Of a stretch of 63,072 nucleotides of DNA, positions 1 through 63,072 are shown one piece after another. The notes below the pieces were generated by a model. The model ran no database searches and had not been told where the DNA came from. It was given only the letters and a program-made list of their open reading frames with translations. Position 1 is the first letter of the stretch; each line of letters opens with the position of its first letter. This DNA is from Siminovitchia terrae (GTDB taxonomy: Bacteria; Bacillota; Bacilli; Bacillales; Bacillaceae_C), in contig NZ_QYTW02000031.1 in assembly GCF_003605405.2 (NCBI RefSeq), forward strand, positions 1 to 63,072, read 5' to 3'. A program made the translations under genes and the position numbers.

Positions 1-1
1 G

Positions 2-64
2 GTCAGGAACCAACTACTCCTTCACGACGAACTGAAAGATAGGGTTTTAAGGTACCTTGAATAA
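2..64 (+). other. possible 3' end of an unrecognised ORF cut by the window edge
   Basis: One frame is open from the window edge and closes at a TAA at 62-64, giving about 20 residues with many charged and leucine residues. A perfect 10-bp inverted repeat lies across the stop. This could be the tail of a gene or of a mobile element, but there is too little sequence to decide. From about 86 to 310 I see only AT-rich sequence with no supported gene. Confidence 0.2.
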
Positions 65-85
65 AGTGTACTTACACACTTTATT
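60..85 (+). terminator. stem-loop after the partial ORF
   Basis: AATAAAGTGT and ACACTTTATT form a perfect 10-bp stem around a 6-nt loop. It has only a weak T-tract, so it may be a terminator or the end of a mobile element. Confidence 0.35.
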
Positions 86-313
86 TGACAAACCCTGTAA
101 GCCCTATATGACTTTTTAACAAATTATTTAGTACGTACAATCCTTTAAAACGTATGCCCTATTTAATGTTTATTATTGCAGTAAATTATAATAAAATCAC
201 CCGTTATCACCATTTATATTTTCAAATACAATACCTTCAATTTCCATCCTTTTAAATTTTTCGCAACTTTTACGCATATAGAACGATGACTATAGCAAGA
301 GGACTACTCCACC

Positions 314-406
314 TCAATTAACTCCTAAATGTCGATAGATAAACCCTGTCATACGTGTCAATTCACGTTCGTTAAGGATTTCCTTAAGCTTGATTGATGT
401 TGGCAT
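314..406 (-). CDS. tiny ORF resembling the N-terminus of a HTH (XRE-like) protein, probably a remnant
   Basis: This 30-codon reading frame begins with ATG about 8 nt after a good ribosome binding site (GAGGAAGGTG). The predicted start, MPTSIKLKEILNERELT, resembles the first helix of XRE-type DNA-binding domains. The frame stops after 30 residues, where a normal XRE protein needs at least 60. It is therefore probably a truncated gene. The resemblance is a by-eye impression only. Confidence 0.3.
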   Translation of the reverse strand: MPTSIKLKEILNERELTRMTGFIYRHLGVN

Positions 407-537
407 GATATTCACCTTCCTCTTTTTCGTGTTACTTTTTAGAAGGAGAAAGCTGTCTTATAAGAATAAGGTTCCAGAGGTTTTTAGTTCTCCATATAAT
501 AGATAAGAATGAAAGAGGATGAAAAGCTGAATAACAC

Positions 538-565
538 AAATAGGGGCATTCATTGCCCCTATTGA
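538..565 (-). terminator. terminator of the chromate transporter operon
   Basis: The hairpin AATAGGGGCA / TGCCCCTATT lies just downstream of the stop codon of the minus-strand gene at 569 and is followed on that strand by a TTTGTGTT stretch. Confidence 0.6.
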
Positions 566-568
566 TAT

Positions 569-1114
569 TTAAGCCATTAAAAACGGCAATACAACTCCTC
601 CATATACAAAAGCAACCACGATCATGATTGCGGGGTGGATTTTCCACCAGACAATAGCGACTAACGAAATGACGCCGATAAAAATGGATTGCCATATGCC
701 GATGGAGTCGAAGGAGACGGAACTGAATTGCCAAGTGAGCTGGATCATCATAACGGCAATCACAGGCTGCACTAGCATCGTCATTCCTTTTACAACAGAT
801 GATTGTTTAAAGTGATTCAATATCTTCAATAATATAATAATAGCAATAGCTGATGGGGCTACCGTGCCGATTGTTGCGACAATGAGCCCAAGCCAGCCAG
901 CTTCCTGATAGCCGGCAAATGCAGCAATTTTTGTTGCTATGGGACCGGGAAGGGCATTGGCTACGGCTAACATATCAACGAACTCTGTATTTGTCATCCA
1001 ACCGTAATGATCCACTACCTGTTGCTGCGTTAACGGTATGGTTGCGGGCCCGCCGCCGTAACCCAATATATTGGCGACAAAAAAAGCCCAGAATAAATCC
1101 CAATAAATCATCAT
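569..1114 (-). CDS. ywrA: chromate transporter, short CHR-family subunit (YwrA type)
   Basis: This half-size CHR-family membrane protein has 181 residues. CHR proteins export chromate. The short types work as pairs, each equal to half of a full-length ChrA. The family signature is visible as LGYGGGPATIPL at about 17-28 and NALPGPIATK at 53-62, followed by hydrophobic segments. The start ATG overlaps the stop of the upstream partner in an ATGA, so the two genes are translationally coupled. A longer frame reaching back to 1162 would overlap the partner heavily, so I rejected it. Order and sizes match B. subtilis ywrA-ywrB-ywrC-ywrD. The substrate is inferred from the family. Confidence 0.85.
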   Translation of the reverse strand: MMIYWDLFWAFFVANILGYGGGPATIPLTQQQVVDHYGWMTNTEFVDMLAVANALPGPIATKIAAFAGYQEAGWLGLIVATIGTVAPSAIAIIILLKILNHFKQSSVVKGMTMLVQPVIAVMMIQLTWQFSSVSFDSIGIWQSIFIGVISLVAIVWWKIHPAIMIVVAFVYGGVVLPFLMA

Positions 1115-1722
1115 GATGATATTCCCCCGCTTTTTTCCCTCATATTTTCCTTCTTGCCCCATTTCTTGTTAGCCCAATCAAATACTTTGATATGGATAGT
1201 GCCATATGCGAGAAAGGCTACGATGACGATGGCCGGATGAACGTCTAATATGCCAAGCAGCAAGAAAGAAAAGATTCCAAAGCCAACACCGATCACTTTT
1301 CCAAGCCCTCCCCAAGTTTTCGCGCAAAATTCATAAGCGGTAATTCCGAGAAGGACAGCGATAACCGGTCTGACAGCTGCAATCATTCCTGCGACAATTA
1401 CTGATTCTTTCATAGCATATAGGGCACCTAGTAAAGCGACCATCGCAATGGTTGTAGGTAAAATGTGGGCTAGGATGGCCACAACGGCTCCTACCGTTCC
1501 TTTTTGTTGGTAGCCGAGCTGTGCCGCTAGTTTCGTGGCGATCGGCCCCGGCAAAGCATTGGCGAATGCCAACAGTTCGCCAAATTCTTGATCTGTCATC
1601 CATTTATAGCGGGTTACAGCTTCATGACGGAACAGAGGAATGACGGAAGGTCCTCCTCCATAACCGAATATTCCAGCCCGCAACATGGCGCCTGAAATTG
1701 CGGCGTATCCTTTAACATCCAT
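1111..1722 (-). CDS. ywrB: chromate transporter, short CHR-family subunit (YwrB type)
   Basis: This is the second half-size CHR subunit, with 203 residues. The GYGGGPSVIPL motif lies at about 20-30 and NALPGPIATK at 55-64, followed by several membrane segments and a basic, hydrophilic C-terminus. It lies directly upstream of ywrA with a 4-bp overlap and 100 bp downstream of an Lrp-type regulator gene on the same strand. In B. subtilis the equivalent pair (also called chr3N/chr3C) must be expressed together for chromate resistance. That function is inferred here from family and synteny. Confidence 0.85.
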   Translation of the reverse strand: MDVKGYAAISGAMLRAGIFGYGGGPSVIPLFRHEAVTRYKWMTDQEFGELLAFANALPGPIATKLAAQLGYQQKGTVGAVVAILAHILPTTIAMVALLGALYAMKESVIVAGMIAAVRPVIAVLLGITAYEFCAKTWGGLGKVIGVGFGIFSFLLLGILDVHPAIVIVAFLAYGTIHIKVFDWANKKWGKKENMREKSGGISS

Positions 1723-1821
1723 TTAATCCCTCCTGTTATATCGCCATAGTTTTTCAGAGGTGCATTGACTCTTTTCAACTCAACGGGGTCTAGCTTTTCT
1801 AAGTACCCCCGGGAATTTTTC

Positions 1822-2313
1822 TTATAGTTTAAGCCCCATTCTGCTCTTATAGCGTTTTAAAAGCATCTGGGTATCCACGCGCATAATTCCCTTTGTGGAA
1901 TATAACGTTTCAAGCAAAAATTCTTCCATTTCCTTCATGTTTTTAAAGACCCCATGCATATGCAGAGTGCTGGGTCCTGTCATATGGTAAAGACTTGTGA
2001 CTGCTGGATGCAAAGCGAGCTTTTCGGCAATTTCATCCAGATATTTCGGTTCGACATCCACATTGAAAAAAGCTGAAACCTGAATACCCACTTTAGTCGG
2101 ATTCACCACAGCCGTAAAACGCTCAATGACCCCGGCTTCAATCAGTGATTGGATGCGGGACTGAACAGCAACTCTGGACAATCCGATTTCCTTGGCAAGG
2201 TCAGTGTACGAAATCCGGGCATTATCCAACAATATTTCAATAATCTTTTTATCTGTTTCGTTCAGTTTCATGGCGGGCATATTGTTTGCATCAAAATCAT
2301 TATTCTTTTTCAT
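1822..2313 (-). CDS. ywrC: Lrp/AsnC-family transcriptional regulator (YwrC type)
   Basis: The protein has 163 residues. An N-terminal winged helix-turn-helix covers about 18-65 ([20 protein letters not shown] is the HTH core). A C-terminal AsnC ligand-binding/oligomerisation domain covers about 80-155. The start ATG follows AAAGGAATG at good spacing. It lies just upstream of the chromate transporter pair in the same orientation. The B. subtilis homologue YwrC regulates the chromate operon, so local autoregulation plus control of ywrBA is a reasonable inference. The GGT-like gene on the other side is divergent and may share the regulatory region. Confidence 0.85.
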
Positions 2314-2690
2314 TTACCACATTCCTTTTGTTAATGTAGGCTTTACCTTCGAATAGTTTGCGTTTTTTAAAAATACCTTTCGATATGACTAACTATAATC
2401 TATTTTACATTCAAAATCAATGTATAATGAATGTAATTGTTTCGTAATAATTATAATAGTTGCATTCGCAGACGTATTGAATTTTAACATGTTCTTGAAA
2501 CTGACGAAATGAAAGTATAAAAGATGATTTTGTTATTTAATGAAGGGATAGGAAGGGTATTATTTTCGATTTGTTTAGCTTTGTATTGACAATATTTTTA
2601 AAATTTCATAGAATAAAGTGGAATTTGGACTTTTTTGATAACGTTTTGAAGATAGGAATCTTTTACATTTTTTATAGAGGAGAGAGTCTA

Positions 2691-4304
2691 TTGATCACTT
2701 TCGACCATTTATCACATCCTTATCCCATTACAAGGAACTCGGCTTATGCCATGAATGGCGTAGTCGCCACATCACAGCCGCTTGCAGCACAGGCAGGGCT
2801 GGAAATATTACAAAAAGGCGGAAATGCCATTGATGCGGCGATTGCAACAGCGGCTTGTCTAACAGTATGCGAGCCTACCTCAAACGGAATCGGTGGGGAT
2901 GCTTTTGCTTTAGTGTGGACAAAAGGAAAGCTTCATGGTTTAAATGCCAGCGGACGGGCGCCTAAAAACATCTCTATTGAGAAAGTGAAAGAGCTAGGCC
3001 ATGATGAGATGCCTAAATATGGCTGGATTCCTGTCACAGTACCGGGTGCTCCCGGAGCATGGGTGGAGCTATCCAAGAGATTTGGGAAGCTGCCGTTAAA
3101 AGAAGTACTGAAACAAGCCATTACATATGCGGAAGAGGGTTACCCTGTTTCGCCTACGTTAAGCAGATATTGGCGCAAAGCGTTCTTGCAATTTTCCGAT
3201 GAGCTGGAGGGTGACGAGTTTAAGCCCTGGTTTGATACCTTTGCTCCGAATGGCTATGCTCCTTCTGTTGGCGAGGTCTGGAAATCCCAGGGACATGCTG
3301 ATACATTACGATCAATCGCGGAGACTGAAGGTGAATCTTTTTACCGGGGAGAAATTGCTGAAAAGATCGCTGCGTTTGCGCGCGAGACAGGAGGGTTCAT
3401 TACAGAGGAAGATTTAGCTGCGTACAAAGCGGAGTGGGTGGATCCGATCAGCATCAACTACCGCGGGTACGATGTGTGGGAAATTCCTCCGAATGGGCAG
3501 GGGATTGTAGCCCTTCAGGCTTTGAATATCTTAAAAGGTTTTGAGTTTACGAGAAAAGAATCGCTTGAAACATACCACAAGCAGATTGAAGCGATGAAAC
3601 TTGCCTATGTAGATGGATATAAGCATGTTACAGATCCAGAGCATATGAGATATACCGTGCGGGACATTTTGAGCGATGCGTACGCAAAAGAACGGCGCAA
3701 GCTAATTACGACAGAAGCATGCATGCCTGAACCGGGCGAGCCGTCAACTGGTGGAACTGTGTATTTGGCGACTGCTGATAAGGAAGGAAATATGGTTTCC
3801 TTTATTCAAAGCAACTACCATGGATTCGGTTCGGGGCTGGTCGTTCCTGGCACAGGAATTGCTTTGCAAAACCGCGGAAACAACTTTAGTCTGGACGCGA
3901 ATCATGTGAATGCACTTGAAGGAGGAAAGAAGACATTCCATACGATTATCCCGGGATTTTTGACAAAAGGAGATCGAGCTGTTGGACCGTTTGGAGTCAT
4001 GGGTGGGTTTATGCAACCACAGGGACATGTCCAGGTTATCATGAACTCGATTGACTTCGGGCTTCATCCGCAGGCAGCACTTGATGCGCCGCGCTGGCAG
4101 TGGATCAAAGGAAAGACGGTCGAAGTGGAACATCGCTTCCCGCATCACTTCGCTGAAGCATTGGCTTTCCAGGGACACGACATCCGGATTGCCGTTGAAA
4201 CAAATAATTTTGGACGTGGGCAGATTATATGGAGAAATCCGGAAACTGGCGTGATGGTGGCCGGTACAGAATCAAGGACCGATGGTGCGATAGCAGCTTG
4301 GTAA
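2691..4304 (+). CDS. ywrD: gamma-glutamyltransferase-like protein (YwrD type)
   Basis: This protein of about 537 residues belongs to the Ntn-hydrolase gamma-glutamyltranspeptidase family, whose members self-cleave before a threonine and hydrolyse or transfer gamma-glutamyl groups. The N-terminal GGNAIDAAIATA region and the GGT-VYLATADKEGNMVS region (putative nucleophile near Thr356) are visible. There is no signal peptide, so it is probably cytoplasmic, unlike classical secreted GGT. I chose TTG at 2691 because AGAGGAGAG lies 6 nt upstream. A longer frame from 2571 has no such site and adds an atypical hydrophobic leader. The physiological substrate of YwrD-type proteins is uncertain. Confidence 0.85.
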   Translation: MITFDHLSHPYPITRNSAYAMNGVVATSQPLAAQAGLEILQKGGNAIDAAIATAACLTVCEPTSNGIGGDAFALVWTKGKLHGLNASGRAPKNISIEKVKELGHDEMPKYGWIPVTVPGAPGAWVELSKRFGKLPLKEVLKQAITYAEEGYPVSPTLSRYWRKAFLQFSDELEGDEFKPWFDTFAPNGYAPSVGEVWKSQGHADTLRSIAETEGESFYRGEIAEKIAAFARETGGFITEEDLAAYKAEWVDPISINYRGYDVWEIPPNGQGIVALQALNILKGFEFTRKESLETYHKQIEAMKLAYVDGYKHVTDPEHMRYTVRDILSDAYAKERRKLITTEACMPEPGEPSTGGTVYLATADKEGNMVSFIQSNYHGFGSGLVVPGTGIALQNRGNNFSLDANHVNALEGGKKTFHTIIPGFLTKGDRAVGPFGVMGGFMQPQGHVQVIMNSIDFGLHPQAALDAPRWQWIKGKTVEVEHRFPHHFAEALAFQGHDIRIAVETNNFGRGQIIWRNPETGVMVAGTESRTDGAIAAW

Positions 4305-4308
4305 AAAT

Positions 4309-4345
4309 GAAGTGTATTCCTGCTCATGTGGGAATACACTTTTTG
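4309..4345 (+). terminator. terminator after ywrD
   Basis: AGTGTATTCC pairs with GGGAATACACT and is followed by TTTTT, right after the stop codon. Confidence 0.8.
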
Positions 4346-4440
4346 CGTGCGATAAACCATACAAAAACTTAATAATTGGTTAATATCAGCAAAACAATTC
4401 CTTTTTATAATGAATATAAAAAGGAGGCAGGTTTCCTGAT

Positions 4441-4983
4441 ATGAGCAGACTAGCCGTATGGTTCCATCAAAAAGATTTTGCATTGTTCAATTTTATTAAC
4501 CATTCCTGTCATCATAAATATTTAGATCCATTTTTTCGGTCTTTTACTCATTTAGGTGGAGCAACATGTACGATTTCGATCGCGCTGTTATTCACTATGT
4601 CCGCTCCTGCACCCTACTCATTTTGGGCAATTGACAGTTTAATCGCCCTCACGGTCAGTCATATCATTGTCTCGATAATTAAAAAAATGTATCAAAGAAA
4701 TCGGCCGTATCTAACCTATCCAGAAACAAAGACGATTTCTAAACGGCTTACAGATTATTCGTTTCCTTCCGGGCATACAACGGCTATTTTTTCAATCGTT
4801 ACGCCCTTTATGCTTTATATGCCATCGATGGCTATTTACCTGTTTTGTCTTGCAGGTATTGTAGGTTTGTCGCGAATATATATTGGTCTGCATTATCCTT
4901 CGGACGTATTGGCCGGTGCTTTTATCGGTGTAGGGGTTGGGGTGATCACGGTATATTTACATTCGATTGTGATGGTCATATGA
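4441..4983 (+). CDS. PAP2-family membrane phosphatase
   Basis: This integral membrane protein has 180 residues and all three PAP2 phosphatase motifs: KKMYQRNRP at about 81-89, PSGHT at 109-113 and SRIYIGLHYPSD at 144-155. The catalytic histidines sit in motifs 2 and 3. Family members remove phosphate from undecaprenyl pyrophosphate or phosphatidic acid on the outer face of the membrane. The exact lipid cannot be told from sequence. AAGGAGG precedes the ATG. It is a single gene between the ywrD terminator and a convergent oxidoreductase gene. Confidence 0.85.
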   Translation: MSRLAVWFHQKDFALFNFINHSCHHKYLDPFFRSFTHLGGATCTISIALLFTMSAPAPYSFWAIDSLIALTVSHIIVSIIKKMYQRNRPYLTYPETKTISKRLTDYSFPSGHTTAIFSIVTPFMLYMPSMAIYLFCLAGIVGLSRIYIGLHYPSDVLAGAFIGVGVGVITVYLHSIVMVI

Positions 4984-4989
4984 GTGGAG

Positions 4990-5052
4990 GTTTCCTCTCC
5001 AGGTAACCACTGGGAGCCCAGCTCTGTTAGTTCAGGAGAGGAATTGTTTCTA
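4990..5052. terminator. convergent intergenic hairpin with internal hairpin
   Basis: TTCCTCTCC pairs with GGAGAGGAA across about 40 nt. The loop contains its own hairpin, CTGGG-AG-CCCAG, and GTTT follows. It lies between convergent genes and is probably a terminator, though more elaborate than usual. Confidence 0.4.
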
Positions 5053-5083
5053 ATCCGATTTATTTATCTCATTGAAGGCTGAG

Positions 5084-6100
5084 TCACCCCATCATATCAG
5101 CCAATATTTCATAAGAACGCAGGCGATCTTCCTGGAAGAAGATTTGCGAATTGATAATGACTTCATCCGCTTTGGTTTTGTTAATAAACTCCTGGAGTTT
5201 CTGTTTAACTGTATCAGCAGTACCAACAATCGTTGATCCTGAATCAAGAGTCTGTTCCACTGATGATTTTTCAAAAGATGACCAGACCTTGTGGATGTCA
5301 TCTATTGGCGGCTTTAGCTGGGAAGGCATATTTCGAATTAGGCTTAAAAACTGCTGCTGTTGAGATGTGGCAAGCCATTGGGCACGCTCTTCGCTGTCGG
5401 CTGCAATCACATTTACCCCTACCATCGCATAAGGTTTTTCCAGTGTATCTGAAGGAACAAAGTTGTCACGGTACAGTCTTAATGCAGGGATTGTGTATTG
5501 TGGCGCAAAGTGGCTTGCAAAAGAGAAAGGGAGTCCCTTGTTAGCAGCAAGGCTTGCGCTAAAATCACTTGATCCAAGCAGCCATATGGGAATATCCAGT
5601 CCTTTACCAGGATACGCGCGAACATGGCCAACTGGATTCTCACTGAAATAGTTTTGTAATTCTTCTAATTGCTGCGGAAATTCTTCCGCTCCCCTGTTCA
5701 ATGTCCTCCGCAAAGCAAAAGCGGTAGCTTGGTCACTTCCGGGTGCCCTTCCAAGCCCAAGATCGATGCGGCCCGGATAAAGAGACTCTAATGTCCCGAA
5801 CTGCTCAGCGATCACAAGTGTTGCATGGTTGGGCAACATGATGCCGCCGGCTCCAACCCGTATGTTTTTTGTCGCTCCGGCTATATGTCCGATGATTACG
5901 GAGGTCGCTGAACTGGCAATGCCTGGCATGTTGTGGTGCTCCGCAAGCCAGTAGCGGTTAAATCCCCATTTTTCAACATGCTGTGCAAGCTCAACGCTAT
6001 TTTTAAATGATTCAGAGGCAGTACTGCCCTCGGTGATTGGTGCCAAATCCAAAACAGACAATGGGATTCCGTTAAACTTTTTACAGGACGAGGAATTCAA
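5084..6100 (-). CDS. LLM-class flavin-dependent oxidoreductase (luciferase-like)
   Basis: This protein of about 338 residues belongs to the bacterial luciferase-like monooxygenase superfamily, a TIM barrel using reduced FMN or F420 (FMN in Bacillaceae). Family features are the [14 protein letters not shown] region, the [20 protein letters not shown] region and [12 protein letters not shown]. It belongs to the single-protein YceB/YvbT/YwcH-like group, whose substrates are mostly unknown. Two in-frame TTG codons can start it (6106 and 6100). I prefer 6100 because AAGGAG is 9 nt away, while it is only about 3 nt from 6106. Confidence 0.8.
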
Positions 6101-6388
6101 ATACAATCACTCCTTATAGTTTTCTTATGGGAAATGATAAATTGTTTATAAGTGATTTTCCATTTATGTGACTTATTCGGGAGGAGAACTTTTTGGGGAA
6201 TTTGTCTGAGCAAGAGGTTCAGAAATGGATGTCCGGTTACAGGATAGAAGCTTGCGGATGAAAAATGGATTGTTCGAATGCAGTTTTTAGAGAATGTTTT
6301 TTGTGAAAATGATTGGGGAGAGTGGAAAGGATACAGTATCACCCCTTTATACAATTAGAGTACAGGGGTTGACGGAATTGGATTTTAA

Positions 6389-6563
6389 CTTTATTCAGCA
6401 GAAGTCTCCCACATCTGTAAGTGGTGAGATGAATGCCTGTTGGTATTCCATTCCCCCGGCTGAATAAAGTCAAAGCCTCCGGCGGATGCTACAGATTTTC
6501 AGAGGAATTTATCGAGCAGAGCTCGATAAAATCCGGGCGCAAATTCGCCAAGGCGTATTTGAT
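6389..6563 (+). repeat. 190-bp TTTAA element, copy 1 (internally shortened, 175 bp)
   Basis: It begins directly after TTTAA (6384-6388) and ends with the family's TTTGAT. The second hairpin is partly deleted: the GGGG...CCCC stem is reduced to a C-run. The remaining 6107-6715 gap, outside this copy and the riboswitch, shows no gene I can support. Confidence 0.85.
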
Positions 6564-6714
6564 ACTGGCAGAGGTTTCCGATTCTTTTTAATTTCGCTTG
6601 ACCCTCGGAATTTTAGTTTGTGAGGGCTTCAGAATTTTCCGTTATGAATATTTGATCACTTCCATTATTTACTGATCCATGTTACGATGTCACCAAGTAC
6701 AATTTTATAGTGAG

Positions 6715-6809
6715 AAACACTAGGGGAATCCTTAAAAAGGACTGAGAGAAGAGTGGAACTCTGATACCCTTATGACCTGATCAGGTTCGTGCCTGCGTAG
6801 GGAAGTGCT
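6715..6809 (+). promoter_or_regulatory. TPP riboswitch (THI element)
   Basis: The conserved thiamine pyrophosphate aptamer is present: an AGGGG segment, CTGAGAGA, ACCCTTATGACCTGATC and TGCCTGCGTAGGGAAGTG. It is followed 28 nt later by an intrinsic terminator and then the tenI-thiSGF operon. This is the usual arrangement in which bound TPP favours early termination. Confidence 0.95.
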
Positions 6810-6837
6810 ATGTTTATTTATCGTTCCAGCTTTTAAC

Positions 6838-6871
6838 AAGCCACTTTCCTAATAAGGAAGGTGGCTTTTTT
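6838..6871 (+). terminator. riboswitch-controlled terminator of the thi operon
   Basis: AAGCCACTTTCCT pairs with AGGAAGGTGGCTT and is followed by a T-run. It lies between the TPP aptamer and the first gene, so it is the expression platform. Confidence 0.85.
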
Positions 6872-6895
6872 AGTGCAAAGGGAGGTGGGTTTGGA

Positions 6896-7513
6896 TTGGA
6901 ACTGATCGCAGTCACGAATGGTCGGCATAGTGTTGACAGGCTCTCTCGTATGATGGTTGAGGTTGAGCCGTTTGTTGACCACTTCATTATTAGAGAGCGG
7001 ACTAAATCGGCCATTGAGTATGTAAAATTGATTGACCAGCTGAACACCGCAAATTTCAATAAAGAAAAGCTGATTATAAATGATAGGGTGGATGTTGCAG
7101 TGGTGGCTGGTATTAATAAAGTACAGCTTCCAGTTCACGGTTTAACATTGGAGCAAGTGCAATTTTGTTTTCCAAATTTACAAGCAGGAAGGTCGATTCA
7201 TTCACTTGAGGAAGCTGAAAAAGCACATCGGTCAGGAGCAAATTGGCTTTTATATGGACATGTATACGAAACGGATTGTAAAAAAGGTCAACCAGGACGC
7301 GGAGTTGAGGAGCTGAAAAAGATTGCAGAAAAAGTTCCGTCTGATATTTATGCGATTGGCGGCATCAAGCCGAGCCATGTTGAGGAACTAAGGAAAATTC
7401 GCATAAAAGGGATTGCAGTCATGTCCTCCATATTCGATCATGCCAATCCTGCCAGGGCTGCGGAAGAATACCGTGACGCATGCCGATATTATCATTCAGT
7501 TGAAAGGAATTGA
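6896..7513 (+). CDS. tenI: thiazole tautomerase TenI
   Basis: This ThiE-like TIM-barrel protein has 205 residues. In Bacillus, TenI aromatises the thiazole phosphate tautomer made by ThiG. The C-terminal DIYAIGGIKPSHVEELRKI and GIAVMSSIF segments are the phosphate-binding part of the fold. GHVYETDCKKGQPGRG matches the TenI/ThiE central loop. The position first in an operon with thiS, thiG and thiF favours TenI over true ThiE. The start is TTG, preceded by GGGAGGTG. Expression is controlled by the upstream TPP riboswitch. Confidence 0.85.
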   Translation: MELIAVTNGRHSVDRLSRMMVEVEPFVDHFIIRERTKSAIEYVKLIDQLNTANFNKEKLIINDRVDVAVVAGINKVQLPVHGLTLEQVQFCFPNLQAGRSIHSLEEAEKAHRSGANWLLYGHVYETDCKKGQPGRGVEELKKIAEKVPSDIYAIGGIKPSHVEELRKIRIKGIAVMSSIFDHANPARAAEEYRDACRYYHSVERN

Positions 7514-7518
7514 ATGCA

Positions 7519-7719
7519 ATGGATATCACGTTAAATGGAAACTCATATGTACTCCCAAAAGATGTCACAAATGTTCAGCAGCTACTTGAACATCTTGAGC
7601 TTTCTGAGCGTATCGTGATTGTTGAAGTAAATAAGGAAATTGTTCAAAAAGAAAATTATGACCGCTCGATAAGGGATCAAGATGAAGTGGAAATGATTCA
7701 TTTTGTCGGAGGAGGATGA
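7519..7719 (+). CDS. thiS: sulfur carrier protein ThiS
   Basis: This ubiquitin-fold protein has 66 residues, the usual ThiS length, and ends in the required Gly-Gly (HFVGGG). ThiF adenylates the C-terminal glycine, which then carries sulfur as thiocarboxylate to ThiG. I chose ATG 7519. An upstream in-frame TTG at 7510 overlaps the tenI stop and would add three residues. The GGAGGAGG encoding the C-terminal glycines doubles as the ribosome binding site of thiG. Confidence 0.9.
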   Translation: MDITLNGNSYVLPKDVTNVQQLLEHLELSERIVIVEVNKEIVQKENYDRSIRDQDEVEMIHFVGGG

Positions 7720-7722
7720 AAG

Positions 7723-8490
7723 ATGTTAAAAATAGGAAATAAATCTTTTCAATCAAGACTGCTGCTGGGGACGGGAAAATATCCGTCTTTCGAGGTTCAA
7801 AAAGAAGCGGTTCGGGTTTCAGAAGCGGAGATTCTTACTTTTGCAGTGAGAAGGATGGATGTATTTGAACCTTCTCAGCCCAATTTTCTAGAAATGCTGG
7901 ATTTATCTAAATATACTCTGCTTCCGAATACGGCAGGAGCAAAAACCGCCGAGGAAGCTGTCCGAACGGCGAAGCTAGCCAAAGCTTCTGGGCTGTGTGA
8001 TATGGTGAAGGTAGAAGTCATTGGATGTGACCGTTCATTGCTGCCGGATCCGGTTGAAACGTTGAAAGCTTCGGAAAAGCTGTTAGAAGAAGGTTTCACT
8101 GTACTCACCTATACTTCAGATGACGTGGTATTGGCGAAAAGGCTGGAGGAAATAGGTGTACATGCAATCATGCCAGGAGCATCGCCAATCGGATCAGGAA
8201 AAGGAATTTTAAATCCGCTTTATTTGAAATTTATTATAGAGCAGTCAAAAGTGCCGGTGATTATTGATGCGGGAATTGGCTCGCCGAAGGACGCCGCGTA
8301 TGCCATGGAGCTCGGAGCTGATGCAGTTCTTTTGAATACTGCTGTTTCGGGTGCAAAAAACCCGGTAAAAATGGCTGAAGCCATGAAGCTGGCGATTCAA
8401 GCTGGACGTCTTGGCTTTGAAGCGGGAAGAATCGATGAGCGGGATTACGCGGTGGCGAGCAGCCCGATGGAAGGGTTGCTTCCAACTTGA
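7723..8490 (+). CDS. thiG: thiazole synthase ThiG
   Basis: The protein has 255 residues and forms a TIM barrel that makes the thiazole phosphate ring from 1-deoxy-D-xylulose 5-phosphate, dehydroglycine and ThiS thiocarboxylate. The Schiff-base lysine is Lys96 in MVKVEVIG. Phosphate-binding glycines are visible in [12 protein letters not shown] and [12 protein letters not shown]. It lies 3 nt after thiS and its TGA overlaps the TTG start of thiF. The thiO gene, which supplies dehydroglycine in B. subtilis, is not in this operon. Confidence 0.95.
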
Positions 8491-9500
8491 ACGGACGATA
8501 TTCGAGGCAAGAATTATTTGAACCGATAGGAGAGGCTGGCCAAAAGAAGATTGGCCAAGCCCATGTTTTGATTATCGGGGCAGGGGCGCTTGGGTCGGCA
8601 AGCGCGGAAATGCTTGTTCGCTCCGGCGTTGGAAAGCTAACGATTGTAGATCGGGACATTCTGGATTGGACAAACTTGCAAAGGCAGCAGCTCTATACAG
8701 AGCAGGATGTGATGGACAAGCTTCCCAAGGCAGTTGCGGCGAAACGTCGTTTAGGAAAAGTGAATAGCCTGATCGAAGTTGAAGCTTTTACAGCAGATGT
8801 AACGGTTGAAAACGCTGAAGAATTAGTTAAAGGGAAAACCCTGATCGTGGATGCGACCGATAATATTGAAACAAGACTTTTAATGAACGACGCGGCTTTA
8901 AAAGCCGGTATCCCATTTTTTATGGGAGCGGTTGTGGCAAGCTATGGTTTGACCTATGCCATTGGGATGGGAGAACACCCATGTCTCCATTGCCTGCTAG
9001 ACACGTTGCCGCCGCAAACGCTGACCTGCGATACGGCAGGGGTAATCAGTCCGATTGTCCAGGTTGTTGCTTCTCATCAGGTGACGAATGTTTTCAAATA
9101 CATCGTCGGAGAAAAAGTGGATCATAGGTTGAAATCTTTTGATCTTTGGAAAGGAGATCAGGCGACAATTGATGTAACGTCCCTTCGCCGCCGTAATTGT
9201 CCCAGTTGCTCTGAGAGAGCAGAGTATCCATTTTTATCGAGGGAAAACCAAACAAAAACAGCTGTTCTATGCGGGCGGGACACCGTGCAGCTCACATTTC
9301 CGGGAAAACGGATTGTAGAACTCAGATCATTGGGCGAATCCATCCGTCCGATTGTGAGTAATTTGATTTCCAATATTCATTTGATTGCCTGTGAATATGA
9401 AGGTCATCGCATTGTTTTATTCCGGGATGGGCGGATGCTTGTGCACGGAACGAAGAATGTTGATCAGGCTAAAAGTGTTGCGGCCCAACTATTGGGTTGA
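8487..9500 (+). CDS. thiF: ThiS adenylyltransferase ThiF
   Basis: This E1-like protein has 337 residues and activates the C-terminus of ThiS with ATP. The nucleotide-binding loop GAGALGS is at 31-37. Two CxxC zinc pairs are at C166/C169 and C238/C241, and a conserved Cys is at 181. The family usually ends near 250 residues, so the last ~90 residues are a C-terminal extension of the kind seen in MoeB/ThiF proteins of bacilli. Its TTG start overlaps the thiG stop (TTGA), indicating coupling. Confidence 0.9.
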
Positions 9501-9510
9501 AAGTGAACGG

Positions 9511-9541
9511 GAGCATTCCTGCTTGAGGAATGCTCTTTTTT
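9511..9541 (+). terminator. terminator of the thi operon
   Basis: GAGCATTCC pairs with GGAATGCTC and is followed by TTTTTT. Confidence 0.9.
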
Positions 9542-9597
9542 GGTGTGTTAGGAACCCCGTTTGTCATTTTCTTTTGGAGGGGAGCTTCTCCTCCTGA

Positions 9598-9680
9598 CAA
9601 TTGTGCGAAATTCAAGATTATCGTGCGAAAAAAGAAAAAATCGTGCGAATACAGCAATTAATCGTGCGAACAACTTTTTT
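9598..9680. repeat. four short direct repeats around TCGTGCGAA
   Basis: The motif (A)TCGTGCGAA, or TTGTGCGAA in the first unit, occurs four times about 20-24 bp apart, separated by AT-rich spacers that differ. This is not a CRISPR because the repeats are too short. It resembles the degenerate intergenic repeat arrays common in Bacillaceae. Confidence 0.6.
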
Positions 9681-10175
9681 CGGTTCGCCCCTTGCCGCCG
9701 CCCTCCGCTTTTCTTGTTGTCCAGCTCCAGCGCTCAGCGACTAGCAGACTTCCTCCTCCTTCCTACAATAAGTCAACATCGGCTCCGACGGACAGGAAGT
9801 CCTAGTGCCACCGAAGACATAGGATGTGGCGACTTGAGGCGGCCTTTGGCTTCGCCGTGTTGTCCGGCTGCGAGTGCCATCGGCTCGAGGTCATAAGCCA
9901 AACGCTGTCGAAGGCAAACTATGCCTTCTTCTGCGTTCGTCTTATGCTTGTCGCCGATAAACAGGCACTCTCCGCTTTTCTTATTCCTTTATCTCGTCAG
10001 GAATCGTCCAGTCTGTACGTCGCTAAACGAGCGCTTCCGCTTTTCTGCTGTCCAGCTGCGGTCGGCAGGGGCTCGAGGTCGCTTCGGTCAAGCCAATGAA
10101 GTCAAAGAACGACTTCACTGGCTTGCCCTCCAGCGCTTGTCGCCCCTTGCCGCCGCCCTCCGCTTTTCTTGTAAC
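9680..10175. repeat. GC-rich dispersed repeat family B, cluster 1
   Basis: Clearly GC-richer than the flanks. Segments such as CCTCCGCTTTTCTTGT (twice), GTCCAGCTCCAGCGCT, AATAAGTCAACATCGGCT and CAGTCTGTACGTCGCTAA recur here and in the clusters at 44.84 and 60.05 kb. No gene is supported between thiF and the Na/Pi transporter. Confidence 0.75.
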
Positions 10176-10274
10176 AAATTCTTTACATTGGGTTCTGTTT
10201 ACTTTTTAATCCTTCTTCATTAGTATTATTTAAGGATAAATAATGTCGATAGACGTGAAAAAAGGGCTGAAGAA

Positions 10275-11897
10275 ATGGATTTGCAAACATTGCTTTTCAT
10301 GTTTTTTGGAGGGCTAGGCATCTTTTTATATGGGATTAAGTCAATGGGTGACGGACTCCAAAAAGTGGCTGGAGACGGTCTTCGGGATTTGCTTGACCGT
10401 TTTACGACGAAACCAATTATGGGGGTGCTGACAGGTATTATTGTCACTGTTCTCATCCAATCCAGCTCTGGGACGACGGTTTTGACTATCGGATTGGTGA
10501 CGGCAGGGTTTATGACATTAAGGCAGGCTATTGGGGTCATTATGGGCGCCAATATCGGAACAACTGTCACGGCTTTTATTATTGGGATTAATATTTCTGA
10601 TTATGCTTTGCCGATTATTGCACTTGGTGCATTTTTGATTTTCTTTTTCAAAAACCATAGAGTCAACAATATTGGAACGGTCTTTTTTGGTTTTGGGGCG
10701 CTGTTCTTCGGTTTGAGTCTTATGGGAGATGCGATGAAGCCGCTTCGCGGTGCAGAATTTTTTACTGATTTAACAGTAAGTCTCAGTGATCATCCACTTC
10801 TTGGAGTGCTGGTCGGTGTTATTTTTACTGTTATCGTCCAAAGTTCATCAGCATCTATTGCTCTTCTTCAAACGCTATTTGATCAAGGGACCATTAGCTT
10901 GAATGCAGCCTTGCCCATTTTGTTCGGGGACAATATTGGAACGACGATAACAGCCGTTTTGGCATCTATCGGAGCTTCTGTTGCAGCAAAACGGGCTGCG
11001 CTGACCCATGTTATTTTCAATCTCATAGGGACTATTATTGTTTTAATTTTATTTATTCCATTTATAAATCTGATTGAATACCTGCAGGCAACAATGAGCT
11101 TGAATCCAAAGATGACAATCGCTTTTGCGCACGGAACCTTTAATGTGACGAATACAATCATTCAATTTCCATTCATCGCTGTCTTGGCCTGGATTGTGAC
11201 GAAGCTCGTACCGGGCGAGGATAAGATGATCGAACACAAACCGGTTCATTTGGGTGAAAAATTTATCCGGCAATCTCCGTCTGTTGCTCTTGGACAGGGA
11301 AAGAAGGAAGTTCTTCGCATGGGTGAACTGACCGAGCAAGGGCTTAAAGAAGTAGTGGATTATTATAAAACAAAAGAAAAGAAACACCGTGAGCTTCTTC
11401 CGCAAATTGAAGACGCTCTGAACAATCTAGATAAGGTGATTACGGATTATTTGGTCCAAATATCTTATCACTCTTTGTCCGATCAGGATTTAAAAACACA
11501 TAGTTCACTTTTAAATACGGTGATGGACCTGGAGCGCATCGGTGATCATATTGAAAATATTATGGAACTGATTGACAGCCAGATCAATAATAAAGTGAAG
11601 TTTTCCGAATCGGCTGTCAATGATTTAGACAGAATGTTTGAGCTGACTTCCTCCACTCTTCGTCAGGCGCTTGAAGCCTTGCAGGAGGATAATGAATCTA
11701 AAGCAGGAGCAGTGCTTGCTAATGAAAGACTGATTAATAAAATGGAGCGGGATCTGCGTAAAAAGCATATCCAGCGGCTCAATGACAATCTTTGTACGGG
11801 TACGGCCGGAATTGTTTATGTGGATATCGTCAGTAACCTTGAACGGATTGGGGATCACGCTGTTAACATTGCACAGGCAGTCATTGGGGATATTTAA
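10275..11897 (+). CDS. Na+/phosphate cotransporter family protein with PhoU-like tail (NptA/YjbB type)
   Basis: The protein has 540 residues. The membrane half (about 1-315) carries the inverted duplicated QSSS motifs of the Na/Pi-II family, VLIQSSSGTT near 60-69 and VIVQSSSAS near 184, plus two GxNIGTT motifs. The soluble half (about 335-540) is a PhoU-like helical domain with two ERIGDH(I/A) repeats. These proteins move phosphate with sodium. The PhoU tail suggests regulation by phosphate status. The TAA stop is part of the TTTAA where a 190-bp element begins, so the gene is now separated from its terminator by that insertion. Confidence 0.85.
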   Translation: MDLQTLLFMFFGGLGIFLYGIKSMGDGLQKVAGDGLRDLLDRFTTKPIMGVLTGIIVTVLIQSSSGTTVLTIGLVTAGFMTLRQAIGVIMGANIGTTVTAFIIGINISDYALPIIALGAFLIFFFKNHRVNNIGTVFFGFGALFFGLSLMGDAMKPLRGAEFFTDLTVSLSDHPLLGVLVGVIFTVIVQSSSASIALLQTLFDQGTISLNAALPILFGDNIGTTITAVLASIGASVAAKRAALTHVIFNLIGTIIVLILFIPFINLIEYLQATMSLNPKMTIAFAHGTFNVTNTIIQFPFIAVLAWIVTKLVPGEDKMIEHKPVHLGEKFIRQSPSVALGQGKKEVLRMGELTEQGLKEVVDYYKTKEKKHRELLPQIEDALNNLDKVITDYLVQISYHSLSDQDLKTHSSLLNTVMDLERIGDHIENIMELIDSQINNKVKFSESAVNDLDRMFELTSSTLRQALEALQEDNESKAGAVLANERLINKMERDLRKKHIQRLNDNLCTGTAGIVYVDIVSNLERIGDHAVNIAQAVIGDI

Positions 11898-12073
11898 CTT
11901 CATTCAGCAGAAGTCTCCCACTTTTGTAAGTGGTGAGATGAATGCCTATTGGTATTCCATTCAGTGGGGGTTCAAACCCCGGCTGAATAAAGTTAAAGCC
12001 TCCGGCGAATGCCACAGATTTTCAGTGGAAGCTCGATAAATTCTGGGCGCAAATACGCCAAGGCGCATTTGAT
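11898..12073 (+). repeat. 190-bp TTTAA element, copy 2 (176 bp)
   Basis: It starts directly after the TAA stop codon of the transporter gene (TTTAA 11893-11897) and ends in TTTGAT. Part of the third hairpin (TTATCGAGC arm) is deleted. It sits between the stop codon and the terminator at 12076. Confidence 0.9.
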
Positions 12074-12075
12074 AT

Positions 12076-12115
12076 AAAAAGCGGCAGACAGGGGAAGCCC
12101 GGCCTGCCGCTTTTT
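12076..12115. terminator. bidirectional terminator
   Basis: AAAAAGCGGCAG pairs with CTGCCGCTTTTT. It serves the transporter gene and the convergent small gene ending at 12114. Confidence 0.85.
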
Positions 12116-12278
12116 AACTTTCTTTGTTTTTCTGCTTTTCGTATCGTTCATTTCTTTCGCCGCCATCTGCGAGTTCTTCGGAAAATTCCTGGTTTTCCTT
12201 GTTTTTCCTTATGGTATATTCAATATCGGCGCTTGTCATATTGTTGTTTGGTACTGCTTCTTCATTCCACTTCTTCAT
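12114..12278 (-). CDS. small hydrophilic protein, 54 aa, unrecognised
   Basis: The ORF starts with ATG after AAAGG and encodes a very charged, Asn/Glu/Lys-rich protein with no hydrophobic segment. It begins MKKWNEEAVPNNNM and ends in KNKES. It ends inside a strong terminator and follows another small ORF by 6 bp, so the pair is likely an operon. Composition is reminiscent of small spore-coat-associated or stress proteins, but I do not recognise a family. Confidence 0.55.
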   Translation of the reverse strand: MKKWNEEAVPNNNMTSADIEYTIRKNKENQEFSEELADGGERNERYEKQKNKES

Positions 12279-12284
12279 TCATTT

Positions 12285-12446
12285 TCATCCTTTCCAGCTA
12301 CAGTCCTCAGAACCTGTTTCTGCATTATCTTGTGGAACGGATGCTATAAACCCGTACCCAGTCGGGCTCCATTCCAACACTTCTTCCTTGGATTTTCTTT
12401 TTAACTTGAAAAGTCGCTGATGCTGCTCATGATCCTTTCTTTCCAT
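12285..12446 (-). CDS. small protein, 53 aa, unrecognised
   Basis: ATG at 12446 follows GGAGGG with 7-nt spacing. The product starts MERKDHEQHQRLFKLKR, is basic at the N-terminus and acidic at the C-terminus, and contains an EWSPTGYGFIASVP segment. It ends 6 bp before the next small gene. A good ribosome binding site and the tight spacing support real coding; no function can be assigned. Confidence 0.5.
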   Translation of the reverse strand: MERKDHEQHQRLFKLKRKSKEEVLEWSPTGYGFIASVPQDNAETGSEDCSWKG

Positions 12447-12493
12447 CGGGGGACCCTCCTTCTGGAATTATTGTCCCCATCATGATGGAAAAA

Positions 12494-13117
12494 TTATTCA
12501 GGCCGGATGAGACTGTATATTTTTCCGAGCTCCGCATAGTTGCTCCCGGCAAGTCGGGCAACAGGACGCAATGTCTCGGTAAAAACATAGCCCTTTTGCG
12601 GATCATATACTGTTTCATCTATATGTATACAAACGATACGAGCCATAAGAAAATCAGTTACGGTGTTCCCATGGTCATTTTTGATTTCGTGATGCTGCTC
12701 AAGCCGGCATTCAAATCGTACCTTTGCTTCTAAAATACCTGGGACGCTAACTATTGTGCTGTCTACTTTATTAAGGCCTGTTAACTCCAACTCACTTCGC
12801 GCTGCGGGAAGCAAGGCGGCCGTTTCATTGATATCTTCAATGAGATTTTCCGTGCTGATATGGACGACGAGCTCGCCGTTTGCTACTGCATTACGTGCAG
12901 TGTCCTTCATAGTGTTTCCTGCTCGCCTTCCAATAGATAGCGAAATGATCGGGGGGTCGCTGCTGACGATATTGAAAAAGCTGAATGGTGCTGCGTTCAC
13001 CGTTCCATTTACAGTAGAAGTGGTTGTGACAAACGCTATCGGTCGTGGAACAATGGCCCCGGTTAACAGTTTGTACTTTTCTCTGTCCTTTAGTTCATTT
13101 GGATCCAGGGTGATCAT
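12494..13117 (-). CDS. flavin reductase-like, FMN-binding split-barrel protein
   Basis: This 207-residue protein of the flavin reductase-like domain family binds FMN in a split beta-barrel. The TGAIVPRPIAFVTT motif at about 19-32, the NAAPFSFFNIVSSDPP segment and GNTMKDTARN are typical. Family members reduce flavins for partner monooxygenases or have unknown oxidoreductase roles. No partner monooxygenase is adjacent. The start ATG at 13117 follows AAGGTGG. Confidence 0.85.
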   Translation of the reverse strand: MITLDPNELKDREKYKLLTGAIVPRPIAFVTTTSTVNGTVNAAPFSFFNIVSSDPPIISLSIGRRAGNTMKDTARNAVANGELVVHISTENLIEDINETAALLPAARSELELTGLNKVDSTIVSVPGILEAKVRFECRLEQHHEIKNDHGNTVTDFLMARIVCIHIDETVYDPQKGYVFTETLRPVARLAGSNYAELGKIYSLIRPE

Positions 13118-13270
13118 GGAAAATCCACCTTTCTTGAAATATTCCGACTAGTTTTCTTTTCAATTGTACACAAGCCCCAGTAAAAAGAGAATATATATCT
13201 TTTGTCCAACTACTTGGCATCAGCTATTCTTAATATATAAACACGATCTCACTGAAAGAAAGCGGTGTGG

Positions 13271-14569
13271 ATGATGGAAAAAGTTTTTTCAAAAAAACGA
13301 TTGCTGAAAGAATTAAACGAATGTCCCTCGTATGAAGGAATTGATCCGACTGAATTGGCGGAAAAGCTGGCTGAGCTTGCGCAAATCGGTAAAACAGAAG
13401 AGGAGGGAGTATCCCGTTTTCCTTATACAGATAAGGAAAGGCAGGCAAAGCAACTGTTCAGCGAGTGGATGAAAAAAATAGGTCTTACCGTCAGAGAGGA
13501 TGCGATTGGAAATTTATTAGGAAGGCTTGAGGGGGAAGAACCGGCATTGCCTGTAGTGTTGACAGGTTCTCATTTGGACAGCGTCCCAAATGGTGGCGTT
13601 TTTGATGGTCCGCTCGGGTGTGTAAGCAGCCTGCTGGCTATAAAGGCGCTTATCCAGTCCAACATCCCATTGAAAAGATCTATTGAGCTTGTTGTATTTG
13701 TCGACGAAGAGGGGGCAAGGTTTAACAACAGCTTGTTTGGGAGCAGGACGATGATGGGAGAAGTGAAAAAAGAAGACTTGAAGAGGTTCAAGGACAAAAA
13801 TGGAAATGTATTATATGAAGCGATGCAAGAAAACGGCTTTGACCCTGAGCATATTTCTTCGGCTTTCCGGAATCCGGATGAAATCCATGCCTTTTTGGAA
13901 TTGCATATTGAGCAAGGAAAAAGATTGGAGGCGGAAGAGAAGAATATCGGGGTTGTAAATGGAATTGCTGGACCTGTTTGGATGTCTTTTGTCTTTTATG
14001 GTGAAACAGATCATGCAGGAAACACACCGATGGAGTATCGGAAAGATACGGTGGCGGCGGCCGGCGAGTTTATACTGGCAGTAGAAAAAATACCGAGAAA
14101 GTACAGCGAAACGGCTGTTGCGACTGTCGGAAAAATGCATGTTTTTCCCAACGGAACAAATGTGATTGCAGGCAAAACAGAATTGATGGTCGATGCAAGA
14201 GATATCGATGAAAATGCTCGGGATAAAATACTTGAGGCTTTGAAGAGTTCGGCGCAAAGGATCGCCCAAAAACGAGGGCTATCTGTTGAAATGAAAGAAG
14301 AAGTCAAAATTCCGCCAGTTATTGTTCCTGATACAATTCAGGATATTATTCGTTCCGCGGCTGAAAAGAGTGGGTTAACAACAATCACTATTCCAAGTGG
14401 CGCAGGCCATGATGCGATGATTATGGGAAAATACGTTCCATCCGGAATGGTTTTCGTTCCAAGCCATAACGGAAAAAGTCACTCACCAGAAGAATGGACT
14501 TTCCTTTCGGATTGTGTAAGTGGAGTTCAAGTAATGAAAGAGGCGTTGAAACAGCTAGCCAATAATTAG
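13271..14569 (+). CDS. M20-family amidohydrolase (N-carbamoyl-L-amino acid hydrolase / allantoate amidohydrolase type)
   Basis: This protein of about 432 residues hydrolyses C-N bonds using two metal ions. Metal and substrate motifs are clear: GSHLDSVPNGGVFDGPLG, DEEGARF, ELHIEQG, DHAGNTPM and SGAGHDAM, then SHNGKSHSPEEW near the C-terminus. These separate the carbamoylase/allantoate group from other M20 peptidases. Whether the substrate is allantoate, ureidoglycolate or N-carbamoyl amino acids cannot be read from sequence, and no purine-degradation genes are nearby. ATG 13271 or 13274 is more plausible than the GTG at 13265. Confidence 0.8.
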   Translation: MMEKVFSKKRLLKELNECPSYEGIDPTELAEKLAELAQIGKTEEEGVSRFPYTDKERQAKQLFSEWMKKIGLTVREDAIGNLLGRLEGEEPALPVVLTGSHLDSVPNGGVFDGPLGCVSSLLAIKALIQSNIPLKRSIELVVFVDEEGARFNNSLFGSRTMMGEVKKEDLKRFKDKNGNVLYEAMQENGFDPEHISSAFRNPDEIHAFLELHIEQGKRLEAEEKNIGVVNGIAGPVWMSFVFYGETDHAGNTPMEYRKDTVAAAGEFILAVEKIPRKYSETAVATVGKMHVFPNGTNVIAGKTELMVDARDIDENARDKILEALKSSAQRIAQKRGLSVEMKEEVKIPPVIVPDTIQDIIRSAAEKSGLTTITIPSGAGHDAMIMGKYVPSGMVFVPSHNGKSHSPEEWTFLSDCVSGVQVMKEALKQLANN

Positions 14570-14676
14570 AGGCTGGGACATAAGCTAGTACGATTCGTGT
14601 GAAAAAACCGCGTGAAATCAAGGTTTTTACATTGATTTCATGCGGTCTATTCATTTGGGGTTGTCTCAACCTCATT
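14570..14676. terminator. complex terminator with GAGGCTGGGACA outer stem
   Basis: The inner stem ACCGCGTGAAATCAA pairs with TTGATTTCATGCGGT (14606-14648). The outer segment GAGGCTGGGACA pairs with TGTCTCAACCTC. The GAGGCTGGGACA box is widespread downstream of genes in Firmicutes. It lies between convergent genes. Confidence 0.65.
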
Positions 14677-15013
14677 TTATATGCTCTGTTAATGCTTCCT
14701 TCATATTTTTCTCAGTAATATTCCAATGGGAGGTGTTCCACACAGCTTTTCCATCAATCAAAAGGAAAATTTGTGGTGATTCATGCTTTGTTGCTAAATC
14801 TTCAGCTACTTGATTTGAAACTGGACGGCTTTCGCTTACAGTCAAAAAATATTTGTCCAGGTCAGTTTCAAATTCCTGATATTCCTTATAGGCATCAGCG
14901 CTGACATTGCATGTTGTGCTATGTTTGAACAAAAATACAGGTTTCTCGTTTGAATCCTCCAAAAGGCTTTTCCATTCTGATTCAGATGTAATTTGTTTTA
15001 ATTCTGACATCAT
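14672..15013 (-). CDS. ytxJ: YtxJ-like bacillithiol system redox protein
   Basis: This thioredoxin-fold protein of about 113 residues belongs to the YtxJ family (DUF2847), proposed to act as a monothiol bacilliredoxin-like protein in bacilli that make bacillithiol. The single cysteine lies in FKHSTTCNVSADAYKEY, where the family pattern is usually CPVS. Here the residue after Cys is Asn rather than Pro, a mild deviation. cis-Pro is seen in ESPQIFLL. Several ATGs are close together. I chose 15013 from spacing to GGAAGG. Confidence 0.8.
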   Translation of the reverse strand: MMSELKQITSESEWKSLLEDSNEKPVFLFKHSTTCNVSADAYKEYQEFETDLDKYFLTVSESRPVSNQVAEDLATKHESPQIFLLIDGKAVWNTSHWNITEKNMKEALTEHIK

Positions 15014-15019
15014 GACCAT

Positions 15020-15351
15020 CCTTCCGTAATTGAAAAGTGAGAGTTGAAGCTTTGAGTGGGCGCTTCCACTTTTCTTATTATCCCAAAATTTTCTTCATCC
15101 ATCATCTTTATTGCTTTCCCTCCGTTTATTAGGGAATCCGGCCTCGATTTAGGTAAGTTTGCAACCAATATTTACCTTTGATTCTACAGGGCATTACGGT
15201 CACATCAACAGAATAGAGCTTTGTATCCGTAAAATTTCGGAGCGCGTTTTCAATTATGTATGAGTCTGAATATATGATAAAATAGATAAGATGTACTTTT
15301 AACATAAAAGCTGTAACAATTATCCGGATAGAAAGAAGGGTTTATTGCGAT
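15020..15351. other. intergenic stretch with no supported gene
   Basis: A short fragment at about 15058-15085 (GCGCTTCCACTTTTCTTATT) resembles repeat family B. A minus-strand frame of about 37 codons is open at 15135-15245 without a start codon and may be a gene remnant. A TATGATAAAAT at about 15276 could be a -10 region for the helicase gene. Otherwise I see nothing here. Confidence 0.35.
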
Positions 15352-18300
15352 TTGGCAATTTTACAGAAGAACCAAGTAGCAGAAATGTTTCATCCGACCG
15401 CCTACAGGCGGGGGAGGGAATATTATTTCCAGGGCCGGGTCGGAAAATTGACTTTTGATTATGAGAGTGGGATCTGCCGCACGTATGTGGAAGGGAATCA
15501 ATCCTATCTGGTGGAAGTAAATCTAAGTGAGCTTCCGGAAAATGTTGCGGTATATTGTGATTGCCCAGCGTTTGAAGAATATTATGAGTGCAAACATATT
15601 GTAGCGGCTATGCTTGAAATTTGTGAAAAACAAGATGAAATGAAGCAAATAAGGGGAGCCTCATATGGCGGTAAATATCATGAAGCAGCGGATTTGCTCC
15701 AGTTGCTTGATGATGGTACCTCTGTTCAACAAGTTATTCCGTCTTTTGGGAGCGAACCGTTAAAAATTGAATATCACTGTGATTTTTCTAATCCACAGGC
15801 GTTTTTTGTAGAGTTGAGGGCAGGTGTAGATCATGCGTATGTAGTACGTGATGTGGGAGAGTTTATTGAAAATATTAAGGACGGCCGTGAGCACCCTTTT
15901 ACCAAAAAATTTACTTACATCCCGGAAGAGCATGATATAGACCAGGCGGACAGGGCTATTTTGGATGAGCTGTACCTGATCATTGAAAACGAGAAGTTAT
16001 ATGCTGAAGGCATCAAGTCCTACTATTTGAACCCGTCCATTTATTCGACCTCAAGATCTGTGATGATCCCTCCATTGTTTGCCCGTTCATTACTAGAAAA
16101 ATTGACGGAGAGGCAAATGATTGGAAAGCTGGGTTCCAAGAGTTTTGATAGAGTCAGAATCATCGAAGAAGAATTTCCATTCCAATATGAGCTTGGTAAA
16201 AACACTGAAAGCGATCTTGAATTATTGCTTCCTGATATTGAAAATGCAATGTATATGGGACCGTATGAGTTCGTCTTTTTAAATGGAGACATTTATTTTC
16301 CGCAGCCTGATCTTCTTCCCTTCATCGATAAAATTTTAAAAATACGAATGAAAAACAACAAGATATCCATTGCTGCGGATCAGGCGGACGCTTTTGTGTC
16401 CGAAGTTCTACCACGGCTTAAAAAGCTGGGCACTGTTCAAGTAGCTGAAAAGGTAAAAGAACAGATTATCCAAGTTCCGCTGACAGCAAAAGCTTATATT
16501 GATCTGGAAGAGGATACAATCAAGACAAAGCTTGAGTATGATTATGGCGGCATCATGGTCAACCCTTTTTATCAGCATGAAGAGTCGGGGAAAATTTTGA
16601 TCAGGGATGTAGAAAAAGAGAAGGAAATCATGAATATCATCGAGAACGCCGGAATGAAATATAACGGAAAAGAGCTGCATCTCCAGTTGGAGGAGGAAGA
16701 GCTTTATGAATTTCTGTTTTTCATCCTCCCGGCGCTTGGAGAGCGGTGCGAGTTATTTCTTACGGACGATATCCGTCGAATTATTTCCTTGGAACAGCCT
16801 GTTCCCAAAACGAGCATCAATACAGAAGAGTCGGCGGGGTTGCTGGAAATCAGCTTCCAACTTGATGGGATTGACGATGAAGAGATCGTCGATATTATGA
16901 GAAACGCTATCGAGAAAAAGCGTTTTTACCGGATGAGGAACGGTGCTTTTTTATCGCTTGAGACGGATGAATTCCAATCATTGCAGGAACTTTTTACGGA
17001 TCTGCGTATCAAGAAAGACGAGCTGGAACAGGGATCCGTCCATGTTCCAATCTACCGCGGCGTTCAGGTGGATGACGCGCTCCGGACGGAAAAGCATTAT
17101 GACCCATCTTTTAAAAAACTGCTTGATCACCTGAAAAAGCCGGAGGAGCAAATTTTTCCGTTACCTGAAGGATTAAAGGCTTCAATGAGGGAATACCAAA
17201 AAACTGGATACCAGTGGTTCCGTTCTTTGTCCCACTATCATCTAGGTGGCATTTTGGCGGATGATATGGGATTGGGTAAAACGTTGCAAAGCATCGCTTA
17301 TCTTTTATCGGAACTGGAAGGGGCACGGCATTTGGTCGTTGCGCCGGCTTCATTAATCTACAACTGGCAGAGTGAGTGGAATAAGTTTGCCCCATCAATC
17401 AGGACAGCTGTTGTGGCTGGGACGAGGGAGGAGAGGGAAGAAATCCTGGAGGCGGGTTCCGCAGATGTTTACATTACGTCATACTCCACGCTTAGACAGG
17501 ATATCGACCTTTATAAAAGCGAGCAGTTCCATACGCTTATTTTGGATGAAGCCCAGTTTATCAAGAATTACACGACGAAGTCTGCTGCCGCTGTTAGGAG
17601 CATTCGGGCAACGCGCAAATTCGCATTAAGCGGGACGCCAATTGAGAATTCGGTTGATGAACTATGGGGAATCTTCCAGGCTATCATGCCAGGGCTGTTT
17701 CCAGGTCTGAAGGATTTTAAAAAACTTGATCAGGAAAAAATAGCCCATATTATCAAGCCGTTCATTTTGCGCCGGCTGAAAACTGATGTATTGAAGGAGC
17801 TTCCGGAAAAAATCGAATCCACGCATATTACCGAACTGTCTAAGGAACAGAAAGAGCTGTATGTGGGCTATCTGCAGCGAATTCAGAAAGAAACAGCTGC
17901 CTCGTTGCAAGGGGATGGGTTCCAAAAAAGCCGGATGAAAATCTTGGCAGGCATTACACGTCTACGCCAGCTTTGCTGCCATCCATCGCTCTTTCTTGAA
18001 AATTACGAAGGCAAGTCTGGTAAGCTGGAGCAGTTGATGGAGACAGTCAAGTCCTCCATTGAGAATGGGAAGAAGCTCTTAATTTTTTCTCAGTTTACCA
18101 GCATGCTGGAGATTATTCAACAAGAGCTGATTCAGGCTGGTTACCCGCACTTTTACTTGAGCGGACAGACACCTCCGCAGGAACGTCTGAGCATGAGCGA
18201 GCAGTTCAATAATGGAGAAAAGTCCATTTTTCTCATTTCATTGAAGGCGGGAGGCACTGGTTTGAATCTCACGGCAGCAGATACGGTCATTCTCTACGAT

Positions 18301-18528
18301 TTATGGTGGAATCCTGCTGTGGAAGACCAGGCTGCAGGAAGAGCCCACCGTTTCGGGCAAAAAAATGTCGTTCAGGTGATCCGATTGATTACAAAAGGAA
18401 CGATTGAAGAAAAAATTTATCAATTACAGCAGAAGAAAAGGGAATTGATCGAACAGGTCATCCAGCCGGGAGAAACAATGCTTTCCAGTTTAACGGAAGA
18501 CGATATTAAGGAAATATTAAGTATGTAA
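15352..18528 (+). CDS. SNF2-family DEAD/DEAH-box helicase with SWIM zinc finger
   Basis: The protein has 1058 residues. An N-terminal SWIM zinc finger lies at about 69-84 (CDC..., then CKH). A long central region is characteristic of bacterial SNF2 helicase-associated proteins. The SNF2 ATPase starts near 600, with DDMGLGKT near 635 and DEAQ near 731 as Walker A and B. The C-terminal helicase domain has GGTGLNLTAADTVILYD, WWNPAVEDQAAGRAHRFGQ. It translocates on DNA, probably remodelling DNA-protein complexes or acting with RNA polymerase like RapA, but the role is unproven. The start is TTG after AAGGG. No operon partner is seen. Confidence 0.85.
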   Translation: MAILQKNQVAEMFHPTAYRRGREYYFQGRVGKLTFDYESGICRTYVEGNQSYLVEVNLSELPENVAVYCDCPAFEEYYECKHIVAAMLEICEKQDEMKQIRGASYGGKYHEAADLLQLLDDGTSVQQVIPSFGSEPLKIEYHCDFSNPQAFFVELRAGVDHAYVVRDVGEFIENIKDGREHPFTKKFTYIPEEHDIDQADRAILDELYLIIENEKLYAEGIKSYYLNPSIYSTSRSVMIPPLFARSLLEKLTERQMIGKLGSKSFDRVRIIEEEFPFQYELGKNTESDLELLLPDIENAMYMGPYEFVFLNGDIYFPQPDLLPFIDKILKIRMKNNKISIAADQADAFVSEVLPRLKKLGTVQVAEKVKEQIIQVPLTAKAYIDLEEDTIKTKLEYDYGGIMVNPFYQHEESGKILIRDVEKEKEIMNIIENAGMKYNGKELHLQLEEEELYEFLFFILPALGERCELFLTDDIRRIISLEQPVPKTSINTEESAGLLEISFQLDGIDDEEIVDIMRNAIEKKRFYRMRNGAFLSLETDEFQSLQELFTDLRIKKDELEQGSVHVPIYRGVQVDDALRTEKHYDPSFKKLLDHLKKPEEQIFPLPEGLKASMREYQKTGYQWFRSLSHYHLGGILADDMGLGKTLQSIAYLLSELEGARHLVVAPASLIYNWQSEWNKFAPSIRTAVVAGTREEREEILEAGSADVYITSYSTLRQDIDLYKSEQFHTLILDEAQFIKNYTTKSAAAVRSIRATRKFALSGTPIENSVDELWGIFQAIMPGLFPGLKDFKKLDQEKIAHIIKPFILRRLKTDVLKELPEKIESTHITELSKEQKELYVGYLQRIQKETAASLQGDGFQKSRMKILAGITRLRQLCCHPSLFLENYEGKSGKLEQLMETVKSSIENGKKLLIFSQFTSMLEIIQQELIQAGYPHFYLSGQTPPQERLSMSEQFNNGEKSIFLISLKAGGTGLNLTAADTVILYDLWWNPAVEDQAAGRAHRFGQKNVVQVIRLITKGTIEEKIYQLQQKKRELIEQVIQPGETMLSSLTEDDIKEILSM

Positions 18529-18536
18529 GGTGAATG

Positions 18537-18567
18537 TTAACAGCTGTCATTAGATGGCTGTTTTTTT
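18537..18567 (+). terminator. terminator after the SNF2 gene
   Basis: AACAGC pairs with GGCTGTT and is followed by a run of T. Confidence 0.7.
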
Positions 18568-18592
18568 ATGCAGGAGTGACAATTTTAGTAAG

Positions 18593-18763
18593 CTACTTTT
18601 TCTTATTTTCAAGATCACTGATTGCTAAACAGATTAAACCAATAGATAATAGAGTTATACCTACTTTAACTTCAAGTATTTGCATAATGTTTAGTACAAG
18701 TGCAGCAACTCCTACTCCCAAGCCAACGGACTTTAAAATGAGTTTGTTTAGGTTCTTATTCAT
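18593..18763 (-). CDS. small membrane protein, 56 aa
   Basis: This minus-strand ORF encodes 56 residues with two hydrophobic segments: SVGLGVGVAALVLNIM at about 12-27 and VGITLLSIGLICLAIS at about 34-49. The basic ends are MNKNLNK at the start and ENKKK at the end. A GGAGAGGGAG purine stretch precedes the ATG. It resembles the many uncharacterised two-helix mini-proteins of Bacillaceae. The plus-strand open frame over the same region looks like a shadow. Confidence 0.6.
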   Translation of the reverse strand: MNKNLNKLILKSVGLGVGVAALVLNIMQILEVKVGITLLSIGLICLAISDLENKKK

Positions 18764-18815
18764 GTTTGTTCCACACTCCCTCTCCTTAGGCCATTATACC
18801 CTTTTTATCATGAAT

Positions 18816-19085
18816 TTTCGAAACCTTTTAACTTCATTCAGCATTCAGTGGGGGTTCAAACCCCGGCTGCATAAAGTCAAAGCCTCCGGTGGATGCCACA
18901 GATTTTCAGAGGAAATTTATCGAGCAGAGCTCGATAAAATCTGGGCGCAAATACGCCAAGGCGCATTTGATAGATTTATCAGCATTTGTGAGTTGTTCTA
19001 CAGTTTCAATTGCCGTGGAGTCAATAGCAGGAATCGATCTTAACAAGAATAAAAGGAATATTAAGTCTCCGAATTGAATATATTG
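18816..19085 (-). pseudogene. gene remnant interrupted by element copy 3
   Basis: If the element is removed, the minus strand reads through the junction in one frame (...TNADKS-LKGFENS-stop). The frame is open for about 45 codons but has no start codon. I do not recognise the protein. It could be a chance open frame, so confidence is low. Confidence 0.3.
18832..18971 (+). repeat. 190-bp TTTAA element, copy 3 (140 bp, first hairpin deleted)
   Basis: It follows TTTAA (18827-18831). Positions 12-61 of the element are missing, so the first hairpin is gone while the second hairpin and the whole right half remain. It ends in TTTGAT. Deletion endpoints fall in a repeated ATTCAG, suggesting slippage or recombination. 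Confidence 0.9.
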
Positions 19086-19163
19086 CTAGAGTGTCTATTT
19101 CAAGTTCTTTAAATAGAAAAGTCATTCTTTTTCCTAAATAATAATGATTTTAACTTGAAAATG

Positions 19164-19207
19164 ATTATTGCACATGTTATTATGTATCTAATTTAAAATT
19201 ATTATAA
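19164..19207 (+). promoter_or_regulatory. PerR/Fur-type boxes upstream of katA
   Basis: TTAAAATTATTATAA at 19193-19207 matches the PerR consensus TTATAATnATTATAA at all but one fixed position. TGAAAATGATTATTG, about 40 bp upstream, is a weaker match. In bacilli PerR represses katA until peroxide oxidises it. The downstream box lies close to the start codon, consistent with direct repression. Confidence 0.7.
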
Positions 19208-19218
19208 ATAAGGCGGGG

Positions 19219-20691
19219 ATGAAATTGACAAACAGAGAGAACCGTTTAACGACAAGTTGGGGTGCACCAGTAGGTGATAATCAGAATTCAATGACTGCTG
19301 GATCACGCGGTCCGACACTTATTCAAGATGTTCATCTTTTGGAAAAGCTAGCGCATTTCAATAGGGAACGGGTTCCTGAGCGGGTTGTTCACGCCAAAGG
19401 TGCGGGTGCACACGGTTACTTCGAAGTGACGAATGATTTGACCAAATATACAAAGGCGAAATTTTTGTCTGAAGTGGGCAAACGTACACCAACATTCGTA
19501 AGGTTTTCTACAGTAGCGGGAGAATTGGGGTCTTCAGATACAGTCAGAGATCCGCGCGGCTTTGCCGTGAAGTTTTACACAGAAGACGGCAACTATGACT
19601 TAGTTGGAAATAATACCCCTGTTTTCTTTATACGCGATGCAATCAAATTCCCAGATTTTATTCATACACAAAAAAGAGATCCGCAAACACACTTGAAAAA
19701 TCCGAATGCAGTGTGGGATTTCTGGTCACTGTCACCTGAATCTCTTCATCAGGTAACCATTTTAATGTCTGACAGGGGGATTCCGGCAACCTTCCGTCAT
19801 ATGCATGGCTTCGGAAGTCACTCATTCAAATGGACAAATGCGGAAGGTGAGAGTGTCTGGGTAAAATATCACTTTAAAACAGACCAAGGAATCAAAAATC
19901 TGGATGTGAATCTTGCGGCAAAACTGGCAGGGGAAAATCCTGATTATCACACAGAAGATTTGTTCAATGCGATTAAAAATGGCGATTGTCCATCATGGAC
20001 ATTGTATGTTCAGATCATGCCCCTTGAAGAGGCTGATACGTACCGTTTCGATCCGTTTGATGTCACTAAAGTTTGGTCGCAAAAGGACTATCCATTGATC
20101 GAGGTTGGACGGATGGTATTGAACCGCAATCCGGAAAACTATTTTGCGGAAGTGGAGCAGGCGACATTTTCACCTGGAACGCTTGTACCGGGAATTGATG
20201 TTTCACCTGATAAAATGCTGCAGGGACGTTTGTTTGCTTATCATGATGCCCACCGTTACCGTGTTGGTACAAACCATCAGATGCTTCCAATCAACCGACC
20301 TCGGAATGAAGTAGAAAATTATCAGCGTGATGGTGCGATGCGCTTTGATAATAATGGCGGAGGTTCTGTTTACTACGAGCCGAACAGCTACGGAGGACCG
20401 ACGGAATCACCTGCAGATAAACCGGCCGCATATTCAGTTTCGGGTGAAGCCGCAAGTGTGAGCTATGACCACAATGATCATTACACACAGGCAGGGGATT
20501 TGTACCGCTTAATGAGCAAGGAGGAGCGAGAACGTCTTGTTGCCAACATCATTTCTGCTATGAAGCCTGTTGAGAAAGATGAAATCAAGCTTCGCCAGAT
20601 TGGCCACTTCTATAAAGCTGATCCAGAATACGGAACAAAAGTTGCAGAAGGATTGGGTTTGCAAGTACCTGCGGATGTAGTAAAATCTTAA
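19219..20691 (+). CDS. katA: heme catalase KatA
   Basis: This monofunctional small-subunit catalase has 490 residues and splits hydrogen peroxide to water and oxygen in the cytoplasm. The catalytic His is His58 in [11 protein letters not shown]. The heme-side RFSTVAGE segment and the proximal-tyrosine motif [12 protein letters not shown] (tyrosine near 340) are intact. Length and ends are normal. Upstream PerR-like boxes suggest peroxide induction. It is a single gene, closed by a strong terminator. Confidence 0.95.
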
Positions 20692-20702
20692 TCTGAGTCG
20701 AG

Positions 20703-20748
20703 ACCGTCCAGAAAGTCAGTGAAAAATGGCTTTCTGGACGGTTTTTTT
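20703..20748 (+). terminator. katA terminator
   Basis: CCGTCCAGAAAG pairs with CTTTCTGGACGG and is followed by TTTTTTT. Confidence 0.9.
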
Positions 20749-20824
20749 GCAAGTTGGAAAGACTATGCTGACTATAAAAGAAAATGAATAAAGCTTGCCC
20801 GTTTCTAGAGAATCGAAAGCCTAA

Positions 20825-20940
20825 TCCGTTTTACCGGAGATACTATCCGGAATTCGAAGAAACTGTCGGATTTAATGAGGTTACTATCCGTGATTTGAAA
20901 ATACTGTCCGTTTTACCATAGTTACTGTCCGCCGCTCCGA
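20825..20940. repeat. degenerate repeats with ~21-bp period (ACTnTCCG)
   Basis: The motif (A)CTATCCG / CTGTCCG recurs six times at about 20-22-bp steps, separated by AT-rich, partly similar 13-14-bp segments. Units are not identical, so this is not a CRISPR array. The rest of 20749-21170 shows no gene. Confidence 0.6.
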
Positions 20941-21182
20941 AACTAAAAAAGGCTCCATCCCCCTCTCTTACTTTGATATAAAATAATCTCTCAAAAATTC
21001 GAATCACACTGTATTTAGCAAATACGCCAGGAGTTCTACGTTTTCTGGATCCGTCCAGGCAGACCAGTGGTCCAATTAGTCTAATTCCTCCCTTGAAAAA
21101 TTCATATATTTTTAAACAGCTGTCCTTCTTCAATACTAAGCAAATGAATAAAGGCATAGGATGGAATGAGGGAGGAAACGTT

Positions 21183-22412
21183 ATGACGCATAGTTATGTT
21201 ACGCATCTGTCCTGCTCCAAATGTTCAGAGGTTTACCCTTCTGATAGAGTTCAACAGCTTTGTATATGCGGTGCGCCGCTGCTTGTAAACTATAATTTAA
21301 GGAAATTGGCAAAAGTATTAAAGCCAGATGATCTATTGAAAAGAAATCATGATCTTTGGCGGTATCATGAGCTGCTCCCTGTTCAAAGCGCTCAAAATAT
21401 CGTATCGCTGGGAGAAGGGATGACGCCTTTGCTTCCAATGAAGAAGCTTGGCTCCGATATGGACATTCCCCATCTGTATATGAAAGATGAAGGGATGGCG
21501 CCTACAGGTACGTTTAAAGCGCGAGGAGCTGCGATTGGGGTATCAAAAGCGAATGAATTAGGCGTCAAAGGGTTGGTGATGCCGACGAATGGAAATGCTG
21601 GTGCCGCCTGGTCGCTCTATTCTTCTAGAGCAGGCATTCAAGCTGTGATCGTCATGCCGCGGGATGCTCCGGCCCTGATCCGGTCAGAAGTAGCGTCGGC
21701 TGGTTCTCATTTGTTTCTCGTCAATGGATTGATCAGTGATGCAGGGAAGATTGCTGCGAAGGCTGCTGTCGATTTTCATTTATATGATGTATCAACGTTA
21801 AAAGAGCCGTATCGGATTGAAGGGAAGAAAACGATGGGCTTTGAAATCGCTGAACAGTTGAACTGGGAAACGCCTGATGTCATTTTATATCCAGCGGGTG
21901 GCGGTGTTGGACTTATAGCCATTTATAAGGCGTTTAAAGAGCTGCAAAAGCTGGGTTGGGTTGATTCCAGGAAGATGCCCAGGTTTGTAGCTGTTCAGGC
22001 GGAAGGCTGTGCACCGATTGTAAAAGCGTGGGAGGCGAAGAAAAAAGAATCCGAGTTTTGGCCTGATTCACGCACGTTGGCGTTCGGGATTAATGTTCCA
22101 AAGGCTTTGGGAGATTTTCTGGTTCTCCAGGCCATTTATGAAACAAATGGATGCGCACTAGCTGTTAAAGATAAAGAAATTATAAAAGAACAGAAAAATA
22201 TTATCAGAGAAGAAGGAGCCTTTGTATGTCCGGAAGGGGCTGCAGCATTTTTAGCAGCGCGTAAGCTGCGAGAGTCAGGATGGATGAAAGAGGATGAGAG
22301 AGTGATTATCATCAATACCGGGATGGGCTTGAAGTATATGAACAAGGAGGGGATGGATCTGCCCGTACTTCAGCCTGGTGATTCCATTAAACGTCTCTCT
22401 GTATTGCCATAA
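21183..22412 (+). CDS. threonine synthase-like PLP enzyme
   Basis: The protein has 409 residues. An N-terminal zinc ribbon (C11, C14, C27, C29) precedes a fold-type II PLP domain. The Schiff-base lysine is Lys112 in TGTFKARGA. The phosphate-binding loop is PAGGGVG. Threonine synthases of this type convert O-phosphohomoserine to threonine. Related enzymes act as cysteate or diaminopropionate synthases, so the substrate is not certain. There are no threonine-pathway neighbours. ATG 21183 follows GGGAGGAAACGTT. The upstream in-frame extension has no binding site. It may form an operon with the symporter 40 bp downstream. Confidence 0.75.
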   Translation: MTHSYVTHLSCSKCSEVYPSDRVQQLCICGAPLLVNYNLRKLAKVLKPDDLLKRNHDLWRYHELLPVQSAQNIVSLGEGMTPLLPMKKLGSDMDIPHLYMKDEGMAPTGTFKARGAAIGVSKANELGVKGLVMPTNGNAGAAWSLYSSRAGIQAVIVMPRDAPALIRSEVASAGSHLFLVNGLISDAGKIAAKAAVDFHLYDVSTLKEPYRIEGKKTMGFEIAEQLNWETPDVILYPAGGGVGLIAIYKAFKELQKLGWVDSRKMPRFVAVQAEGCAPIVKAWEAKKKESEFWPDSRTLAFGINVPKALGDFLVLQAIYETNGCALAVKDKEIIKEQKNIIREEGAFVCPEGAAAFLAARKLRESGWMKEDERVIIINTGMGLKYMNKEGMDLPVLQPGDSIKRLSVLP

Positions 22413-22451
22413 CGTTCTTCCCTCACGATAGCAATACGAGGAGGGCTTGGT

Positions 22452-23657
22452 ATGAAACGGAACTTCATGTTTCAGATTTTGGCAGCTTTTATCCTTGCTA
22501 TTATTGTCGGAATCATTTTTGGGGAAAGAGCGACAATTATCCAGCCGCTGGGTGATTTGTTTTTAAGGCTTATTAAGTTTATCATTGTTCCTTTGATTCT
22601 TTCGACAATTGTGGTGGGTGTGACTAACGCGGGAAGTATTAAAAAGATCGGTAATTTAGGTGGAAAAGCGATTGGATATTTTCTTGTGACGAGTTTCATA
22701 GCCATTGCACTTGGCTTGTTTGCCGGATTTGTTTTTCAGCCGGGAGCCGGCGTAGATCTTGCTGTTCAGGGAGAAGCTGTGGATGCCTCTGAGACAGAGG
22801 GTGTTATTGCAACTTTGTTAAATATTATTCCAACAAACCCAGTCGAAGCATTAACCACGGGAGCAGTCTTGCAGATTATATTCTTTGCTATCTTTCTCGG
22901 AATCGGTATTTCACTTGTAGGGAAAAAAGCACTCCCAGTTCAGCAGTTTTTTGAAGGATTATCTGAAGTGATGTATAAAATTACAAGCATTGTCATGAAG
23001 CTTGTTCCGCTTGGAATCTTCGGCCTGCTTGCACCGATTGTCGGGACATATGGTCCTTCCGTCTTGATGCCGCTGATCAAAGTGATTATCGCCATGGTGG
23101 TTGCAGTCATTGTTCATGTATCCCTTGTATACTCGGCGGCAGTCAAGACGTTCGGAAAAATGAATCCCTATCACTTTTTCAAAGGAATTTTTCCAGCAGC
23201 ATCCGTTGCTTTTGCTACATGTAGCAGTTCGGGGACGCTTCCTGTAACGATGAAAAATACTCAGGAAAATCTGGGAGTCTCAAAAGGAACGAGCAGTTTC
23301 GTCCTTCCACTTGGAGCGACAATTAATATGGATGGAACGGCTATTTACCAAGGAATTGCAGTCATGTTCATCGCGCAATATTTTGGGGTGGAATTGACGA
23401 TGGCCCAGATTTTGATTGTTGCGTTGATGGGAACGCTAGCTTCCATTGGAGCAGCAGGAGTTCCGGGAGCAGGATTGATTATGCTGACGATGGTGCTGAC
23501 CGCTGTTAATCTTCCATTGGAAGGAATTGCACTGATTGCAGGAATCGACCGGATTCTTGACATGTTAAGAACTTCAGTAAATATTATAGGGGATGCTTCG
23601 GCCTGTGTAGTAGTGGAAGGCGGAAAACCTGAGATGGCCGTTAAAAAAGGAGCCTGA
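22452..23657 (+). CDS. dicarboxylate/amino acid:cation symporter (DAACS family)
   Basis: This membrane protein has 401 residues and the DAACS signatures: serine-rich CSSSGTLPVT in hairpin 1, NMDGTAIYQG (Na+/H+ site) and the AAGVPGAG hairpin 2. Members import glutamate, aspartate or C4-dicarboxylates with Na+ or H+. The exact substrate is unknown. GAGGAGG precedes the start. The 40-bp gap to the threonine synthase-like gene suggests co-transcription. Confidence 0.85.
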   Translation: MKRNFMFQILAAFILAIIVGIIFGERATIIQPLGDLFLRLIKFIIVPLILSTIVVGVTNAGSIKKIGNLGGKAIGYFLVTSFIAIALGLFAGFVFQPGAGVDLAVQGEAVDASETEGVIATLLNIIPTNPVEALTTGAVLQIIFFAIFLGIGISLVGKKALPVQQFFEGLSEVMYKITSIVMKLVPLGIFGLLAPIVGTYGPSVLMPLIKVIIAMVVAVIVHVSLVYSAAVKTFGKMNPYHFFKGIFPAASVAFATCSSSGTLPVTMKNTQENLGVSKGTSSFVLPLGATINMDGTAIYQGIAVMFIAQYFGVELTMAQILIVALMGTLASIGAAGVPGAGLIMLTMVLTAVNLPLEGIALIAGIDRILDMLRTSVNIIGDASACVVVEGGKPEMAVKKGA

Positions 23658-23661
23658 CAAA

Positions 23662-23704
23662 GGCAAAAAATGCGCAGGATTTCTGAGATCCTGCGCATTT
23701 TTTG
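23662..23704. terminator. bidirectional terminator
   Basis: AAAAAATGCGCAGGAT pairs with ATCCTGCGCATTTTTT between convergent genes. Confidence 0.9.
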
Positions 23705-23711
23705 CGTTTTA

Positions 23712-24992
23712 CTATTCATTTGATAGGTTCAGTGCCTCTAATAATTTAAAGAACAGACTAAGGAGAATCGCAACTACGGTTGCTAGTCCCATCCCAGCTA
23801 GTGTGACAGGCCCGATGTGTAAGGAAGCTCCACTTACACCAATTGCTAGGACAACACAGGTTAAAATCATATTATGAGAGTTGCTATAATCAACTTTTGA
23901 TTCAACCAGCATGCGAAGCCCGCTCACTGCGATGATTCCAAATAGAAGAAGCGAGATGCCACCCATAACCGGTTGTGGTATGGAGGAAATCAAGGCCGCT
24001 AACTTTCCACAGAAAGAAAGGACGATGGCAATGACTCCGGCACCTCCAATGATCCATGTAGAATAAACTCGCGTAATAGCCAATACCCCGATATTTTCAC
24101 CGTATGTCGTATTTGGCGTTGAACCGACAAAGCTGGAAATGATTGTGGAAATCCCGTTACTCATTAAGGAGCGGTCGAGTCCCGGATCTTTTACCAGATC
24201 TTTTTTGACGATATTTCCGGTGACTACCAGGTGACCGATATGTTCCGGAACCAGAACCAGCGCTGCGGGAAGAATGAGAAAGACATCCGCCCAATTAAAT
24301 TTCATCGCGTAGTATGTGGGAGCGGAAATCCAAGCGGCATCGTAGAACTGCTTCAAATCGACAATCCCTACGAAGAAAGCGATAATATAACCTGAAACAA
24401 TACCGATCAGGATCGGGATAATTTTTAAAAATCCACGCAGGGTGACCCAGCAGAGAATGGTGATCCCCAATGTTAACAATGAAACCAAGATAGCATCTGG
24501 GTCTGGTTTCCATGTCTCCAATGCATCTTTAGGTTTTACCAATCCAGCCATTTCACCAGCGATTGGGAGAAGCTCCAATCCAATAACAGCTACGATAGCG
24601 CCCATTGCAGCAGGAGGGAAAATGAAGTCAATCCAGGCGGTTCCGACAAGCTTGACAATCAATGCGATTATGACGAGCGTCACACCGACGGCTAGAAAGC
24701 CTCCAAGTGCATAAGCGTATCCTTCTCCTCCTGTATATTTGGACAATACTGCAAAAACTGGGGAGATAAATGCAAAACTTGATCCAAGATAAGCTGGAAT
24801 TTTGCCTTTAGTAATAAAAATATAAAGCAGTGTGCCAAGGCCGTTCATTAACAGGATGGTGGCAGGGTCTACTTCAAATAAAAGCGGCACTAGGACAGTG
24901 GATCCGAACATGGCAAATAGATGTTGGAAACTGAGCGGGAGGCTCTGCAGGATAGGCAAGCGCTCATCCACCTGGATTTCTCTTTGGCTCAT
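23712..24992 (-). CDS. pyrP: uracil permease PyrP
   Basis: This nucleobase:cation symporter-2 protein has 426 residues and about 12-14 membrane segments. Family signatures are present, including FQHLFAMFGSTVLVPLLF at the N-terminus, LVPEHIGHLVVTGN and GSTPNTTYGENIGVLAITR. It imports uracil. ATG 24992 follows GGAGAG. A longer frame would start inside the attenuator hairpin. The preceding PyrR site fixes the pyrimidine assignment. Unlike B. subtilis, no pyr biosynthetic gene is adjacent. Confidence 0.95.
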   Translation of the reverse strand: MSQREIQVDERLPILQSLPLSFQHLFAMFGSTVLVPLLFEVDPATILLMNGLGTLLYIFITKGKIPAYLGSSFAFISPVFAVLSKYTGGEGYAYALGGFLAVGVTLVIIALIVKLVGTAWIDFIFPPAAMGAIVAVIGLELLPIAGEMAGLVKPKDALETWKPDPDAILVSLLTLGITILCWVTLRGFLKIIPILIGIVSGYIIAFFVGIVDLKQFYDAAWISAPTYYAMKFNWADVFLILPAALVLVPEHIGHLVVTGNIVKKDLVKDPGLDRSLMSNGISTIISSFVGSTPNTTYGENIGVLAITRVYSTWIIGGAGVIAIVLSFCGKLAALISSIPQPVMGGISLLLFGIIAVSGLRMLVESKVDYSNSHNMILTCVVLAIGVSGASLHIGPVTLAGMGLATVVAILLSLFFKLLEALNLSNE

Positions 24993-25024
24993 CTTTTTCT
25001 CTCCAATACAAGTTATTTTGAACA

Positions 25025-25140
25025 TGAAAAGCACCTTACCTGAAGGCAAGGTGCTTGGCTACATTTCCACAGCAAAATGAACGCGCGGGTAGTCTTTACG
25101 TGCGCGCACCTTGTCAGCCTCACAGGACTGGTTTAAAGGT
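25025..25140 (-). promoter_or_regulatory. PyrR-binding attenuator of pyrP
   Basis: Reading the minus strand, the PyrR anti-antiterminator loop CCAGTCCTGTGAGGCTGACA (25111-25132 region) matches the known binding consensus. It is followed by a terminator hairpin AGCACCTTGCC / GGTAAGGTGCTTTT just before the gene. With UMP, PyrR binding favours termination. Confidence 0.85.
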
Positions 25141-25241
25141 ATTTTTAGATATAATTGTCAAAGATATTATGTCAGTTGCCAAATTGAAAGTCAATCATTT
25201 TTGTCAAAAATATAAAATTGTTGTCAAAATATGGACGGATT

Positions 25242-26486
25242 CTATTGGAAATTCTCAGCACGCTCTTCAAATAGCTTCACAATTTCCACAATCGTCTGCA
25301 CTGACTTTTCCATTACATCGACTGAGACAAATTCGTATGGACCATGGAAATTTTCTCCACCGGTAAAAATATTCGGAGTGGGCAGTCCCATGAAGGAGAG
25401 CTGAGATCCATCGGTTCCACCGCGGATTGGAGAGATGTCCGGTTTGATGTCCAATATTTTCATCGCGTCTGAAGCTATTTCGACAATTTCTTTCACGGGT
25501 TCAATCTTCTCCCGCATATTGTAATACTGGTCTTTCAACTCTAGCTGGATCCTATCTGTTCCATACTTTTCTCCCAGCTCTTCGGAGATCTGCTGCATAA
25601 ATGCTTTCTTTTTCTCAAACTTTTTCCGGTCAAAATCACGGATGATATAATGCAGGACTGTTTCTTCCACATTGCCTTCAAACGAGAGCAGGTGGTAAAA
25701 GCCTTCATATCCTTCAGTTAATTCGGGAACTTCATCAGCGGGAAGACGGTTGTGAAATTCGACGGCGATATTTTGAGAGTTTACCATGATCCCTTTCGCT
25801 GTTCCTGGATGAATATTTGTCCCTTTAACAATTAGTTTGGCGCTTGCAGCATTAAAACTTTCATATTCGAGCTGTCCGATTTTGCCTCCATCAACGGTAT
25901 AAGCGAATGAAGCATTGAATGCTTTGACGTCAAAGCGATGTGGTCCTCTTCCGATCTCTTCATCAGGTGTAAAAGCTACTCTTACTTTTCCGTGCTTGAT
26001 TTCCGGATGCTTCAACAAATAATCCATGGCCGTCATGATTTCTGCAATTCCGGCTTTGTTGTCCGCACCAAGCAAGGTTGTCCCATCTGTTGTAATGAGG
26101 GTATGTCCTTTGCAATCCAACAGAGAGGGAAATTTCTCTGGAGACAGGATGATTTGCTTTTCCTTATTTAGTAAAATATCCTTACCGTCATAGTTTTCCA
26201 CAATCTGAGGATTGACGCCTTTTCCCGTAAAATCTGTTGCTGTATCAACATGAGCTAAAAAGCCGATGGTGGGTATTTTTTTTTCCGTATTGGCCGGAAG
26301 GGTCGCCATGACATATCCGTTTTCGTCGATAGTCACTTCTGTCATGCCGATTGATTCAAGCTCTTTCACCAACTGATTGGCTAAAGTCAGCTGTCCAGGT
26401 GTAGAAGGGCATGTGTCACTGTTTTCATTGGATTGCGTATCTACTTTTACATACGATGTAAATCTGTGAATCATTTCATTCTTCAC
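25242..26486 (-). CDS. pepT: peptidase T (tripeptidase)
   Basis: This 414-residue M20B metallopeptidase removes the N-terminal residue from tripeptides in the cytoplasm. Zinc-site motifs are [27 protein letters not shown] and [11 protein letters not shown]. The C-terminal [25 protein letters not shown] is diagnostic. The GTG start follows GGAG at about 10 nt. It is a single gene that diverges from nothing obvious. Confidence 0.95.
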
Positions 26487-26579
26487 TTTACAAAAACTCC
26501 TTTCCCTATATTATTTATATTAATGGAGCATACTACTCAAAATAAAGATGCCGACTGACTCATTCGGAGCAATCGGCAT

Positions 26580-26897
26580 TTATTCATCAGGAGTTTCCAC
26601 CCATTGTTCAGCCCATGAAGCAATTTCCTTCATAATCGGCTTGAGCGCCATTCCTTTTTCGGTCAAAGAGTATTCAATTCTAACCGGTGTTTCGGGATAT
26701 ACCTGTCTTTTTACAATTCCCTCTTTTTCCAGATCCTTTAAACGCTCAGACAGGACGCGCGCACTGATCGGCATGGCTGCTTCCACCGTACAAAAGCGTT
26801 GCGGGCCGTTTAGAAGCTGGTAAATAATGAGCCCAGTCCAACGCTGACCCAATATACTCATAGCTTTTTCAAGTCTTGGACAAGTGTTTCCGTTCAT
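26580..26897 (-). CDS. HxlR-family regulator (YodB/CatR-like)
   Basis: The protein has 105 residues and a winged helix typical of HxlR (ILGQRWTGLIIYQLLNGPQRF at about 15-35, SERLKDLEKEGIV, RIEYSLTEKG). A single cysteine at position 6 followed by Pro matches the sensing Cys of the quinone-responsive YodB and CatR of B. subtilis. It is divergent from a ring-cleavage dioxygenase-like gene, which mirrors CatR control of catDE. Control of the divergent gene is inferred from this layout and from palindromes over its promoter. Confidence 0.8.
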   Translation of the reverse strand: MNGNTCPRLEKAMSILGQRWTGLIIYQLLNGPQRFCTVEAAMPISARVLSERLKDLEKEGIVKRQVYPETPVRIEYSLTEKGMALKPIMKEIASWAEQWVETPDE

Positions 26898-26942
26898 TTA
26901 AGTTCACCTCGATATTATAATTATATCACTAATTGTTTCTTC

Positions 26943-26988
26943 TTGACAGATGAAATAAACTAATATATAGTTGCTTACATAAAGTAAG
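26943..26988 (+). promoter_or_regulatory. promoter and candidate HxlR operators for the catE-like gene
   Basis: TTGACA (26943-26948), a 17-bp spacer and TATAGT (26966-26971) form a strong sigma-A promoter. Two palindromes overlap it: AACTAATATATAGTT (26958-26972) and CTTACATAAAGTAAG (26974-26988). This is the arrangement expected for repression by the divergent HxlR protein. Confidence 0.6.
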
Positions 26989-27857
26989 TGAATAAAAAGG
27001 AGGAGTGGCTTATCGTTAGATCCGCCGATCCTGTCATTGGCACAGTAACATTGACGGTGCAAAACATCAAGCGGATGCTTGCATTTTATATAGATGTTCT
27101 CGGGTTTCGAGTGTATGAACAGGGTCAAAAGAAAGTGTCACTTACAGCGGATGGAAAAACTGTTCTATTAAAGCTTGAAGAAGATAAAGGGGCAAAACTC
27201 CGACCTCCGCATACGACAGGTTTATATCATATTGCTTTTTTACTGCCTGAGAGGGCTGATTTGGCGGATGTCATCAAACATTTGGCCGAGATCCGTTATC
27301 CGCTTCAGGGGGCGTCTGATCATGACGTTAGCGAAGCACTTTATCTTGCGGATCCGGAAGGTAACGGCTTGGAAATTTATGCGGACAGAGATGCAGCCTC
27401 ATGGGAATGGAAGAAAGACCAAGTTTTCATGACGACAAAGCCGCTCGATATAGATGATTTGTTAATGGATGCCTCTGGGACCGGCTGGAATGGAATGCCG
27501 TCTGGAACTTTGATTGGGCATATTCATTTGCAGGTATCCGATTTAGAGGATGCCAAGAGATTCTATTGTGATGGGATTAGCTTTGATCCGGTTCTTCAGT
27601 ACGGAAGCCAGGCATTGTTCATTTCATGGCACAAATATCACCACCATATCGGGCTCAATACTTGGAATAGTGCGGGTGCAGGACCACCAGAGGAAAAAAG
27701 CACAGGCTTGAAGCACTTTACCATATTCTTTTCTGATGAGGCTAAAAGAAGGAAGGCTGTCGCTCGGCTGGAAAAGCTAAATGCTTGGATTATAGAGGAA
27801 AATGGAGCAATAATAACGAAAGATCCGTCAGGAATTTATTTGATTTTGGAAGTTTAA
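26988..27857 (+). CDS. VOC-family ring-cleavage dioxygenase-like protein (CatE/YfiE type)
   Basis: This two-domain vicinal-oxygen-chelate protein has about 289 residues. Putative metal ligands are the His in TGLYHIAF or in IGHIHLQV of the second domain, HHHIGLN, and Glu in the repeated YLADPEGNGLEIYAD. Length and layout match B. subtilis CatE (YfiE), a catechol 2,3-dioxygenase. Oddly, the GTG used here has no upstream binding site. A strong AAGGAGGAG lies inside the frame, 5-10 nt before CTT/ATC/GTT codons with no canonical start. The gene may therefore use a rare start or have lost one. The TAA stop abuts element copy 4. Confidence 0.7.
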   Translation: MNKKEEWLIVRSADPVIGTVTLTVQNIKRMLAFYIDVLGFRVYEQGQKKVSLTADGKTVLLKLEEDKGAKLRPPHTTGLYHIAFLLPERADLADVIKHLAEIRYPLQGASDHDVSEALYLADPEGNGLEIYADRDAASWEWKKDQVFMTTKPLDIDDLLMDASGTGWNGMPSGTLIGHIHLQVSDLEDAKRFYCDGISFDPVLQYGSQALFISWHKYHHHIGLNTWNSAGAGPPEEKSTGLKHFTIFFSDEAKRRKAVARLEKLNAWIIEENGAIITKDPSGIYLILEV

Positions 27858-28047
27858 CTTCATTCAGCAGAAGTCTCCCACTTCAGTAAGTGGTGAGATG
27901 AAAGCATATTGTTATTCCATTCAGTGGGGGTTCAAACCCCGGCTGAATAAAGTTAAAGCCTCCGGCGGATGCCACAGATTTTCAGAGGAAGCTTATCGAG
28001 CGGAGCTCGATAAAATCTGGGCGCAAATACGCCAAGGCGCATTTGAG
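27858..28047 (+). repeat. 190-bp TTTAA element, copy 4 (full length)
   Basis: It starts after the TAA of the catE-like gene (TTTAA 27853-27857) and ends TTTGAG rather than TTTGAT. It separates the catE-like gene from the nitroreductase gene, which were probably one transcription unit. Confidence 0.92.
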
Positions 28048-28066
28048 TGAAAAGGGGAATGTCAAC

Positions 28067-28675
28067 ATGATTAAAACAGAACAGGATTTTTATACAGCCG
28101 TCAAGGAGAGACGTTCAATTTATGGAATCAGCAAGGAATCACCGATTTCTGATGATAAGATTGAAGAAATAATTGAGCATGCCATCAAACATGCGCCAAC
28201 TGCTTTTAACTCACAGAGTGCCCGAGTAGTGCTTCTTCTTGGGGAAAATCACGACAAACTTTGGAACATTACTGAGTCTGCTTTAAGAGAATTAGTTCCG
28301 GAAGATCAATTTGAGCCAACTGCCCAAAAAATGGAGGCATTCCGAAATGGTTATGGTACAGTCCTGTTTTTCGAGGACGATAATGTTGTAAAAAGTTTGC
28401 AAGAGCAATTCCCGCTATACGCTGACAAATTCCCAGAATATGCCCAGCAATCATCAGGAATGCTTCAATATATCGTTTGGACAGCACTGGAGCTTGAAGG
28501 CTTTGGCGCTACTTTGCAGCATTATCAGCCACTGATTGATGAAGCTGTTCAAAAAATATGGAATGTTCCTGAGAACTGGACTTTAATGGCACAAATGCCA
28601 TTTGGAACACCGACGGCTGCACCAGGAGAAAAACAATTCCAAAGCGTGGATGAACGGTTTAAGGTTTTTAAATAA
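28067..28675 (+). CDS. nitroreductase family protein (FMN-dependent)
   Basis: This nitroreductase-fold protein has 202 residues. The KERRSIYGISKESPIS FMN-binding start, HAPTAFNSQSARVVLLLG and the C-terminal MPFGTPTAAPGEK segment are typical. Relatives (for example MhqN, YodC and YdgI-like proteins) reduce quinones or nitro compounds. Several are induced by electrophiles. That fits the HxlR-regulated dioxygenase gene just upstream. ATG 28067 follows AAAGGGGAA. That binding site lies 20 bp past the end of the inserted element, so translation signals are intact. Confidence 0.85.
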   Translation: MIKTEQDFYTAVKERRSIYGISKESPISDDKIEEIIEHAIKHAPTAFNSQSARVVLLLGENHDKLWNITESALRELVPEDQFEPTAQKMEAFRNGYGTVLFFEDDNVVKSLQEQFPLYADKFPEYAQQSSGMLQYIVWTALELEGFGATLQHYQPLIDEAVQKIWNVPENWTLMAQMPFGTPTAAPGEKQFQSVDERFKVFK

Positions 28676-28767
28676 TTGGATCGAGGGGCTAGCTTAAACC
28701 AGGTCAGGAAGAAATTCTGGGCCATAAGTTGAAAGCTAATTGATTTTAGTACAAATCGTGAAAATAA

Positions 28768-28803
28768 CACCGCGAGAAATCAGTTTGATTTCTCGCGGTT
28801 ATA
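28768..28803. terminator. bidirectional terminator
   Basis: ACCGCGAGAAATCA pairs with TGATTTCTCGCGGT between convergent genes. Confidence 0.8.
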
Positions 28804-28847
28804 TATTTTAAACGCCGAACCTTCCTGTTAATGACGCAGGCGCTTTT

Positions 28848-29555
28848 CTATTCGAATTGCTCGATATCATTCAGTTTGATCTTCTTTTCTTTGGTAAAGG
28901 AGCCGGAATATTTCACATAACCAAACGGGTCTTTATCCGCAAATTCCTTATCTTTGACATTCGAGTTGATTGTGACTGAATCATACGTATAGTTATTGTC
29001 ATTCAAATGTTTTTGAATGGTTTTCATCGTTTGAACTATATCTTCTTTTGTTTTGCCTGCGGCATCCGTAATGATATGGATATACATTGGATTTTCGAGC
29101 TTTAAGTCCTTGCTCCACTTAGTTTCGGCATTATATTTCCCTTTTAAAACTTCCACCTGTACATCAACGTTCAACAGTTCGGGAACATCTTTTTCAAGGA
29201 GTTTGTTAATTTCCTTGGATGCTTCCTTCTCCCATTTTTCAATCAACGGCTCATCGAGATTGGCATAGTAAATGGCGTCATAGGAAACTGTCGGTATCAA
29301 AAAGCCCGTGACTTCGAATTCGTATTCCTTTTCGCTTCCAATTTGAACAACATCATAGGAGTATCCCCCAATTTTAAAATTGTAGAACCCTTCGTTGATC
29401 TGATATTCCTTATCGGGATAAGTGTTTTCCAAATGCTTTTTTAAAGCGGAGGTGGAAAGCAGTTTGCTGACTGGGTTGCCGTTAAACGCATTATAGAAAA
29501 ACAATACCGGGATGACGATGATAAGGATCAAGATTAAGTACATCCATTTTTTCAT
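28848..29555 (-). CDS. membrane-anchored protein of unknown function, in sigma/anti-sigma operon
   Basis: The protein has 235 residues: one N-terminal membrane segment (about 4-22, MYLILILIIVIPVLFFYNAF) and then a hydrophilic extracytoplasmic domain rich in Lys/Glu/Tyr. I see no catalytic motif. It follows directly after the anti-sigma gene (no gap), so it belongs to the ECF module and could be a sensor accessory or output. It resembles uncharacterised Bacillus YfjL-like proteins, a tentative impression. Confidence 0.6.
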   Translation of the reverse strand: MKKWMYLILILIIVIPVLFFYNAFNGNPVSKLLSTSALKKHLENTYPDKEYQINEGFYNFKIGGYSYDVVQIGSEKEYEFEVTGFLIPTVSYDAIYYANLDEPLIEKWEKEASKEINKLLEKDVPELLNVDVQVEVLKGKYNAETKWSKDLKLENPMYIHIITDAAGKTKEDIVQTMKTIQKHLNDNNYTYDSVTINSNVKDKEFADKDPFGYVKYSGSFTKEKKIKLNDIEQFE

Positions 29556-30092
29556 TTAATTCCCCTCTTTCTTAAATTTTATTAGGAGGAAAGCGACCAA
29601 GCTTCCGATAATGGCAAACAACAGGTGGATCAAGGCCAAAAATAAGGCCCCCGAAATTGCTTCCAGGATTGAAACAGTCTCGTTCATTGATTGAGCCAAC
29701 GACCAGATAAATGTTGGCAAAAAAGCAATGGTAACCACTATTATTAATCTTTGATAGAAGAAGTAAGTGACAAATCCCAAAATAGTATACGTTAAAATGA
29801 ATCCAAAACTCTCATTGAGAAGGGATGTTTTCATGGCGAAAAAAAAGGAAAGGGCGACGAAAATAATTTGATAAACAGACAGTTTCAAGTTTATTTTTGC
29901 GAACATTTGATCATTGTCCACTGATGAGCGAATCGTCTCTTTTTGAACAGGATCTTTTGACAGGTTCGATAGTTCCCGGCAGCTTTCGCATGATTTTAAA
30001 TGCTCCTCTAACCAAGCAGTTGTTTCGGCCTGGATCAGTCCTTCATGGTAAAGGGGAAGAAGATCCTCCACAATATAACAATCTCTATTCAT
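29556..30092 (-). CDS. anti-sigma factor with ZAS-type zinc finger
   Basis: The protein has about 178 residues. The N-terminal zinc anti-sigma motif HLKSCESC (His, then Cys-x2-Cys) is at about 31-38. Four membrane segments follow in the C-terminal half. This is the pattern of membrane anti-sigma factors that hold ECF sigma factors inactive. It overlaps the sigma gene by a few bases (start at 30092, sigma stop at 30085). Partnering with that sigma factor is inferred from the overlap. GAGGGTGAG serves as ribosome binding site inside the sigma gene. Confidence 0.75.
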   Translation of the reverse strand: MNRDCYIVEDLLPLYHEGLIQAETTAWLEEHLKSCESCRELSNLSKDPVQKETIRSSVDNDQMFAKINLKLSVYQIIFVALSFFFAMKTSLLNESFGFILTYTILGFVTYFFYQRLIIVVTIAFLPTFIWSLAQSMNETVSILEAISGALFLALIHLLFAIIGSLVAFLLIKFKKEGN

Positions 30093-30585
30093 CACTCACC
30101 CTCATTTCCTTTTTCAATCTGATTTTGGTCCGGTGAAATGTTACCCTTGCAAAGTTCTCACTTTTACCTATAAGACGGCCAATTTCCTTAAAGGATAGTT
30201 CGGCATAGATTCGAAGAATCACAATCTCCCTTATTAGGGGAGGCTCCAGCTTGTTAATATGTGCAACCAGATCCCGGCTTCCTTCCTTTAAAATATAAAT
30301 CTCCTCCGGTGACGAAGGGGTAGGGGATTCTTCATTTGAAAGCTGCTCCGTCAAGCCGGCGGTGTATTTTTTTGAACGGAAATGTTTTTTTAATCTATTT
30401 TTAGCAATGGAGAAAATCCATGTGCTCAAAGACGAATCTCCTGCGAATGATGGAAATCCTTTGACTGCCGCATAAAAAACATCATGTGTCAAATCCTCAG
30501 CCAATGCTCTGTCACCTAACTTTATATAGAAAAAGGCGAAAACCTTTGGCTGAATGTCTCTATACATCTTCTCAAGCTCATTCAT
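30085..30585 (-). CDS. ECF-family RNA polymerase sigma factor
   Basis: The protein has 166 residues. Region 2 (LAEDLTHDVFYAAVKGF and STWIFSIAKNRLKKHFR) and region 4 (RIYAELSFKEIGRLIGKSENFARVTFHR) are clear. Regions 1.1, 1.2 and 3 are absent, as expected for ECF sigma factors. I chose ATG 30585 for the MNELEKMYRD start because AGGGATGA lies just upstream. Operon order is sigma, anti-sigma, membrane protein. The inducing stress is unknown. Confidence 0.85.
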   Translation of the reverse strand: MNELEKMYRDIQPKVFAFFYIKLGDRALAEDLTHDVFYAAVKGFPSFAGDSSLSTWIFSIAKNRLKKHFRSKKYTAGLTEQLSNEESPTPSSPEEIYILKEGSRDLVAHINKLEPPLIREIVILRIYAELSFKEIGRLIGKSENFARVTFHRTKIRLKKEMRVSDE

Positions 30586-30662
30586 TATGATCATCCCTAA
30601 ATATCCCTTTGTCATATTAGTACCTTAAAAATTCGTTTTGTTACAGAAAAAGTTAAAAATAA

Positions 30663-30716
30663 TTGTTAACTTTAATTTTAGTAATGTTGACATCTCGGTT
30701 TGATATCAAGTATCCT
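30663..30716 (+). promoter_or_regulatory. BirA box and promoter of bioY-bioB
   Basis: TTGTTAAC (30663-30670), 15 bp and GTTGACA (30686-30692) match the BirA operator (TTGTTAAC-N15-GTTAACA) with one difference. The right half overlaps a TTGACA -35 box, with TATCCT 18 bp downstream as -10. Biotin-loaded BirA would block transcription. Confidence 0.7.
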
Positions 30717-30747
30717 CTTAATATATTAAACAATAGAGGTGAGAAGA

Positions 30748-31338
30748 GTGGGCAGTGAATTAGTAAAAACAAAAAGCAGGATAAAGACCTTGGATATGGT
30801 TTATATCAGTTTATTTTCTGCCTTGATGACGATCGGGGCAAATATCACTTCTTTTGTTCCGTTTATGGTCATTGGGGGAGTCCCTATTACGCTTCAGGCC
30901 TTTTTTGCCGTTTTGGCAGGAGCCTTCCTCGGGAGTCGTCTTGGGGCCATTTCAATGGCGGTCTATGCTTTTATCGGACTTGCGGGAGCACCGGTATTTG
31001 CACGTTTTTACGGGGGAATCGGGCAGCTGCTCAGTCCTACGTTCGGATTTATCATTGCATTTATTTTTACGGCATATATTACAGGGAAAATTATTGAAAA
31101 GAACAACAAGCTCTATTCGTATGTCATCGCGGCTTTGCTGGGAACAGCTTTCAGCTATTTATTCGGAACGAACTGGATGTATGCCGCATACAAGCTTTGG
31201 GCAGCTGCGCCAGATGCTTTTTCGTATAAGGTGGCATGGATGTGGATGGCAGTTCCGTTTCCTAAAGACATATTGCTTGCCATTTTAGCAGGAGTGTTTG
31301 CGCATCGGATGCAGGGAATTGTAAAAAAATCTAGTTGA
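30748..31338 (+). CDS. bioY: biotin transporter BioY
   Basis: This S-component membrane protein of ECF transporters has about 196 residues and about six membrane segments. The family motif is visible as FFAVLAGAFLGSRLGAISMAVYAFIGLAGAPVFA... (positions about 55-90). It imports biotin alone or with an energy-coupling module, which is not in this window. GTG 30748 fits AGAGGTG spacing better than the GTG at 30739. The stop is 14 bp before bioB, so the two are co-transcribed. Confidence 0.9.
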   Translation: MGSELVKTKSRIKTLDMVYISLFSALMTIGANITSFVPFMVIGGVPITLQAFFAVLAGAFLGSRLGAISMAVYAFIGLAGAPVFARFYGGIGQLLSPTFGFIIAFIFTAYITGKIIEKNNKLYSYVIAALLGTAFSYLFGTNWMYAAYKLWAAAPDAFSYKVAWMWMAVPFPKDILLAILAGVFAHRMQGIVKKSS

Positions 31339-31352
31339 CGGGGGAGAAAAAT

Positions 31353-32363
31353 ATGAATGTATATGATGTGATTGCGGAAACTTCACTAGCAGGAAAAGAG
31401 TTGACGAATGAACAGGCCATGGCAGTGCTTGACTGCCCGGATGACGAATTGCTGCTCCTATTGCACGCTGCCTATAGGGTAAGAAAGAACTTTTACGGGA
31501 ATAAAGTGAAGCTGAATATGATCATTAATACAAAGTCAGGACTTTGCCCTGAAAATTGCGGCTATTGTGCGCAGTCGATTGTATCGCAGGCTCCGATTGA
31601 AAAATACTCAATGATGAAAAAGGATGAGATTGTCGCAGGAGCTGCTCGGGCAGCGGAGCTGAACGCCGGAACATATTGTATTGTGGCAAGTGGGAGGGGA
31701 CCTGCGAGCCGAGAGTTGGATATCGTCGTGGATGCAGTAAAAGAAATCAAAGACAGGCATAAAGGCATGACAGTTTGTGCCTGTCTCGGCATCTTGAAAT
31801 CTGGACAGGCAGAGCGTTTGAAGGAAGCAGGGGTTGACCGTTACAACCATAATATCAACACATCAAGTAATCATCATCAAAATATCACAACTTCCCATAC
31901 ATATGATGACCGGGTCAATACTGTAGAGGCGGCAAAAGCATCGGGAATCTCTCCCTGTTCCGGCGTCATTGTCGGCATGAAAGAGTCTAAGGAAGATGTC
32001 ATTCATATGGCACGCAGTTTGAAAGTGCTGGATGCAGACTCTATTCCGGTGAACTTTCTGCATGCAGTGGATGGGACTCCGCTTGAAGGGACTAACGAGC
32101 TTAATCCGCGTTATTGCTTGAAGGTGCTTTGCCTGTTCCGTTTTATCAACCCTACAAAGGAAATACGGATTTCAGGCGGAAGAGAAGTCAATCTCCGCAG
32201 TCTTCAGCCGTTTGGCTTGTATGCGGCCAACTCTATTTTCATAGGCGACTATTTGACAACGGAAGGGCAAGAGGGATCGCAGGACTGGAAAATGCTTGAA
32301 GACATGGGCTTTGAAGTGGATTTGGAGCCTCTAAACCGAGAAGTAGCAAAGGCTTTGACGTAA
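31353..32363 (+). CDS. bioB: biotin synthase BioB
   Basis: This radical-SAM enzyme has 336 residues and inserts sulfur into dethiobiotin. The [4Fe-4S] motif CPENCGYC is at C65, C69 and C72. Ligands for the second cluster are in VCACLG, PCSG and RISGGRE. N-HNINTSSNHH is typical. ATG 31353 follows GGGGGAG. The rest of the biotin pathway (bioWAFD) is absent nearby, so this pair covers uptake plus the last step only. Confidence 0.95.
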   Translation: MNVYDVIAETSLAGKELTNEQAMAVLDCPDDELLLLLHAAYRVRKNFYGNKVKLNMIINTKSGLCPENCGYCAQSIVSQAPIEKYSMMKKDEIVAGAARAAELNAGTYCIVASGRGPASRELDIVVDAVKEIKDRHKGMTVCACLGILKSGQAERLKEAGVDRYNHNINTSSNHHQNITTSHTYDDRVNTVEAAKASGISPCSGVIVGMKESKEDVIHMARSLKVLDADSIPVNFLHAVDGTPLEGTNELNPRYCLKVLCLFRFINPTKEIRISGGREVNLRSLQPFGLYAANSIFIGDYLTTEGQEGSQDWKMLEDMGFEVDLEPLNREVAKALT

Positions 32364-32365
32364 AA

Positions 32366-32402
32366 TCAAACCAGGCAGTAATCTGTCTGGTTTGATTTAT
32401 TT
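32366..32402 (+). terminator. terminator of bioYB
   Basis: ATCAAACCAG pairs with CTGGTTTGAT and is followed by TTATTTG. Confidence 0.75.
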
Positions 32403-32472
32403 GAAATTCCATTTCTATTTTTGGCTGTTTATCGTTATACTGAAGGTAGCGAATAGAAATCGGGTGTTGCCT

Positions 32473-32742
32473 ATGATTGAGATTCTTTTACAGGACTCTT
32501 TTGCGGAATGGTTTGTACCGCTGACTATCCTCATTATCTGGATTTTCAGTTTAGTGATTATTTCTCTATTCCGTCTTGTGAATACACAAAATCACTACCA
32601 AAATATCAAAAAAGAGAAAAACTTTCTTAATAGACAAGTTTACGATGAACCTTCAACTCCTCATTGTCTCCAGTTTATTAAAATGGTCAGGAGAAAACTA
32701 TGTCCAGATGATGGGGATGAGCATGTTCACCTTCTATTTTAA
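32473..32742 (+). CDS. small membrane protein of unknown function
   Basis: The protein has about 89 residues. One membrane segment lies at about 15-35 (WFVPLTILIIWIFSLVIISLF), followed by a hydrophilic, basic tail. ATG 32473 has only a weak GGGTG upstream; the longer frame from 32392 starts inside the bioB terminator. It lies 31 bp before a yidC-type gene and could be translated from the same transcript. No family is recognised. Confidence 0.45.
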   Translation: MIEILLQDSFAEWFVPLTILIIWIFSLVIISLFRLVNTQNHYQNIKKEKNFLNRQVYDEPSTPHCLQFIKMVRRKLCPDDGDEHVHLLF

Positions 32743-32773
32743 ATAAAAAATTAAAATAGAAGGGTGAGTGCAA

Positions 32774-33535
32774 TTGAAGAAAAAATTCTATCTTTTATTA
32801 ATGCTGGTTATTACTTCCTCCATGCTTGGAGGCTGTTCAGGGGTTACCAATCAGAGTGGATTCTTTTATGATTTCTTCGTACGGCCGTTTGCATGGCTCA
32901 TTCATGAGATCGGGACTGTTCTTGGCGGAAATTTTGGCCTGGCGCTGATCATCATCACATTGTTGATTCGTTTGGTCTTGATGCCATTTATGCTGAAAAC
33001 GTACAAAAACCAACAGTTGATGAAATTGAAAATGGATAAGCTCAAACCAGAGATGGAAGAGATTCAAAAGCGTTCTAAGGAGGCAAAAACACCAGAGGAG
33101 CAACAGAAAATCCAAATGGAAATGATGGAGCTTTATAAAAAGCATGAAGTGAATCCATTAAATATGGGCTGCCTGCCTATTCTTATTCAAATGCCGATAT
33201 TAATGGGGCTGTATTATGCAATCCGCAGTTCACAGGAGATTGCTTCGCATACTTTTCTTTGGTTTAATCTGGGGCACTCCGATATGGTCATGACCATTAT
33301 CGCCGGCTTAGTTTATTTTGCTCAAGCGCAGATTTCACTGGCAACCGTGCCGGAAGCACAGAAAAAACAAATGAGGTTATTTTCATATATGTCTCCGGTC
33401 ATGATTTTCTTCATCTCTTTGAATGCCCCAGCGGCCCTGCCGTTATATTGGGCAGTTGGTGGAATATTTCTCATTATCCAGACTTATATTGGACGGAAAT
33501 ACTATATGCAGCATCCAGAAAAAGCGGAAGAGTAA
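32774..33535 (+). CDS. yidC: membrane protein insertase YidC/OxaA (lipoprotein type)
   Basis: This YidC-family insertase has about 253 residues. It has a lipoprotein signal peptide with lipobox LGGC near 19-22 and then five predicted membrane segments. The positively charged hydrophilic groove residue, LIIRL-type Arg in TLLIRLVLMPF, and the conserved NPLNMGCLPILIQMPILMGLYYAI are present. It helps insert membrane proteins. Bacilli usually have two paralogues, SpoIIIJ (next to rnpA) and YqjG. Isolation from rnpA suggests the YqjG-like one. TTG 32774 follows AAGGGT at 8 nt. Confidence 0.85.
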   Translation: MKKKFYLLLMLVITSSMLGGCSGVTNQSGFFYDFFVRPFAWLIHEIGTVLGGNFGLALIIITLLIRLVLMPFMLKTYKNQQLMKLKMDKLKPEMEEIQKRSKEAKTPEEQQKIQMEMMELYKKHEVNPLNMGCLPILIQMPILMGLYYAIRSSQEIASHTFLWFNLGHSDMVMTIIAGLVYFAQAQISLATVPEAQKKQMRLFSYMSPVMIFFISLNAPAALPLYWAVGGIFLIIQTYIGRKYYMQHPEKAEE

Positions 33536-33536
33536 T

Positions 33537-33573
33537 CAAAATGACCAGGGATTTTACCTTGGTCATTTTTTAA
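33537..33573 (+). terminator. terminator after yidC
   Basis: AAAATGACCAGG pairs with CCTTGGTCATTTTTT. Confidence 0.85.
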
Positions 33574-33689
33574 TCGAAATAAATCAAGTGGCAGATACAT
33601 TTGGATGAATAAAAAGGTATTTCCTCATATCATTGAATAGTAACAATTGTGATATTATTTATATAAAAGGCCAAGGGAGATGAATAGAC

Positions 33690-35057
33690 ATGGATATATA
33701 CGCAGATTTGAGCTCTTTGATCGGAGCAGAGAAAACGACTGTCAATGAAACCATAATCACGAATCATAGTAAGGATGAGTCTGACCACGGAGCTGTTGAT
33801 CCTGACGTGGTGGTATTTCCTGAATCCAGCGAAGATGTACAAAAAGTTTTACGTTATGCCAATGAATATAAAATTCCTGTCGTTCCTTTTGGGGTGGGAT
33901 CAGGATTGGAAGGGCAAGCTATCCCGGTAAATAAGGGGATCTCCGTTGACTTTGAAAGAATGAATAAAGTGATTGAAGTGAGACCCGATGACCTGGTTGT
34001 CATTGTACAGCCTGGTATTACACGTATCCAGTTGAATGAAGAGTTAAAGAAGTACGGGTTATTTTTTCCGGTAGATCCTGGAGCAGATGCTACAATTGGC
34101 GGAATGGCTTCAACCAATGCCAGCGGCACTATGACTGTCCGTTATGGAGGAATGCGTGATCAAGTCTTGAATTTAAAGGTTGTGTTGGCAGATGGCCGGA
34201 TGATCGAAACAGGCAGTTTAGCGAAAAAGTCTTCATCGGGACTTCACCTGAATGGTTTGTTTGTGGGGTCAGAAGGAACTTTGGGCGTATTTACGGAAAT
34301 AGCCTTAAAATTGCACGGAATTCCGGAAGATACTGTTGCTGCCAGATGCTCCTTTCCTTCTGTAAATAGCTGTGTGGAGGCTGCTACGGCTATTTTGACT
34401 GCAGGCGTTCCAATGGCACGGATGGAATTGGTCGACGCGCGAAGCATCCTCCAGGCGAACGAATACTCTGATACAGATTATCCGGTAGCTCCATCACTAT
34501 TTTTTGAATTTCACGGCAACAAAGGGGGAAACAAAGAAGATATCGAGTTTGTCCAGGCTATTGTAGAGGAAGTAGGCTGCCTCGAATTTTTATTTGAAAC
34601 AGATTCCCTTATGCGAGCGGCTTTATGGAAGGCCCGTCACGAACTGAATTATGCCTATAGACATGGAAATCCACAATTGGCCAGTATGACTACGGACGTA
34701 TGTGTCCCTATTTCAAAATTGGCTGAAAACGTTGAATTTGCAAGTGAAAAGTTGGATGAATATGGATTCAAGGGAGGAGTTGTCGGACATGTAGGGGACG
34801 GGAACTTCCACACAATGATCTTGTATGACCCAGAAGTGGAAGGGGAGTTTGAAAGAGCTGTAGATCTCAACCATCAAATGGTCGGACTTGCCCTGAAATC
34901 AGGAGGTACATGCACCGGCGAGCATGGTGTAGGCTTGGGTAAAATTGATTTTCAAAGAGAAGAGCACGGGGAAGCTCTGGATGTTATGATGGCATTAAAG
35001 CGCACATTGGACCCCAACCAAATTTTAAACCCAGGAAAAATTTTTCCACGGGAGTAA
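33690..35057 (+). CDS. FAD-linked oxidase, GlcD / D-lactate dehydrogenase type
   Basis: This VAO-family flavoprotein has 455 residues. The FAD-binding domain has PVVPFGVGSGLEG and FFPVDPGADATIGGMASTNASG. The C-terminal domain ends in GHVGDGNFH, GTCTGEHGVGLGK and LDPNQILNPGKIFP. These mark glycolate oxidase subunit D and cytochrome-linked D-lactate dehydrogenases. Subunits GlcE and GlcF are not adjacent, so a stand-alone D-2-hydroxyacid dehydrogenase is more likely. AAGGGAGATG precedes the start. It converges on gdhA. Confidence 0.85.
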   Translation: MDIYADLSSLIGAEKTTVNETIITNHSKDESDHGAVDPDVVVFPESSEDVQKVLRYANEYKIPVVPFGVGSGLEGQAIPVNKGISVDFERMNKVIEVRPDDLVVIVQPGITRIQLNEELKKYGLFFPVDPGADATIGGMASTNASGTMTVRYGGMRDQVLNLKVVLADGRMIETGSLAKKSSSGLHLNGLFVGSEGTLGVFTEIALKLHGIPEDTVAARCSFPSVNSCVEAATAILTAGVPMARMELVDARSILQANEYSDTDYPVAPSLFFEFHGNKGGNKEDIEFVQAIVEEVGCLEFLFETDSLMRAALWKARHELNYAYRHGNPQLASMTTDVCVPISKLAENVEFASEKLDEYGFKGGVVGHVGDGNFHTMILYDPEVEGEFERAVDLNHQMVGLALKSGGTCTGEHGVGLGKIDFQREEHGEALDVMMALKRTLDPNQILNPGKIFPRE

Positions 35058-35098
35058 GGAAAAAGCGGTTCGACCAAATTTGATCGAACCGCTTTTAA
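35058..35098. terminator. bidirectional terminator
   Basis: AAAAGCGGTTCGA pairs with TCGAACCGCTTTT between convergent genes. Confidence 0.9.
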
Positions 35099-35114
35099 TA
35101 TATCCGATGGGTGA

Positions 35115-36500
<1,386 letters not shown>

Positions 36501-36603
36501 TTATCACTCCCATTCACCTGTATTTGATTTTTTAAAAATTTCCATGTCCTGAAACTTGGTACAATTCATTCTATCCTTTACAATTAATCTATAGCAATAT
36601 GGA

Positions 36604-36633
36604 TTTGAGATAAATTTGATGCTTTTTTGAGAT
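36604..36633. promoter_or_regulatory. direct repeats TTTGAGAT between gdhA and the LysR gene
   Basis: TTTGAGAT occurs at 36604-36611 and 36626-36633, exactly 22 bp (two helical turns) apart, in the divergent region. They are candidate binding sites for the GltC-like regulator. The remainder of the gap holds a partial inverted repeat (GCCACCACAATC near 36680; GATTGT...GGTGG near 36760). Confidence 0.45.
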
Positions 36634-36828
36634 TAATCACGAGAAAAGCACAATACGAATAGTGTTGAGGGAGGTTTTAGCCACCACAATCATTTTCTTT
36701 GATCCTTCGCCGATGGCCCATGTGCGCCATAAAATACCACTTCAAAAGGCTTGGGATTGATTGTAGCTCGGTGGTTTAGGACATCCTGTTCGTTGGAGCT
36801 AGACACTCTTGAAAAGGGGAATCAGCTG

Positions 36829-37731
36829 ATGGAATTAAGGCAGATCCAGTATTTTATCGAAGTGGCTCATAGAGAACATATGACAGAAGCGGCAGAAGCT
36901 TTACACGTTGCCCAGTCTGCTGTCAGTCGACAGATTGTCAACCTGGAAGCAGAGATGGGGGTCGACCTGTTTATACGGGAAGGGCGGAATATCCGCCTGA
37001 CTCATGTTGGAAAAATGTTTTTAGAAAAAATGGAAACCGCCATGGACTTGATTTATGAAGCAAAACGCGAGATTGAGGAACAGCTGGATCCCGAACGCGG
37101 GACGGTTCGCATCGGATTTCCCAGCAGTCTTGCGGCATCGTTGCTGCCAACGGTCATTTCGGCTTTTCGAAAAGAGCACCCAACTGTTAATATCCAGCTT
37201 CATCAGGATTCATACCGTTATCTGGTGGAGCAGGTCGTACTGGGCGATATTGATTTGGCTTTACTTGGTCCAGTTCCTAAAAATGATCAAAGGGTGAAGA
37301 GTGAGATTTTATTTGTGGAAAAACTAGTGGCCCTGGTGTATGCAAAACATCCTCTTGCCACCAGAAAGTCTTTACAGTTGGATGAATTGCGAAATGATCC
37401 GTTCATCTTATCTCCTAAGGGATATATATTGCAAAATATCGTTGAAAATGCCTGCAGGCAATATGGGTTTGATCCTCAGGTTTCTTTTGAGGGAAAAGAC
37501 ATCGATGCCATCAAGGGGCTTGTGGCTGCAGGTCTAGGGGTCACTTTACTTCCGGAAATCACGCTTGTGGACAGCTTGCCGCGTACAACTGTCAAGATCC
37601 CGCTTGCTGAACAGAATGTGACACGTACGGTAGGGATGATCATTCCGAAAAATCGGAAGCTCATGCCGACAGAACTTCTTTTTCATAAATTCCTGAAAGA
37701 GTTCTTCCATACGCTGAGCGGTTTTCAATAA
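36829..37731 (+). CDS. gltC: LysR-family regulator, GltC-like
   Basis: This LysR protein has 300 residues and is visibly close to B. subtilis GltC over its whole length. The N-terminal winged helix is MELRQIQYFIEVAHREHMTE with HVAQSAVSRQIVNLE, and LDPERGTVRIGFPSSLA, LALLGPVP, DIDAIKGLVAAGLGVTLLPE follow. GltC activates gltAB and responds to 2-oxoglutarate and glutamate. Here the divergent gene is gdhA instead. ATG 36829 follows AAAGGGGAA. The in-frame extension back to 36751 is not family-like. Confidence 0.85.
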   Translation: MELRQIQYFIEVAHREHMTEAAEALHVAQSAVSRQIVNLEAEMGVDLFIREGRNIRLTHVGKMFLEKMETAMDLIYEAKREIEEQLDPERGTVRIGFPSSLAASLLPTVISAFRKEHPTVNIQLHQDSYRYLVEQVVLGDIDLALLGPVPKNDQRVKSEILFVEKLVALVYAKHPLATRKSLQLDELRNDPFILSPKGYILQNIVENACRQYGFDPQVSFEGKDIDAIKGLVAAGLGVTLLPEITLVDSLPRTTVKIPLAEQNVTRTVGMIIPKNRKLMPTELLFHKFLKEFFHTLSGFQ

Positions 37732-37855
37732 AATTCGCGATAGAATAATACCTCTCATAATATTGCAACATAATGCCATATTTATCTTCAATGGATTTGT
37801 AGTATACTGTGGTATTATATGAACATAACGATATTAACGTATGGGGGATAGCCGA

Positions 37856-38542
37856 ATGAAATTGGTTTATGAAGGTAAAACAAAAACCGTATGTGAATTG
37901 GAAGACGGAAACTATCTATTAAAATTTAAAGATGATGTAACTGGAGAAGATGGAGTATTCGACCCAGGTGCCAATACAGTCGGTTTGACAATCGAAGGGG
38001 CAGGCAAAACAGGTCTTCGTCTTACTAAATATTTCTTCGAACTTTTAGAGCAAAAGGGAATTCCGACCCATTTCGTTAATGCAAGTATAGAAGACACGAC
38101 TATGACAGTAAAGCCTGCGCAGATGTTTGGCAATGGTTTGGAAGTGATTTGCCGTTATCGCGCAGTAGGAAGCTTTTTGCGCAGGTATGGTATGTATGCG
38201 GAAGAAGGCCAGGAGCTGGATGGATTTGTCGAAGTGACTTTGAAGGATGATGTACGTCAGGATCCGCCAATTAGCGAAGATGCATTGGCTATGCTCGGTA
38301 TTTTGAGCCATGAAGAATATCAAAGGCTGAAGGAACTGACACGGGAAATCGGCTCAATCATCAAAGCTGACCTTGAGAAAAAGGGCATTGATTTATATGA
38401 TATTAAGTTGGAATTTGGAAGAGCAGGAGACAATAAAGAAATTACCTTAATTGACGAGATTTCCGGCGGCAATATGAGAGCTTACAAAAACGGAGATTAC
38501 ATTGAACCATTAAAGCTTGGAGAATTGATTCTCAGCGAATAA
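37856..38542 (+). CDS. purC: SAICAR synthetase-like protein (PurC family)
   Basis: The protein has 228 residues. It carries family features YEGKTKTV at the N-terminus, EVICRYRAVGSFLRRYG (compare VVVRN-AGS in PurC) and IKLEFGRAGD. SAICAR synthetase joins aspartate to CAIR in purine synthesis. It is shorter than classical Bacillus PurC, has a divergent C-terminus and stands outside a pur operon. It may therefore be a second PurC type. GGGGGATAG precedes ATG 37856. Element copy 5 follows 12 bp after the stop. Confidence 0.7.
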   Translation: MKLVYEGKTKTVCELEDGNYLLKFKDDVTGEDGVFDPGANTVGLTIEGAGKTGLRLTKYFFELLEQKGIPTHFVNASIEDTTMTVKPAQMFGNGLEVICRYRAVGSFLRRYGMYAEEGQELDGFVEVTLKDDVRQDPPISEDALAMLGILSHEEYQRLKELTREIGSIIKADLEKKGIDLYDIKLEFGRAGDNKEITLIDEISGGNMRAYKNGDYIEPLKLGELILSE

Positions 38543-38554
38543 AAAGTGTTTTAA

Positions 38555-38744
38555 CTTCATTCAGCAGAAGTCTCCCACTTCTGTTAGTGGTGAGATGAAT
38601 GCGTATTGGTATTTTATTCAGTAGGGGTTCAAACCCCAGCTGAATGAAGTTAAAGCCTCCGGCGGACGCCACAGATTTTCAGAGGAAATTTATCGAACGG
38701 AGCTCGATAAAATCTGGGCGCAAATACGCCAAGGCGCGTTTGAT
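38555..38744 (+). repeat. 190-bp TTTAA element, copy 5 (full length)
   Basis: It follows TTTAA (38550-38554), is full length and ends in TTTGAT. It lies between the purC stop and its probable terminator at 38780, as copy 2 does at the Na/Pi gene. Confidence 0.93.
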
Positions 38745-38779
38745 AAGTAAATGCGTTACTTTTAAATGAAAAAATATTT

Positions 38780-38822
38780 GGCCCTTGTTCAGCTTCGCAC
38801 CGCTAAACAGGGGCTTTCCTCT
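38780..38822 (+). terminator. probable terminator of purC, displaced by the element
   Basis: GCCCTTGTTCAGC pairs with GCTAAACAGGGGC and is followed by TTTCCTCTTTTC. Confidence 0.55.
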
Positions 38823-38857
38823 TTTCTGATGTTTTCAAGTTTGAAAGAAGGGGAAAA

Positions 38858-38969
38858 ATGGAAATTAATTTGGAAGGCATCAACGAACTGCACCTGAAGT
38901 ACGATATTAAAGTGGGATGTTGAATCGGAAGATACAGGAGCAGCTACATACATAGATTTACGCAACTAA
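38858..38969 (+). pseudogene. remnant of a small gene with a frameshift
   Basis: ATG after GAAGGGG opens 21 codons (MEINLEGINELHLKYDIKVG...) and stops. A shifted frame continues DVESEDTGAATYIDLRN to a stop at 38969. A single frameshift in a small gene explains this. The product is not recognised. Confidence 0.3.
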
Positions 38970-39088
38970 GCAGAAATCGCCGAACTTGGTAAATGGGTAT
39001 ATTTGTTGTCAGTTGGCATGGAGGATACCAAATCCAATGGAAGACTGGAAAGAAAAGAAGGTAATAGTTCGAAAGGGGTATCGTTGGT

Positions 39089-39856
39089 ATGCGGATCGTT
39101 TCGTTGTGTCCAAGCAATACGGAGGTTGTTGGCTATTTGGGGAAGGAAAATCTGCTGGTTGCCGTGGATGATTATTCCAATTGGCCGGAAAATATTAAAG
39201 ATTTGCCAAGGATAGGCCCGGATCTTACGATTGATATGGATAAAGTCGAAGCAATGGAGCCTGACCTCGTCATTGCTTCTCTCAGTGTTCCGGGAATGGA
39301 AAAAAACATTTATGAACTGAGCAAGCGGAATCTCCCCTACATTGTTCTCAACCCCAATTCCCTGGAAGAGATTGCCTGCGATATTGAAACGGTTGGCGAA
39401 GCCTGCGGTTTTCCTCAATTGGGGAATGAGAGGGCGGCCCATTTCAGGGAAGAAATTCGAAAAAGGAGGACTTTGGCCAAGACTAGGAAAGAAAACTTCA
39501 CAATTTATTGGGAATGGTGGCCCAAACCTGTTTTTACTCCGGGAGGAACCAATTGGCTGACGGAAATCAGTGAACTTGCGGGAGGACGGAACATTTTTGA
39601 ATCCGAGCCTCAAGCAAATGTTCAAACGGATTGGGAGGACGTTGCCAAAAGAAACCCAGACCATATATGTATGGTCTGGGTAGGTATTGAAGAAGACAAG
39701 GTCAAGCCGGAAATGTTGAAACAACGCCCTGGTTGGGAAAAGATGAAAGCTGTTCAAAACAATCGGATACACGTTCTTGGTGACTCCCTATATTGCAGAC
39801 CGTCACCCAGGCTATTATTGGGCTTGGATAAACTCATTGCTTCATTGTCGGGTTAA
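39089..39856 (+). CDS. BtuF-like cobalamin-binding-type protein without signal peptide
   Basis: This protein of the TroA/BtuF substrate-binding fold has 255 residues. It begins MRIVSLCPSNTEVVGYLG, the usual first strand of cobalamin-binding proteins, followed by SNWPENI, PDLVIAS and the C-terminal SPRLLLGLDKLI. It lacks a signal peptide or lipobox. Stand-alone cytoplasmic relatives exist in bacilli with unclear roles. No transporter genes or B12 riboswitch are adjacent. AAAGGGG lies 10 nt before the ATG. Confidence 0.7.
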   Translation: MRIVSLCPSNTEVVGYLGKENLLVAVDDYSNWPENIKDLPRIGPDLTIDMDKVEAMEPDLVIASLSVPGMEKNIYELSKRNLPYIVLNPNSLEEIACDIETVGEACGFPQLGNERAAHFREEIRKRRTLAKTRKENFTIYWEWWPKPVFTPGGTNWLTEISELAGGRNIFESEPQANVQTDWEDVAKRNPDHICMVWVGIEEDKVKPEMLKQRPGWEKMKAVQNNRIHVLGDSLYCRPSPRLLLGLDKLIASLSG

Positions 39857-39964
39857 TCTTTTTTGCAGTAGAAGGGTTTTTCCTGCAGGACGAGGATTGC
39901 CCCATTTTGGAGGACATTCAAAAACGAAAAAATAATTGGCAAGTTTCTTCGTTGGCTTGTTTTT

Positions 39965-40252
39965 GTGCTGCTTATGTGTCTAAAAGCATACATTCCGCTG
40001 CTGGTAACTGCGCCGCTAGGTGTACAGGTGTCCTGTACGGACAATGGTGCCGGCCTAGGCTCAGTCCGATTACAATATTCAATGAGGATGTATTTAAGCT
40101 CCTCTGCCGCATGGCTCGGTTTTCGACAGCACGATCATCTATATACATGGACAACAATGGTAATTCAAAAGTACAATATCAATAATGGATGGGAATATTT
40201 AAGCATTAGGACCAACAAAATCAAAGCCGGAACGGAAAGGAACATGACATAA
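39965..40252 (+). CDS. uncertain ORF upstream of the YlbL-like gene
   Basis: The frame ending at 40252 is open for about 110 codons. Its N-terminal part is hydrophobic and signal-like (GKFLRWLVFVLLMCLKAY), followed by a hydrophilic part. A GGAGG lies at about 39909, but no ATG/GTG/TTG in frame is well placed, and GTG 39965 would cut the hydrophobic segment. This could be a degraded gene or use a rare start codon. I do not recognise the product. Confidence 0.3.
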   Translation: MLLMCLKAYIPLLVTAPLGVQVSCTDNGAGLGSVRLQYSMRMYLSSSAAWLGFRQHDHLYTWTTMVIQKYNINNGWEYLSIRTNKIKAGTERNMT

Positions 40253-40255
40253 TCC

Positions 40256-41293
40256 ATGAAACATTATGTGCAGATGACAAGAAGAAAAAGAATCATCATT
40301 ATTATATGCTTAATATTCGCTGTCACGTTGTTTGTTCCTACCCCTTTTTATTTATTTCAGCCCGGTTCAGTAGAGGAACTGAGCTCAAAGGTAACGGTTG
40401 AAAAAGGAGAGAAGGCAGAGCAGGGCCATTTATATTTGACTACTGTCCTGTCAGTGAAGGCAAGTAATATTTACTATTTAGCATATGGTCTCCTTGCACC
40501 GCATACAGATATTCAGCGGTCTCACGCAGTGAAAGGGGACATGTCTGAAAAGGAATATAACCGTTGGCTTGCTTATTTGATGAAATCCTCCCAAGAAAAT
40601 GCCATTATCGCTGGACTGACAGCAGCGGGTGAAGAAGTGCAGCTGATTCCCAAAGGGATGATTGTAAGGAATTTCAGCCAAAACTCCAAGGCGAAAGGAA
40701 TCATCGAGACAGGAGATATTATTACAAAGGTTGACGGAAGAACAATCCATGCGACCGAAGATCTGCTTGTTTATTTTAAAGGAAAAAAAGCAGGAGAAAG
40801 AGTCACTGTTGCTTTTGACCGTGATGGGGAAACGAAAGAGGAGCAGGTGGAGCTGATCTTGCTTCCAGGAAAAAAATCTCAGCCTGGGATTGGGGTTGGC
40901 TTTGAGGAATATGTTGAAGTCAAGACCAGCCGGAAGGTCAATATTCAGGCAGGAGATATAGGCGGCCCGTCTGCAGGTCTAATGTTCTCCCTTGAAATAT
41001 ACAATCAAGCAGCAGGAGAGGATATCACCAAAGGCTACGAAGTCGCTGGGACAGGCACGATTGACAAGGATGGAAGTGTTGGCCAAATCGGTGGCATAGC
41101 AGAGAAGATTGCAGCGGTTGATAAAGCAGGAATGGACATATTCTTTTGCCCTATGGATCTTCTTCCAGGCGATACAAATGAAAAAGAAGTAAAAGCCGAA
41201 GTTGAAAAATATGGATATGACGTTAAAATAGTACCGGTTAAAACATTGGATGAAGCTGTGAATTATTTAGATCGGCTTCCTCCAAAGTCATAG
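40256..41293 (+). CDS. YlbL/SepM-like membrane-anchored Lon-type protease with PDZ domain
   Basis: The protein has 345 residues. One N-terminal membrane anchor lies at about 12-33. A PDZ domain covers about 130-200 (AKGIIETGDIITKVDG). A C-terminal S16 (Lon) protease domain has catalytic Ser in GDIGGPSAGLMFSLEI and Lys in GGIAEKIAAVDKAG. SepM processes a pheromone in streptococci. B. subtilis YlbL (DdcP) clears the division inhibitor YneA after DNA damage. Which role applies is unknown, and this may be a paralogue because ylb neighbours are missing. A YpuA-like gene follows 12 bp downstream. Confidence 0.8.
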   Translation: MKHYVQMTRRKRIIIIICLIFAVTLFVPTPFYLFQPGSVEELSSKVTVEKGEKAEQGHLYLTTVLSVKASNIYYLAYGLLAPHTDIQRSHAVKGDMSEKEYNRWLAYLMKSSQENAIIAGLTAAGEEVQLIPKGMIVRNFSQNSKAKGIIETGDIITKVDGRTIHATEDLLVYFKGKKAGERVTVAFDRDGETKEEQVELILLPGKKSQPGIGVGFEEYVEVKTSRKVNIQAGDIGGPSAGLMFSLEIYNQAAGEDITKGYEVAGTGTIDKDGSVGQIGGIAEKIAAVDKAGMDIFFCPMDLLPGDTNEKEVKAEVEKYGYDVKIVPVKTLDEAVNYLDRLPPKS

Positions 41294-41305
41294 GAGGCAT
41301 TCAAC

Positions 41306-42211
41306 ATGATAAAAAAAGCAAGCAAGCTGTTTTTGGCAGGCATCCTAAGTATCGGATTCATTTTTTACGGACAGGGAAAGGCATTTGCAGAAAACGATGA
41401 TGTGATTAATGAAAAGCTCGGTGTACCGATCGTTGTTTACGGTGAAACTCTTACAGCCGAACAGAAAGACGAAGTGAGAAGGCTTCTTAAAGTTGATAAT
41501 CCGCAAAACGTCGATGAAATTACGGTCACAGCCCAGGATTTGGCACGCTTGATTAATGGGAACCCAAATTCCAGAATGTTTTCGTCAGCAAAAATCACAT
41601 TAAAAGAGAAGGGTAACGGTCTGGTTGTAAAGATTGTCACCTCTGAAAACATTACTGAGGTGACAACTGAAATGTATGCTAACGCTCTTTTGACAGCGGG
41701 GGTGGAAAATGCGAATGTCGATGTAGCGTCACCTGTTAAAGTGACAGGCCACTCTGCTTTGGTCGGAATTTATAAGGCATATGAAAGTAAGGGGGAAGTC
41801 CTTGATCAAGACCGTATGGAGGTTGCTAATGAGGAGTTAGAATTGGCAACAGAGTTGGCAGACAAAGAGGGGATGAGCGATGAACAGGTAACGGAGCTGC
41901 TGACTGAAATTAAAAAAATGATTGCGGAACAAAATCCTGCAACGAGGGAAGACGTAGAGCAAATTGTTCAGGAGCAATTGAACAAAATGAATATTGAGCT
42001 TAGTGATAAAGACCGTCAGCTGTTGATTGATCTTTTTGACAAAATGCGTGATTTGGATATTGATTTCGGTCAAGTGAAGCAGCAGCTTGAAGATATTTCC
42101 AAGGATATAAAAGGGAAGCTGGAAAAGGTTGTTGGTGATGAAGGGTTTTGGGACAGTGTAGCGAACTTTTTCAAAAACTTATTTGATTCCATTCGCAATT
42201 TGTTTAAATAA
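41306..42211 (+). CDS. secreted DUF1002 protein, YpuA-like
   Basis: The protein has 301 residues, a Sec signal peptide (about 1-27, ending KAFA) and the DUF1002 domain. The C-terminal third is charged and probably helical, ending in an amphipathic WDSVANFFKNLFDSIRNLFK-like tail. B. subtilis YpuA is an extracytoplasmic protein linked to cell-envelope stress; its function is unknown. It follows the YlbL-like protease by 12 bp with GGAGG. A functional link to the protease (as substrate or partner) is possible but unproven. Confidence 0.8.
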   Translation: MIKKASKLFLAGILSIGFIFYGQGKAFAENDDVINEKLGVPIVVYGETLTAEQKDEVRRLLKVDNPQNVDEITVTAQDLARLINGNPNSRMFSSAKITLKEKGNGLVVKIVTSENITEVTTEMYANALLTAGVENANVDVASPVKVTGHSALVGIYKAYESKGEVLDQDRMEVANEELELATELADKEGMSDEQVTELLTEIKKMIAEQNPATREDVEQIVQEQLNKMNIELSDKDRQLLIDLFDKMRDLDIDFGQVKQQLEDISKDIKGKLEKVVGDEGFWDSVANFFKNLFDSIRNLFK

Positions 42212-42243
42212 GACTTATTTTTACATAAGGGGAGTGGATGTGA

Positions 42244-43614
42244 ATGAAGGCAGAGATTTTATTTTCTAACAGTAAAAAAGTTCAACATGCGGCCGATATC
42301 ATGGAATATATGGAAAACGGTAGTTCCGGCTTCAATCCTGTATGGATTGATGGAAAGTTTTATATGGTAATCAGGCCGTTACAGACATACGAGGGCATAC
42401 GCCATTTGGCTGGGGGGATCGCAAGGAATTTGAGCTCTCGGAAAGTGGATGAGGCTTATTTAAATGTGAACGAACTGTCAGACGGTGTACCTGGTCTAGT
42501 AAAAGGGGAGGCTGTACGGGCCTTTGTAGAAGGATGGTATCTCGGTTCCTATCAATTTTTAACATATAAATCAAGCCAAACACCATTTCAAACTAAATTG
42601 GAATTGAAAGATTGCGAGGGTGTTGAACCCTTTATCCGTGAAGGGGAGATCAGGGCGGAAGCTGTGTCATTTTCAAGAGATCTGATGAACGAAGTACCGA
42701 ATGTCCTGAATCCTGAAACGTTTCCAGAGGTGCTTCAGGAAGCATTTGAGAACGAGAAAGTGGAAGTGAACATTTTCCGGAAGCAGCAATTGGAAGAAAT
42801 GGAGATGCATGGGGTACTGGCTGTAAATCGGGGGAGCAAATATGACCCGGCGTTTGTTGAATTGGTTTATCGGGGAGATGAAAGTAAACCGCTTATTGCG
42901 CTTGTTGGAAAGGGAGTCACTTTTGATACGGGCGGAATCAGTTTGAAGCGCGGCCGAGATATAAGTGATATGAGGATGGACATGGGAGGAGCAGCAGCCG
43001 TTGCCGGGGCAATGAAATTGTTGTCTTTGTCGGGGGCAAAAGTGAATGTAACAGCCCTGATCCCGATGGTAGAGAACATGCCAGGTAAAGAATCCCTGCT
43101 GCCTTCTGAAGTCATTCGCTATAAAAATGGATTAACTGTTCAAGTGGGAAATACTGATGCAGAAGGACGGCTCATTTTGGCAGATGGCATTATCCGGGCA
43201 GGGGATCTAGGAGCTAAATATATCGTCGATATTGCAACATTAACAGGGGCAGTGGCCAATGCACTTGGGTCGAAGATTGCAGGTGTGTTTGGGGATGAAG
43301 AGCATTCTGTCCGGTTGAAGGAGATCGGCGAAAGTAATGGGGACCGAGTCTGGCCGCTTCCGTTAATTAACGACTATGACCGGTATCTTGACAGTGATTA
43401 TGCGGATTTGTGCAACATCAGCTCAAAAGGTGAGGCTGGAGCAATTACGGCTGCATTGTTCCTGCGTCGTTTTGTAACTGAGTCGGTAAACTGGCTGCAT
43501 GTTGACATGGCTGGTGTGATGGAAAGCAGCAGTGCAACAGGCTATTATCCAAAAACCGCGACAGGGTTCGGTGCCCGGCTCTTGGCAGATTTTGCAGTGG
43601 AAATATCAAAATGA
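42244..43614 (+). CDS. M17 leucyl aminopeptidase family protein
   Basis: This cytosolic metallo-aminopeptidase has 456 residues and the M17 signature NTDAEGRLILAD. The metal-binding lysine/aspartate are in LVGKGVTFDTGG, with DMGGAAAVAGAM downstream. The N-terminal domain is divergent, as usual. It removes N-terminal residues from peptides. It lies 32 bp after the YpuA-like gene and may be in the same operon. Confidence 0.9.
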   Translation: MKAEILFSNSKKVQHAADIMEYMENGSSGFNPVWIDGKFYMVIRPLQTYEGIRHLAGGIARNLSSRKVDEAYLNVNELSDGVPGLVKGEAVRAFVEGWYLGSYQFLTYKSSQTPFQTKLELKDCEGVEPFIREGEIRAEAVSFSRDLMNEVPNVLNPETFPEVLQEAFENEKVEVNIFRKQQLEEMEMHGVLAVNRGSKYDPAFVELVYRGDESKPLIALVGKGVTFDTGGISLKRGRDISDMRMDMGGAAAVAGAMKLLSLSGAKVNVTALIPMVENMPGKESLLPSEVIRYKNGLTVQVGNTDAEGRLILADGIIRAGDLGAKYIVDIATLTGAVANALGSKIAGVFGDEEHSVRLKEIGESNGDRVWPLPLINDYDRYLDSDYADLCNISSKGEAGAITAALFLRRFVTESVNWLHVDMAGVMESSSATGYYPKTATGFGARLLADFAVEISK

Positions 43615-43616
43615 AA

Positions 43617-43650
43617 TAAAACTCCTGGAAAATAAGCTCCAGGAGTTTTT
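43617..43650. terminator. bidirectional terminator
   Basis: AAAACTCCTGGA pairs with TCCAGGAGTTTT between convergent genes. Confidence 0.9.
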
Positions 43651-43651
43651 A

Positions 43652-44671
43652 TCATACATAGAAAATAAGAATGACGATAAAGTAAATAACCATTGCGATC
43701 AAGCCTACAGGAACACCGAATCTAGCCCATTCCCGGCTTGTGATGTTTAATTTCCCCGCTGCAATAATGTTCGGGATATTTCCTGGGATAAGCATTCCCC
43801 CACTGATAAGCAGCCCGAGTAAAATAGAAATGAGAGTAGTATCACTCATTTGAGGGCTGATTTCAGCCGCAGCCAATGTAGCATTATCCAGGATAGCGGA
43901 AATCATGTTGATCCAATATAAGATTTGAGGACTGAGTCCAAGCAAATACCTTTCAATGAACGGTTCAAAACCCGCCCCGAGCAATGTAAGACCCATGACG
44001 AACAGATACACTTTAAAAGCACGAATCAGAATCTCAGGATAGCTTTCGGCTTCAAGGTTAGCAGAGAGCCCATCTTCTCTTCTAGCAGGATTGACAATGA
44101 TCGCTGCTAGAATACCAAACAATGTGACTGCCGGTATGACGTCCGGGCCAATTAATTCAAGCAAGTAAAAGAAGTCTTCATCCAGCTTACTAACAGCAAT
44201 AGTTGATAAAGGTTCACCAATCGGAGTTAAGGCAGCACCTAGTCCGATAGAGAAACAGGCAAGAATGACAAGGCGGATTTCCGATTTCCTTTCCAGACGC
44301 AATACGCTTACAATCACAACAAGGACGATTGCCGCAATAATAGCAGTAATAACACTGGAGATCAAACCGAGAACGATTACAACTAGCGCTATAAACAAAC
44401 GTGATGGGATTGCACGGCTCATTCCCAGAATTCCTTTTTCAATAGAGGATTGGAACCATTTAAATAACAAACCGGCAATGAGAACAGCTAATGTAATATG
44501 TATCGGGTCCACCAACGCTTTTGTAAAAAGCTCCCCGTCCAACACATGGCTAATCCAAGCAGCTAGGATACCCATAACAAATAAAAAGGCTTCCAAATTC
44601 TTTTCTACAGCACCTACAGTAAAAGGCAAGAATAAAACTAGAATTAATATAATAGTTAAGCCAAGAATCAT
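43652..44671 (-). CDS. DUF1646 family putative cation transporter
   Basis: This polytopic membrane protein has about 339 residues, about ten membrane segments and the ion-transporter-superfamily style loops LGAALTPIGEPLSTIAVSK, AILDNATLAAAEISP and IPGNIPNIIAAGKL. These paired loops recall NhaD/ArsB-like transporters. The ion is unknown. I prefer ATG 44671 (AAAGGA upstream) to the TTG at 44701, which would add a basic leader. Confidence 0.75.
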   Translation of the reverse strand: MILGLTIILILVLFLPFTVGAVEKNLEAFLFVMGILAAWISHVLDGELFTKALVDPIHITLAVLIAGLLFKWFQSSIEKGILGMSRAIPSRLFIALVVIVLGLISSVITAIIAAIVLVVIVSVLRLERKSEIRLVILACFSIGLGAALTPIGEPLSTIAVSKLDEDFFYLLELIGPDVIPAVTLFGILAAIIVNPARREDGLSANLEAESYPEILIRAFKVYLFVMGLTLLGAGFEPFIERYLLGLSPQILYWINMISAILDNATLAAAEISPQMSDTTLISILLGLLISGGMLIPGNIPNIIAAGKLNITSREWARFGVPVGLIAMVIYFIVILIFYV

Positions 44672-44804
44672 AACCCCATATCCTTTTCTATATAATTTCA
44701 ATATTACTTATTATATATGAAAGAGGATAAAGAAGAAAGTAGGACAATTTTAACAATGGGGGGTGGAAAGGAAGAGTTTGAAGATGACCATGCTTGAGGA
44801 ATAT

Positions 44805-44837
44805 AAAAGCGGAGGGCAGGGACCTCCGCTTTTCGTA
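44805..44837 (+). terminator. hairpin, AAAAGCGGAGG / CCTCCGCTTTT
   Basis: Strong symmetric hairpin with a T-run. It forms the left edge of a repeat family B cluster. Confidence 0.6.
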
Positions 44838-45141
44838 TTTTCTATCTAGGAATCTATCAACTAGCAGACCCTTTTTCCTTCCGACGATAAGTCAACATCG
44901 GCTTGCCAGGGCTTCGCCGTGTTTCCTTTATCTCGTCGAAGGAATTCCAGTCTGTACGTCGCTAATCGGGCGCTTCCGCTTTTCCTATTGTCTAGCTACG
45001 GTGCCTATCGACTAGCAGACTTCGTTCCTTCTCCTACGATAAGTCAACATCGGCTCGCCTGAGGCATTGCCGTGTTTCCTTTATCTCGTCGAAGGAATTC
45101 CAGTCTGTACGTCGCTAATCGAGAGCTTCCGCTTTTCCTAT
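44838..45141. repeat. GC-rich dispersed repeat family B, cluster 2 (two tandem units)
   Basis: Two units of about 140-150 bp each contain TCAACTAGCAGAC or TCGACTAGCAGAC, GATAAGTCAACATCGGCT, CGCCGTGTTTCCTTT or TGCCGTGTTTCCTTT, CCAGTCTGTACGTCGCTAAT and GCTTCCGCTTTTCCTATT. The second unit ends inside the 3' end of the aminopeptidase gene. Confidence 0.8.
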
Positions 45142-46523
45142 TGCAATCCACCGACAATTTTCTCGTAGTCAACGGGTTTAGGTGCCACTCTGGCTCTTTC
45201 TAGTGCAGGTGTGTCAGGACGGGCAACGTGGTAGACTGCTGCACCCACAATTTCAGCAGTCTCTTGAAGTTTTTCCTTGCTGATCTTATCAAGCGAATCA
45301 TCAGGCGTATGGTACCAAGGCTCTACAGGGTTATGGATGAACAATGCTGCTGGAATGCCTGCTTCATAGAAAGGAACATGGTCACTCCGGCCTTCCTGTC
45401 CGTACGTTAAAGGAGTACCAGTTCTTACTCCGGCAGAGGCTGACAGGTCAGTAACTATGTTTTTCTCTCCGTCCACAGTAAACATGACCAACTCTCCTGC
45501 ATCTCGGCTTCCGACCATATCCATTTGCCACATTCCAACAATCCGGTCTCGCTCATTCTGTGCAAGGGAATCCACATACTCATAAGAGCCAATCAATCCA
45601 AGCTCTTCAGCACCAAAGGTGACAAAGCGGATTTCCGTGTCAGTCGGCATATTGGCCATTACACGTGCCAATTCAAGGGAGGCTGCAACCCCGGAAGCAT
45701 CGTCGTTCGCACCTGGTGCTCCAGGGACAGAGTCGTGATGTGCACCTACAACAACGATTTTGTCTGTTGCTTTATTTTTCTGTGTCGGCTTTTTGACGGC
45801 GATTACATTATGAGATGTTTCCTCAACGATCCGCCCATCAGTAACACTGACTGTAACAGAAATGGTTTGACCTTCCGCTAATGCAGATCTCAGTATTTCA
45901 CCGTCTGTCTGAGAAAGTGCGACAGCTGGTACGTAGTTATCATTTACTTCTCCCAGTGTTCCATTTATTACACCTGATTCATTATTAAAAATGATCACGG
46001 CGGAAGCTCCTGCTTTGGCAGCATTCAATACCTTTTCTGCAAAAGAAATTTCTCCCCTTTGAACTAAGGCAACTTTACCACCCATATCCATGCCTTCCAC
46101 ATCTGAAGCCCGTCCAAGCCCCGCATATACCAAATCCGCAGTTACAACTCCGTTTGGTGTATAAGTGAAACTGTTGGATGACAGGGTCTGTTCATTTGCT
46201 GTAACAAATACCTTGGGAGCATAATAGTTTTCAAACGTAAACGGCTGAATTTCCGTTTCATAACCATAGGAAGAGAATTTATCCTCAATGTATTGGACAG
46301 CTTTCCACTCAGCCTCCGAGCCAGCTACACGTGGTTCTGCAGCCAGTTTTGCAATATGATTATACATGTTATCAGCACGGATCTTTTTGATAATTTTATT
46401 ATCAAAAGCTTTTTGTGCCTGCGCTGGAGGAGCAGAAGGTTCTTTGGCTAAAGCGGCGGGGACTCCGATTGCTAAAGCGGTGGCCATTAAAAGAGCTGTA
46501 AATGTTTTTTTTCTAGGTACCAT
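45138..46523 (-). CDS. ywaD: secreted M28 aminopeptidase with PA domain (YwaD-like)
   Basis: The protein has 461 residues. A signal peptide (about 1-26, ending ALA) is followed by an M28 zinc peptidase split by a protease-associated domain near 130-240. Zinc-site residues lie in GAHHDSVPGAPGANDDASG, FGAEELGLIGS, WQMDMVGS and RSDHVPFYEAGIPA. B. subtilis YwaD is a double-zinc aminopeptidase of the cell surface/medium with the same layout. AGGAGG lies about 11 nt before the ATG. From 46524 to about 46900 I see only AT-rich sequence with no gene. Confidence 0.9.
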   Translation of the reverse strand: MVPRKKTFTALLMATALAIGVPAALAKEPSAPPAQAQKAFDNKIIKKIRADNMYNHIAKLAAEPRVAGSEAEWKAVQYIEDKFSSYGYETEIQPFTFENYYAPKVFVTANEQTLSSNSFTYTPNGVVTADLVYAGLGRASDVEGMDMGGKVALVQRGEISFAEKVLNAAKAGASAVIIFNNESGVINGTLGEVNDNYVPAVALSQTDGEILRSALAEGQTISVTVSVTDGRIVEETSHNVIAVKKPTQKNKATDKIVVVGAHHDSVPGAPGANDDASGVAASLELARVMANMPTDTEIRFVTFGAEELGLIGSYEYVDSLAQNERDRIVGMWQMDMVGSRDAGELVMFTVDGEKNIVTDLSASAGVRTGTPLTYGQEGRSDHVPFYEAGIPAALFIHNPVEPWYHTPDDSLDKISKEKLQETAEIVGAAVYHVARPDTPALERARVAPKPVDYEKIVGGLQ

Positions 46524-46899
46524 TTTGAATTAAGCCTCCTAAAAATTTAATATATTACTATACTAATTATATTAATTTTTTAGATTATTCAGGAAGTGGA
46601 TATAGTCCTATTATAAAATCAGGTCTTTTGAAGTAAAAAACAAGGGGGAATGGTAATTCTAGTCATTTACTTAGGCTATCACACATTGTTTTAATAATGT
46701 AGCTTGTATATAAAGGCTTATTTTACATTAAATAGCGGCGCATTCAGTTAATATTCTCTCAATCAGTTAATTCGGAAGCGGCTCTCCCCTCCATCGAATA
46801 AAAAAGGATATTTGCTTAGTGATCTTCCAAATCACGCCTATATTTGGATCAAAAGGGCCCTTGTCCTTTTTTGGGTGATGAGTTGAAAAATCGGCGATC

Positions 46900-47480
46900 A
46901 TACATTTCGCTATTTCTCTCAAATATGACAATGATGGGTCTTTCCAAACCACTTCCCCCAGTTTCTAAACAGACATCCCTGTTTATGAACAGCAAAAAAG
47001 GGGAATCGGCGCCTGTTACTACTTCCAGCAGGTTTTAAGCTCAAAGTTCTCTCCCGGCAATGAGATAAATCACTTGGATAATGTGAATGAAGGAATACGG
47101 CTCGGGCCACCGAATGTCCGCCCCGACAACATCGTAATTGATGGCAGTCTCTTAAGTACATTTTTCCATCAGGCCCCAAAATGACAAGGTTGTGATGGCC
47201 GCCAAACTCGGGAATCCGGAAAGAATGTTTTTTTGAGATCCGTCTTTTTGTACAACAGTCACAAATGCGAGGTAGGCAATATAAATCTTTCCGTTGTCGT
47301 TGTGATTCCCATCAGCGGTGGATGGAAATCTTCTTCTACCACTTGCATGTTACGTTGCCACTTGCGACTCCTGTATCAGCTACACGCATTTTCCATTCTT
47401 CTGTTAAGGAGAAATTGATAGGCATATTTAATCCTTTAGCAAAAATCTCTATATTTATATCCAGGTGGTAAAGAGATCTC
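46900..47480 (-). pseudogene. degraded glucose/sorbosone dehydrogenase-like gene
   Basis: Translated pieces in changing minus-strand frames match the start of PQQ-type sugar dehydrogenase-like proteins. Pieces in order are NIEIFAKGLNMPINFSLTEE, VADTGVASGN, PPLMGITTT (family HHNGKIYI next), FVTVVQKDGSQKNILSGFPS, LVILGPDGKMYL and SPFFAVHKQG. Frameshifts, internal stops and deletions leave only part of the N-terminal half. The identification is from memory of the family. Confidence 0.5.
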
Positions 47481-47490
47481 TTCGCCTCAT

Positions 47491-47541
47491 ATATCCCCCA
47501 TCAAATAATCATCTTGTTTATGATTATTTGATGGGGGATAT
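47491..47541. terminator. 22-bp perfect inverted repeat downstream of the TPP enzyme gene
   Basis: The arm at 47491-47512 (ATATCCCCCATCAAATAATC plus AT) is perfectly complementary to 47520-47541 around a 7-nt loop. It lies 10 bp after the stop of the minus-strand gene but has no T-tract. It may act as a terminator or an mRNA-stabilising hairpin. Confidence 0.5.
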
Positions 47542-47550
47542 TCTTGATGC

Positions 47551-49146
47551 TTAAGAATGGGGTAACTGTATATCAAATAAAACCGGCTCCTGCAATGAAA
47601 TAGCTGTTTGAAACACTTCTTCAAAATCTCTCATTGACTCCGGCCTAAAACCTTTTATGCCAAAGCTATCTGCAAGGATTAGAAAGTCTGGATTTCCAAA
47701 CGTTACATTGAAACTCTTTCCGAATTTCTTGTTCATCATTTTTTGTTCAAGTTTTAATACTTGGTCGTTCAATACGATAATAACCACTGGAAGCCCGATT
47801 CTTTTGGCTACCTCCAGCTCGGAAAATGTCATCATTGCCCCACCATCCCCAGTAATGCAAATCACAGGTGCGTTGGGACAGGCGAGCTTAGCACCAATCG
47901 ATCCGGGGATTGCGATTCCCATGGAAGCAAGCCCGTTTGAAATGATCAGACTTCCAGGCTCTTTCGGCTGGTATGTCCGGGCGATTGATATTTTGTGCGC
48001 TCCTACATCAGAAACAACAACAGCATTGTCAGATGTTTGTTTTTCAATAATATGAAGGATTTTTTCTATACTCAAGGGCGATTGAGCGATGTTGCTAAAT
48101 TCTAAGGTGATTTGATATGACTGTTCAATGTTCTTTTTCAGATTGCCTGACGGAACCCAACTTTTTACAGGGACATCTAGACTATTTAGCATTTGCAATG
48201 AGTTTTTGATATGCCCCATGACTTGGGTTGCCACCGGATAGTACTCATCCGGCTCCGGCAATTCCGAGTCGATATGTAAGATGGGAATCCGCCTGCGGTT
48301 CCATTCTTTTGGGAGTCTTTCTATTGTATCAAACCCTATGACAATCAATAGATCAGCCTCATCAATTCCTGATAAGACTAGATCATTTTCATTGAATCCA
48401 AACGTAAAATAATTATTGGGAGCGTCTTTTGGCAACACCCCTTTTGCCATAAAAGAGTGAGTGACGGGAGCCTGAAGTTTTGATATAAAGGCGAGTACTT
48501 CCGCACAGGCCTCCTGTTTTATTACTTTTTGGCCAATGATTACAAACGGTCTTTCACTTTGTTTGAGACTGGAAATGGCACACTGGATGGTTTGTAGGGA
48601 AGGAAGAACAGGCTGTTCATTCATGATCGGCAAAACCTTTGGTGGGACCGGTTTGACTGCCAGATTTTCAGGCAACTCAAGGAATACTGCTCCGTGCTTT
48701 CCTTCATATGCAGTCTTAAAGGCTTTCCGAATCATTTCAGGTATCGTATCGGCTTCTTTGATTTGGGCTGACCATTTTGTGACAGGCTCCATGACATCAG
48801 TCATCTCAATAAACTGATGTGAATGCTTATGTTGCATGCCGAGCCCGGCTTGCCCTGCAATGGCAACTACGGGGGAACCATCAAGCTGAGCTGTAGCCAA
48901 CCCTGTTAACAGGTTACCTGCTCCGGGGCCCAGCGTAGCTGTGCAAACCCCCGGTCTTTTGGCAAGCTTTCCGTAAACGCCTGCCATAAAAGCCGCTCCT
49001 TGTTCATGTCTAACCGGAATAAATTGGATTTGTTGGGATCGGGATATGGACTCAACCAGGTCAAGGGTCTCCTTTCCAACAATCCCAAAGACATACTCAA
49101 CACCTTCGTTTTCCAAACACTGTACCAATACATCTGTTGCTTTCAT
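47551..49146 (-). CDS. thiamine diphosphate enzyme, acetolactate synthase-like
   Basis: The protein has 531 residues and three domains. The PYR domain has GIVGKETLDL (catalytic Glu region), the middle domain is Rossmann-like, and the PP domain has the ThDP motif GDGGAMMTFSELE...VLNDQ. It resembles acetolactate synthase large subunits and related decarboxylases. No regulatory subunit or ilv/als gene is adjacent, so the substrate is uncertain. GGAGGATATTG precedes ATG 49146. A longer frame exists but overlaps the next gene. Confidence 0.75.
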   Translation of the reverse strand: MKATDVLVQCLENEGVEYVFGIVGKETLDLVESISRSQQIQFIPVRHEQGAAFMAGVYGKLAKRPGVCTATLGPGAGNLLTGLATAQLDGSPVVAIAGQAGLGMQHKHSHQFIEMTDVMEPVTKWSAQIKEADTIPEMIRKAFKTAYEGKHGAVFLELPENLAVKPVPPKVLPIMNEQPVLPSLQTIQCAISSLKQSERPFVIIGQKVIKQEACAEVLAFISKLQAPVTHSFMAKGVLPKDAPNNYFTFGFNENDLVLSGIDEADLLIVIGFDTIERLPKEWNRRRIPILHIDSELPEPDEYYPVATQVMGHIKNSLQMLNSLDVPVKSWVPSGNLKKNIEQSYQITLEFSNIAQSPLSIEKILHIIEKQTSDNAVVVSDVGAHKISIARTYQPKEPGSLIISNGLASMGIAIPGSIGAKLACPNAPVICITGDGGAMMTFSELEVAKRIGLPVVIIVLNDQVLKLEQKMMNKKFGKSFNVTFGNPDFLILADSFGIKGFRPESMRDFEEVFQTAISLQEPVLFDIQLPHS

Positions 49147-49216
49147 CAATATCCTCCGCAGGAAAAAGTTAGTGTTAGCTTTGGCCATTGATGTTAAAAA
49201 TATGAGTGCTACACCC

Positions 49217-49972
49217 TCAATGTTTAAATAAATGGAAAAGCATACGTTCTTTATCATCGAAAAATTGTTTCATGAGACGAAAGTGCTCCGTGTTTTCAAG
49301 TGTCGTTTTCTTTATCCCTTCCCTTGTGAACTCATACAATAAGGCATCAGGGTATGCCATGATGATCGGAGAATGCGTGGCAATAATGAACTGGGATGAT
49401 TGACTAACAAGTTCATTGATCCGAGACAGCATTGATAATTGTCTTAAAGGGGATAATGCTGCCTCAGGTTCATCCATGATATAAAGGCCTTTCCCCTTAA
49501 AACGATTTGTGAAGGCGGCAAAGAAGGACTCTCCATGTGATTGCTCATGAAGAGAAACTCCCCCAAACTGATCAATGACACGCGGGCCACCAGGTTCATT
49601 ATCAAGTTCTTCAATATTTGTTGCTACATTGTAGAACGATTCTGCCCGAAGAAAGAAACCATCTTTTGGTTTTAGCACCCCTTTTATCAACCGAAGATAC
49701 TGCTCTAATTCTGAGTGTGAATCGTGGGTTGAAAAATTGAAGTTGAAGGAGCCGCCCTCAGGATTGAATCCAGCAGAGATGGCGATGGCTTCAATTAAAG
49801 TTGACTTCCCCATCCCATTTTCACCAACAATATAAGTTACTTGAGGATGCAAGGGGAGTTCTGTGAGTGATTCAATTGCTGGAAGGCAAAAGGGATATTC
49901 ATTTTTTGATGGTATGTCATCATTCAATAATTTGACCCTCTTTATATATTGATTGGATTGATTTAATTTCAC
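49217..49972 (-). CDS. AAA-family ATPase (ABC/SMC-like fold)
   Basis: This stand-alone ATPase has about 251 residues. Walker A is GENGMGKST, the signature-like motif is HEQSHGESFF, Walker B is LYIMDEPEAALS and the switch histidine is ATHSP. These are typical of OLD/Rad50-like ATPases and of small proteins encoded alone in bacilli. No nuclease or toxin partner is adjacent, so a defence role is not supported. GTG 49972 follows TTGGAG. ATG 50005 is an alternative. Confidence 0.75.
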   Translation of the reverse strand: MKLNQSNQYIKRVKLLNDDIPSKNEYPFCLPAIESLTELPLHPQVTYIVGENGMGKSTLIEAIAISAGFNPEGGSFNFNFSTHDSHSELEQYLRLIKGVLKPKDGFFLRAESFYNVATNIEELDNEPGGPRVIDQFGGVSLHEQSHGESFFAAFTNRFKGKGLYIMDEPEAALSPLRQLSMLSRINELVSQSSQFIIATHSPIIMAYPDALLYEFTREGIKKTTLENTEHFRLMKQFFDDKERMLFHLFKH

Positions 49973-50051
49973 TATTATCCGCTCCAAAATAATTGTTTCT
50001 ATCATCTTACCTTATTAGAAGCAAAAATTTGATAAGGAAATACCTTAATAT

Positions 50052-50107
50052 TATTTCCTCGGGAATAATCGACAATGATATGTGTATTTCCTCGGGAATA
50101 ATCGACA
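50052..50107 (+). promoter_or_regulatory. 23-bp direct repeat, 33 bp apart
   Basis: The 23-bp sequence at 50052-50074, whose core is TTTCCTCGGGAATAATCGAC, is repeated exactly at 50085-50107. The 33-bp period equals about three helical turns. Each unit contains the near-palindrome TTCCtcGGGAA. It sits between a divergent gene pair, so it is a candidate operator for one or both. Confidence 0.55.
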
Positions 50108-50137
50108 TTTAAAAATATTTCAATAGAGGTGAGGAAA

Positions 50138-51064
50138 TTGGAAATGCAAAAGGTTAAAGGACTTAAGTCAAATGATATTGTTGGACTCACGGCATCCGCA
50201 GGACCTGTTAGCCACGAGCAATTGAAAAAGGCAATCTTAGCACTGGAAGAACTAGGTTTTATTGTAGTGGTAGGGGAGACGTGCAGTATGAACTATAGGG
50301 GGTATTTAGCAGGAGCGCCTCAAAAGCGAGCTTCAGAATTAAACGACATGTTTGCCAATCAGGAGATAAAGGCTATTTTTTGCTTGCGGGGCGGTTATGG
50401 GTCAACACAGATCCTACCTCTTCTTAACCGAGAATTAATTAAAAGAAATCCGAAACTGTTGGTCGGCTATAGTGATATCACTGCTTTGCACCTTTTCCTT
50501 CAGCAATGCTGCGGAATTCCATCAATTCACGGTCCGATGCCCGCTTCAGATTTAATTGACGCGGATTCATTTACCAAAGAAGACCTCTATCGGTTATTGA
50601 AAGGTGATACTTCATTAGAGAGAGTGTGTAATCCTCCCGGAGAAAAGATGGAAGGGGTGATCCCTGGAAGGGCAGGCGGAATACTCATAGGAGGGAACTT
50701 GAGCCTTCTTTCCGCATTGATGGGAACGCCTTATGAAATAGACACAAAAGGAAAAATTTTAATCCTAGAAGAAATAAATGAGGAGCCTTACAAGCTGGAT
50801 AGGATGATGACGCAGCTTGCGTTAGGAGGAAAATTTTCAGAAGCGGAAGGGATTGTTCTCGGAACTTGGTCTGGATGCTATTCTGATTCGAATTTTAACA
50901 TCAAAGACCTATTTAAGGAGATGCTCGAACCATTCGGAAAGCCGGTGCTATTCAATTTAAGAGCGGGACATTGCAGCCCAATGATTTCCCTGCCACTGGG
51001 AGCCTTTGTGGAAATTGATGCCGACAGGGGAGAATTTGTAATCAAAGAGGGCATCATACAGTAG
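50138..51064 (+). CDS. LD-carboxypeptidase, S66 family
   Basis: This S66 serine peptidase has about 308 residues and cleaves the D-Ala from murein tetrapeptides (LdcA-like; B. subtilis YkfA is related). The nucleophile Ser is in LRGGYGS, Glu is in LEEINEEPYKLDRMM and His is in LRAGHCSP, so the triad is complete. There is no signal peptide, so it acts in the cytoplasm on recycled peptides. TTG 50138 fits the AGAGGTGAGG site best; ATG 50144 is possible. Confidence 0.85.
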   Translation: MEMQKVKGLKSNDIVGLTASAGPVSHEQLKKAILALEELGFIVVVGETCSMNYRGYLAGAPQKRASELNDMFANQEIKAIFCLRGGYGSTQILPLLNRELIKRNPKLLVGYSDITALHLFLQQCCGIPSIHGPMPASDLIDADSFTKEDLYRLLKGDTSLERVCNPPGEKMEGVIPGRAGGILIGGNLSLLSALMGTPYEIDTKGKILILEEINEEPYKLDRMMTQLALGGKFSEAEGIVLGTWSGCYSDSNFNIKDLFKEMLEPFGKPVLFNLRAGHCSPMISLPLGAFVEIDADRGEFVIKEGIIQ

Positions 51065-51159
51065 GCAGAGTTCTTGCCATACGGTATTTTCCAGTATAAG
51101 ATATGGGTAATTTCTTAATTTTCACTAATATCTTGATAGGTTAGGAGCAGGCATTACCG

Positions 51160-52749
51160 ATGACGACAACAAACTTGGTGATTTTGCAGACAAGCGATGT
51201 TCATGGAAATATTTTTCCTATTCATTACGGGACCAATGCCTACGCTGACATTGGACTGGGGAAAATTTCGACCCTTGTGAAAAAGGAACGGAGTCAAAAT
51301 AATAACGTGCTTTTAATCGATAATGGCGACCTGATTCAGGGAACGCCAATGACTTACCATTATGTTCGATCAGATGAACATAGTCATCTTCCGAACCCCA
51401 TGGTGGCGGTATTAAACGAAATGAAATATGACGCAGGGGTGTTTGGAAACCATGAATTCAATTATGGGTTGGAAAATTTGGAGGCTGCCGTAAAACAGGC
51501 GAAATACCCTTGGCTCTCAGCAAATATTTTAAATGAAGCTGATCAAACTCCATATTTTGGAAAGCCATATATGATAAAAAAGTTTGATGATGACCTGAAG
51601 GTGGCTGTATTAGGATTAACGACTCCCTACATACCGTACTGGGAAAAACCAGAAAATATTGTGGGATTGCAATTTGCTGATCCTGTGAAAACGGCGAAAA
51701 AGTGGGTACCGTTTTTAAAAGAAGAAGAGCAGGCTGATATCGTCGTTGTATCATATCATGGCGGCTTTGAAAGGGATTTAGACACGGGTGAACCCATTGA
51801 AAAAATTACTAGGGAAAATCAAGGCTATCGCTTATGCATAGAGGTGCCGGGCATTGATGTTCTTTTAACGGGCCACCAACACCGAAAAATTTATGGAAAA
51901 GAGCTGAACGAAGTCATTGTTCTTCAGTCGGGCAGTTCAGGCTCCTTTCTTGGGAAGGCTGTTTTGAAGCTTGAAAAGGTTGGAGGGAAGTGGAAGACGG
52001 TCAGTAAAGATTCTGAGCTGTTGTCTGTTAAAGATGTGCCGGAAGATCAGTCTCTGCTTGATAAAGTAGAAATATACGAGAGGCATACACAGGCATGGCT
52101 GGATCAGCCAATTGGCAAAATAGAAGGGAATATGCTGGTGGAGGATGCCATGCAAATCAGGTTGAAAGATAATGCACTCATCGAATTTATTAATAAGGTA
52201 CAGATGGACGCTGCCGGGGTGGATATTTCAACTACAGCTTTGTTTGACAACGAATCTCCGGGGTTCCCAACAAATGTGACGATGCGTGATGTTGTCTCTA
52301 ACTATATTTATCCAAATACATTGAAGGTTGTCCGTATCTCAGGTAAAGATATGAGAGATGCCTTGGAGCGTTCAGCTTCTTACTTCATGCCATATAACGG
52401 TAAAGAAATAGAAGTGAACCCGGCATTTACCACGCCAAAGCCTCAGCATTATAATTATGATATGTGGGAAGGAATCGAGTATATAATCGATATTTCCAAG
52501 CCAGAAGGAGAAAGAGTTGTCAGACTTGAGTGCCAAGCGGTGCCTGTTTTACCTGATCGATCATATGACGTTGTCATGAGCAATTACCGGGCGGGAGGTG
52601 GCGGACAATATTTTATGTACCAAGGAAAGCCTGTCATAAAAGAAATACAAATCGATATGTCCGAGCTGATCGCCAATTATTTTCTCAGGGAAAAGACAGT
52701 AAAGGCGACGGTGAACGGCAATTGGAAAGTTATTCATGGTTCGAACTGA
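51160..52749 (+). CDS. metallophosphatase / 5'-nucleotidase family protein
   Basis: The protein has 529 residues. The N-terminal calcineurin-like metallophosphatase domain has TSDVHGNIFP, DNGDLIQGTP, GNHEFNYG and GHQHRKI. The C-terminal 5'-nucleotidase domain has YIYPNTLKVVRISGKDMRDALE and MSNYRAGGGG. It resembles 2',3'-cyclic nucleotide phosphodiesterase/5'-nucleotidases but lacks a signal peptide and anchor, so it is probably intracellular. The 3' end overlaps the convergent BrkB-family gene by 20 bp. Confidence 0.85.
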   Translation: MTTTNLVILQTSDVHGNIFPIHYGTNAYADIGLGKISTLVKKERSQNNNVLLIDNGDLIQGTPMTYHYVRSDEHSHLPNPMVAVLNEMKYDAGVFGNHEFNYGLENLEAAVKQAKYPWLSANILNEADQTPYFGKPYMIKKFDDDLKVAVLGLTTPYIPYWEKPENIVGLQFADPVKTAKKWVPFLKEEEQADIVVVSYHGGFERDLDTGEPIEKITRENQGYRLCIEVPGIDVLLTGHQHRKIYGKELNEVIVLQSGSSGSFLGKAVLKLEKVGGKWKTVSKDSELLSVKDVPEDQSLLDKVEIYERHTQAWLDQPIGKIEGNMLVEDAMQIRLKDNALIEFINKVQMDAAGVDISTTALFDNESPGFPTNVTMRDVVSNYIYPNTLKVVRISGKDMRDALERSASYFMPYNGKEIEVNPAFTTPKPQHYNYDMWEGIEYIIDISKPEGERVVRLECQAVPVLPDRSYDVVMSNYRAGGGGQYFMYQGKPVIKEIQIDMSELIANYFLREKTVKATVNGNWKVIHGSN

Positions 52750-53539
52750 AGAAAGAAGCATTAATTAATCCTCCGGTCAGGAGTACGGCAGCTGTCAAAT
52801 AAAACCAGATCATCAATACGATGATGCTACCGAGTTGGCCATAGAGCTGGGAATAGTTGATATACGACACATAATACGAAAATCCAATTGAAGCGCCTTG
52901 CCAGCCGACTGTTGCAAAGATGGCTCCTGGGAGAACTGATGAAAAAGGGATTTTTCCGCTGGGCACCAATCTATAAACAAGAAGAAAGAAGAAAAATAAA
53001 TAAATGGTGCCAATACCCCATTTGATCAAAAACCATGACTCATAAAAAATTAAAGGCATATCGAGGCGGGAGGATAAGAACACCCGCCCGATCTCTTCTC
53101 CGATGGGTACGAGAAGTGAGATAGTCAAAGTGATCATCAGGATGGCTGTTAAAAATAAATCTTTGCCTAGAGCTAAAAAAAACCCTTCCTTTCTAATGAT
53201 TCCGTACGCATCATTCATTGCTCTCACAATAGATTGGACAGCCATGGAGGAAATCCAAAAGGAGGAAATCAAGCTGAATGAGGCGAGCCTTGTACTTTGT
53301 CTGTCAAAAATGAGGATGATATTGTTTTCGATAAGTGCGTAGCTTCCTTTGGGAGCGAATTGTTTGATGGCAGACAATACATCTGTCGAATAGATCGGGA
53401 AAAAGCTCAGAAGGGAAAGAACAAAGATAAGAAAAGGGAAGATGGATAACATGAAAAAATAAGCCATTTGGGCAGATTGGTCATGAAAACGGTCTACAAA
53501 AAAACGTTTGAAAATATATAAAATGAACCTCATTTCCAT
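52730..53539 (-). CDS. YihY/BrkB-family membrane protein
   Basis: This integral membrane protein has 269 residues and about six membrane segments. Family hallmarks are SAQMAYFFMLSIFPFLIF near 23-40, WISSMAVQSIVRAMNDAYG, and the C-terminal SQLYGQLGSIIVLMIWFYLTA. The name RNase BN once given to the family is wrong; the function is unknown (possibly a transporter). It converges on the nucleotidase gene with a 20-bp overlap. Confidence 0.85.
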   Translation of the reverse strand: MEMRFILYIFKRFFVDRFHDQSAQMAYFFMLSIFPFLIFVLSLLSFFPIYSTDVLSAIKQFAPKGSYALIENNIILIFDRQSTRLASFSLISSFWISSMAVQSIVRAMNDAYGIIRKEGFFLALGKDLFLTAILMITLTISLLVPIGEEIGRVFLSSRLDMPLIFYESWFLIKWGIGTIYLFFFFLLVYRLVPSGKIPFSSVLPGAIFATVGWQGASIGFSYYVSYINYSQLYGQLGSIIVLMIWFYLTAAVLLTGGLINASFFSSNHE

Positions 53540-53571
53540 CCTCCCCTGGATGAGCCGTGTTTTATTTTACA

Positions 53572-54424
53572 TTATTCCCTTATCATTAAAATTATTTTCC
53601 CTACATTTTTATTTTCCGTCATGGGCGCATGGGCCTTATTGGCGTCTCCCCAATCCCAAATCGAATCAATGACAGGCTTGAGCTTACCGTCACGGAATCT
53701 TTCAATGGTAAACTCAGAAAAAGACTTTGTCAGTGTTGCTTTCCTTTCAACTGATTGGGAACGAAGCGCGGTGTCGATTATCTGTATTCTTTTAACTTCA
53801 TTCAGCAGAAGTCTCCCACTTCAGTAAGTGGTGAGATGAATGCATATTGGTATTTCATTAAGTGGGGGTTCAAACCCCGGCTGAATAAAGTTAAAGCCTC
53901 CGGCGGATGCCACAGATTTTCAGAGGAAATTTATCGAGCGGAGCTCGATAAAATCTGGGCGCAAATACGCCAAGGCGCATTTGATATATTATTTTTAGCA
54001 AGTTGTCGTCCGGGACTTTTGCTCTTCCCATTGTTCCAATCAAGTTCATCCTTCCATCCATGTCAAGAGAATCGATGTTTTTCTCCCGATCCCACTGTAA
54101 CGATGATATTGGCTCCTGCTTCTCGTGCCAGCTGGATTGCCGCTGCCTCGACTCCGCGTATCCTCCGCCAGTGAGCAGAGCGCAGATACGGTCCCCTATT
54201 TTCCGGCCTTTGACGTTTTGAGCGATCTTTTCAATTGTCCCGCTCGCTCCCAGACCAAGAATATCTGAAGCTCCCGTAGGAGGAGGGTACAGTCCTCGTT
54301 TTTGAAGAAGATCCGCCTGGTTAAGTGCTGTAGCCTTTACCTTTATCAGTATCAGCAATGGTTGGCTCTTTGGATCGTCCAATCTTCAGTTCTAGGGTAC
54401 CTTATCTACAATAATCGATTTCAA
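53572..54424 (-). pseudogene. NAD(P)H-quinone oxidoreductase pseudogene split by element copy 6
   Basis: This is a medium-chain zinc-independent oxidoreductase (quinone oxidoreductase type). Recognisable minus-strand pieces in order are LIKVKATALNQADLLQKRG, PPPTGASDILGLG, GDRICALLTGGGYAE, AAIQLAREAGANIIVTVGS (another frame) and NIDSLDMDGRMNLIGTMG. After the inserted element comes the C-terminal part RSQSVERKATLTKSFSEF, then IWDWGDANKAHAPMTENKN and NVGKIIL. It has at least one frameshift at the start, internal deletions totalling roughly 100 codons, and the 190-bp insertion. AAAGGAG precedes the probable TTG start. Confidence 0.85.
53796..53985 (+). repeat. 190-bp TTTAA element, copy 6 (full length, inside a pseudogene)
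   Basis: Reference copy. Within the element, hairpin 1 is at 17-41 (TCTCCCACTT / AAGTGGTGAGA). Hairpin 2 is at 62-91 (GGGG-TTCAAA-CCCC capped stem). Hairpin 3 is at 118-162 (CAGATTTT / AAAATCTG outer, TTATCGAGC / GCTCGATAA inner). Hairpin 4 is at 163-176 (GGCG / CGCC). Deleting these 190 bp leaves TTTTAA joined to ATATTATT and restores the host frame (L-K-I-I-F-K-R-I). Confidence 0.95.
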
Positions 54425-54538
54425 CAGTTTCATCTCCTTTCATATCATCTGTTTTTCATGTAAAATTGGTGCGTCACTGTTATCGTAATAAGGTGTAACT
54501 CTTTTTTACAGATTTACTAATAGATGGGGTAGATAAGA

Positions 54539-55762
54539 ATGGAATTTCGCGTGTTAGCTAAAAAACGGACATTGGCCCAAAAACTTTTTCTTATTGTTGG
54601 AATTGTGTTCATAGCCTTTAATTTACGCCCCGCCATCACTTCGGTTGGACCGCTCGTAAGCCTGATACGGAACGATTTGGAGCTTTCCAATGGGCTGGCT
54701 GGCTCCCTGACGACCCTACCGTTAATTGCTTTTGCGGTTTTGTCACCGTTTGCTCCGAAAATCGGCCAGAAAATCGGAAATGAATTGACGATTCTGTTGG
54801 GTGTCGCTCTGATCGGCGCTGGCATTGTCATCCGTTCCATGGGAAGCATTTCCCTTTTATTTGTCGGGACGGCTGTAGCCGGAATCGGGATAGCTGTGGG
54901 CAATGTACTTCTTCCGGGAATTGTTAAGATGAAGTTCCCTAATAAAGCCACCCTAATGACTGCGGTATATTCAACGTCTCTCGGCATATCGGCTGCTATC
55001 GCATCAGGAATCAGTATTCCCCTTATTGAAAAATTTGGCTGGGGATGGGAAGATTCTCTTTTGACGTGGGCTTATTTGGCTTTGGCTGCATTTCTTATTT
55101 GGGCTCCCCAGATCAGAAAGCCTAAAGTGCCTGAAGGAAGAGTAAAGATTATCAAATACGGAAATTCGCTTCTGAAGTCCAAGCTTGCATGGCAAGTTGC
55201 ATTTTTCATGGGGTTGCAGTCCCTTATTTTTTACTGCTTGATTACATGGCTTCCGGAAATTTTATATAGCCATGGTTTCACCCGGTCATCTTCCGGCTGG
55301 ATGTTGTCGATCGTACAGTTTGCTGGTCTGCCGGCTTCCTTCATCATTCCTGTTGTTGCAGGAAAAATGAACAATCAAAGAGGGCTTGTGTTGGGATTGG
55401 GAACTATCTATCTGATTTCTTTTACAGGACTGCTGTTTGGGGGAGGCCCCCTCATCTATTTATGGGTTGTCTTGGTCGGGATAGCTCAAGGTGCCGGTTT
55501 CAGCCTGGCCTTGACGTTTCTCGTATTGCGGGCCAAAGATGTTATGGATGCTTCCCGCTTGTCGGGAATGGCCCAATCCCTTGGGTATTCTCTGGCTGCT
55601 GTCGGTCCGACGTTAATCGGCTACGAATTTGATCATACCCATTCATGGCTCCTGCCGATTTTGACACTTATGATTGTTGCTATTTTTATGACTGTTTCAG
55701 GCTTTGGAGCAGCAAGAAACAAATATGTGCTTGAAGAGGGTGTTCAAAGAGTCACTAAATGA
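54539..55762 (+). CDS. MFS transporter, CynX/NimT (YycB) type
   Basis: This major facilitator protein has 407 residues and 12 predicted membrane segments. The first helix has FNLRPAITSVGPLVSLIR, the hallmark of the cyanate/2-nitroimidazole transporter-like group. The substrate is unknown. The start ATG has a modest GGGGTAG upstream. It is a single gene after a pseudogene region. Confidence 0.85.
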   Translation: MEFRVLAKKRTLAQKLFLIVGIVFIAFNLRPAITSVGPLVSLIRNDLELSNGLAGSLTTLPLIAFAVLSPFAPKIGQKIGNELTILLGVALIGAGIVIRSMGSISLLFVGTAVAGIGIAVGNVLLPGIVKMKFPNKATLMTAVYSTSLGISAAIASGISIPLIEKFGWGWEDSLLTWAYLALAAFLIWAPQIRKPKVPEGRVKIIKYGNSLLKSKLAWQVAFFMGLQSLIFYCLITWLPEILYSHGFTRSSSGWMLSIVQFAGLPASFIIPVVAGKMNNQRGLVLGLGTIYLISFTGLLFGGGPLIYLWVVLVGIAQGAGFSLALTFLVLRAKDVMDASRLSGMAQSLGYSLAAVGPTLIGYEFDHTHSWLLPILTLMIVAIFMTVSGFGAARNKYVLEEGVQRVTK

Positions 55763-55818
55763 TTATCGGCGAATTTTGAACACTAACTTTTTATTTTTTA
55801 AAAAAAGGAGGTTTTAAA

Positions 55819-56001
55819 ATGAAAAAGTCGGAAATCGAATATAAAATCGCGGATTTAAAAGCGGATTATGTCAGGCTTCAGCATGATTTGGAAAAGCTTG
55901 AGTATGTAAAGGGGATATTGCATCCGCTTGAAAAGCAGCTTATGGAAATCGAAGAAGAACTGAAAATCTTATATAAAAAGCTTGATGAGCTAAGCGATTA
56001 A
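55819..56001 (+). CDS. small coiled-coil protein (SE1832-like), 60 aa
   Basis: The protein has 60 residues, is almost entirely helical and charged, and has heptad-like leucines (DYVRLQHDLEKLEYV, LEKQLMEIEEELKILYKKL). AAAGGAGG lies at ideal distance before the ATG, so it is expressed. It resembles the SE1832 family of small Firmicutes proteins of unknown function, an identification from memory. Confidence 0.65.
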   Translation: MKKSEIEYKIADLKADYVRLQHDLEKLEYVKGILHPLEKQLMEIEEELKILYKKLDELSD

Positions 56002-56099
56002 AGGTACCCGCCCAGTTTTCTCCAAAAAATAAGTACCTTCCATTCACCCAAAGCATAGGCTGAAGAAAAGAATAAAGTAATAGTATTGAGGGTGACAAT

Positions 56100-57194
56100 G
56101 TGAGCGGAAATGTCTTGCGTTATTTTGCCGGCGGTAATACAGCAAAGGGTTTTAGTCATTTGTATGATTCAAATTTGCGCGGACTGAACCGTGTCTTTAT
56201 TCTATCAGGGAAGTCAAGTTTGGAGAAAAAGATCTTAATTCACAAGCTGATGAATGAATGGATCGGAAAAAATGTAAATCTTGAGGCTCTTCATTCCCCA
56301 AATGATCCTGATTCGTTGGAGGGACTGATTATACGGGAGCTCGGATTCGGGATTGTTGACGGTGATTTTCCACGTGAGATCGGGAAGGAGTTTGTTGGTG
56401 ACAGGTGGGAGACGGTCGATCTGGACGTAATGTCCCTCTCTTCCCTAGAAGTTGCAGCAAAAAAGGATATTGCACAACTAACAGAAAAGAGAGGGCGTGC
56501 TCTGGAAAATGCCTATCAATCATACGCAGCAGGATTACGGGTCCATGATAAATGGGAGAAGCTTTATATTGACCGGATGGACTTTTTAAAGGCGGATGAA
56601 GTGACAAATCGCCTTGTTACGAAGCTGTTTTTAAAAGATTCGCCCCGACAAGATCGAACAACCAAACGCCGGTTTCTCGGTGCGGCAACTCCAAAAGGGC
56701 CAGTCGATTTTGTAGATAATATTACATCTGGCTTGGAAGCGAGATATTTTTTAAAGGGGCGAGCAGGAACAGGAAAATCCACTGTTTTGAAAAAGCTTGT
56801 TATGGAAGCTGAAAAAAGAGGCTACAATTTGGAAATCTATCACTGTGGATTTGATCCTGCCAGTCTGGATATGGTTGTTGTCAGAGAGCTTGGGTGGGCA
56901 GTGTTTGACAGTACTCAGCCGCATGAGTATTTTCCTTCCCGTAGGGGAGATGAAGTGATTGATATGTATGAATTGGCGGTAGCACCTGGAACTGATGAAT
57001 TGTATGCGAATGAAATTGCAGAAATTGAAGGGCAATACCGGGAACAAATGGACGCCGGAAAGAACTATCTCGCTGAAGCAAAGCGTATCAATGATCGGTT
57101 GGAATCGATTTATCAGGACAAATTGGAACATTCACTGATTGATGAAATATTTTATGATATTGAAAAAGAAATCAAGCTGCTTGCAAAAGACTAG
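56100..57194 (+). CDS. tandem P-loop ATPase-like protein (PRK06851 type)
   Basis: The protein has 364 residues and two similar halves. The N-half has FILSGKSSLEKKILIHKL, a degenerate Walker A, and the C-half has YFLKGRAGTGKSTVLKKL, an intact Walker A. Each half repeats the pattern hydrophobic strand, P-loop, helix, LEALHSPNDPDSLEGLIIREL or LEIYHCGFDPASLDMVVVREL, then a DxVD/IDMYEL segment. This indicates an internal duplication in which only the second copy keeps a proper nucleotide site. The function is unknown. The start is GTG after GAGGGTGA. A terminator follows at once. Confidence 0.75.
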   Translation: MSGNVLRYFAGGNTAKGFSHLYDSNLRGLNRVFILSGKSSLEKKILIHKLMNEWIGKNVNLEALHSPNDPDSLEGLIIRELGFGIVDGDFPREIGKEFVGDRWETVDLDVMSLSSLEVAAKKDIAQLTEKRGRALENAYQSYAAGLRVHDKWEKLYIDRMDFLKADEVTNRLVTKLFLKDSPRQDRTTKRRFLGAATPKGPVDFVDNITSGLEARYFLKGRAGTGKSTVLKKLVMEAEKRGYNLEIYHCGFDPASLDMVVVRELGWAVFDSTQPHEYFPSRRGDEVIDMYELAVAPGTDELYANEIAEIEGQYREQMDAGKNYLAEAKRINDRLESIYQDKLEHSLIDEIFYDIEKEIKLLAKD

Positions 57195-57196
57195 AG

Positions 57197-57228
57197 CCTC
57201 TTCGAAAAAAACCGAAGAGGTTTTTTTC
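57197..57228 (+). terminator. terminator after the P-loop gene
   Basis: CCTCTTCG pairs with CGAAGAGG and is followed by TTTTTTT. Confidence 0.9.
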
Positions 57229-57252
57229 TGTTTCAGATTAAGGAGGTATTAG

Positions 57253-57360
57253 GTGCAACTGATTTTTTGGTATGAATGGCCTCGCCACAAGGCATTGTTT
57301 TCAAGTGCCTGGCAGGCGTCTGCATTTTTATATGACATAAACGCTGTCCTCTCTAAATAA
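57253..57360 (+). CDS. possible mini-ORF, 35 aa
   Basis: GTG follows AAGGAGGT at 6-nt spacing and opens 35 codons beginning VQLIFWYEWPRHKALF. The consensus ribosome binding site is the only support. It may be a leader peptide, a mini-protein or a gene remnant. Confidence 0.3.
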   Translation: MQLIFWYEWPRHKALFSSAWQASAFLYDINAVLSK

Positions 57361-57382
57361 ACATAATATACATTATATTTAA

Positions 57383-57546
57383 CTTCATTCAGCAGAAGTC
57401 TCCCACTTCAGTAAGTGGTGAGATGAATGCATATTGGTATTTCATTCAGTGGGAGTTCACTTCGGCGGATGTCAAAGATTTTCAGAGGAAATTATCGAGC
57501 GGAGCTCGATAAAGTCTGGGCGCAAATACGCCAAGGCGCATTTGAT
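57383..57546 (+). repeat. 190-bp TTTAA element, copy 7 (164 bp, middle deleted)
   Basis: It follows TTTAA (57378-57382). The 3' side of hairpin 2 is deleted (about positions 76-105), so GGGAGTTCAC joins TTCGGCGGATG. Hairpins 1, 3 and 4 remain. It lies 81 bp upstream of kbl. Confidence 0.9.
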
Positions 57547-57626
57547 AGAGAATTTGAGTCATTTTGGCGTGTGTCTTTTTGAAAAGTACAAACATATTTA
57601 TAAATTCCTATGACGGAGGAGTCGAT

Positions 57627-58814
57627 ATGTCGAAAGTGCTGCAGCAATTTTTAACGGAGAATTTGACTGAGCTTCATAGCCAAGGCCTATACAATGAAAT
57701 AGACACGGTTGAAACGCCAAATGGTCCCATTATCAGAATTAATGGGGAAGAGCAAATCAATCTTTCGTCCAATAATTATCTCGGCTTGGCAACGGATGAG
57801 AGATTGAAAGATGCGGTAACGGATGCGGTTAGGAAGTGGGGAGTGGGAGCAGGGGCAGTTCGCCCTATCAATGGGACACTTAAAGTCCACGAAAAGCTGG
57901 AAGAGACACTTGCCGCTTTTAAAGGGACGGAGGCTGCCATCTCCTATCAATCAGGATTTAATTGTAATATGGCGGCCATTTCGGCAGTAATGAATCAAAA
58001 TGATGCCATTTTATCAGATGAGTTGAATCATGCTTCCATTATTGACGGCTGCCGTCTTTCGCGGGCGAAGATCATCCGTTTCAGCCATTCAGACATGGAT
58101 GATTTGCTCAAGAAGGCAAAGGCTGCAAAGGAATTGGGAAGCTACAATAAAATCATGGTGATAACCGACGGTGTTTTTTCGATGGATGGAGACGTTGCCA
58201 AACTGCCGGAAATCGCCGAAATCGCTGAAAAATACAATTTAATCACATATGTTGATGACGCGCATGGATCGGGAGTCCTTGGAAAGGGAGCGGGTACGGT
58301 AAAACATTTTGGTCTTCAGGAAAAGATAGATTTTCAAATTGGTACTCTTTCAAAAGCAATCGGTGTTGTAGGTGGTTATGTTGCAGGAAAAAAATCGCTG
58401 ATTGATTGGCTTAAAGTCAGATCTCGGCCATTTTTATTCTCTACTGCCGTTACACCTGCAGACGCAGCGGCAGCGACAAAAGCGATTGAGCTGATGATGG
58501 AAAGTACGGAGCTTTGTGAACGCTTATGGGAAAACGCAGATTACTTAAAAAGTGGCCTGAAGAAGCTGGGATTTGATATTGGTCACAGCGAAACCCCTAT
58601 AACGCCTTGCATTATCGGGGAGGAGAAAACAACTCAGATGTTTAGCAAGCTTCTTTTTGCTGAGGGAGTTTACGCAAAATCGATTGTTTTTCCTACTGTT
58701 CCAAAGGGGACGGGGCGTGTGAGGAATATGCCGACAGCAGCTCATACGAAGGAGATGCTGGACCGGGCGGTTGCAGTCTATGAAAAAGTGGGAAAGGAAA
58801 TGGGGGTCATTTAA
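57627..58814 (+). CDS. kbl: glycine C-acetyltransferase (2-amino-3-ketobutyrate CoA ligase)
   Basis: This PLP enzyme of the alpha-oxoamine synthase family has 395 residues. It cleaves 2-amino-3-ketobutyrate with CoA to glycine and acetyl-CoA. Motifs are [46 protein letters not shown] and the PLP-lysine segment [16 protein letters not shown]. The partner threonine dehydrogenase gene follows. ATG 57627 has GGAGGAG upstream. The TAA stop is the TTTAA of element copy 8, so the gene is bracketed by copies 7 and 8. Confidence 0.92.
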
Positions 58815-59002
58815 CTTCATTCAGCAGAAGTCTCCACTTCTATAAGTGGTGAGATGAAAGCATGTAGGTATTCCATTCAGTGGGGTTCAAACCCCGGCTG
58901 AATACAGTAAAAGCCTCCGGCGGATGCCACCAATTTTCAGAGGAAATTTATCGAGCAGAGCTCGATAAAATCTGGGCGCAAATACGCCAAGGCGCATTTG
59001 AT
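58815..59002 (+). repeat. 190-bp TTTAA element, copy 8 (188 bp)
   Basis: It starts immediately after the kbl stop (TTTAA 58810-58814) and ends in TTTGAT, 39 bp before the tdh ribosome binding site. It separates kbl and tdh. Hairpin 1 has lost one C, the loop region has lost one G, and the internal GTTAAAG reads GTAAAAG. Confidence 0.93.
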
Positions 59003-59053
59003 TCATTCAAGAAGGTTCACGACAGCACATCGTTTGTACCAGGAGGCAATACA

Positions 59054-59995
59054 ATGAAAAAGATCTTGGTGACTGGTTCCTTGGGGCAGATTGGCTCAGA
59101 GCTCGTCATGAAACTTCGTCACGAGTATGGGGACAACAATGTCATTGCATCGGATATCCGCCGTCTGAACAACGAAGTGGTCGAATCAGGCACTTTTATA
59201 GTGCTGGATGTTATGGATGGCAATGAGGTATGGAAAACAGCTAAGACATATGAGGTGGATACAGTCATTCACCTGGCTGCATTGCTTTCCGCTTCAGGGG
59301 AGATGAAGCCGCTGCGGGCATGGAATCTCAACATGGGTGGTCTTATCAATGTGCTGGAGGCTGCGCGAGAGCTTGGTCTGAAAGTTTTTGTACCCAGCTC
59401 CATTGGTGCTTTTGGCCCTGAGACACCGAAGCAGCAAACGCCCCAGATCACGATCCAGCGACCATCTACCATGTACGGAATCAATAAAGTTGCAGGCGAA
59501 CTTCTTTGTGATTACTATTTTCATAAATACGGCGTAGATACACGGGGTGTCCGATTTCCCGGACTTGTCTCACACATGGCTCCTCCGGGAGGTGGTACAA
59601 CAGATTATGCCGTGGAAATCTATTATGAAGCGACCCGGAATAAAAGCTATACCTGTTTTGTCGGTCCCAATACTTGTTTAGACATGATGTATATGCCAGA
59701 TGCTCTGAATGCCATCGTACACCTCATGGAGGCTGACCTTAACAATCTAACATTTCGAAACTCCTATAATATAACGGCAATGAATATTACGCCTGAGGAT
59801 ATCGGCAATGAAATTAAAAGGCATATCCCTTCATTTGTCATTAATTATAAAATTGACCCCATCCGGCAGGCGATAGCTGACAGTTGGCCAGACTCTTTGG
59901 ATGACTCAGCTGCTAGACGGGATTGGGGATTTAAGACAGGATTCGGTTTAACTGAAATGACTGCAGATATGCTAGAAAAAATTAAAGATAAATGA
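59054..59995 (+). CDS. tdh: L-threonine 3-dehydrogenase, short-chain (epimerase-like) type
   Basis: This extended short-chain dehydrogenase has 313 residues. The NAD-binding motif VTGSLGQIGSEL is at about 5-16. The catalytic serine is in VPSSIGAFGP, with YGINKVAGE supplying Tyr and Lys. SDR-type threonine dehydrogenases (not zinc-dependent Tdh) have this sequence style and pair with Kbl. ATG 59054 follows AGGAGG. The frame stays open back into the 190-bp element to 58880, but that extension is element sequence, not protein. Confidence 0.88.
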   Translation: MKKILVTGSLGQIGSELVMKLRHEYGDNNVIASDIRRLNNEVVESGTFIVLDVMDGNEVWKTAKTYEVDTVIHLAALLSASGEMKPLRAWNLNMGGLINVLEAARELGLKVFVPSSIGAFGPETPKQQTPQITIQRPSTMYGINKVAGELLCDYYFHKYGVDTRGVRFPGLVSHMAPPGGGTTDYAVEIYYEATRNKSYTCFVGPNTCLDMMYMPDALNAIVHLMEADLNNLTFRNSYNITAMNITPEDIGNEIKRHIPSFVINYKIDPIRQAIADSWPDSLDDSAARRDWGFKTGFGLTEMTADMLEKIKDK

Positions 59996-59997
59996 TT

Positions 59998-60036
59998 CGA
60001 GCCTCCTGTGTTTATAGCAGGAAGGCTCTTTGTTTT
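59998..60036 (+). terminator. terminator of the kbl-tdh unit
   Basis: GAGCCTCCTG pairs with CAGGAAGGCTC and is followed by TTTG. Confidence 0.75.
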
Positions 60037-60049
60037 GATATACTGAGAC

Positions 60050-60480
60050 TATCTAGAAAAGCGGAAGCGCCTTGATCAGCCCCGACCAGCACAAGACGAA
60101 TCCCGAGGAGGCAGTACTTGAGCCACCACAGGGAAACGGCTTGTGACCTCGAGGGGCTAGGCGCTGGAGCTGGACAAAGAAAAGCGTAAGCGACTTGATC
60201 AGCGCGGGCAAACAAGACGAATCCCGAGGAGGGTAGTACTTGAGCCGCCACAGTGAAGCGGCTTGATCCTTGCGGGGCTAGGCGCTGGCGGCTTTAAGCC
60301 GCGACGTCCTTTCGCTTTGCTTGCACTAGGGCGTCCCTGTCCGTCGGCAGGCTCAGAACGCGACGTCCTTTCGCTTTGCTTGCACTAGGGCGTCCCTGTC
60401 CGTCGGCAGGCTCAGAACGCGACGTCCTTTCGCTTCGCTTGCACTAGGACGTCCCTGTCCGTCGAAGCTGGACAAAGAAA
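60050..60480. repeat. GC-rich dispersed repeat family B, cluster 3
   Basis: Two related units (AAAGCGGAAGCGCCTTGATCAGC and AAAGCGTAAGCGACTTGATC) share AAGACGAATCCCGAGGAGG, GTACTTGAGCC, CACAG and GGGGCTAGGCGCTGG. It ends with GCTGGACAAAGAAAAGC. It is in the opposite sense to clusters 1 and 2. No gene is present between tdh and recQ. Confidence 0.8.
60301..60465. repeat. 59-bp tandem repeat, three copies
   Basis: The unit starting GCGACGTCCTTTCGCTTTGC begins at 60301, 60360 and 60419. Copies 1 and 2 are identical and copy 3 has a few substitutions and is shorter. It is embedded in cluster 3. Confidence 0.9.
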
Positions 60481-60555
60481 AGCTTCTTTTAATTAAATTT
60501 TTCCATAGCAAGTTATACTTTCTTTACTCTACAAAAATTCAGGAGGTCTGTAGCA

Positions 60556-62691
60556 TTGTTGACGAAGGCAAAGGGCTTTCTGCAGTCTTACTTTGGATTT
60601 GACGATTTTCGATCGGGGCAGGATACAATCATTCAAAAAGTGCTGGAGGGTAAGGATACTCTGGGTATTATGCCGACAGGAGGCGGCAAGTCCCTCTGTT
60701 ACCAGATTCCCGCCTTATCGCTGCGCGGAATCACAATTGTTATTTCTCCATTGATCTCGCTGATGAAGGATCAAGTGGATGCACTGGAAAAGGCAGGTAT
60801 CCCCTCTACTTTTATTAACAGCACCGTTGCAGGATCAGAAATGCGGGAGCGGATGTCGGGTTTATATAACGGTAAATATAAGTTGGTTTATATTGCACCT
60901 GAGAGATTGGAAACCGACTATTTCTTAAGACTCCTTAAGGAAGTCCATGTTTCGCTAGTCGCGATAGACGAGGCGCATTGTATTTCGCAGTGGGGCCATG
61001 ATTTTCGACCGAGTTATTTACTGATCCGAAAATTAATCAATAGAATCAAGCCAAAACCGACGGTATTGGCATTGACTGCAACAGCTACTCCGCAGGTGCG
61101 TGAAGATATCCGCCAGCTTTTGGATATTAGTGCGGATAATACGATAGTCACGGGATTTGAAAGGGAAAACCTCCACTTTCATGTCGTAAAAGGGCAGGAC
61201 CGCGATCTGTTTTTAATTGATTATATCCGAAAAAATTCAGGACAAGCTGGAATTGTTTATGCGGCGACCAGGAAAGAAGTGGAGCGGTTATATCATTTAC
61301 TGAAAGCTAAAGGAATTGCGGTAGGGAAGTACCATGCAGGATTATCAGAAAATAGCCGCGGGATTTACCAGGAAAAATTTCTATATGATGATCTTGATGT
61401 GATGATTGCTACAAATGCCTTTGGAATGGGTATCAATAAATCGAACGTCAGGTTTGTGATCCATTATCAGATACCGCGCAATATGGAGTCCTATTATCAG
61501 GAGGCAGGCAGGGCAGGGAGAGATGGGGAAGAAAGTGATTGCATTCTGCTTTTCGCTCCCCAGGACAGCCATATCCAATCATTTCTCATTGACCAGTCTG
61601 AAATGGATGAACAGCGTAAGGAAAATGAGTTTGGTAAACTGAGAAAAATGGTTGCCTATGGCCATACAGAGTCTTGTTTGCAGCAGTATATTCTGCACTA
61701 TTTTGGCGAGGAAGATGCTCCTGTTTGTGGAAAATGCGGTAACTGTACCGATGATAGGGAACAAGTTGATGTGACCGTTGATGCCCAAATGGTTTTATCT
61801 TGTATTAGGCGAATGAATGAGAGATTTGGGAAAACGATGATTGCTAAAGTGCTGACCGGTTCCTCGGACCAAAAAATACGAAGCTTCGGCTTTGACCAAC
61901 TGTCTACCTATGGAATTATGAAAAATAAGACCCAGAAGGAGACAATGGAGTTCATCGACTTTTTAACGGCAGAGGGGTATTTACGTCCTACTGATGGGTC
62001 TTACCCCATATTGATGTTGACCGAAATAGCTGGGGATGTTTTGCGCGGAAAAGAAAAAGTGACGAAGAAGGAAAATGTGCGTATTACACAAATTGTGGAA
62101 GACAACATGCTGTTTGAGTTGCTGCGCAAACTTAGAAAAGAGATTGCTGATGGAGAAAATGTTCCGCCATACATCATTTTTTCAGATGTGACGTTAAAAG
62201 AAATGAGTGCATTACTTCCAAGAAACGAGGTGGAGCTAATGCAAATTAAGGGTGTTGGAGAGAGGAAGCTGGAGGCGTACGGGCCGGCTTTTCTAAAAGC
62301 AATAAATCAGTATTGTGAGGAGCAGGGGATAGAAAGGACGGAAATGAGTCTTCCAGTTGGACAGGCACCCAAAAAGCAATCAGAGAGAACTTTAAACAAG
62401 GAACCTAGCCATCATGTAACTTATCGGTTGTTGGAGGAGGGCCTCTCCATTGCGGAAATTGCCGCTGAACGCGGCGTGACGGAAAGAACCATTGAGGGAC
62501 ATTTGTTAAAATGTCCGGGCGATGGGTTGGAAGTGGATTGGTCCCGCTTTGTTCCCTCTGAATTTGAGCCATTTATTCGGGAGGCAGTTGAACAAGTAGG
62601 GATGGAGAGATTAACGCCGATCAAAGAACTTCTATCAGAGGAAATCAGTTTTTTCATGATTAGAGCTTATTTAGAAAAACAGAAAGCGTAA
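60556..62691 (+). CDS. recQ: ATP-dependent DNA helicase RecQ
   Basis: The protein has 711 residues. The helicase core carries Walker A MPTGGGKS near 39-46 and DEAH near 138, with QWGHDFRPSY. The motif VI region is QEAGRAGRDG. A RecQ C-terminal zinc site (CLQQYILHYFG, CGKCGNC) follows, then an HRDC domain near 525-595. The last ~90 residues form a helix-turn-helix-like extension (LSIAEIAAERGVTERTIEGH). It unwinds DNA 3'-5' in recombination and fork repair. The start is TTG, 9 nt after AGGAGG. Confidence 0.93.
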   Translation: MLTKAKGFLQSYFGFDDFRSGQDTIIQKVLEGKDTLGIMPTGGGKSLCYQIPALSLRGITIVISPLISLMKDQVDALEKAGIPSTFINSTVAGSEMRERMSGLYNGKYKLVYIAPERLETDYFLRLLKEVHVSLVAIDEAHCISQWGHDFRPSYLLIRKLINRIKPKPTVLALTATATPQVREDIRQLLDISADNTIVTGFERENLHFHVVKGQDRDLFLIDYIRKNSGQAGIVYAATRKEVERLYHLLKAKGIAVGKYHAGLSENSRGIYQEKFLYDDLDVMIATNAFGMGINKSNVRFVIHYQIPRNMESYYQEAGRAGRDGEESDCILLFAPQDSHIQSFLIDQSEMDEQRKENEFGKLRKMVAYGHTESCLQQYILHYFGEEDAPVCGKCGNCTDDREQVDVTVDAQMVLSCIRRMNERFGKTMIAKVLTGSSDQKIRSFGFDQLSTYGIMKNKTQKETMEFIDFLTAEGYLRPTDGSYPILMLTEIAGDVLRGKEKVTKKENVRITQIVEDNMLFELLRKLRKEIADGENVPPYIIFSDVTLKEMSALLPRNEVELMQIKGVGERKLEAYGPAFLKAINQYCEEQGIERTEMSLPVGQAPKKQSERTLNKEPSHHVTYRLLEEGLSIAEIAAERGVTERTIEGHLLKCPGDGLEVDWSRFVPSEFEPFIREAVEQVGMERLTPIKELLSEEISFFMIRAYLEKQKA

Positions 62692-62692
62692 A

Positions 62693-62735
62693 ATAACCCG
62701 CCAAACCACTTATGCATCGTTTTGGCGGGTCTTTC
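62693..62735 (+). terminator. recQ terminator
   Basis: ACCCGCCAAA pairs with TTTGGCGGGT and is followed by CTTTCTT. Confidence 0.85.
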
Positions 62736-62741
62736 TTAGGA

Positions 62742-62763
62742 GTTAATCAAACGATTGATTAAC
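62742..62763. promoter_or_regulatory. palindrome GTTAATCAAAcgaTTGATTAAC
   Basis: Near-perfect palindrome of the kind bound by TetR-family repressors. A second copy lies at 63009-63029. Confidence 0.5.
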
Positions 62764-62791
62764 CGAAGTGGCCAGAGTAGAAGTGCTTTAA

Positions 62792-62981
62792 CTTCATTCA
62801 GCAGAAATCTCCCACTTTTATAAGTGGTGAGATGAAAGCATATTGGTATTCCATTCAGTGGGGGTTCAAACCCCGGCTGAATACAGTAAAAGCCTCCGGC
62901 GGATGCCACATATTTTTAGAGGAAATTTATCGAGCTGAGCTCGATAAAATCTGGGCGCAAATACGCCAAGGCGCATTTGAT
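62792..62981 (+). repeat. 190-bp TTTAA element, copy 9 (full length)
   Basis: It follows TTTAA (62787-62791) and ends in TTTGAT. It lies between two similar palindromes. All four hairpins are intact with a few substitutions. Confidence 0.94.
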
Positions 62982-63008
62982 TATCAGGGGAGTGTGGACC
63001 TCAGATTT

Positions 63009-63029
63009 CTTAATCAAACGTTTGATTAG
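63009..63029. promoter_or_regulatory. palindrome TAATCAAACGTTTGATTA
   Basis: A perfect 18-bp palindrome with the same half-site (AATCAAAC) as 62742-62763. It is likely an operator for a TetR-type regulator or gene beyond the window edge. Confidence 0.5.
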
Positions 63030-63072
63030 TGGGAATGAGTAGGTGGAGTTATCTTTATCGCGTGGATTAGCA

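Follow-up and report, generated by a model that had tools for sequence, protein, structure and literature searches.

A gene-free 190-bp repeat of Siminovitchia terrae, probably a non-autonomous IS200/IS605-type element

A gene-free element, 190 bp at full length, is repeated by the hundreds across the Bacillus-group genome of Siminovitchia terrae (GCF_003605405.2). It is very likely a non-autonomous IS200/IS605-type transposable element that relies on a Y1 (HUH) transposase acting in trans, a reading that is well supported for its target, its left end and its strand preference. Two observations, an unlike right end and the failure to find, in the loci examined, a transposase gene flanked by these ends, do not fit a plain IS605 remnant, and the element is best classed with the IS605-derived non-autonomous elements (PATEs), as a variant of very high copy number.

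Copies, target and empty sites

The window analysed here is positions 1-63,072 of contig NZ_QYTW02000031.1, forward strand. The initial annotation had described nine copies in this window, all directly 3' of TTTAA and ending in TTTGA(T), and this is indeed what we find: all nine lie on the + strand behind TTTAA, eight start with CTTCATTCAGC and copy 1 with CTTTATTCAGC, and all end in TTTGA, with a further T in every copy except copy 4 (Table 1). Copies 4, 5, 6 and 9 have exactly the length first given for them, copy 8 is 2 bp shorter, and internal deletions shorten copies 1, 2, 3 and 7, the deletion in copy 3 having occurred between CATTCAG repeats with loss of the left hairpin. Nineteen sites in the window have at most three mismatches to TTTAACTTCATTCAGC, compared to 1.07 on average and 6 at most in 100 shuffles.

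Table 1. Element copies and parts of copy 6 in the window; G001 to G004 are related genomes.
Feature	Position	Strand	Target TTTAA	Remarks
Copy 1, 175 bp, internal deletion	6389..6563	+	6384-6388	orthologous interval of G003 and G001 without element match
Copy 2, 176 bp	11898..12073	+	11893-11897	TAA of target is stop codon of ORF 10275-11897
Copy 3, 140 bp	18832..18971	+	18827-18831	G003 and G001 without element match
Copy 4, 190 bp, TTTGAG end	27858..28047	+	27853-27857	target overlaps stop codon of ORF 26988-27857
Copy 5, 190 bp	38555..38744	+	38550-38554	complete ortholog in G003; G004 with just a 15-nt match
Copy 6, 190 bp, search query	53796..53985	+	53791-53795	G001 to G004 without element match, whole interval shorter there
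Left-end module of copy 6	53808..53843	+		GAAG, hairpin TCTCCCACTT-CAGT-AAGTGG-T-GAGA with bulged T, then TGAATGC
Right-half folded domain and right end of copy 6	53896..53985	+		right end GCATTTGAT; covariation over 28 sequences
Copy 7, 164 bp, internal deletion	57383..57546	+	57378-57382	partial orthologous copies in G003 and G004
Copy 8, 188 bp	58815..59002	+	58810-58814	target overlaps stop codon of ORF 57564-58814
Copy 9, 190 bp	62792..62981	+	62787-62791	orthologous copy in G003

The whole-genome search that had been proposed revealed numerous copies beyond the window. A pattern allowing at most one mismatch gave 412 + 384 matches, a count that also takes in the internal inverted partner of the left end, and none for the reversed control. 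Within 1.26 Mb of the genome there were 135 match rows, 112 of them full length; two of the rows are self-palindrome matches within other copies and another two are duplicates where scaffolds are joined by a single N, which leaves ~131 distinct copies and, by extrapolation, roughly 550 genome-wide. No two of the 112 full copies are identical, so amplification here has probably ceased or proceeds slowly. Exact TTTAA precedes 101 of the 112, and the left flank is not conserved beyond it, in keeping with the unrelated flanks first noted; on the right, the first base is A or T in 95 of the 112 and the remainder is weakly A-rich.

Related genomes contain empty sites, which supports mobility. The cleanest are those of copy 2 in G001, which reads TTTAA-ATATAAAG (G003 has a broken copy), and of copy 4 in G003 (CTTAA) and G001 (TTTCA). 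Those of copy 8, which is full in G003, partial in G004 and absent from G001 and G002, are less exact in the latter two genomes. No target duplication is seen at these sites, in agreement with the initial annotation, and insertion is 3' of a fixed 4-5 nt target without duplication, as in IS200/IS605 elements (PATEs). The empty site of copy 2 also indicates that the last T of TTTGAT, present in 110 of the 112 full copies, belongs to the element. Some copies are common to relatives by descent, and the closest relatives share a copy at about half of the window sites; yet we encountered neither duplications, nor a general lack of empty sites, nor vertical inheritance at all loci, the outcomes that would have spoken against a mobile element. 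Across the order the distribution of the element is patchy. An exact head-to-tail junction, TTTGAT-CTTCATTC, on contig C7 is compatible with a joined-ends intermediate.

Orientation and replication

With the strand taken from GC skew, the top strand is leading-sense, and thus the lagging-strand template, in 109 of the 112 full copies. The bias is not due to target supply, as TTTAA sites number 2881 in leading sense versus 3089 in the other. Copy orientation switches between contigs along with the sign of the skew. Among 109 copies classified by their neighbouring genes, all eight that lie between two lagging-strand genes are still leading-sense, and the three exceptions are all found between leading-strand genes. 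Orientation thus tracks replication, not transcription or flanking genes. In two 400-kb stretches from another genus, 7 of 7 element matches, read from the listing, agree with the local skew. This same-strand pattern is expected if a borrowed single-strand transposase inserts the element behind the replication fork. A lagging-strand-template bias does not appear to be universal in the family, since 22 IS605 copies of another bacterium show no strand preference (10/22) according to PMC7290912.

The two ends and the folded right domain

The ends CTTCATTCAGC and GCATTTGAT are non-complementary, so that the element has no terminal inverted repeats, and the inverted partner of its left end lies inside it. 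A classical MITE moved by a DDE transposase would likewise be short, high-copy, gene-free and intergenic, and could also hold such an internal partner, but it would have terminal inverted repeats and a target duplication; given the ends, the duplication-free empty sites and the strong replication-strand bias, we regard this explanation as extremely improbable.

The subterminal hairpins noted at the outset are supported by folding: copy 6 as single-stranded DNA gives z = -6.5, and its left hairpin, with one bulged T, gives z = -4.1. The left end consists of TTTAAC, ~12 nt, GAAG, the bulged hairpin and GATGAAT, an arrangement shared with the left ends of a group of IS605-type elements, where GAAG likewise precedes the hairpin and the target is the same TTTAAC. 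The corresponding signature, TTTAAC-N(9-15)-GAAG-N(14-85)-GATGAAT, which was formulated after several fitting elements had been seen, has a single occurrence outside the copies in 1.26 Mb, where it forms the left end of a tnpB element (C1:317464). A second tnpB element of the genome (C21:24608) fits it too, as do tnpA+tnpB elements in genome G093 and on a Calditerrivibrio nitroreducens plasmid, all of them of IS605/IS1341 type. The signature misses others, including IS605-type elements of G317, G127, C32:41282 and Alkalihalophilus OF4. Compared to shuffles, the alignment of left ends is strong for one of three tnpA elements (1, 101 and 72 of 2000 shuffles reach the score). Shorter forms without the IS605-type hairpin occur in this genome and in other genera.

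In contrast, elements with the same left end have right ends that do not resemble the GGCGCATTTGAT found here. These finish in GAAG or GAAA, a hairpin and GTTCAC or GTTCAT where the right end was seen (that of the G093 element was not), and a comparison by eye of five elements (L264, OF4, Calditerrivibrio, L020 and L016) found no matching right end in an autonomous relative. The elements that share the left end also carry tnpB, and two of them tnpA, whereas ours carries neither. Because of this difference at the right end, the comparison does not establish a plain IS605 element with a deleted middle: the IS200/IS605 identity first proposed is supported for mobility, the TTTAA target, the hairpins and the left end, but not for the right end or for a plain remnant.

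The right half is instead a distinct folded domain. Its alignment contains 22 cells in which both sides of a pair have changed, versus 5.2 in shuffles, and none of 500 shuffles reaches this number; the covarying pairs, 6 of 29, were reached by 22 of 500 shuffles, and 235 of 500 reached the count of further pair types. Variation at stem positions is half that elsewhere (0.026 versus 0.051 per site per copy). No copy matched Rfam at the gathering score, and the best sub-threshold match of copy 6 was Ocean-V (22.7 bits versus 75). The window itself has two Rfam matches, a TPP riboswitch and a PyrR site. Both the covariation and the lower stem variation would suit an element whose main role is that of a selected RNA or regulatory unit, for instance in 3' UTRs, with a strand bias due to selection on orientation, as would the finding that open frames of 100 codons or more take their stop codon from TTTAA at 15 of 110 copies versus 61 of 2815 TTTAA sites. 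However, orientation follows replication rather than flanking genes, and the target, empty sites and left end are transposon features, which makes this account very unlikely.

For the IS200/IS605-type element that we favour, we propose that the top strand would become single-stranded on the lagging-strand template, where TnpA could bind the left subterminal hairpin and use the adjacent guide-like GAAG, a putative guide tetranucleotide at the hairpin's 5' foot, to cut behind TTTAA on the left side. Recognition of the right end, in whatever mode, would place the right cut behind TTTGAT, and the excised strand, presumably a single-strand circle, would be rejoined 3' of another TTTAA at a fork, leaving the target unduplicated. 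We also considered an internal guide, in which an internal GTTAAA around position 100 would base-pair with TTTAAC and the bases after it, and which predicted that G025 copies with GTGAAA would lie at TTTCA. Five of these nine copies follow TTTAA, one each follows TTTCA, TATAA and ATACA, and one is unreadable; with only one of nine at TTTCA this idea was dropped.

Candidate enzymes and known relatives

The initial annotation saw no transposase in the window, and consistent with this for tnpA and tnpB, the genome's Y1 tnpA and tnpB matches are all on other contigs. The longer tnpA- or tnpB-containing element with the same ends, whose existence it had raised, was not found. Loci were fetched with 1.5 kb of flank to either side for 4/4 tnpA and 8/10 tnpB matches of the same genome, for 23/23 matches of eight relatives and for 30/38 tnpA matches of 15 further genomes; these ends were absent from all of them, and the enzyme that amplified the element was not found in these loci. 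G156 and G276, draft assemblies with 70 and 101 first-look candidates, had no Y1 match at all in this search, which covered the HUH enzymes of Pfam Y1_Tnp. Plasmid and phage collections held no DNA match to the element. The genome's own IS200-type tnpA (C12:346820) and its broken relatives were rejected as a source, as their ends differ by eye.

Another candidate driver was a single-copy RAYT (TnpA-REP, a 189-codon open frame at C13:34.5-35.1 kb), of which the element would be a REP/REPIN-like substrate. This is attractive within the genus, where the three high-copy genomes have the RAYT and the two genomes without element matches also lack it. Of 34 family genomes, five have a RAYT of 70% identity or more (G000, G003, G004, G011 and G025), and each of these carries the element. 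However, the RAYT is flanked by palindromes of its own, GGGGTCAGACCCC, of which a few doublets are found in other places as well, and the flanks of five RAYT genes carry GGGGTC-type palindromes rather than the element. In addition, G001 has 15 element matches without this RAYT, RAYTs in other families are at most 55% identical (30/38 Y1 loci fetched), two high-copy genomes have no Y1 match, and the left end is IS605-type. A RAYT therefore seems an unlikely driver. We regard as doubtful, if somewhat less so, that the element is a composite in which an IS605-type left end became joined to an unrelated right domain, folded and covarying, which serves as a new kind of right end or is read by a second factor; a structured RNA or single-stranded DNA module of ~90 nt would then have reached hundreds of sites across several Bacillales lineages while lacking its own transposase, and in some hosts perhaps in the absence of any Y1 enzyme.

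Among known systems, the PATEs of Haloquadratum walsbyi, as described in PMC3119063, are gene-free, have near-terminal IS605-like palindromes and no terminal inverted repeats, and are mobile though their transposases are mostly broken. Our element shares the gene-free structure, near-terminal palindromes and lack of terminal inverted repeats, but is a single family at ~550 copies in one bacterial genome, and only its left end matches local IS605-type elements. REP/REPIN sequences with RAYTs, as described in PMC6006769, are short, gene-free, intergenic and structured, and a Y1 enzyme acting in trans is believed to mobilise them; REPs span 21-65 nt, unlike our 190-bp element with its fixed TTTAA target. 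PMC6006769 and PMC7290912 provide the family background for the IS605-type reading. The bcr1-bcr3 repeats of the Bacillus cereus group, described in PMC3446304, are also high-copy MITE-like intergenic repeats. Among open-licence PubMed Central papers, none was found with any of three 16-19-nt stretches of the element or describing such an element, apart from one unrelated text match.

The 109 of 112 full copies form a large natural set of single-strand-type insertions that track replication and not transcription, and thus a good in vivo record of lagging-strand-template targeting. The element is also a passenger derived from IS605 that reaches hundreds of copies per genome with a right end that has no match, and through it one can study which right ends a Y1 transposase will accept and how elements of this kind survive after the enzyme is lost.

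Ends, target sites and copy number

The nine window copies of the 190-bp element all lie on the + strand, and each is preceded by TTTAA and terminated by TTTGA (TTTGAT in eight). We surveyed copies in 1,263,072 bases of the 5.30-Mb, 68-contig genome, comprising 400 kb each of contigs C1 and C12, 340 kb of C23, 60 kb at the transposase genes of C45 and C4, and the window, which is contig C25. Of the 135 match rows in this sample, 112 were full length. Setting aside two self-palindrome matches inside other copies and two rows duplicated at single-N scaffold joins leaves about 131 distinct copies. Scaled from this sample, the genome holds about 550 copies. An unscored first-look search returned 608 and 614 candidates, a number that is partly noise, as match-free genomes of the family yield about 4-28 by the same look. 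Exact TTTAA stands on the left of 101 of the 112 full copies, the rest of the left flank being unconserved, and T follows TTTGA in 110.

The cleanest empty sites are that of copy 2 in the relative G001 (TTTAA-ATATAAAG) and those of copy 4 in G003 (CTTAA) and G001 (TTTCA). G001 and G002 both lack copy 8, at junctions that are less exact. Judged from coordinate matches, G003 is probably Bacillus norwichensis, G004 Bacillus sp. HF117_J1_D and G011 Lederbergia citrea. No target duplication was seen at the empty sites compared (copies 2, 4 and 8; G001, G002 and G003). Comparison of intervals found a full or partial copy at 5/9 window sites in G003, a partial copy at two of four assessable sites in G004 (and a 15-nt remnant-like match at another), and a copy at none of eight sites in G001 and none of four in G002. 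Some of these absences are not clean empty sites, as at copy 6, where the entire interval is shorter. Because presence and absence vary across these intervals, the family includes both shared and lineage-specific insertions.

Surviving insertions are intergenic or directly follow a stop codon. Only 4 of 110 joined flanks of full copies have an open frame of 200 or more codons running across the site, compared to 57% of 2815 leading-sense TTTAA sites, and the TAA of TTTAA closes an open frame of 100 or more codons at 15/110 copies and 61/2815 sites. Most simply, other insertions were removed by selection.

Positions of individual features
Feature	Position	Remark
Second repeat family	window 9704-10051; 44910-45143	motifs TTTATCTCGTC, GACTAGCAGACTTC, ATAAGTCAACATCG; four motifs, each with 6-20 occurrences in 1.26 Mb; unlinked to the 190-bp element
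TPP riboswitch	window 6712-6820	ordinary
PyrR binding site	window 25024-25143	ordinary
Tandem head-to-tail pair of 190-bp copies	C7:27540-27918	junction exactly TTTGAT-CTTCATTC
Single N with duplicated stretches	C1:244527-244790; C1:246390-246700; locus L016 near 1079 and 2403	scaffold joins of overlapping contig ends, creating false extra copies
tnpB elements matching the left-end signature	C1:317464; C21:24608	
Single-copy RAYT gene (locus L011)	C13:34.5-35.1 kb	flanked by GGGGTCAGACCCC palindromes
REPIN-like doublets of the GGGGTCAGACCCC palindrome	C1:348223; C1:378990; C23:272439	
Isolated near-perfect hairpins	G375 stretch, 88749; G393 stretch, 316128	like the element's inner left stem, rest absent; perhaps terminators or remnants

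Left end and strand

Upstream of tnpA, IS605-type elements of other genomes begin with TTTAAC and about 12-13 nt, followed by GAAG or a related motif, then a hairpin, then GATGAAT; the G127 element has a different target. The left end of the 190-bp element has the same layout. Against dinucleotide shuffles, in a test that covered G093, G317 and G127, the alignment was strong for G093 (1/2000 shuffles) and weak for G317 (101/2000) and G127 (72/2000). A signature pattern, composed after these elements had been seen, matched once outside the copies in 1.26 Mb, at the left end of the C1 tnpB element. In the genome's own 12 transposase loci it picked out the C1 and C21 tnpB elements plus two 190-bp copies. 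The 30 tnpA loci from other families gave one element, G093, and the 23 loci from relatives nothing except one 190-bp copy; eight wider stretches yielded G093 again and the tnpA+tnpB element of a Calditerrivibrio plasmid. The pattern does not find C32:41282, G317, G127 or the Alkalihalophilus OF4 element. The element's left hairpin has one bulged T and a fold z of -4.1; comparison hairpins gave -4.0 (L020), -2.5 (L291) and -0.7 (L265, where the stretch tested stopped short of the 3' arm).

GC skew is negative in C1 and C23 and positive in C12 and the window, and the copies change strand with its sign: 1+/35- in C1, 1+/39- in C23, 38+/4- in C12 (two of the four minus rows being self-palindrome rows) and 9+/0- in the window. 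The G-rich strand is usually the leading strand in Bacillota; assigned on this basis, 109/112 full copies are leading-sense. TTTAA is itself slightly rarer on the leading-sense strand (2881 vs 3089 sites). In a test of replication versus transcription, open frames with 120 or more codons were called (792 leading, 208 lagging) and 109 full copies classified. All eight copies flanked by two lagging-strand genes were still leading-sense, and the three orientation exceptions all sit between leading-strand genes. In two stretches from another genus, 7/7 matches fit the local skew as judged from the listing, three further rows being isolated hairpins. The element's leading-sense strand corresponds to the parental template for lagging-strand synthesis, which IS608 and ISDra2 use (PMC6006769). 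For another bacterium, PMC7290912 reports no strand preference across 22 IS605 copies.

Right half and right end

Across 28 diverse copies, 97.3% of the pairs in the right domain and one hairpin are preserved. In these copies, 22 cells have both sides changed, compared to 5.2 in shuffles and at most 3 in slid controls; two of the five covariation measures are reached by some shuffles (pairs with a double change in 22/500, pair types in 235/500). Within the 112 copies of this genome, positions in stems are half as variable as others, and stems favour changes keeping G-T pairs on the top strand (82:73 vs 153:244; p = 0.003, which is too small as the copies are related). Compared by eye with five IS605-type elements, the right terminus GCATTTGAT matches none of their right ends. 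Shorter forms without the IS605-type hairpin also exist; the four in this genome show three distinct deletion junctions, so most of the deletions were probably independent events.

Distribution, enzyme and affiliation

Matches occur in 12/34 genomes of the family and in 27/397 of an even draw from the order, where only the two best candidates per genome were scored. Two more genera (g60 and g82) gave 70-188 candidates in 11 genomes.

The initial annotation had proposed a probable non-autonomous IS200/IS605-type element, which would be moved in trans. The genome has four Y1_Tnp and ten OrfB matches. In the 12 loci fetched (four Y1_Tnp, eight OrfB), every element match was a complete, separate copy lying outside the transposase elements; one such copy lies about 45 bp to the right of the C1 tnpB element. 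Loci of relatives likewise contained only separate copies, whole or partial. All these loci extend 1.5 kb past the match, and longer elements could escape. The high-copy genomes G156 and G276 gave no Y1 match. Because there is no identical pair among the 112 copies and median nearest-neighbour identity is 0.963 (maximum 0.984), the burst is not a recent one, and the enzyme may have been lost.

Since the right end was compared and found unmatched, we call the 190-bp element a variant rather than a plain deletion product; judged from sequence, it behaves like IS200/IS605 derivatives and, by its left end, target and strand, belongs with them.
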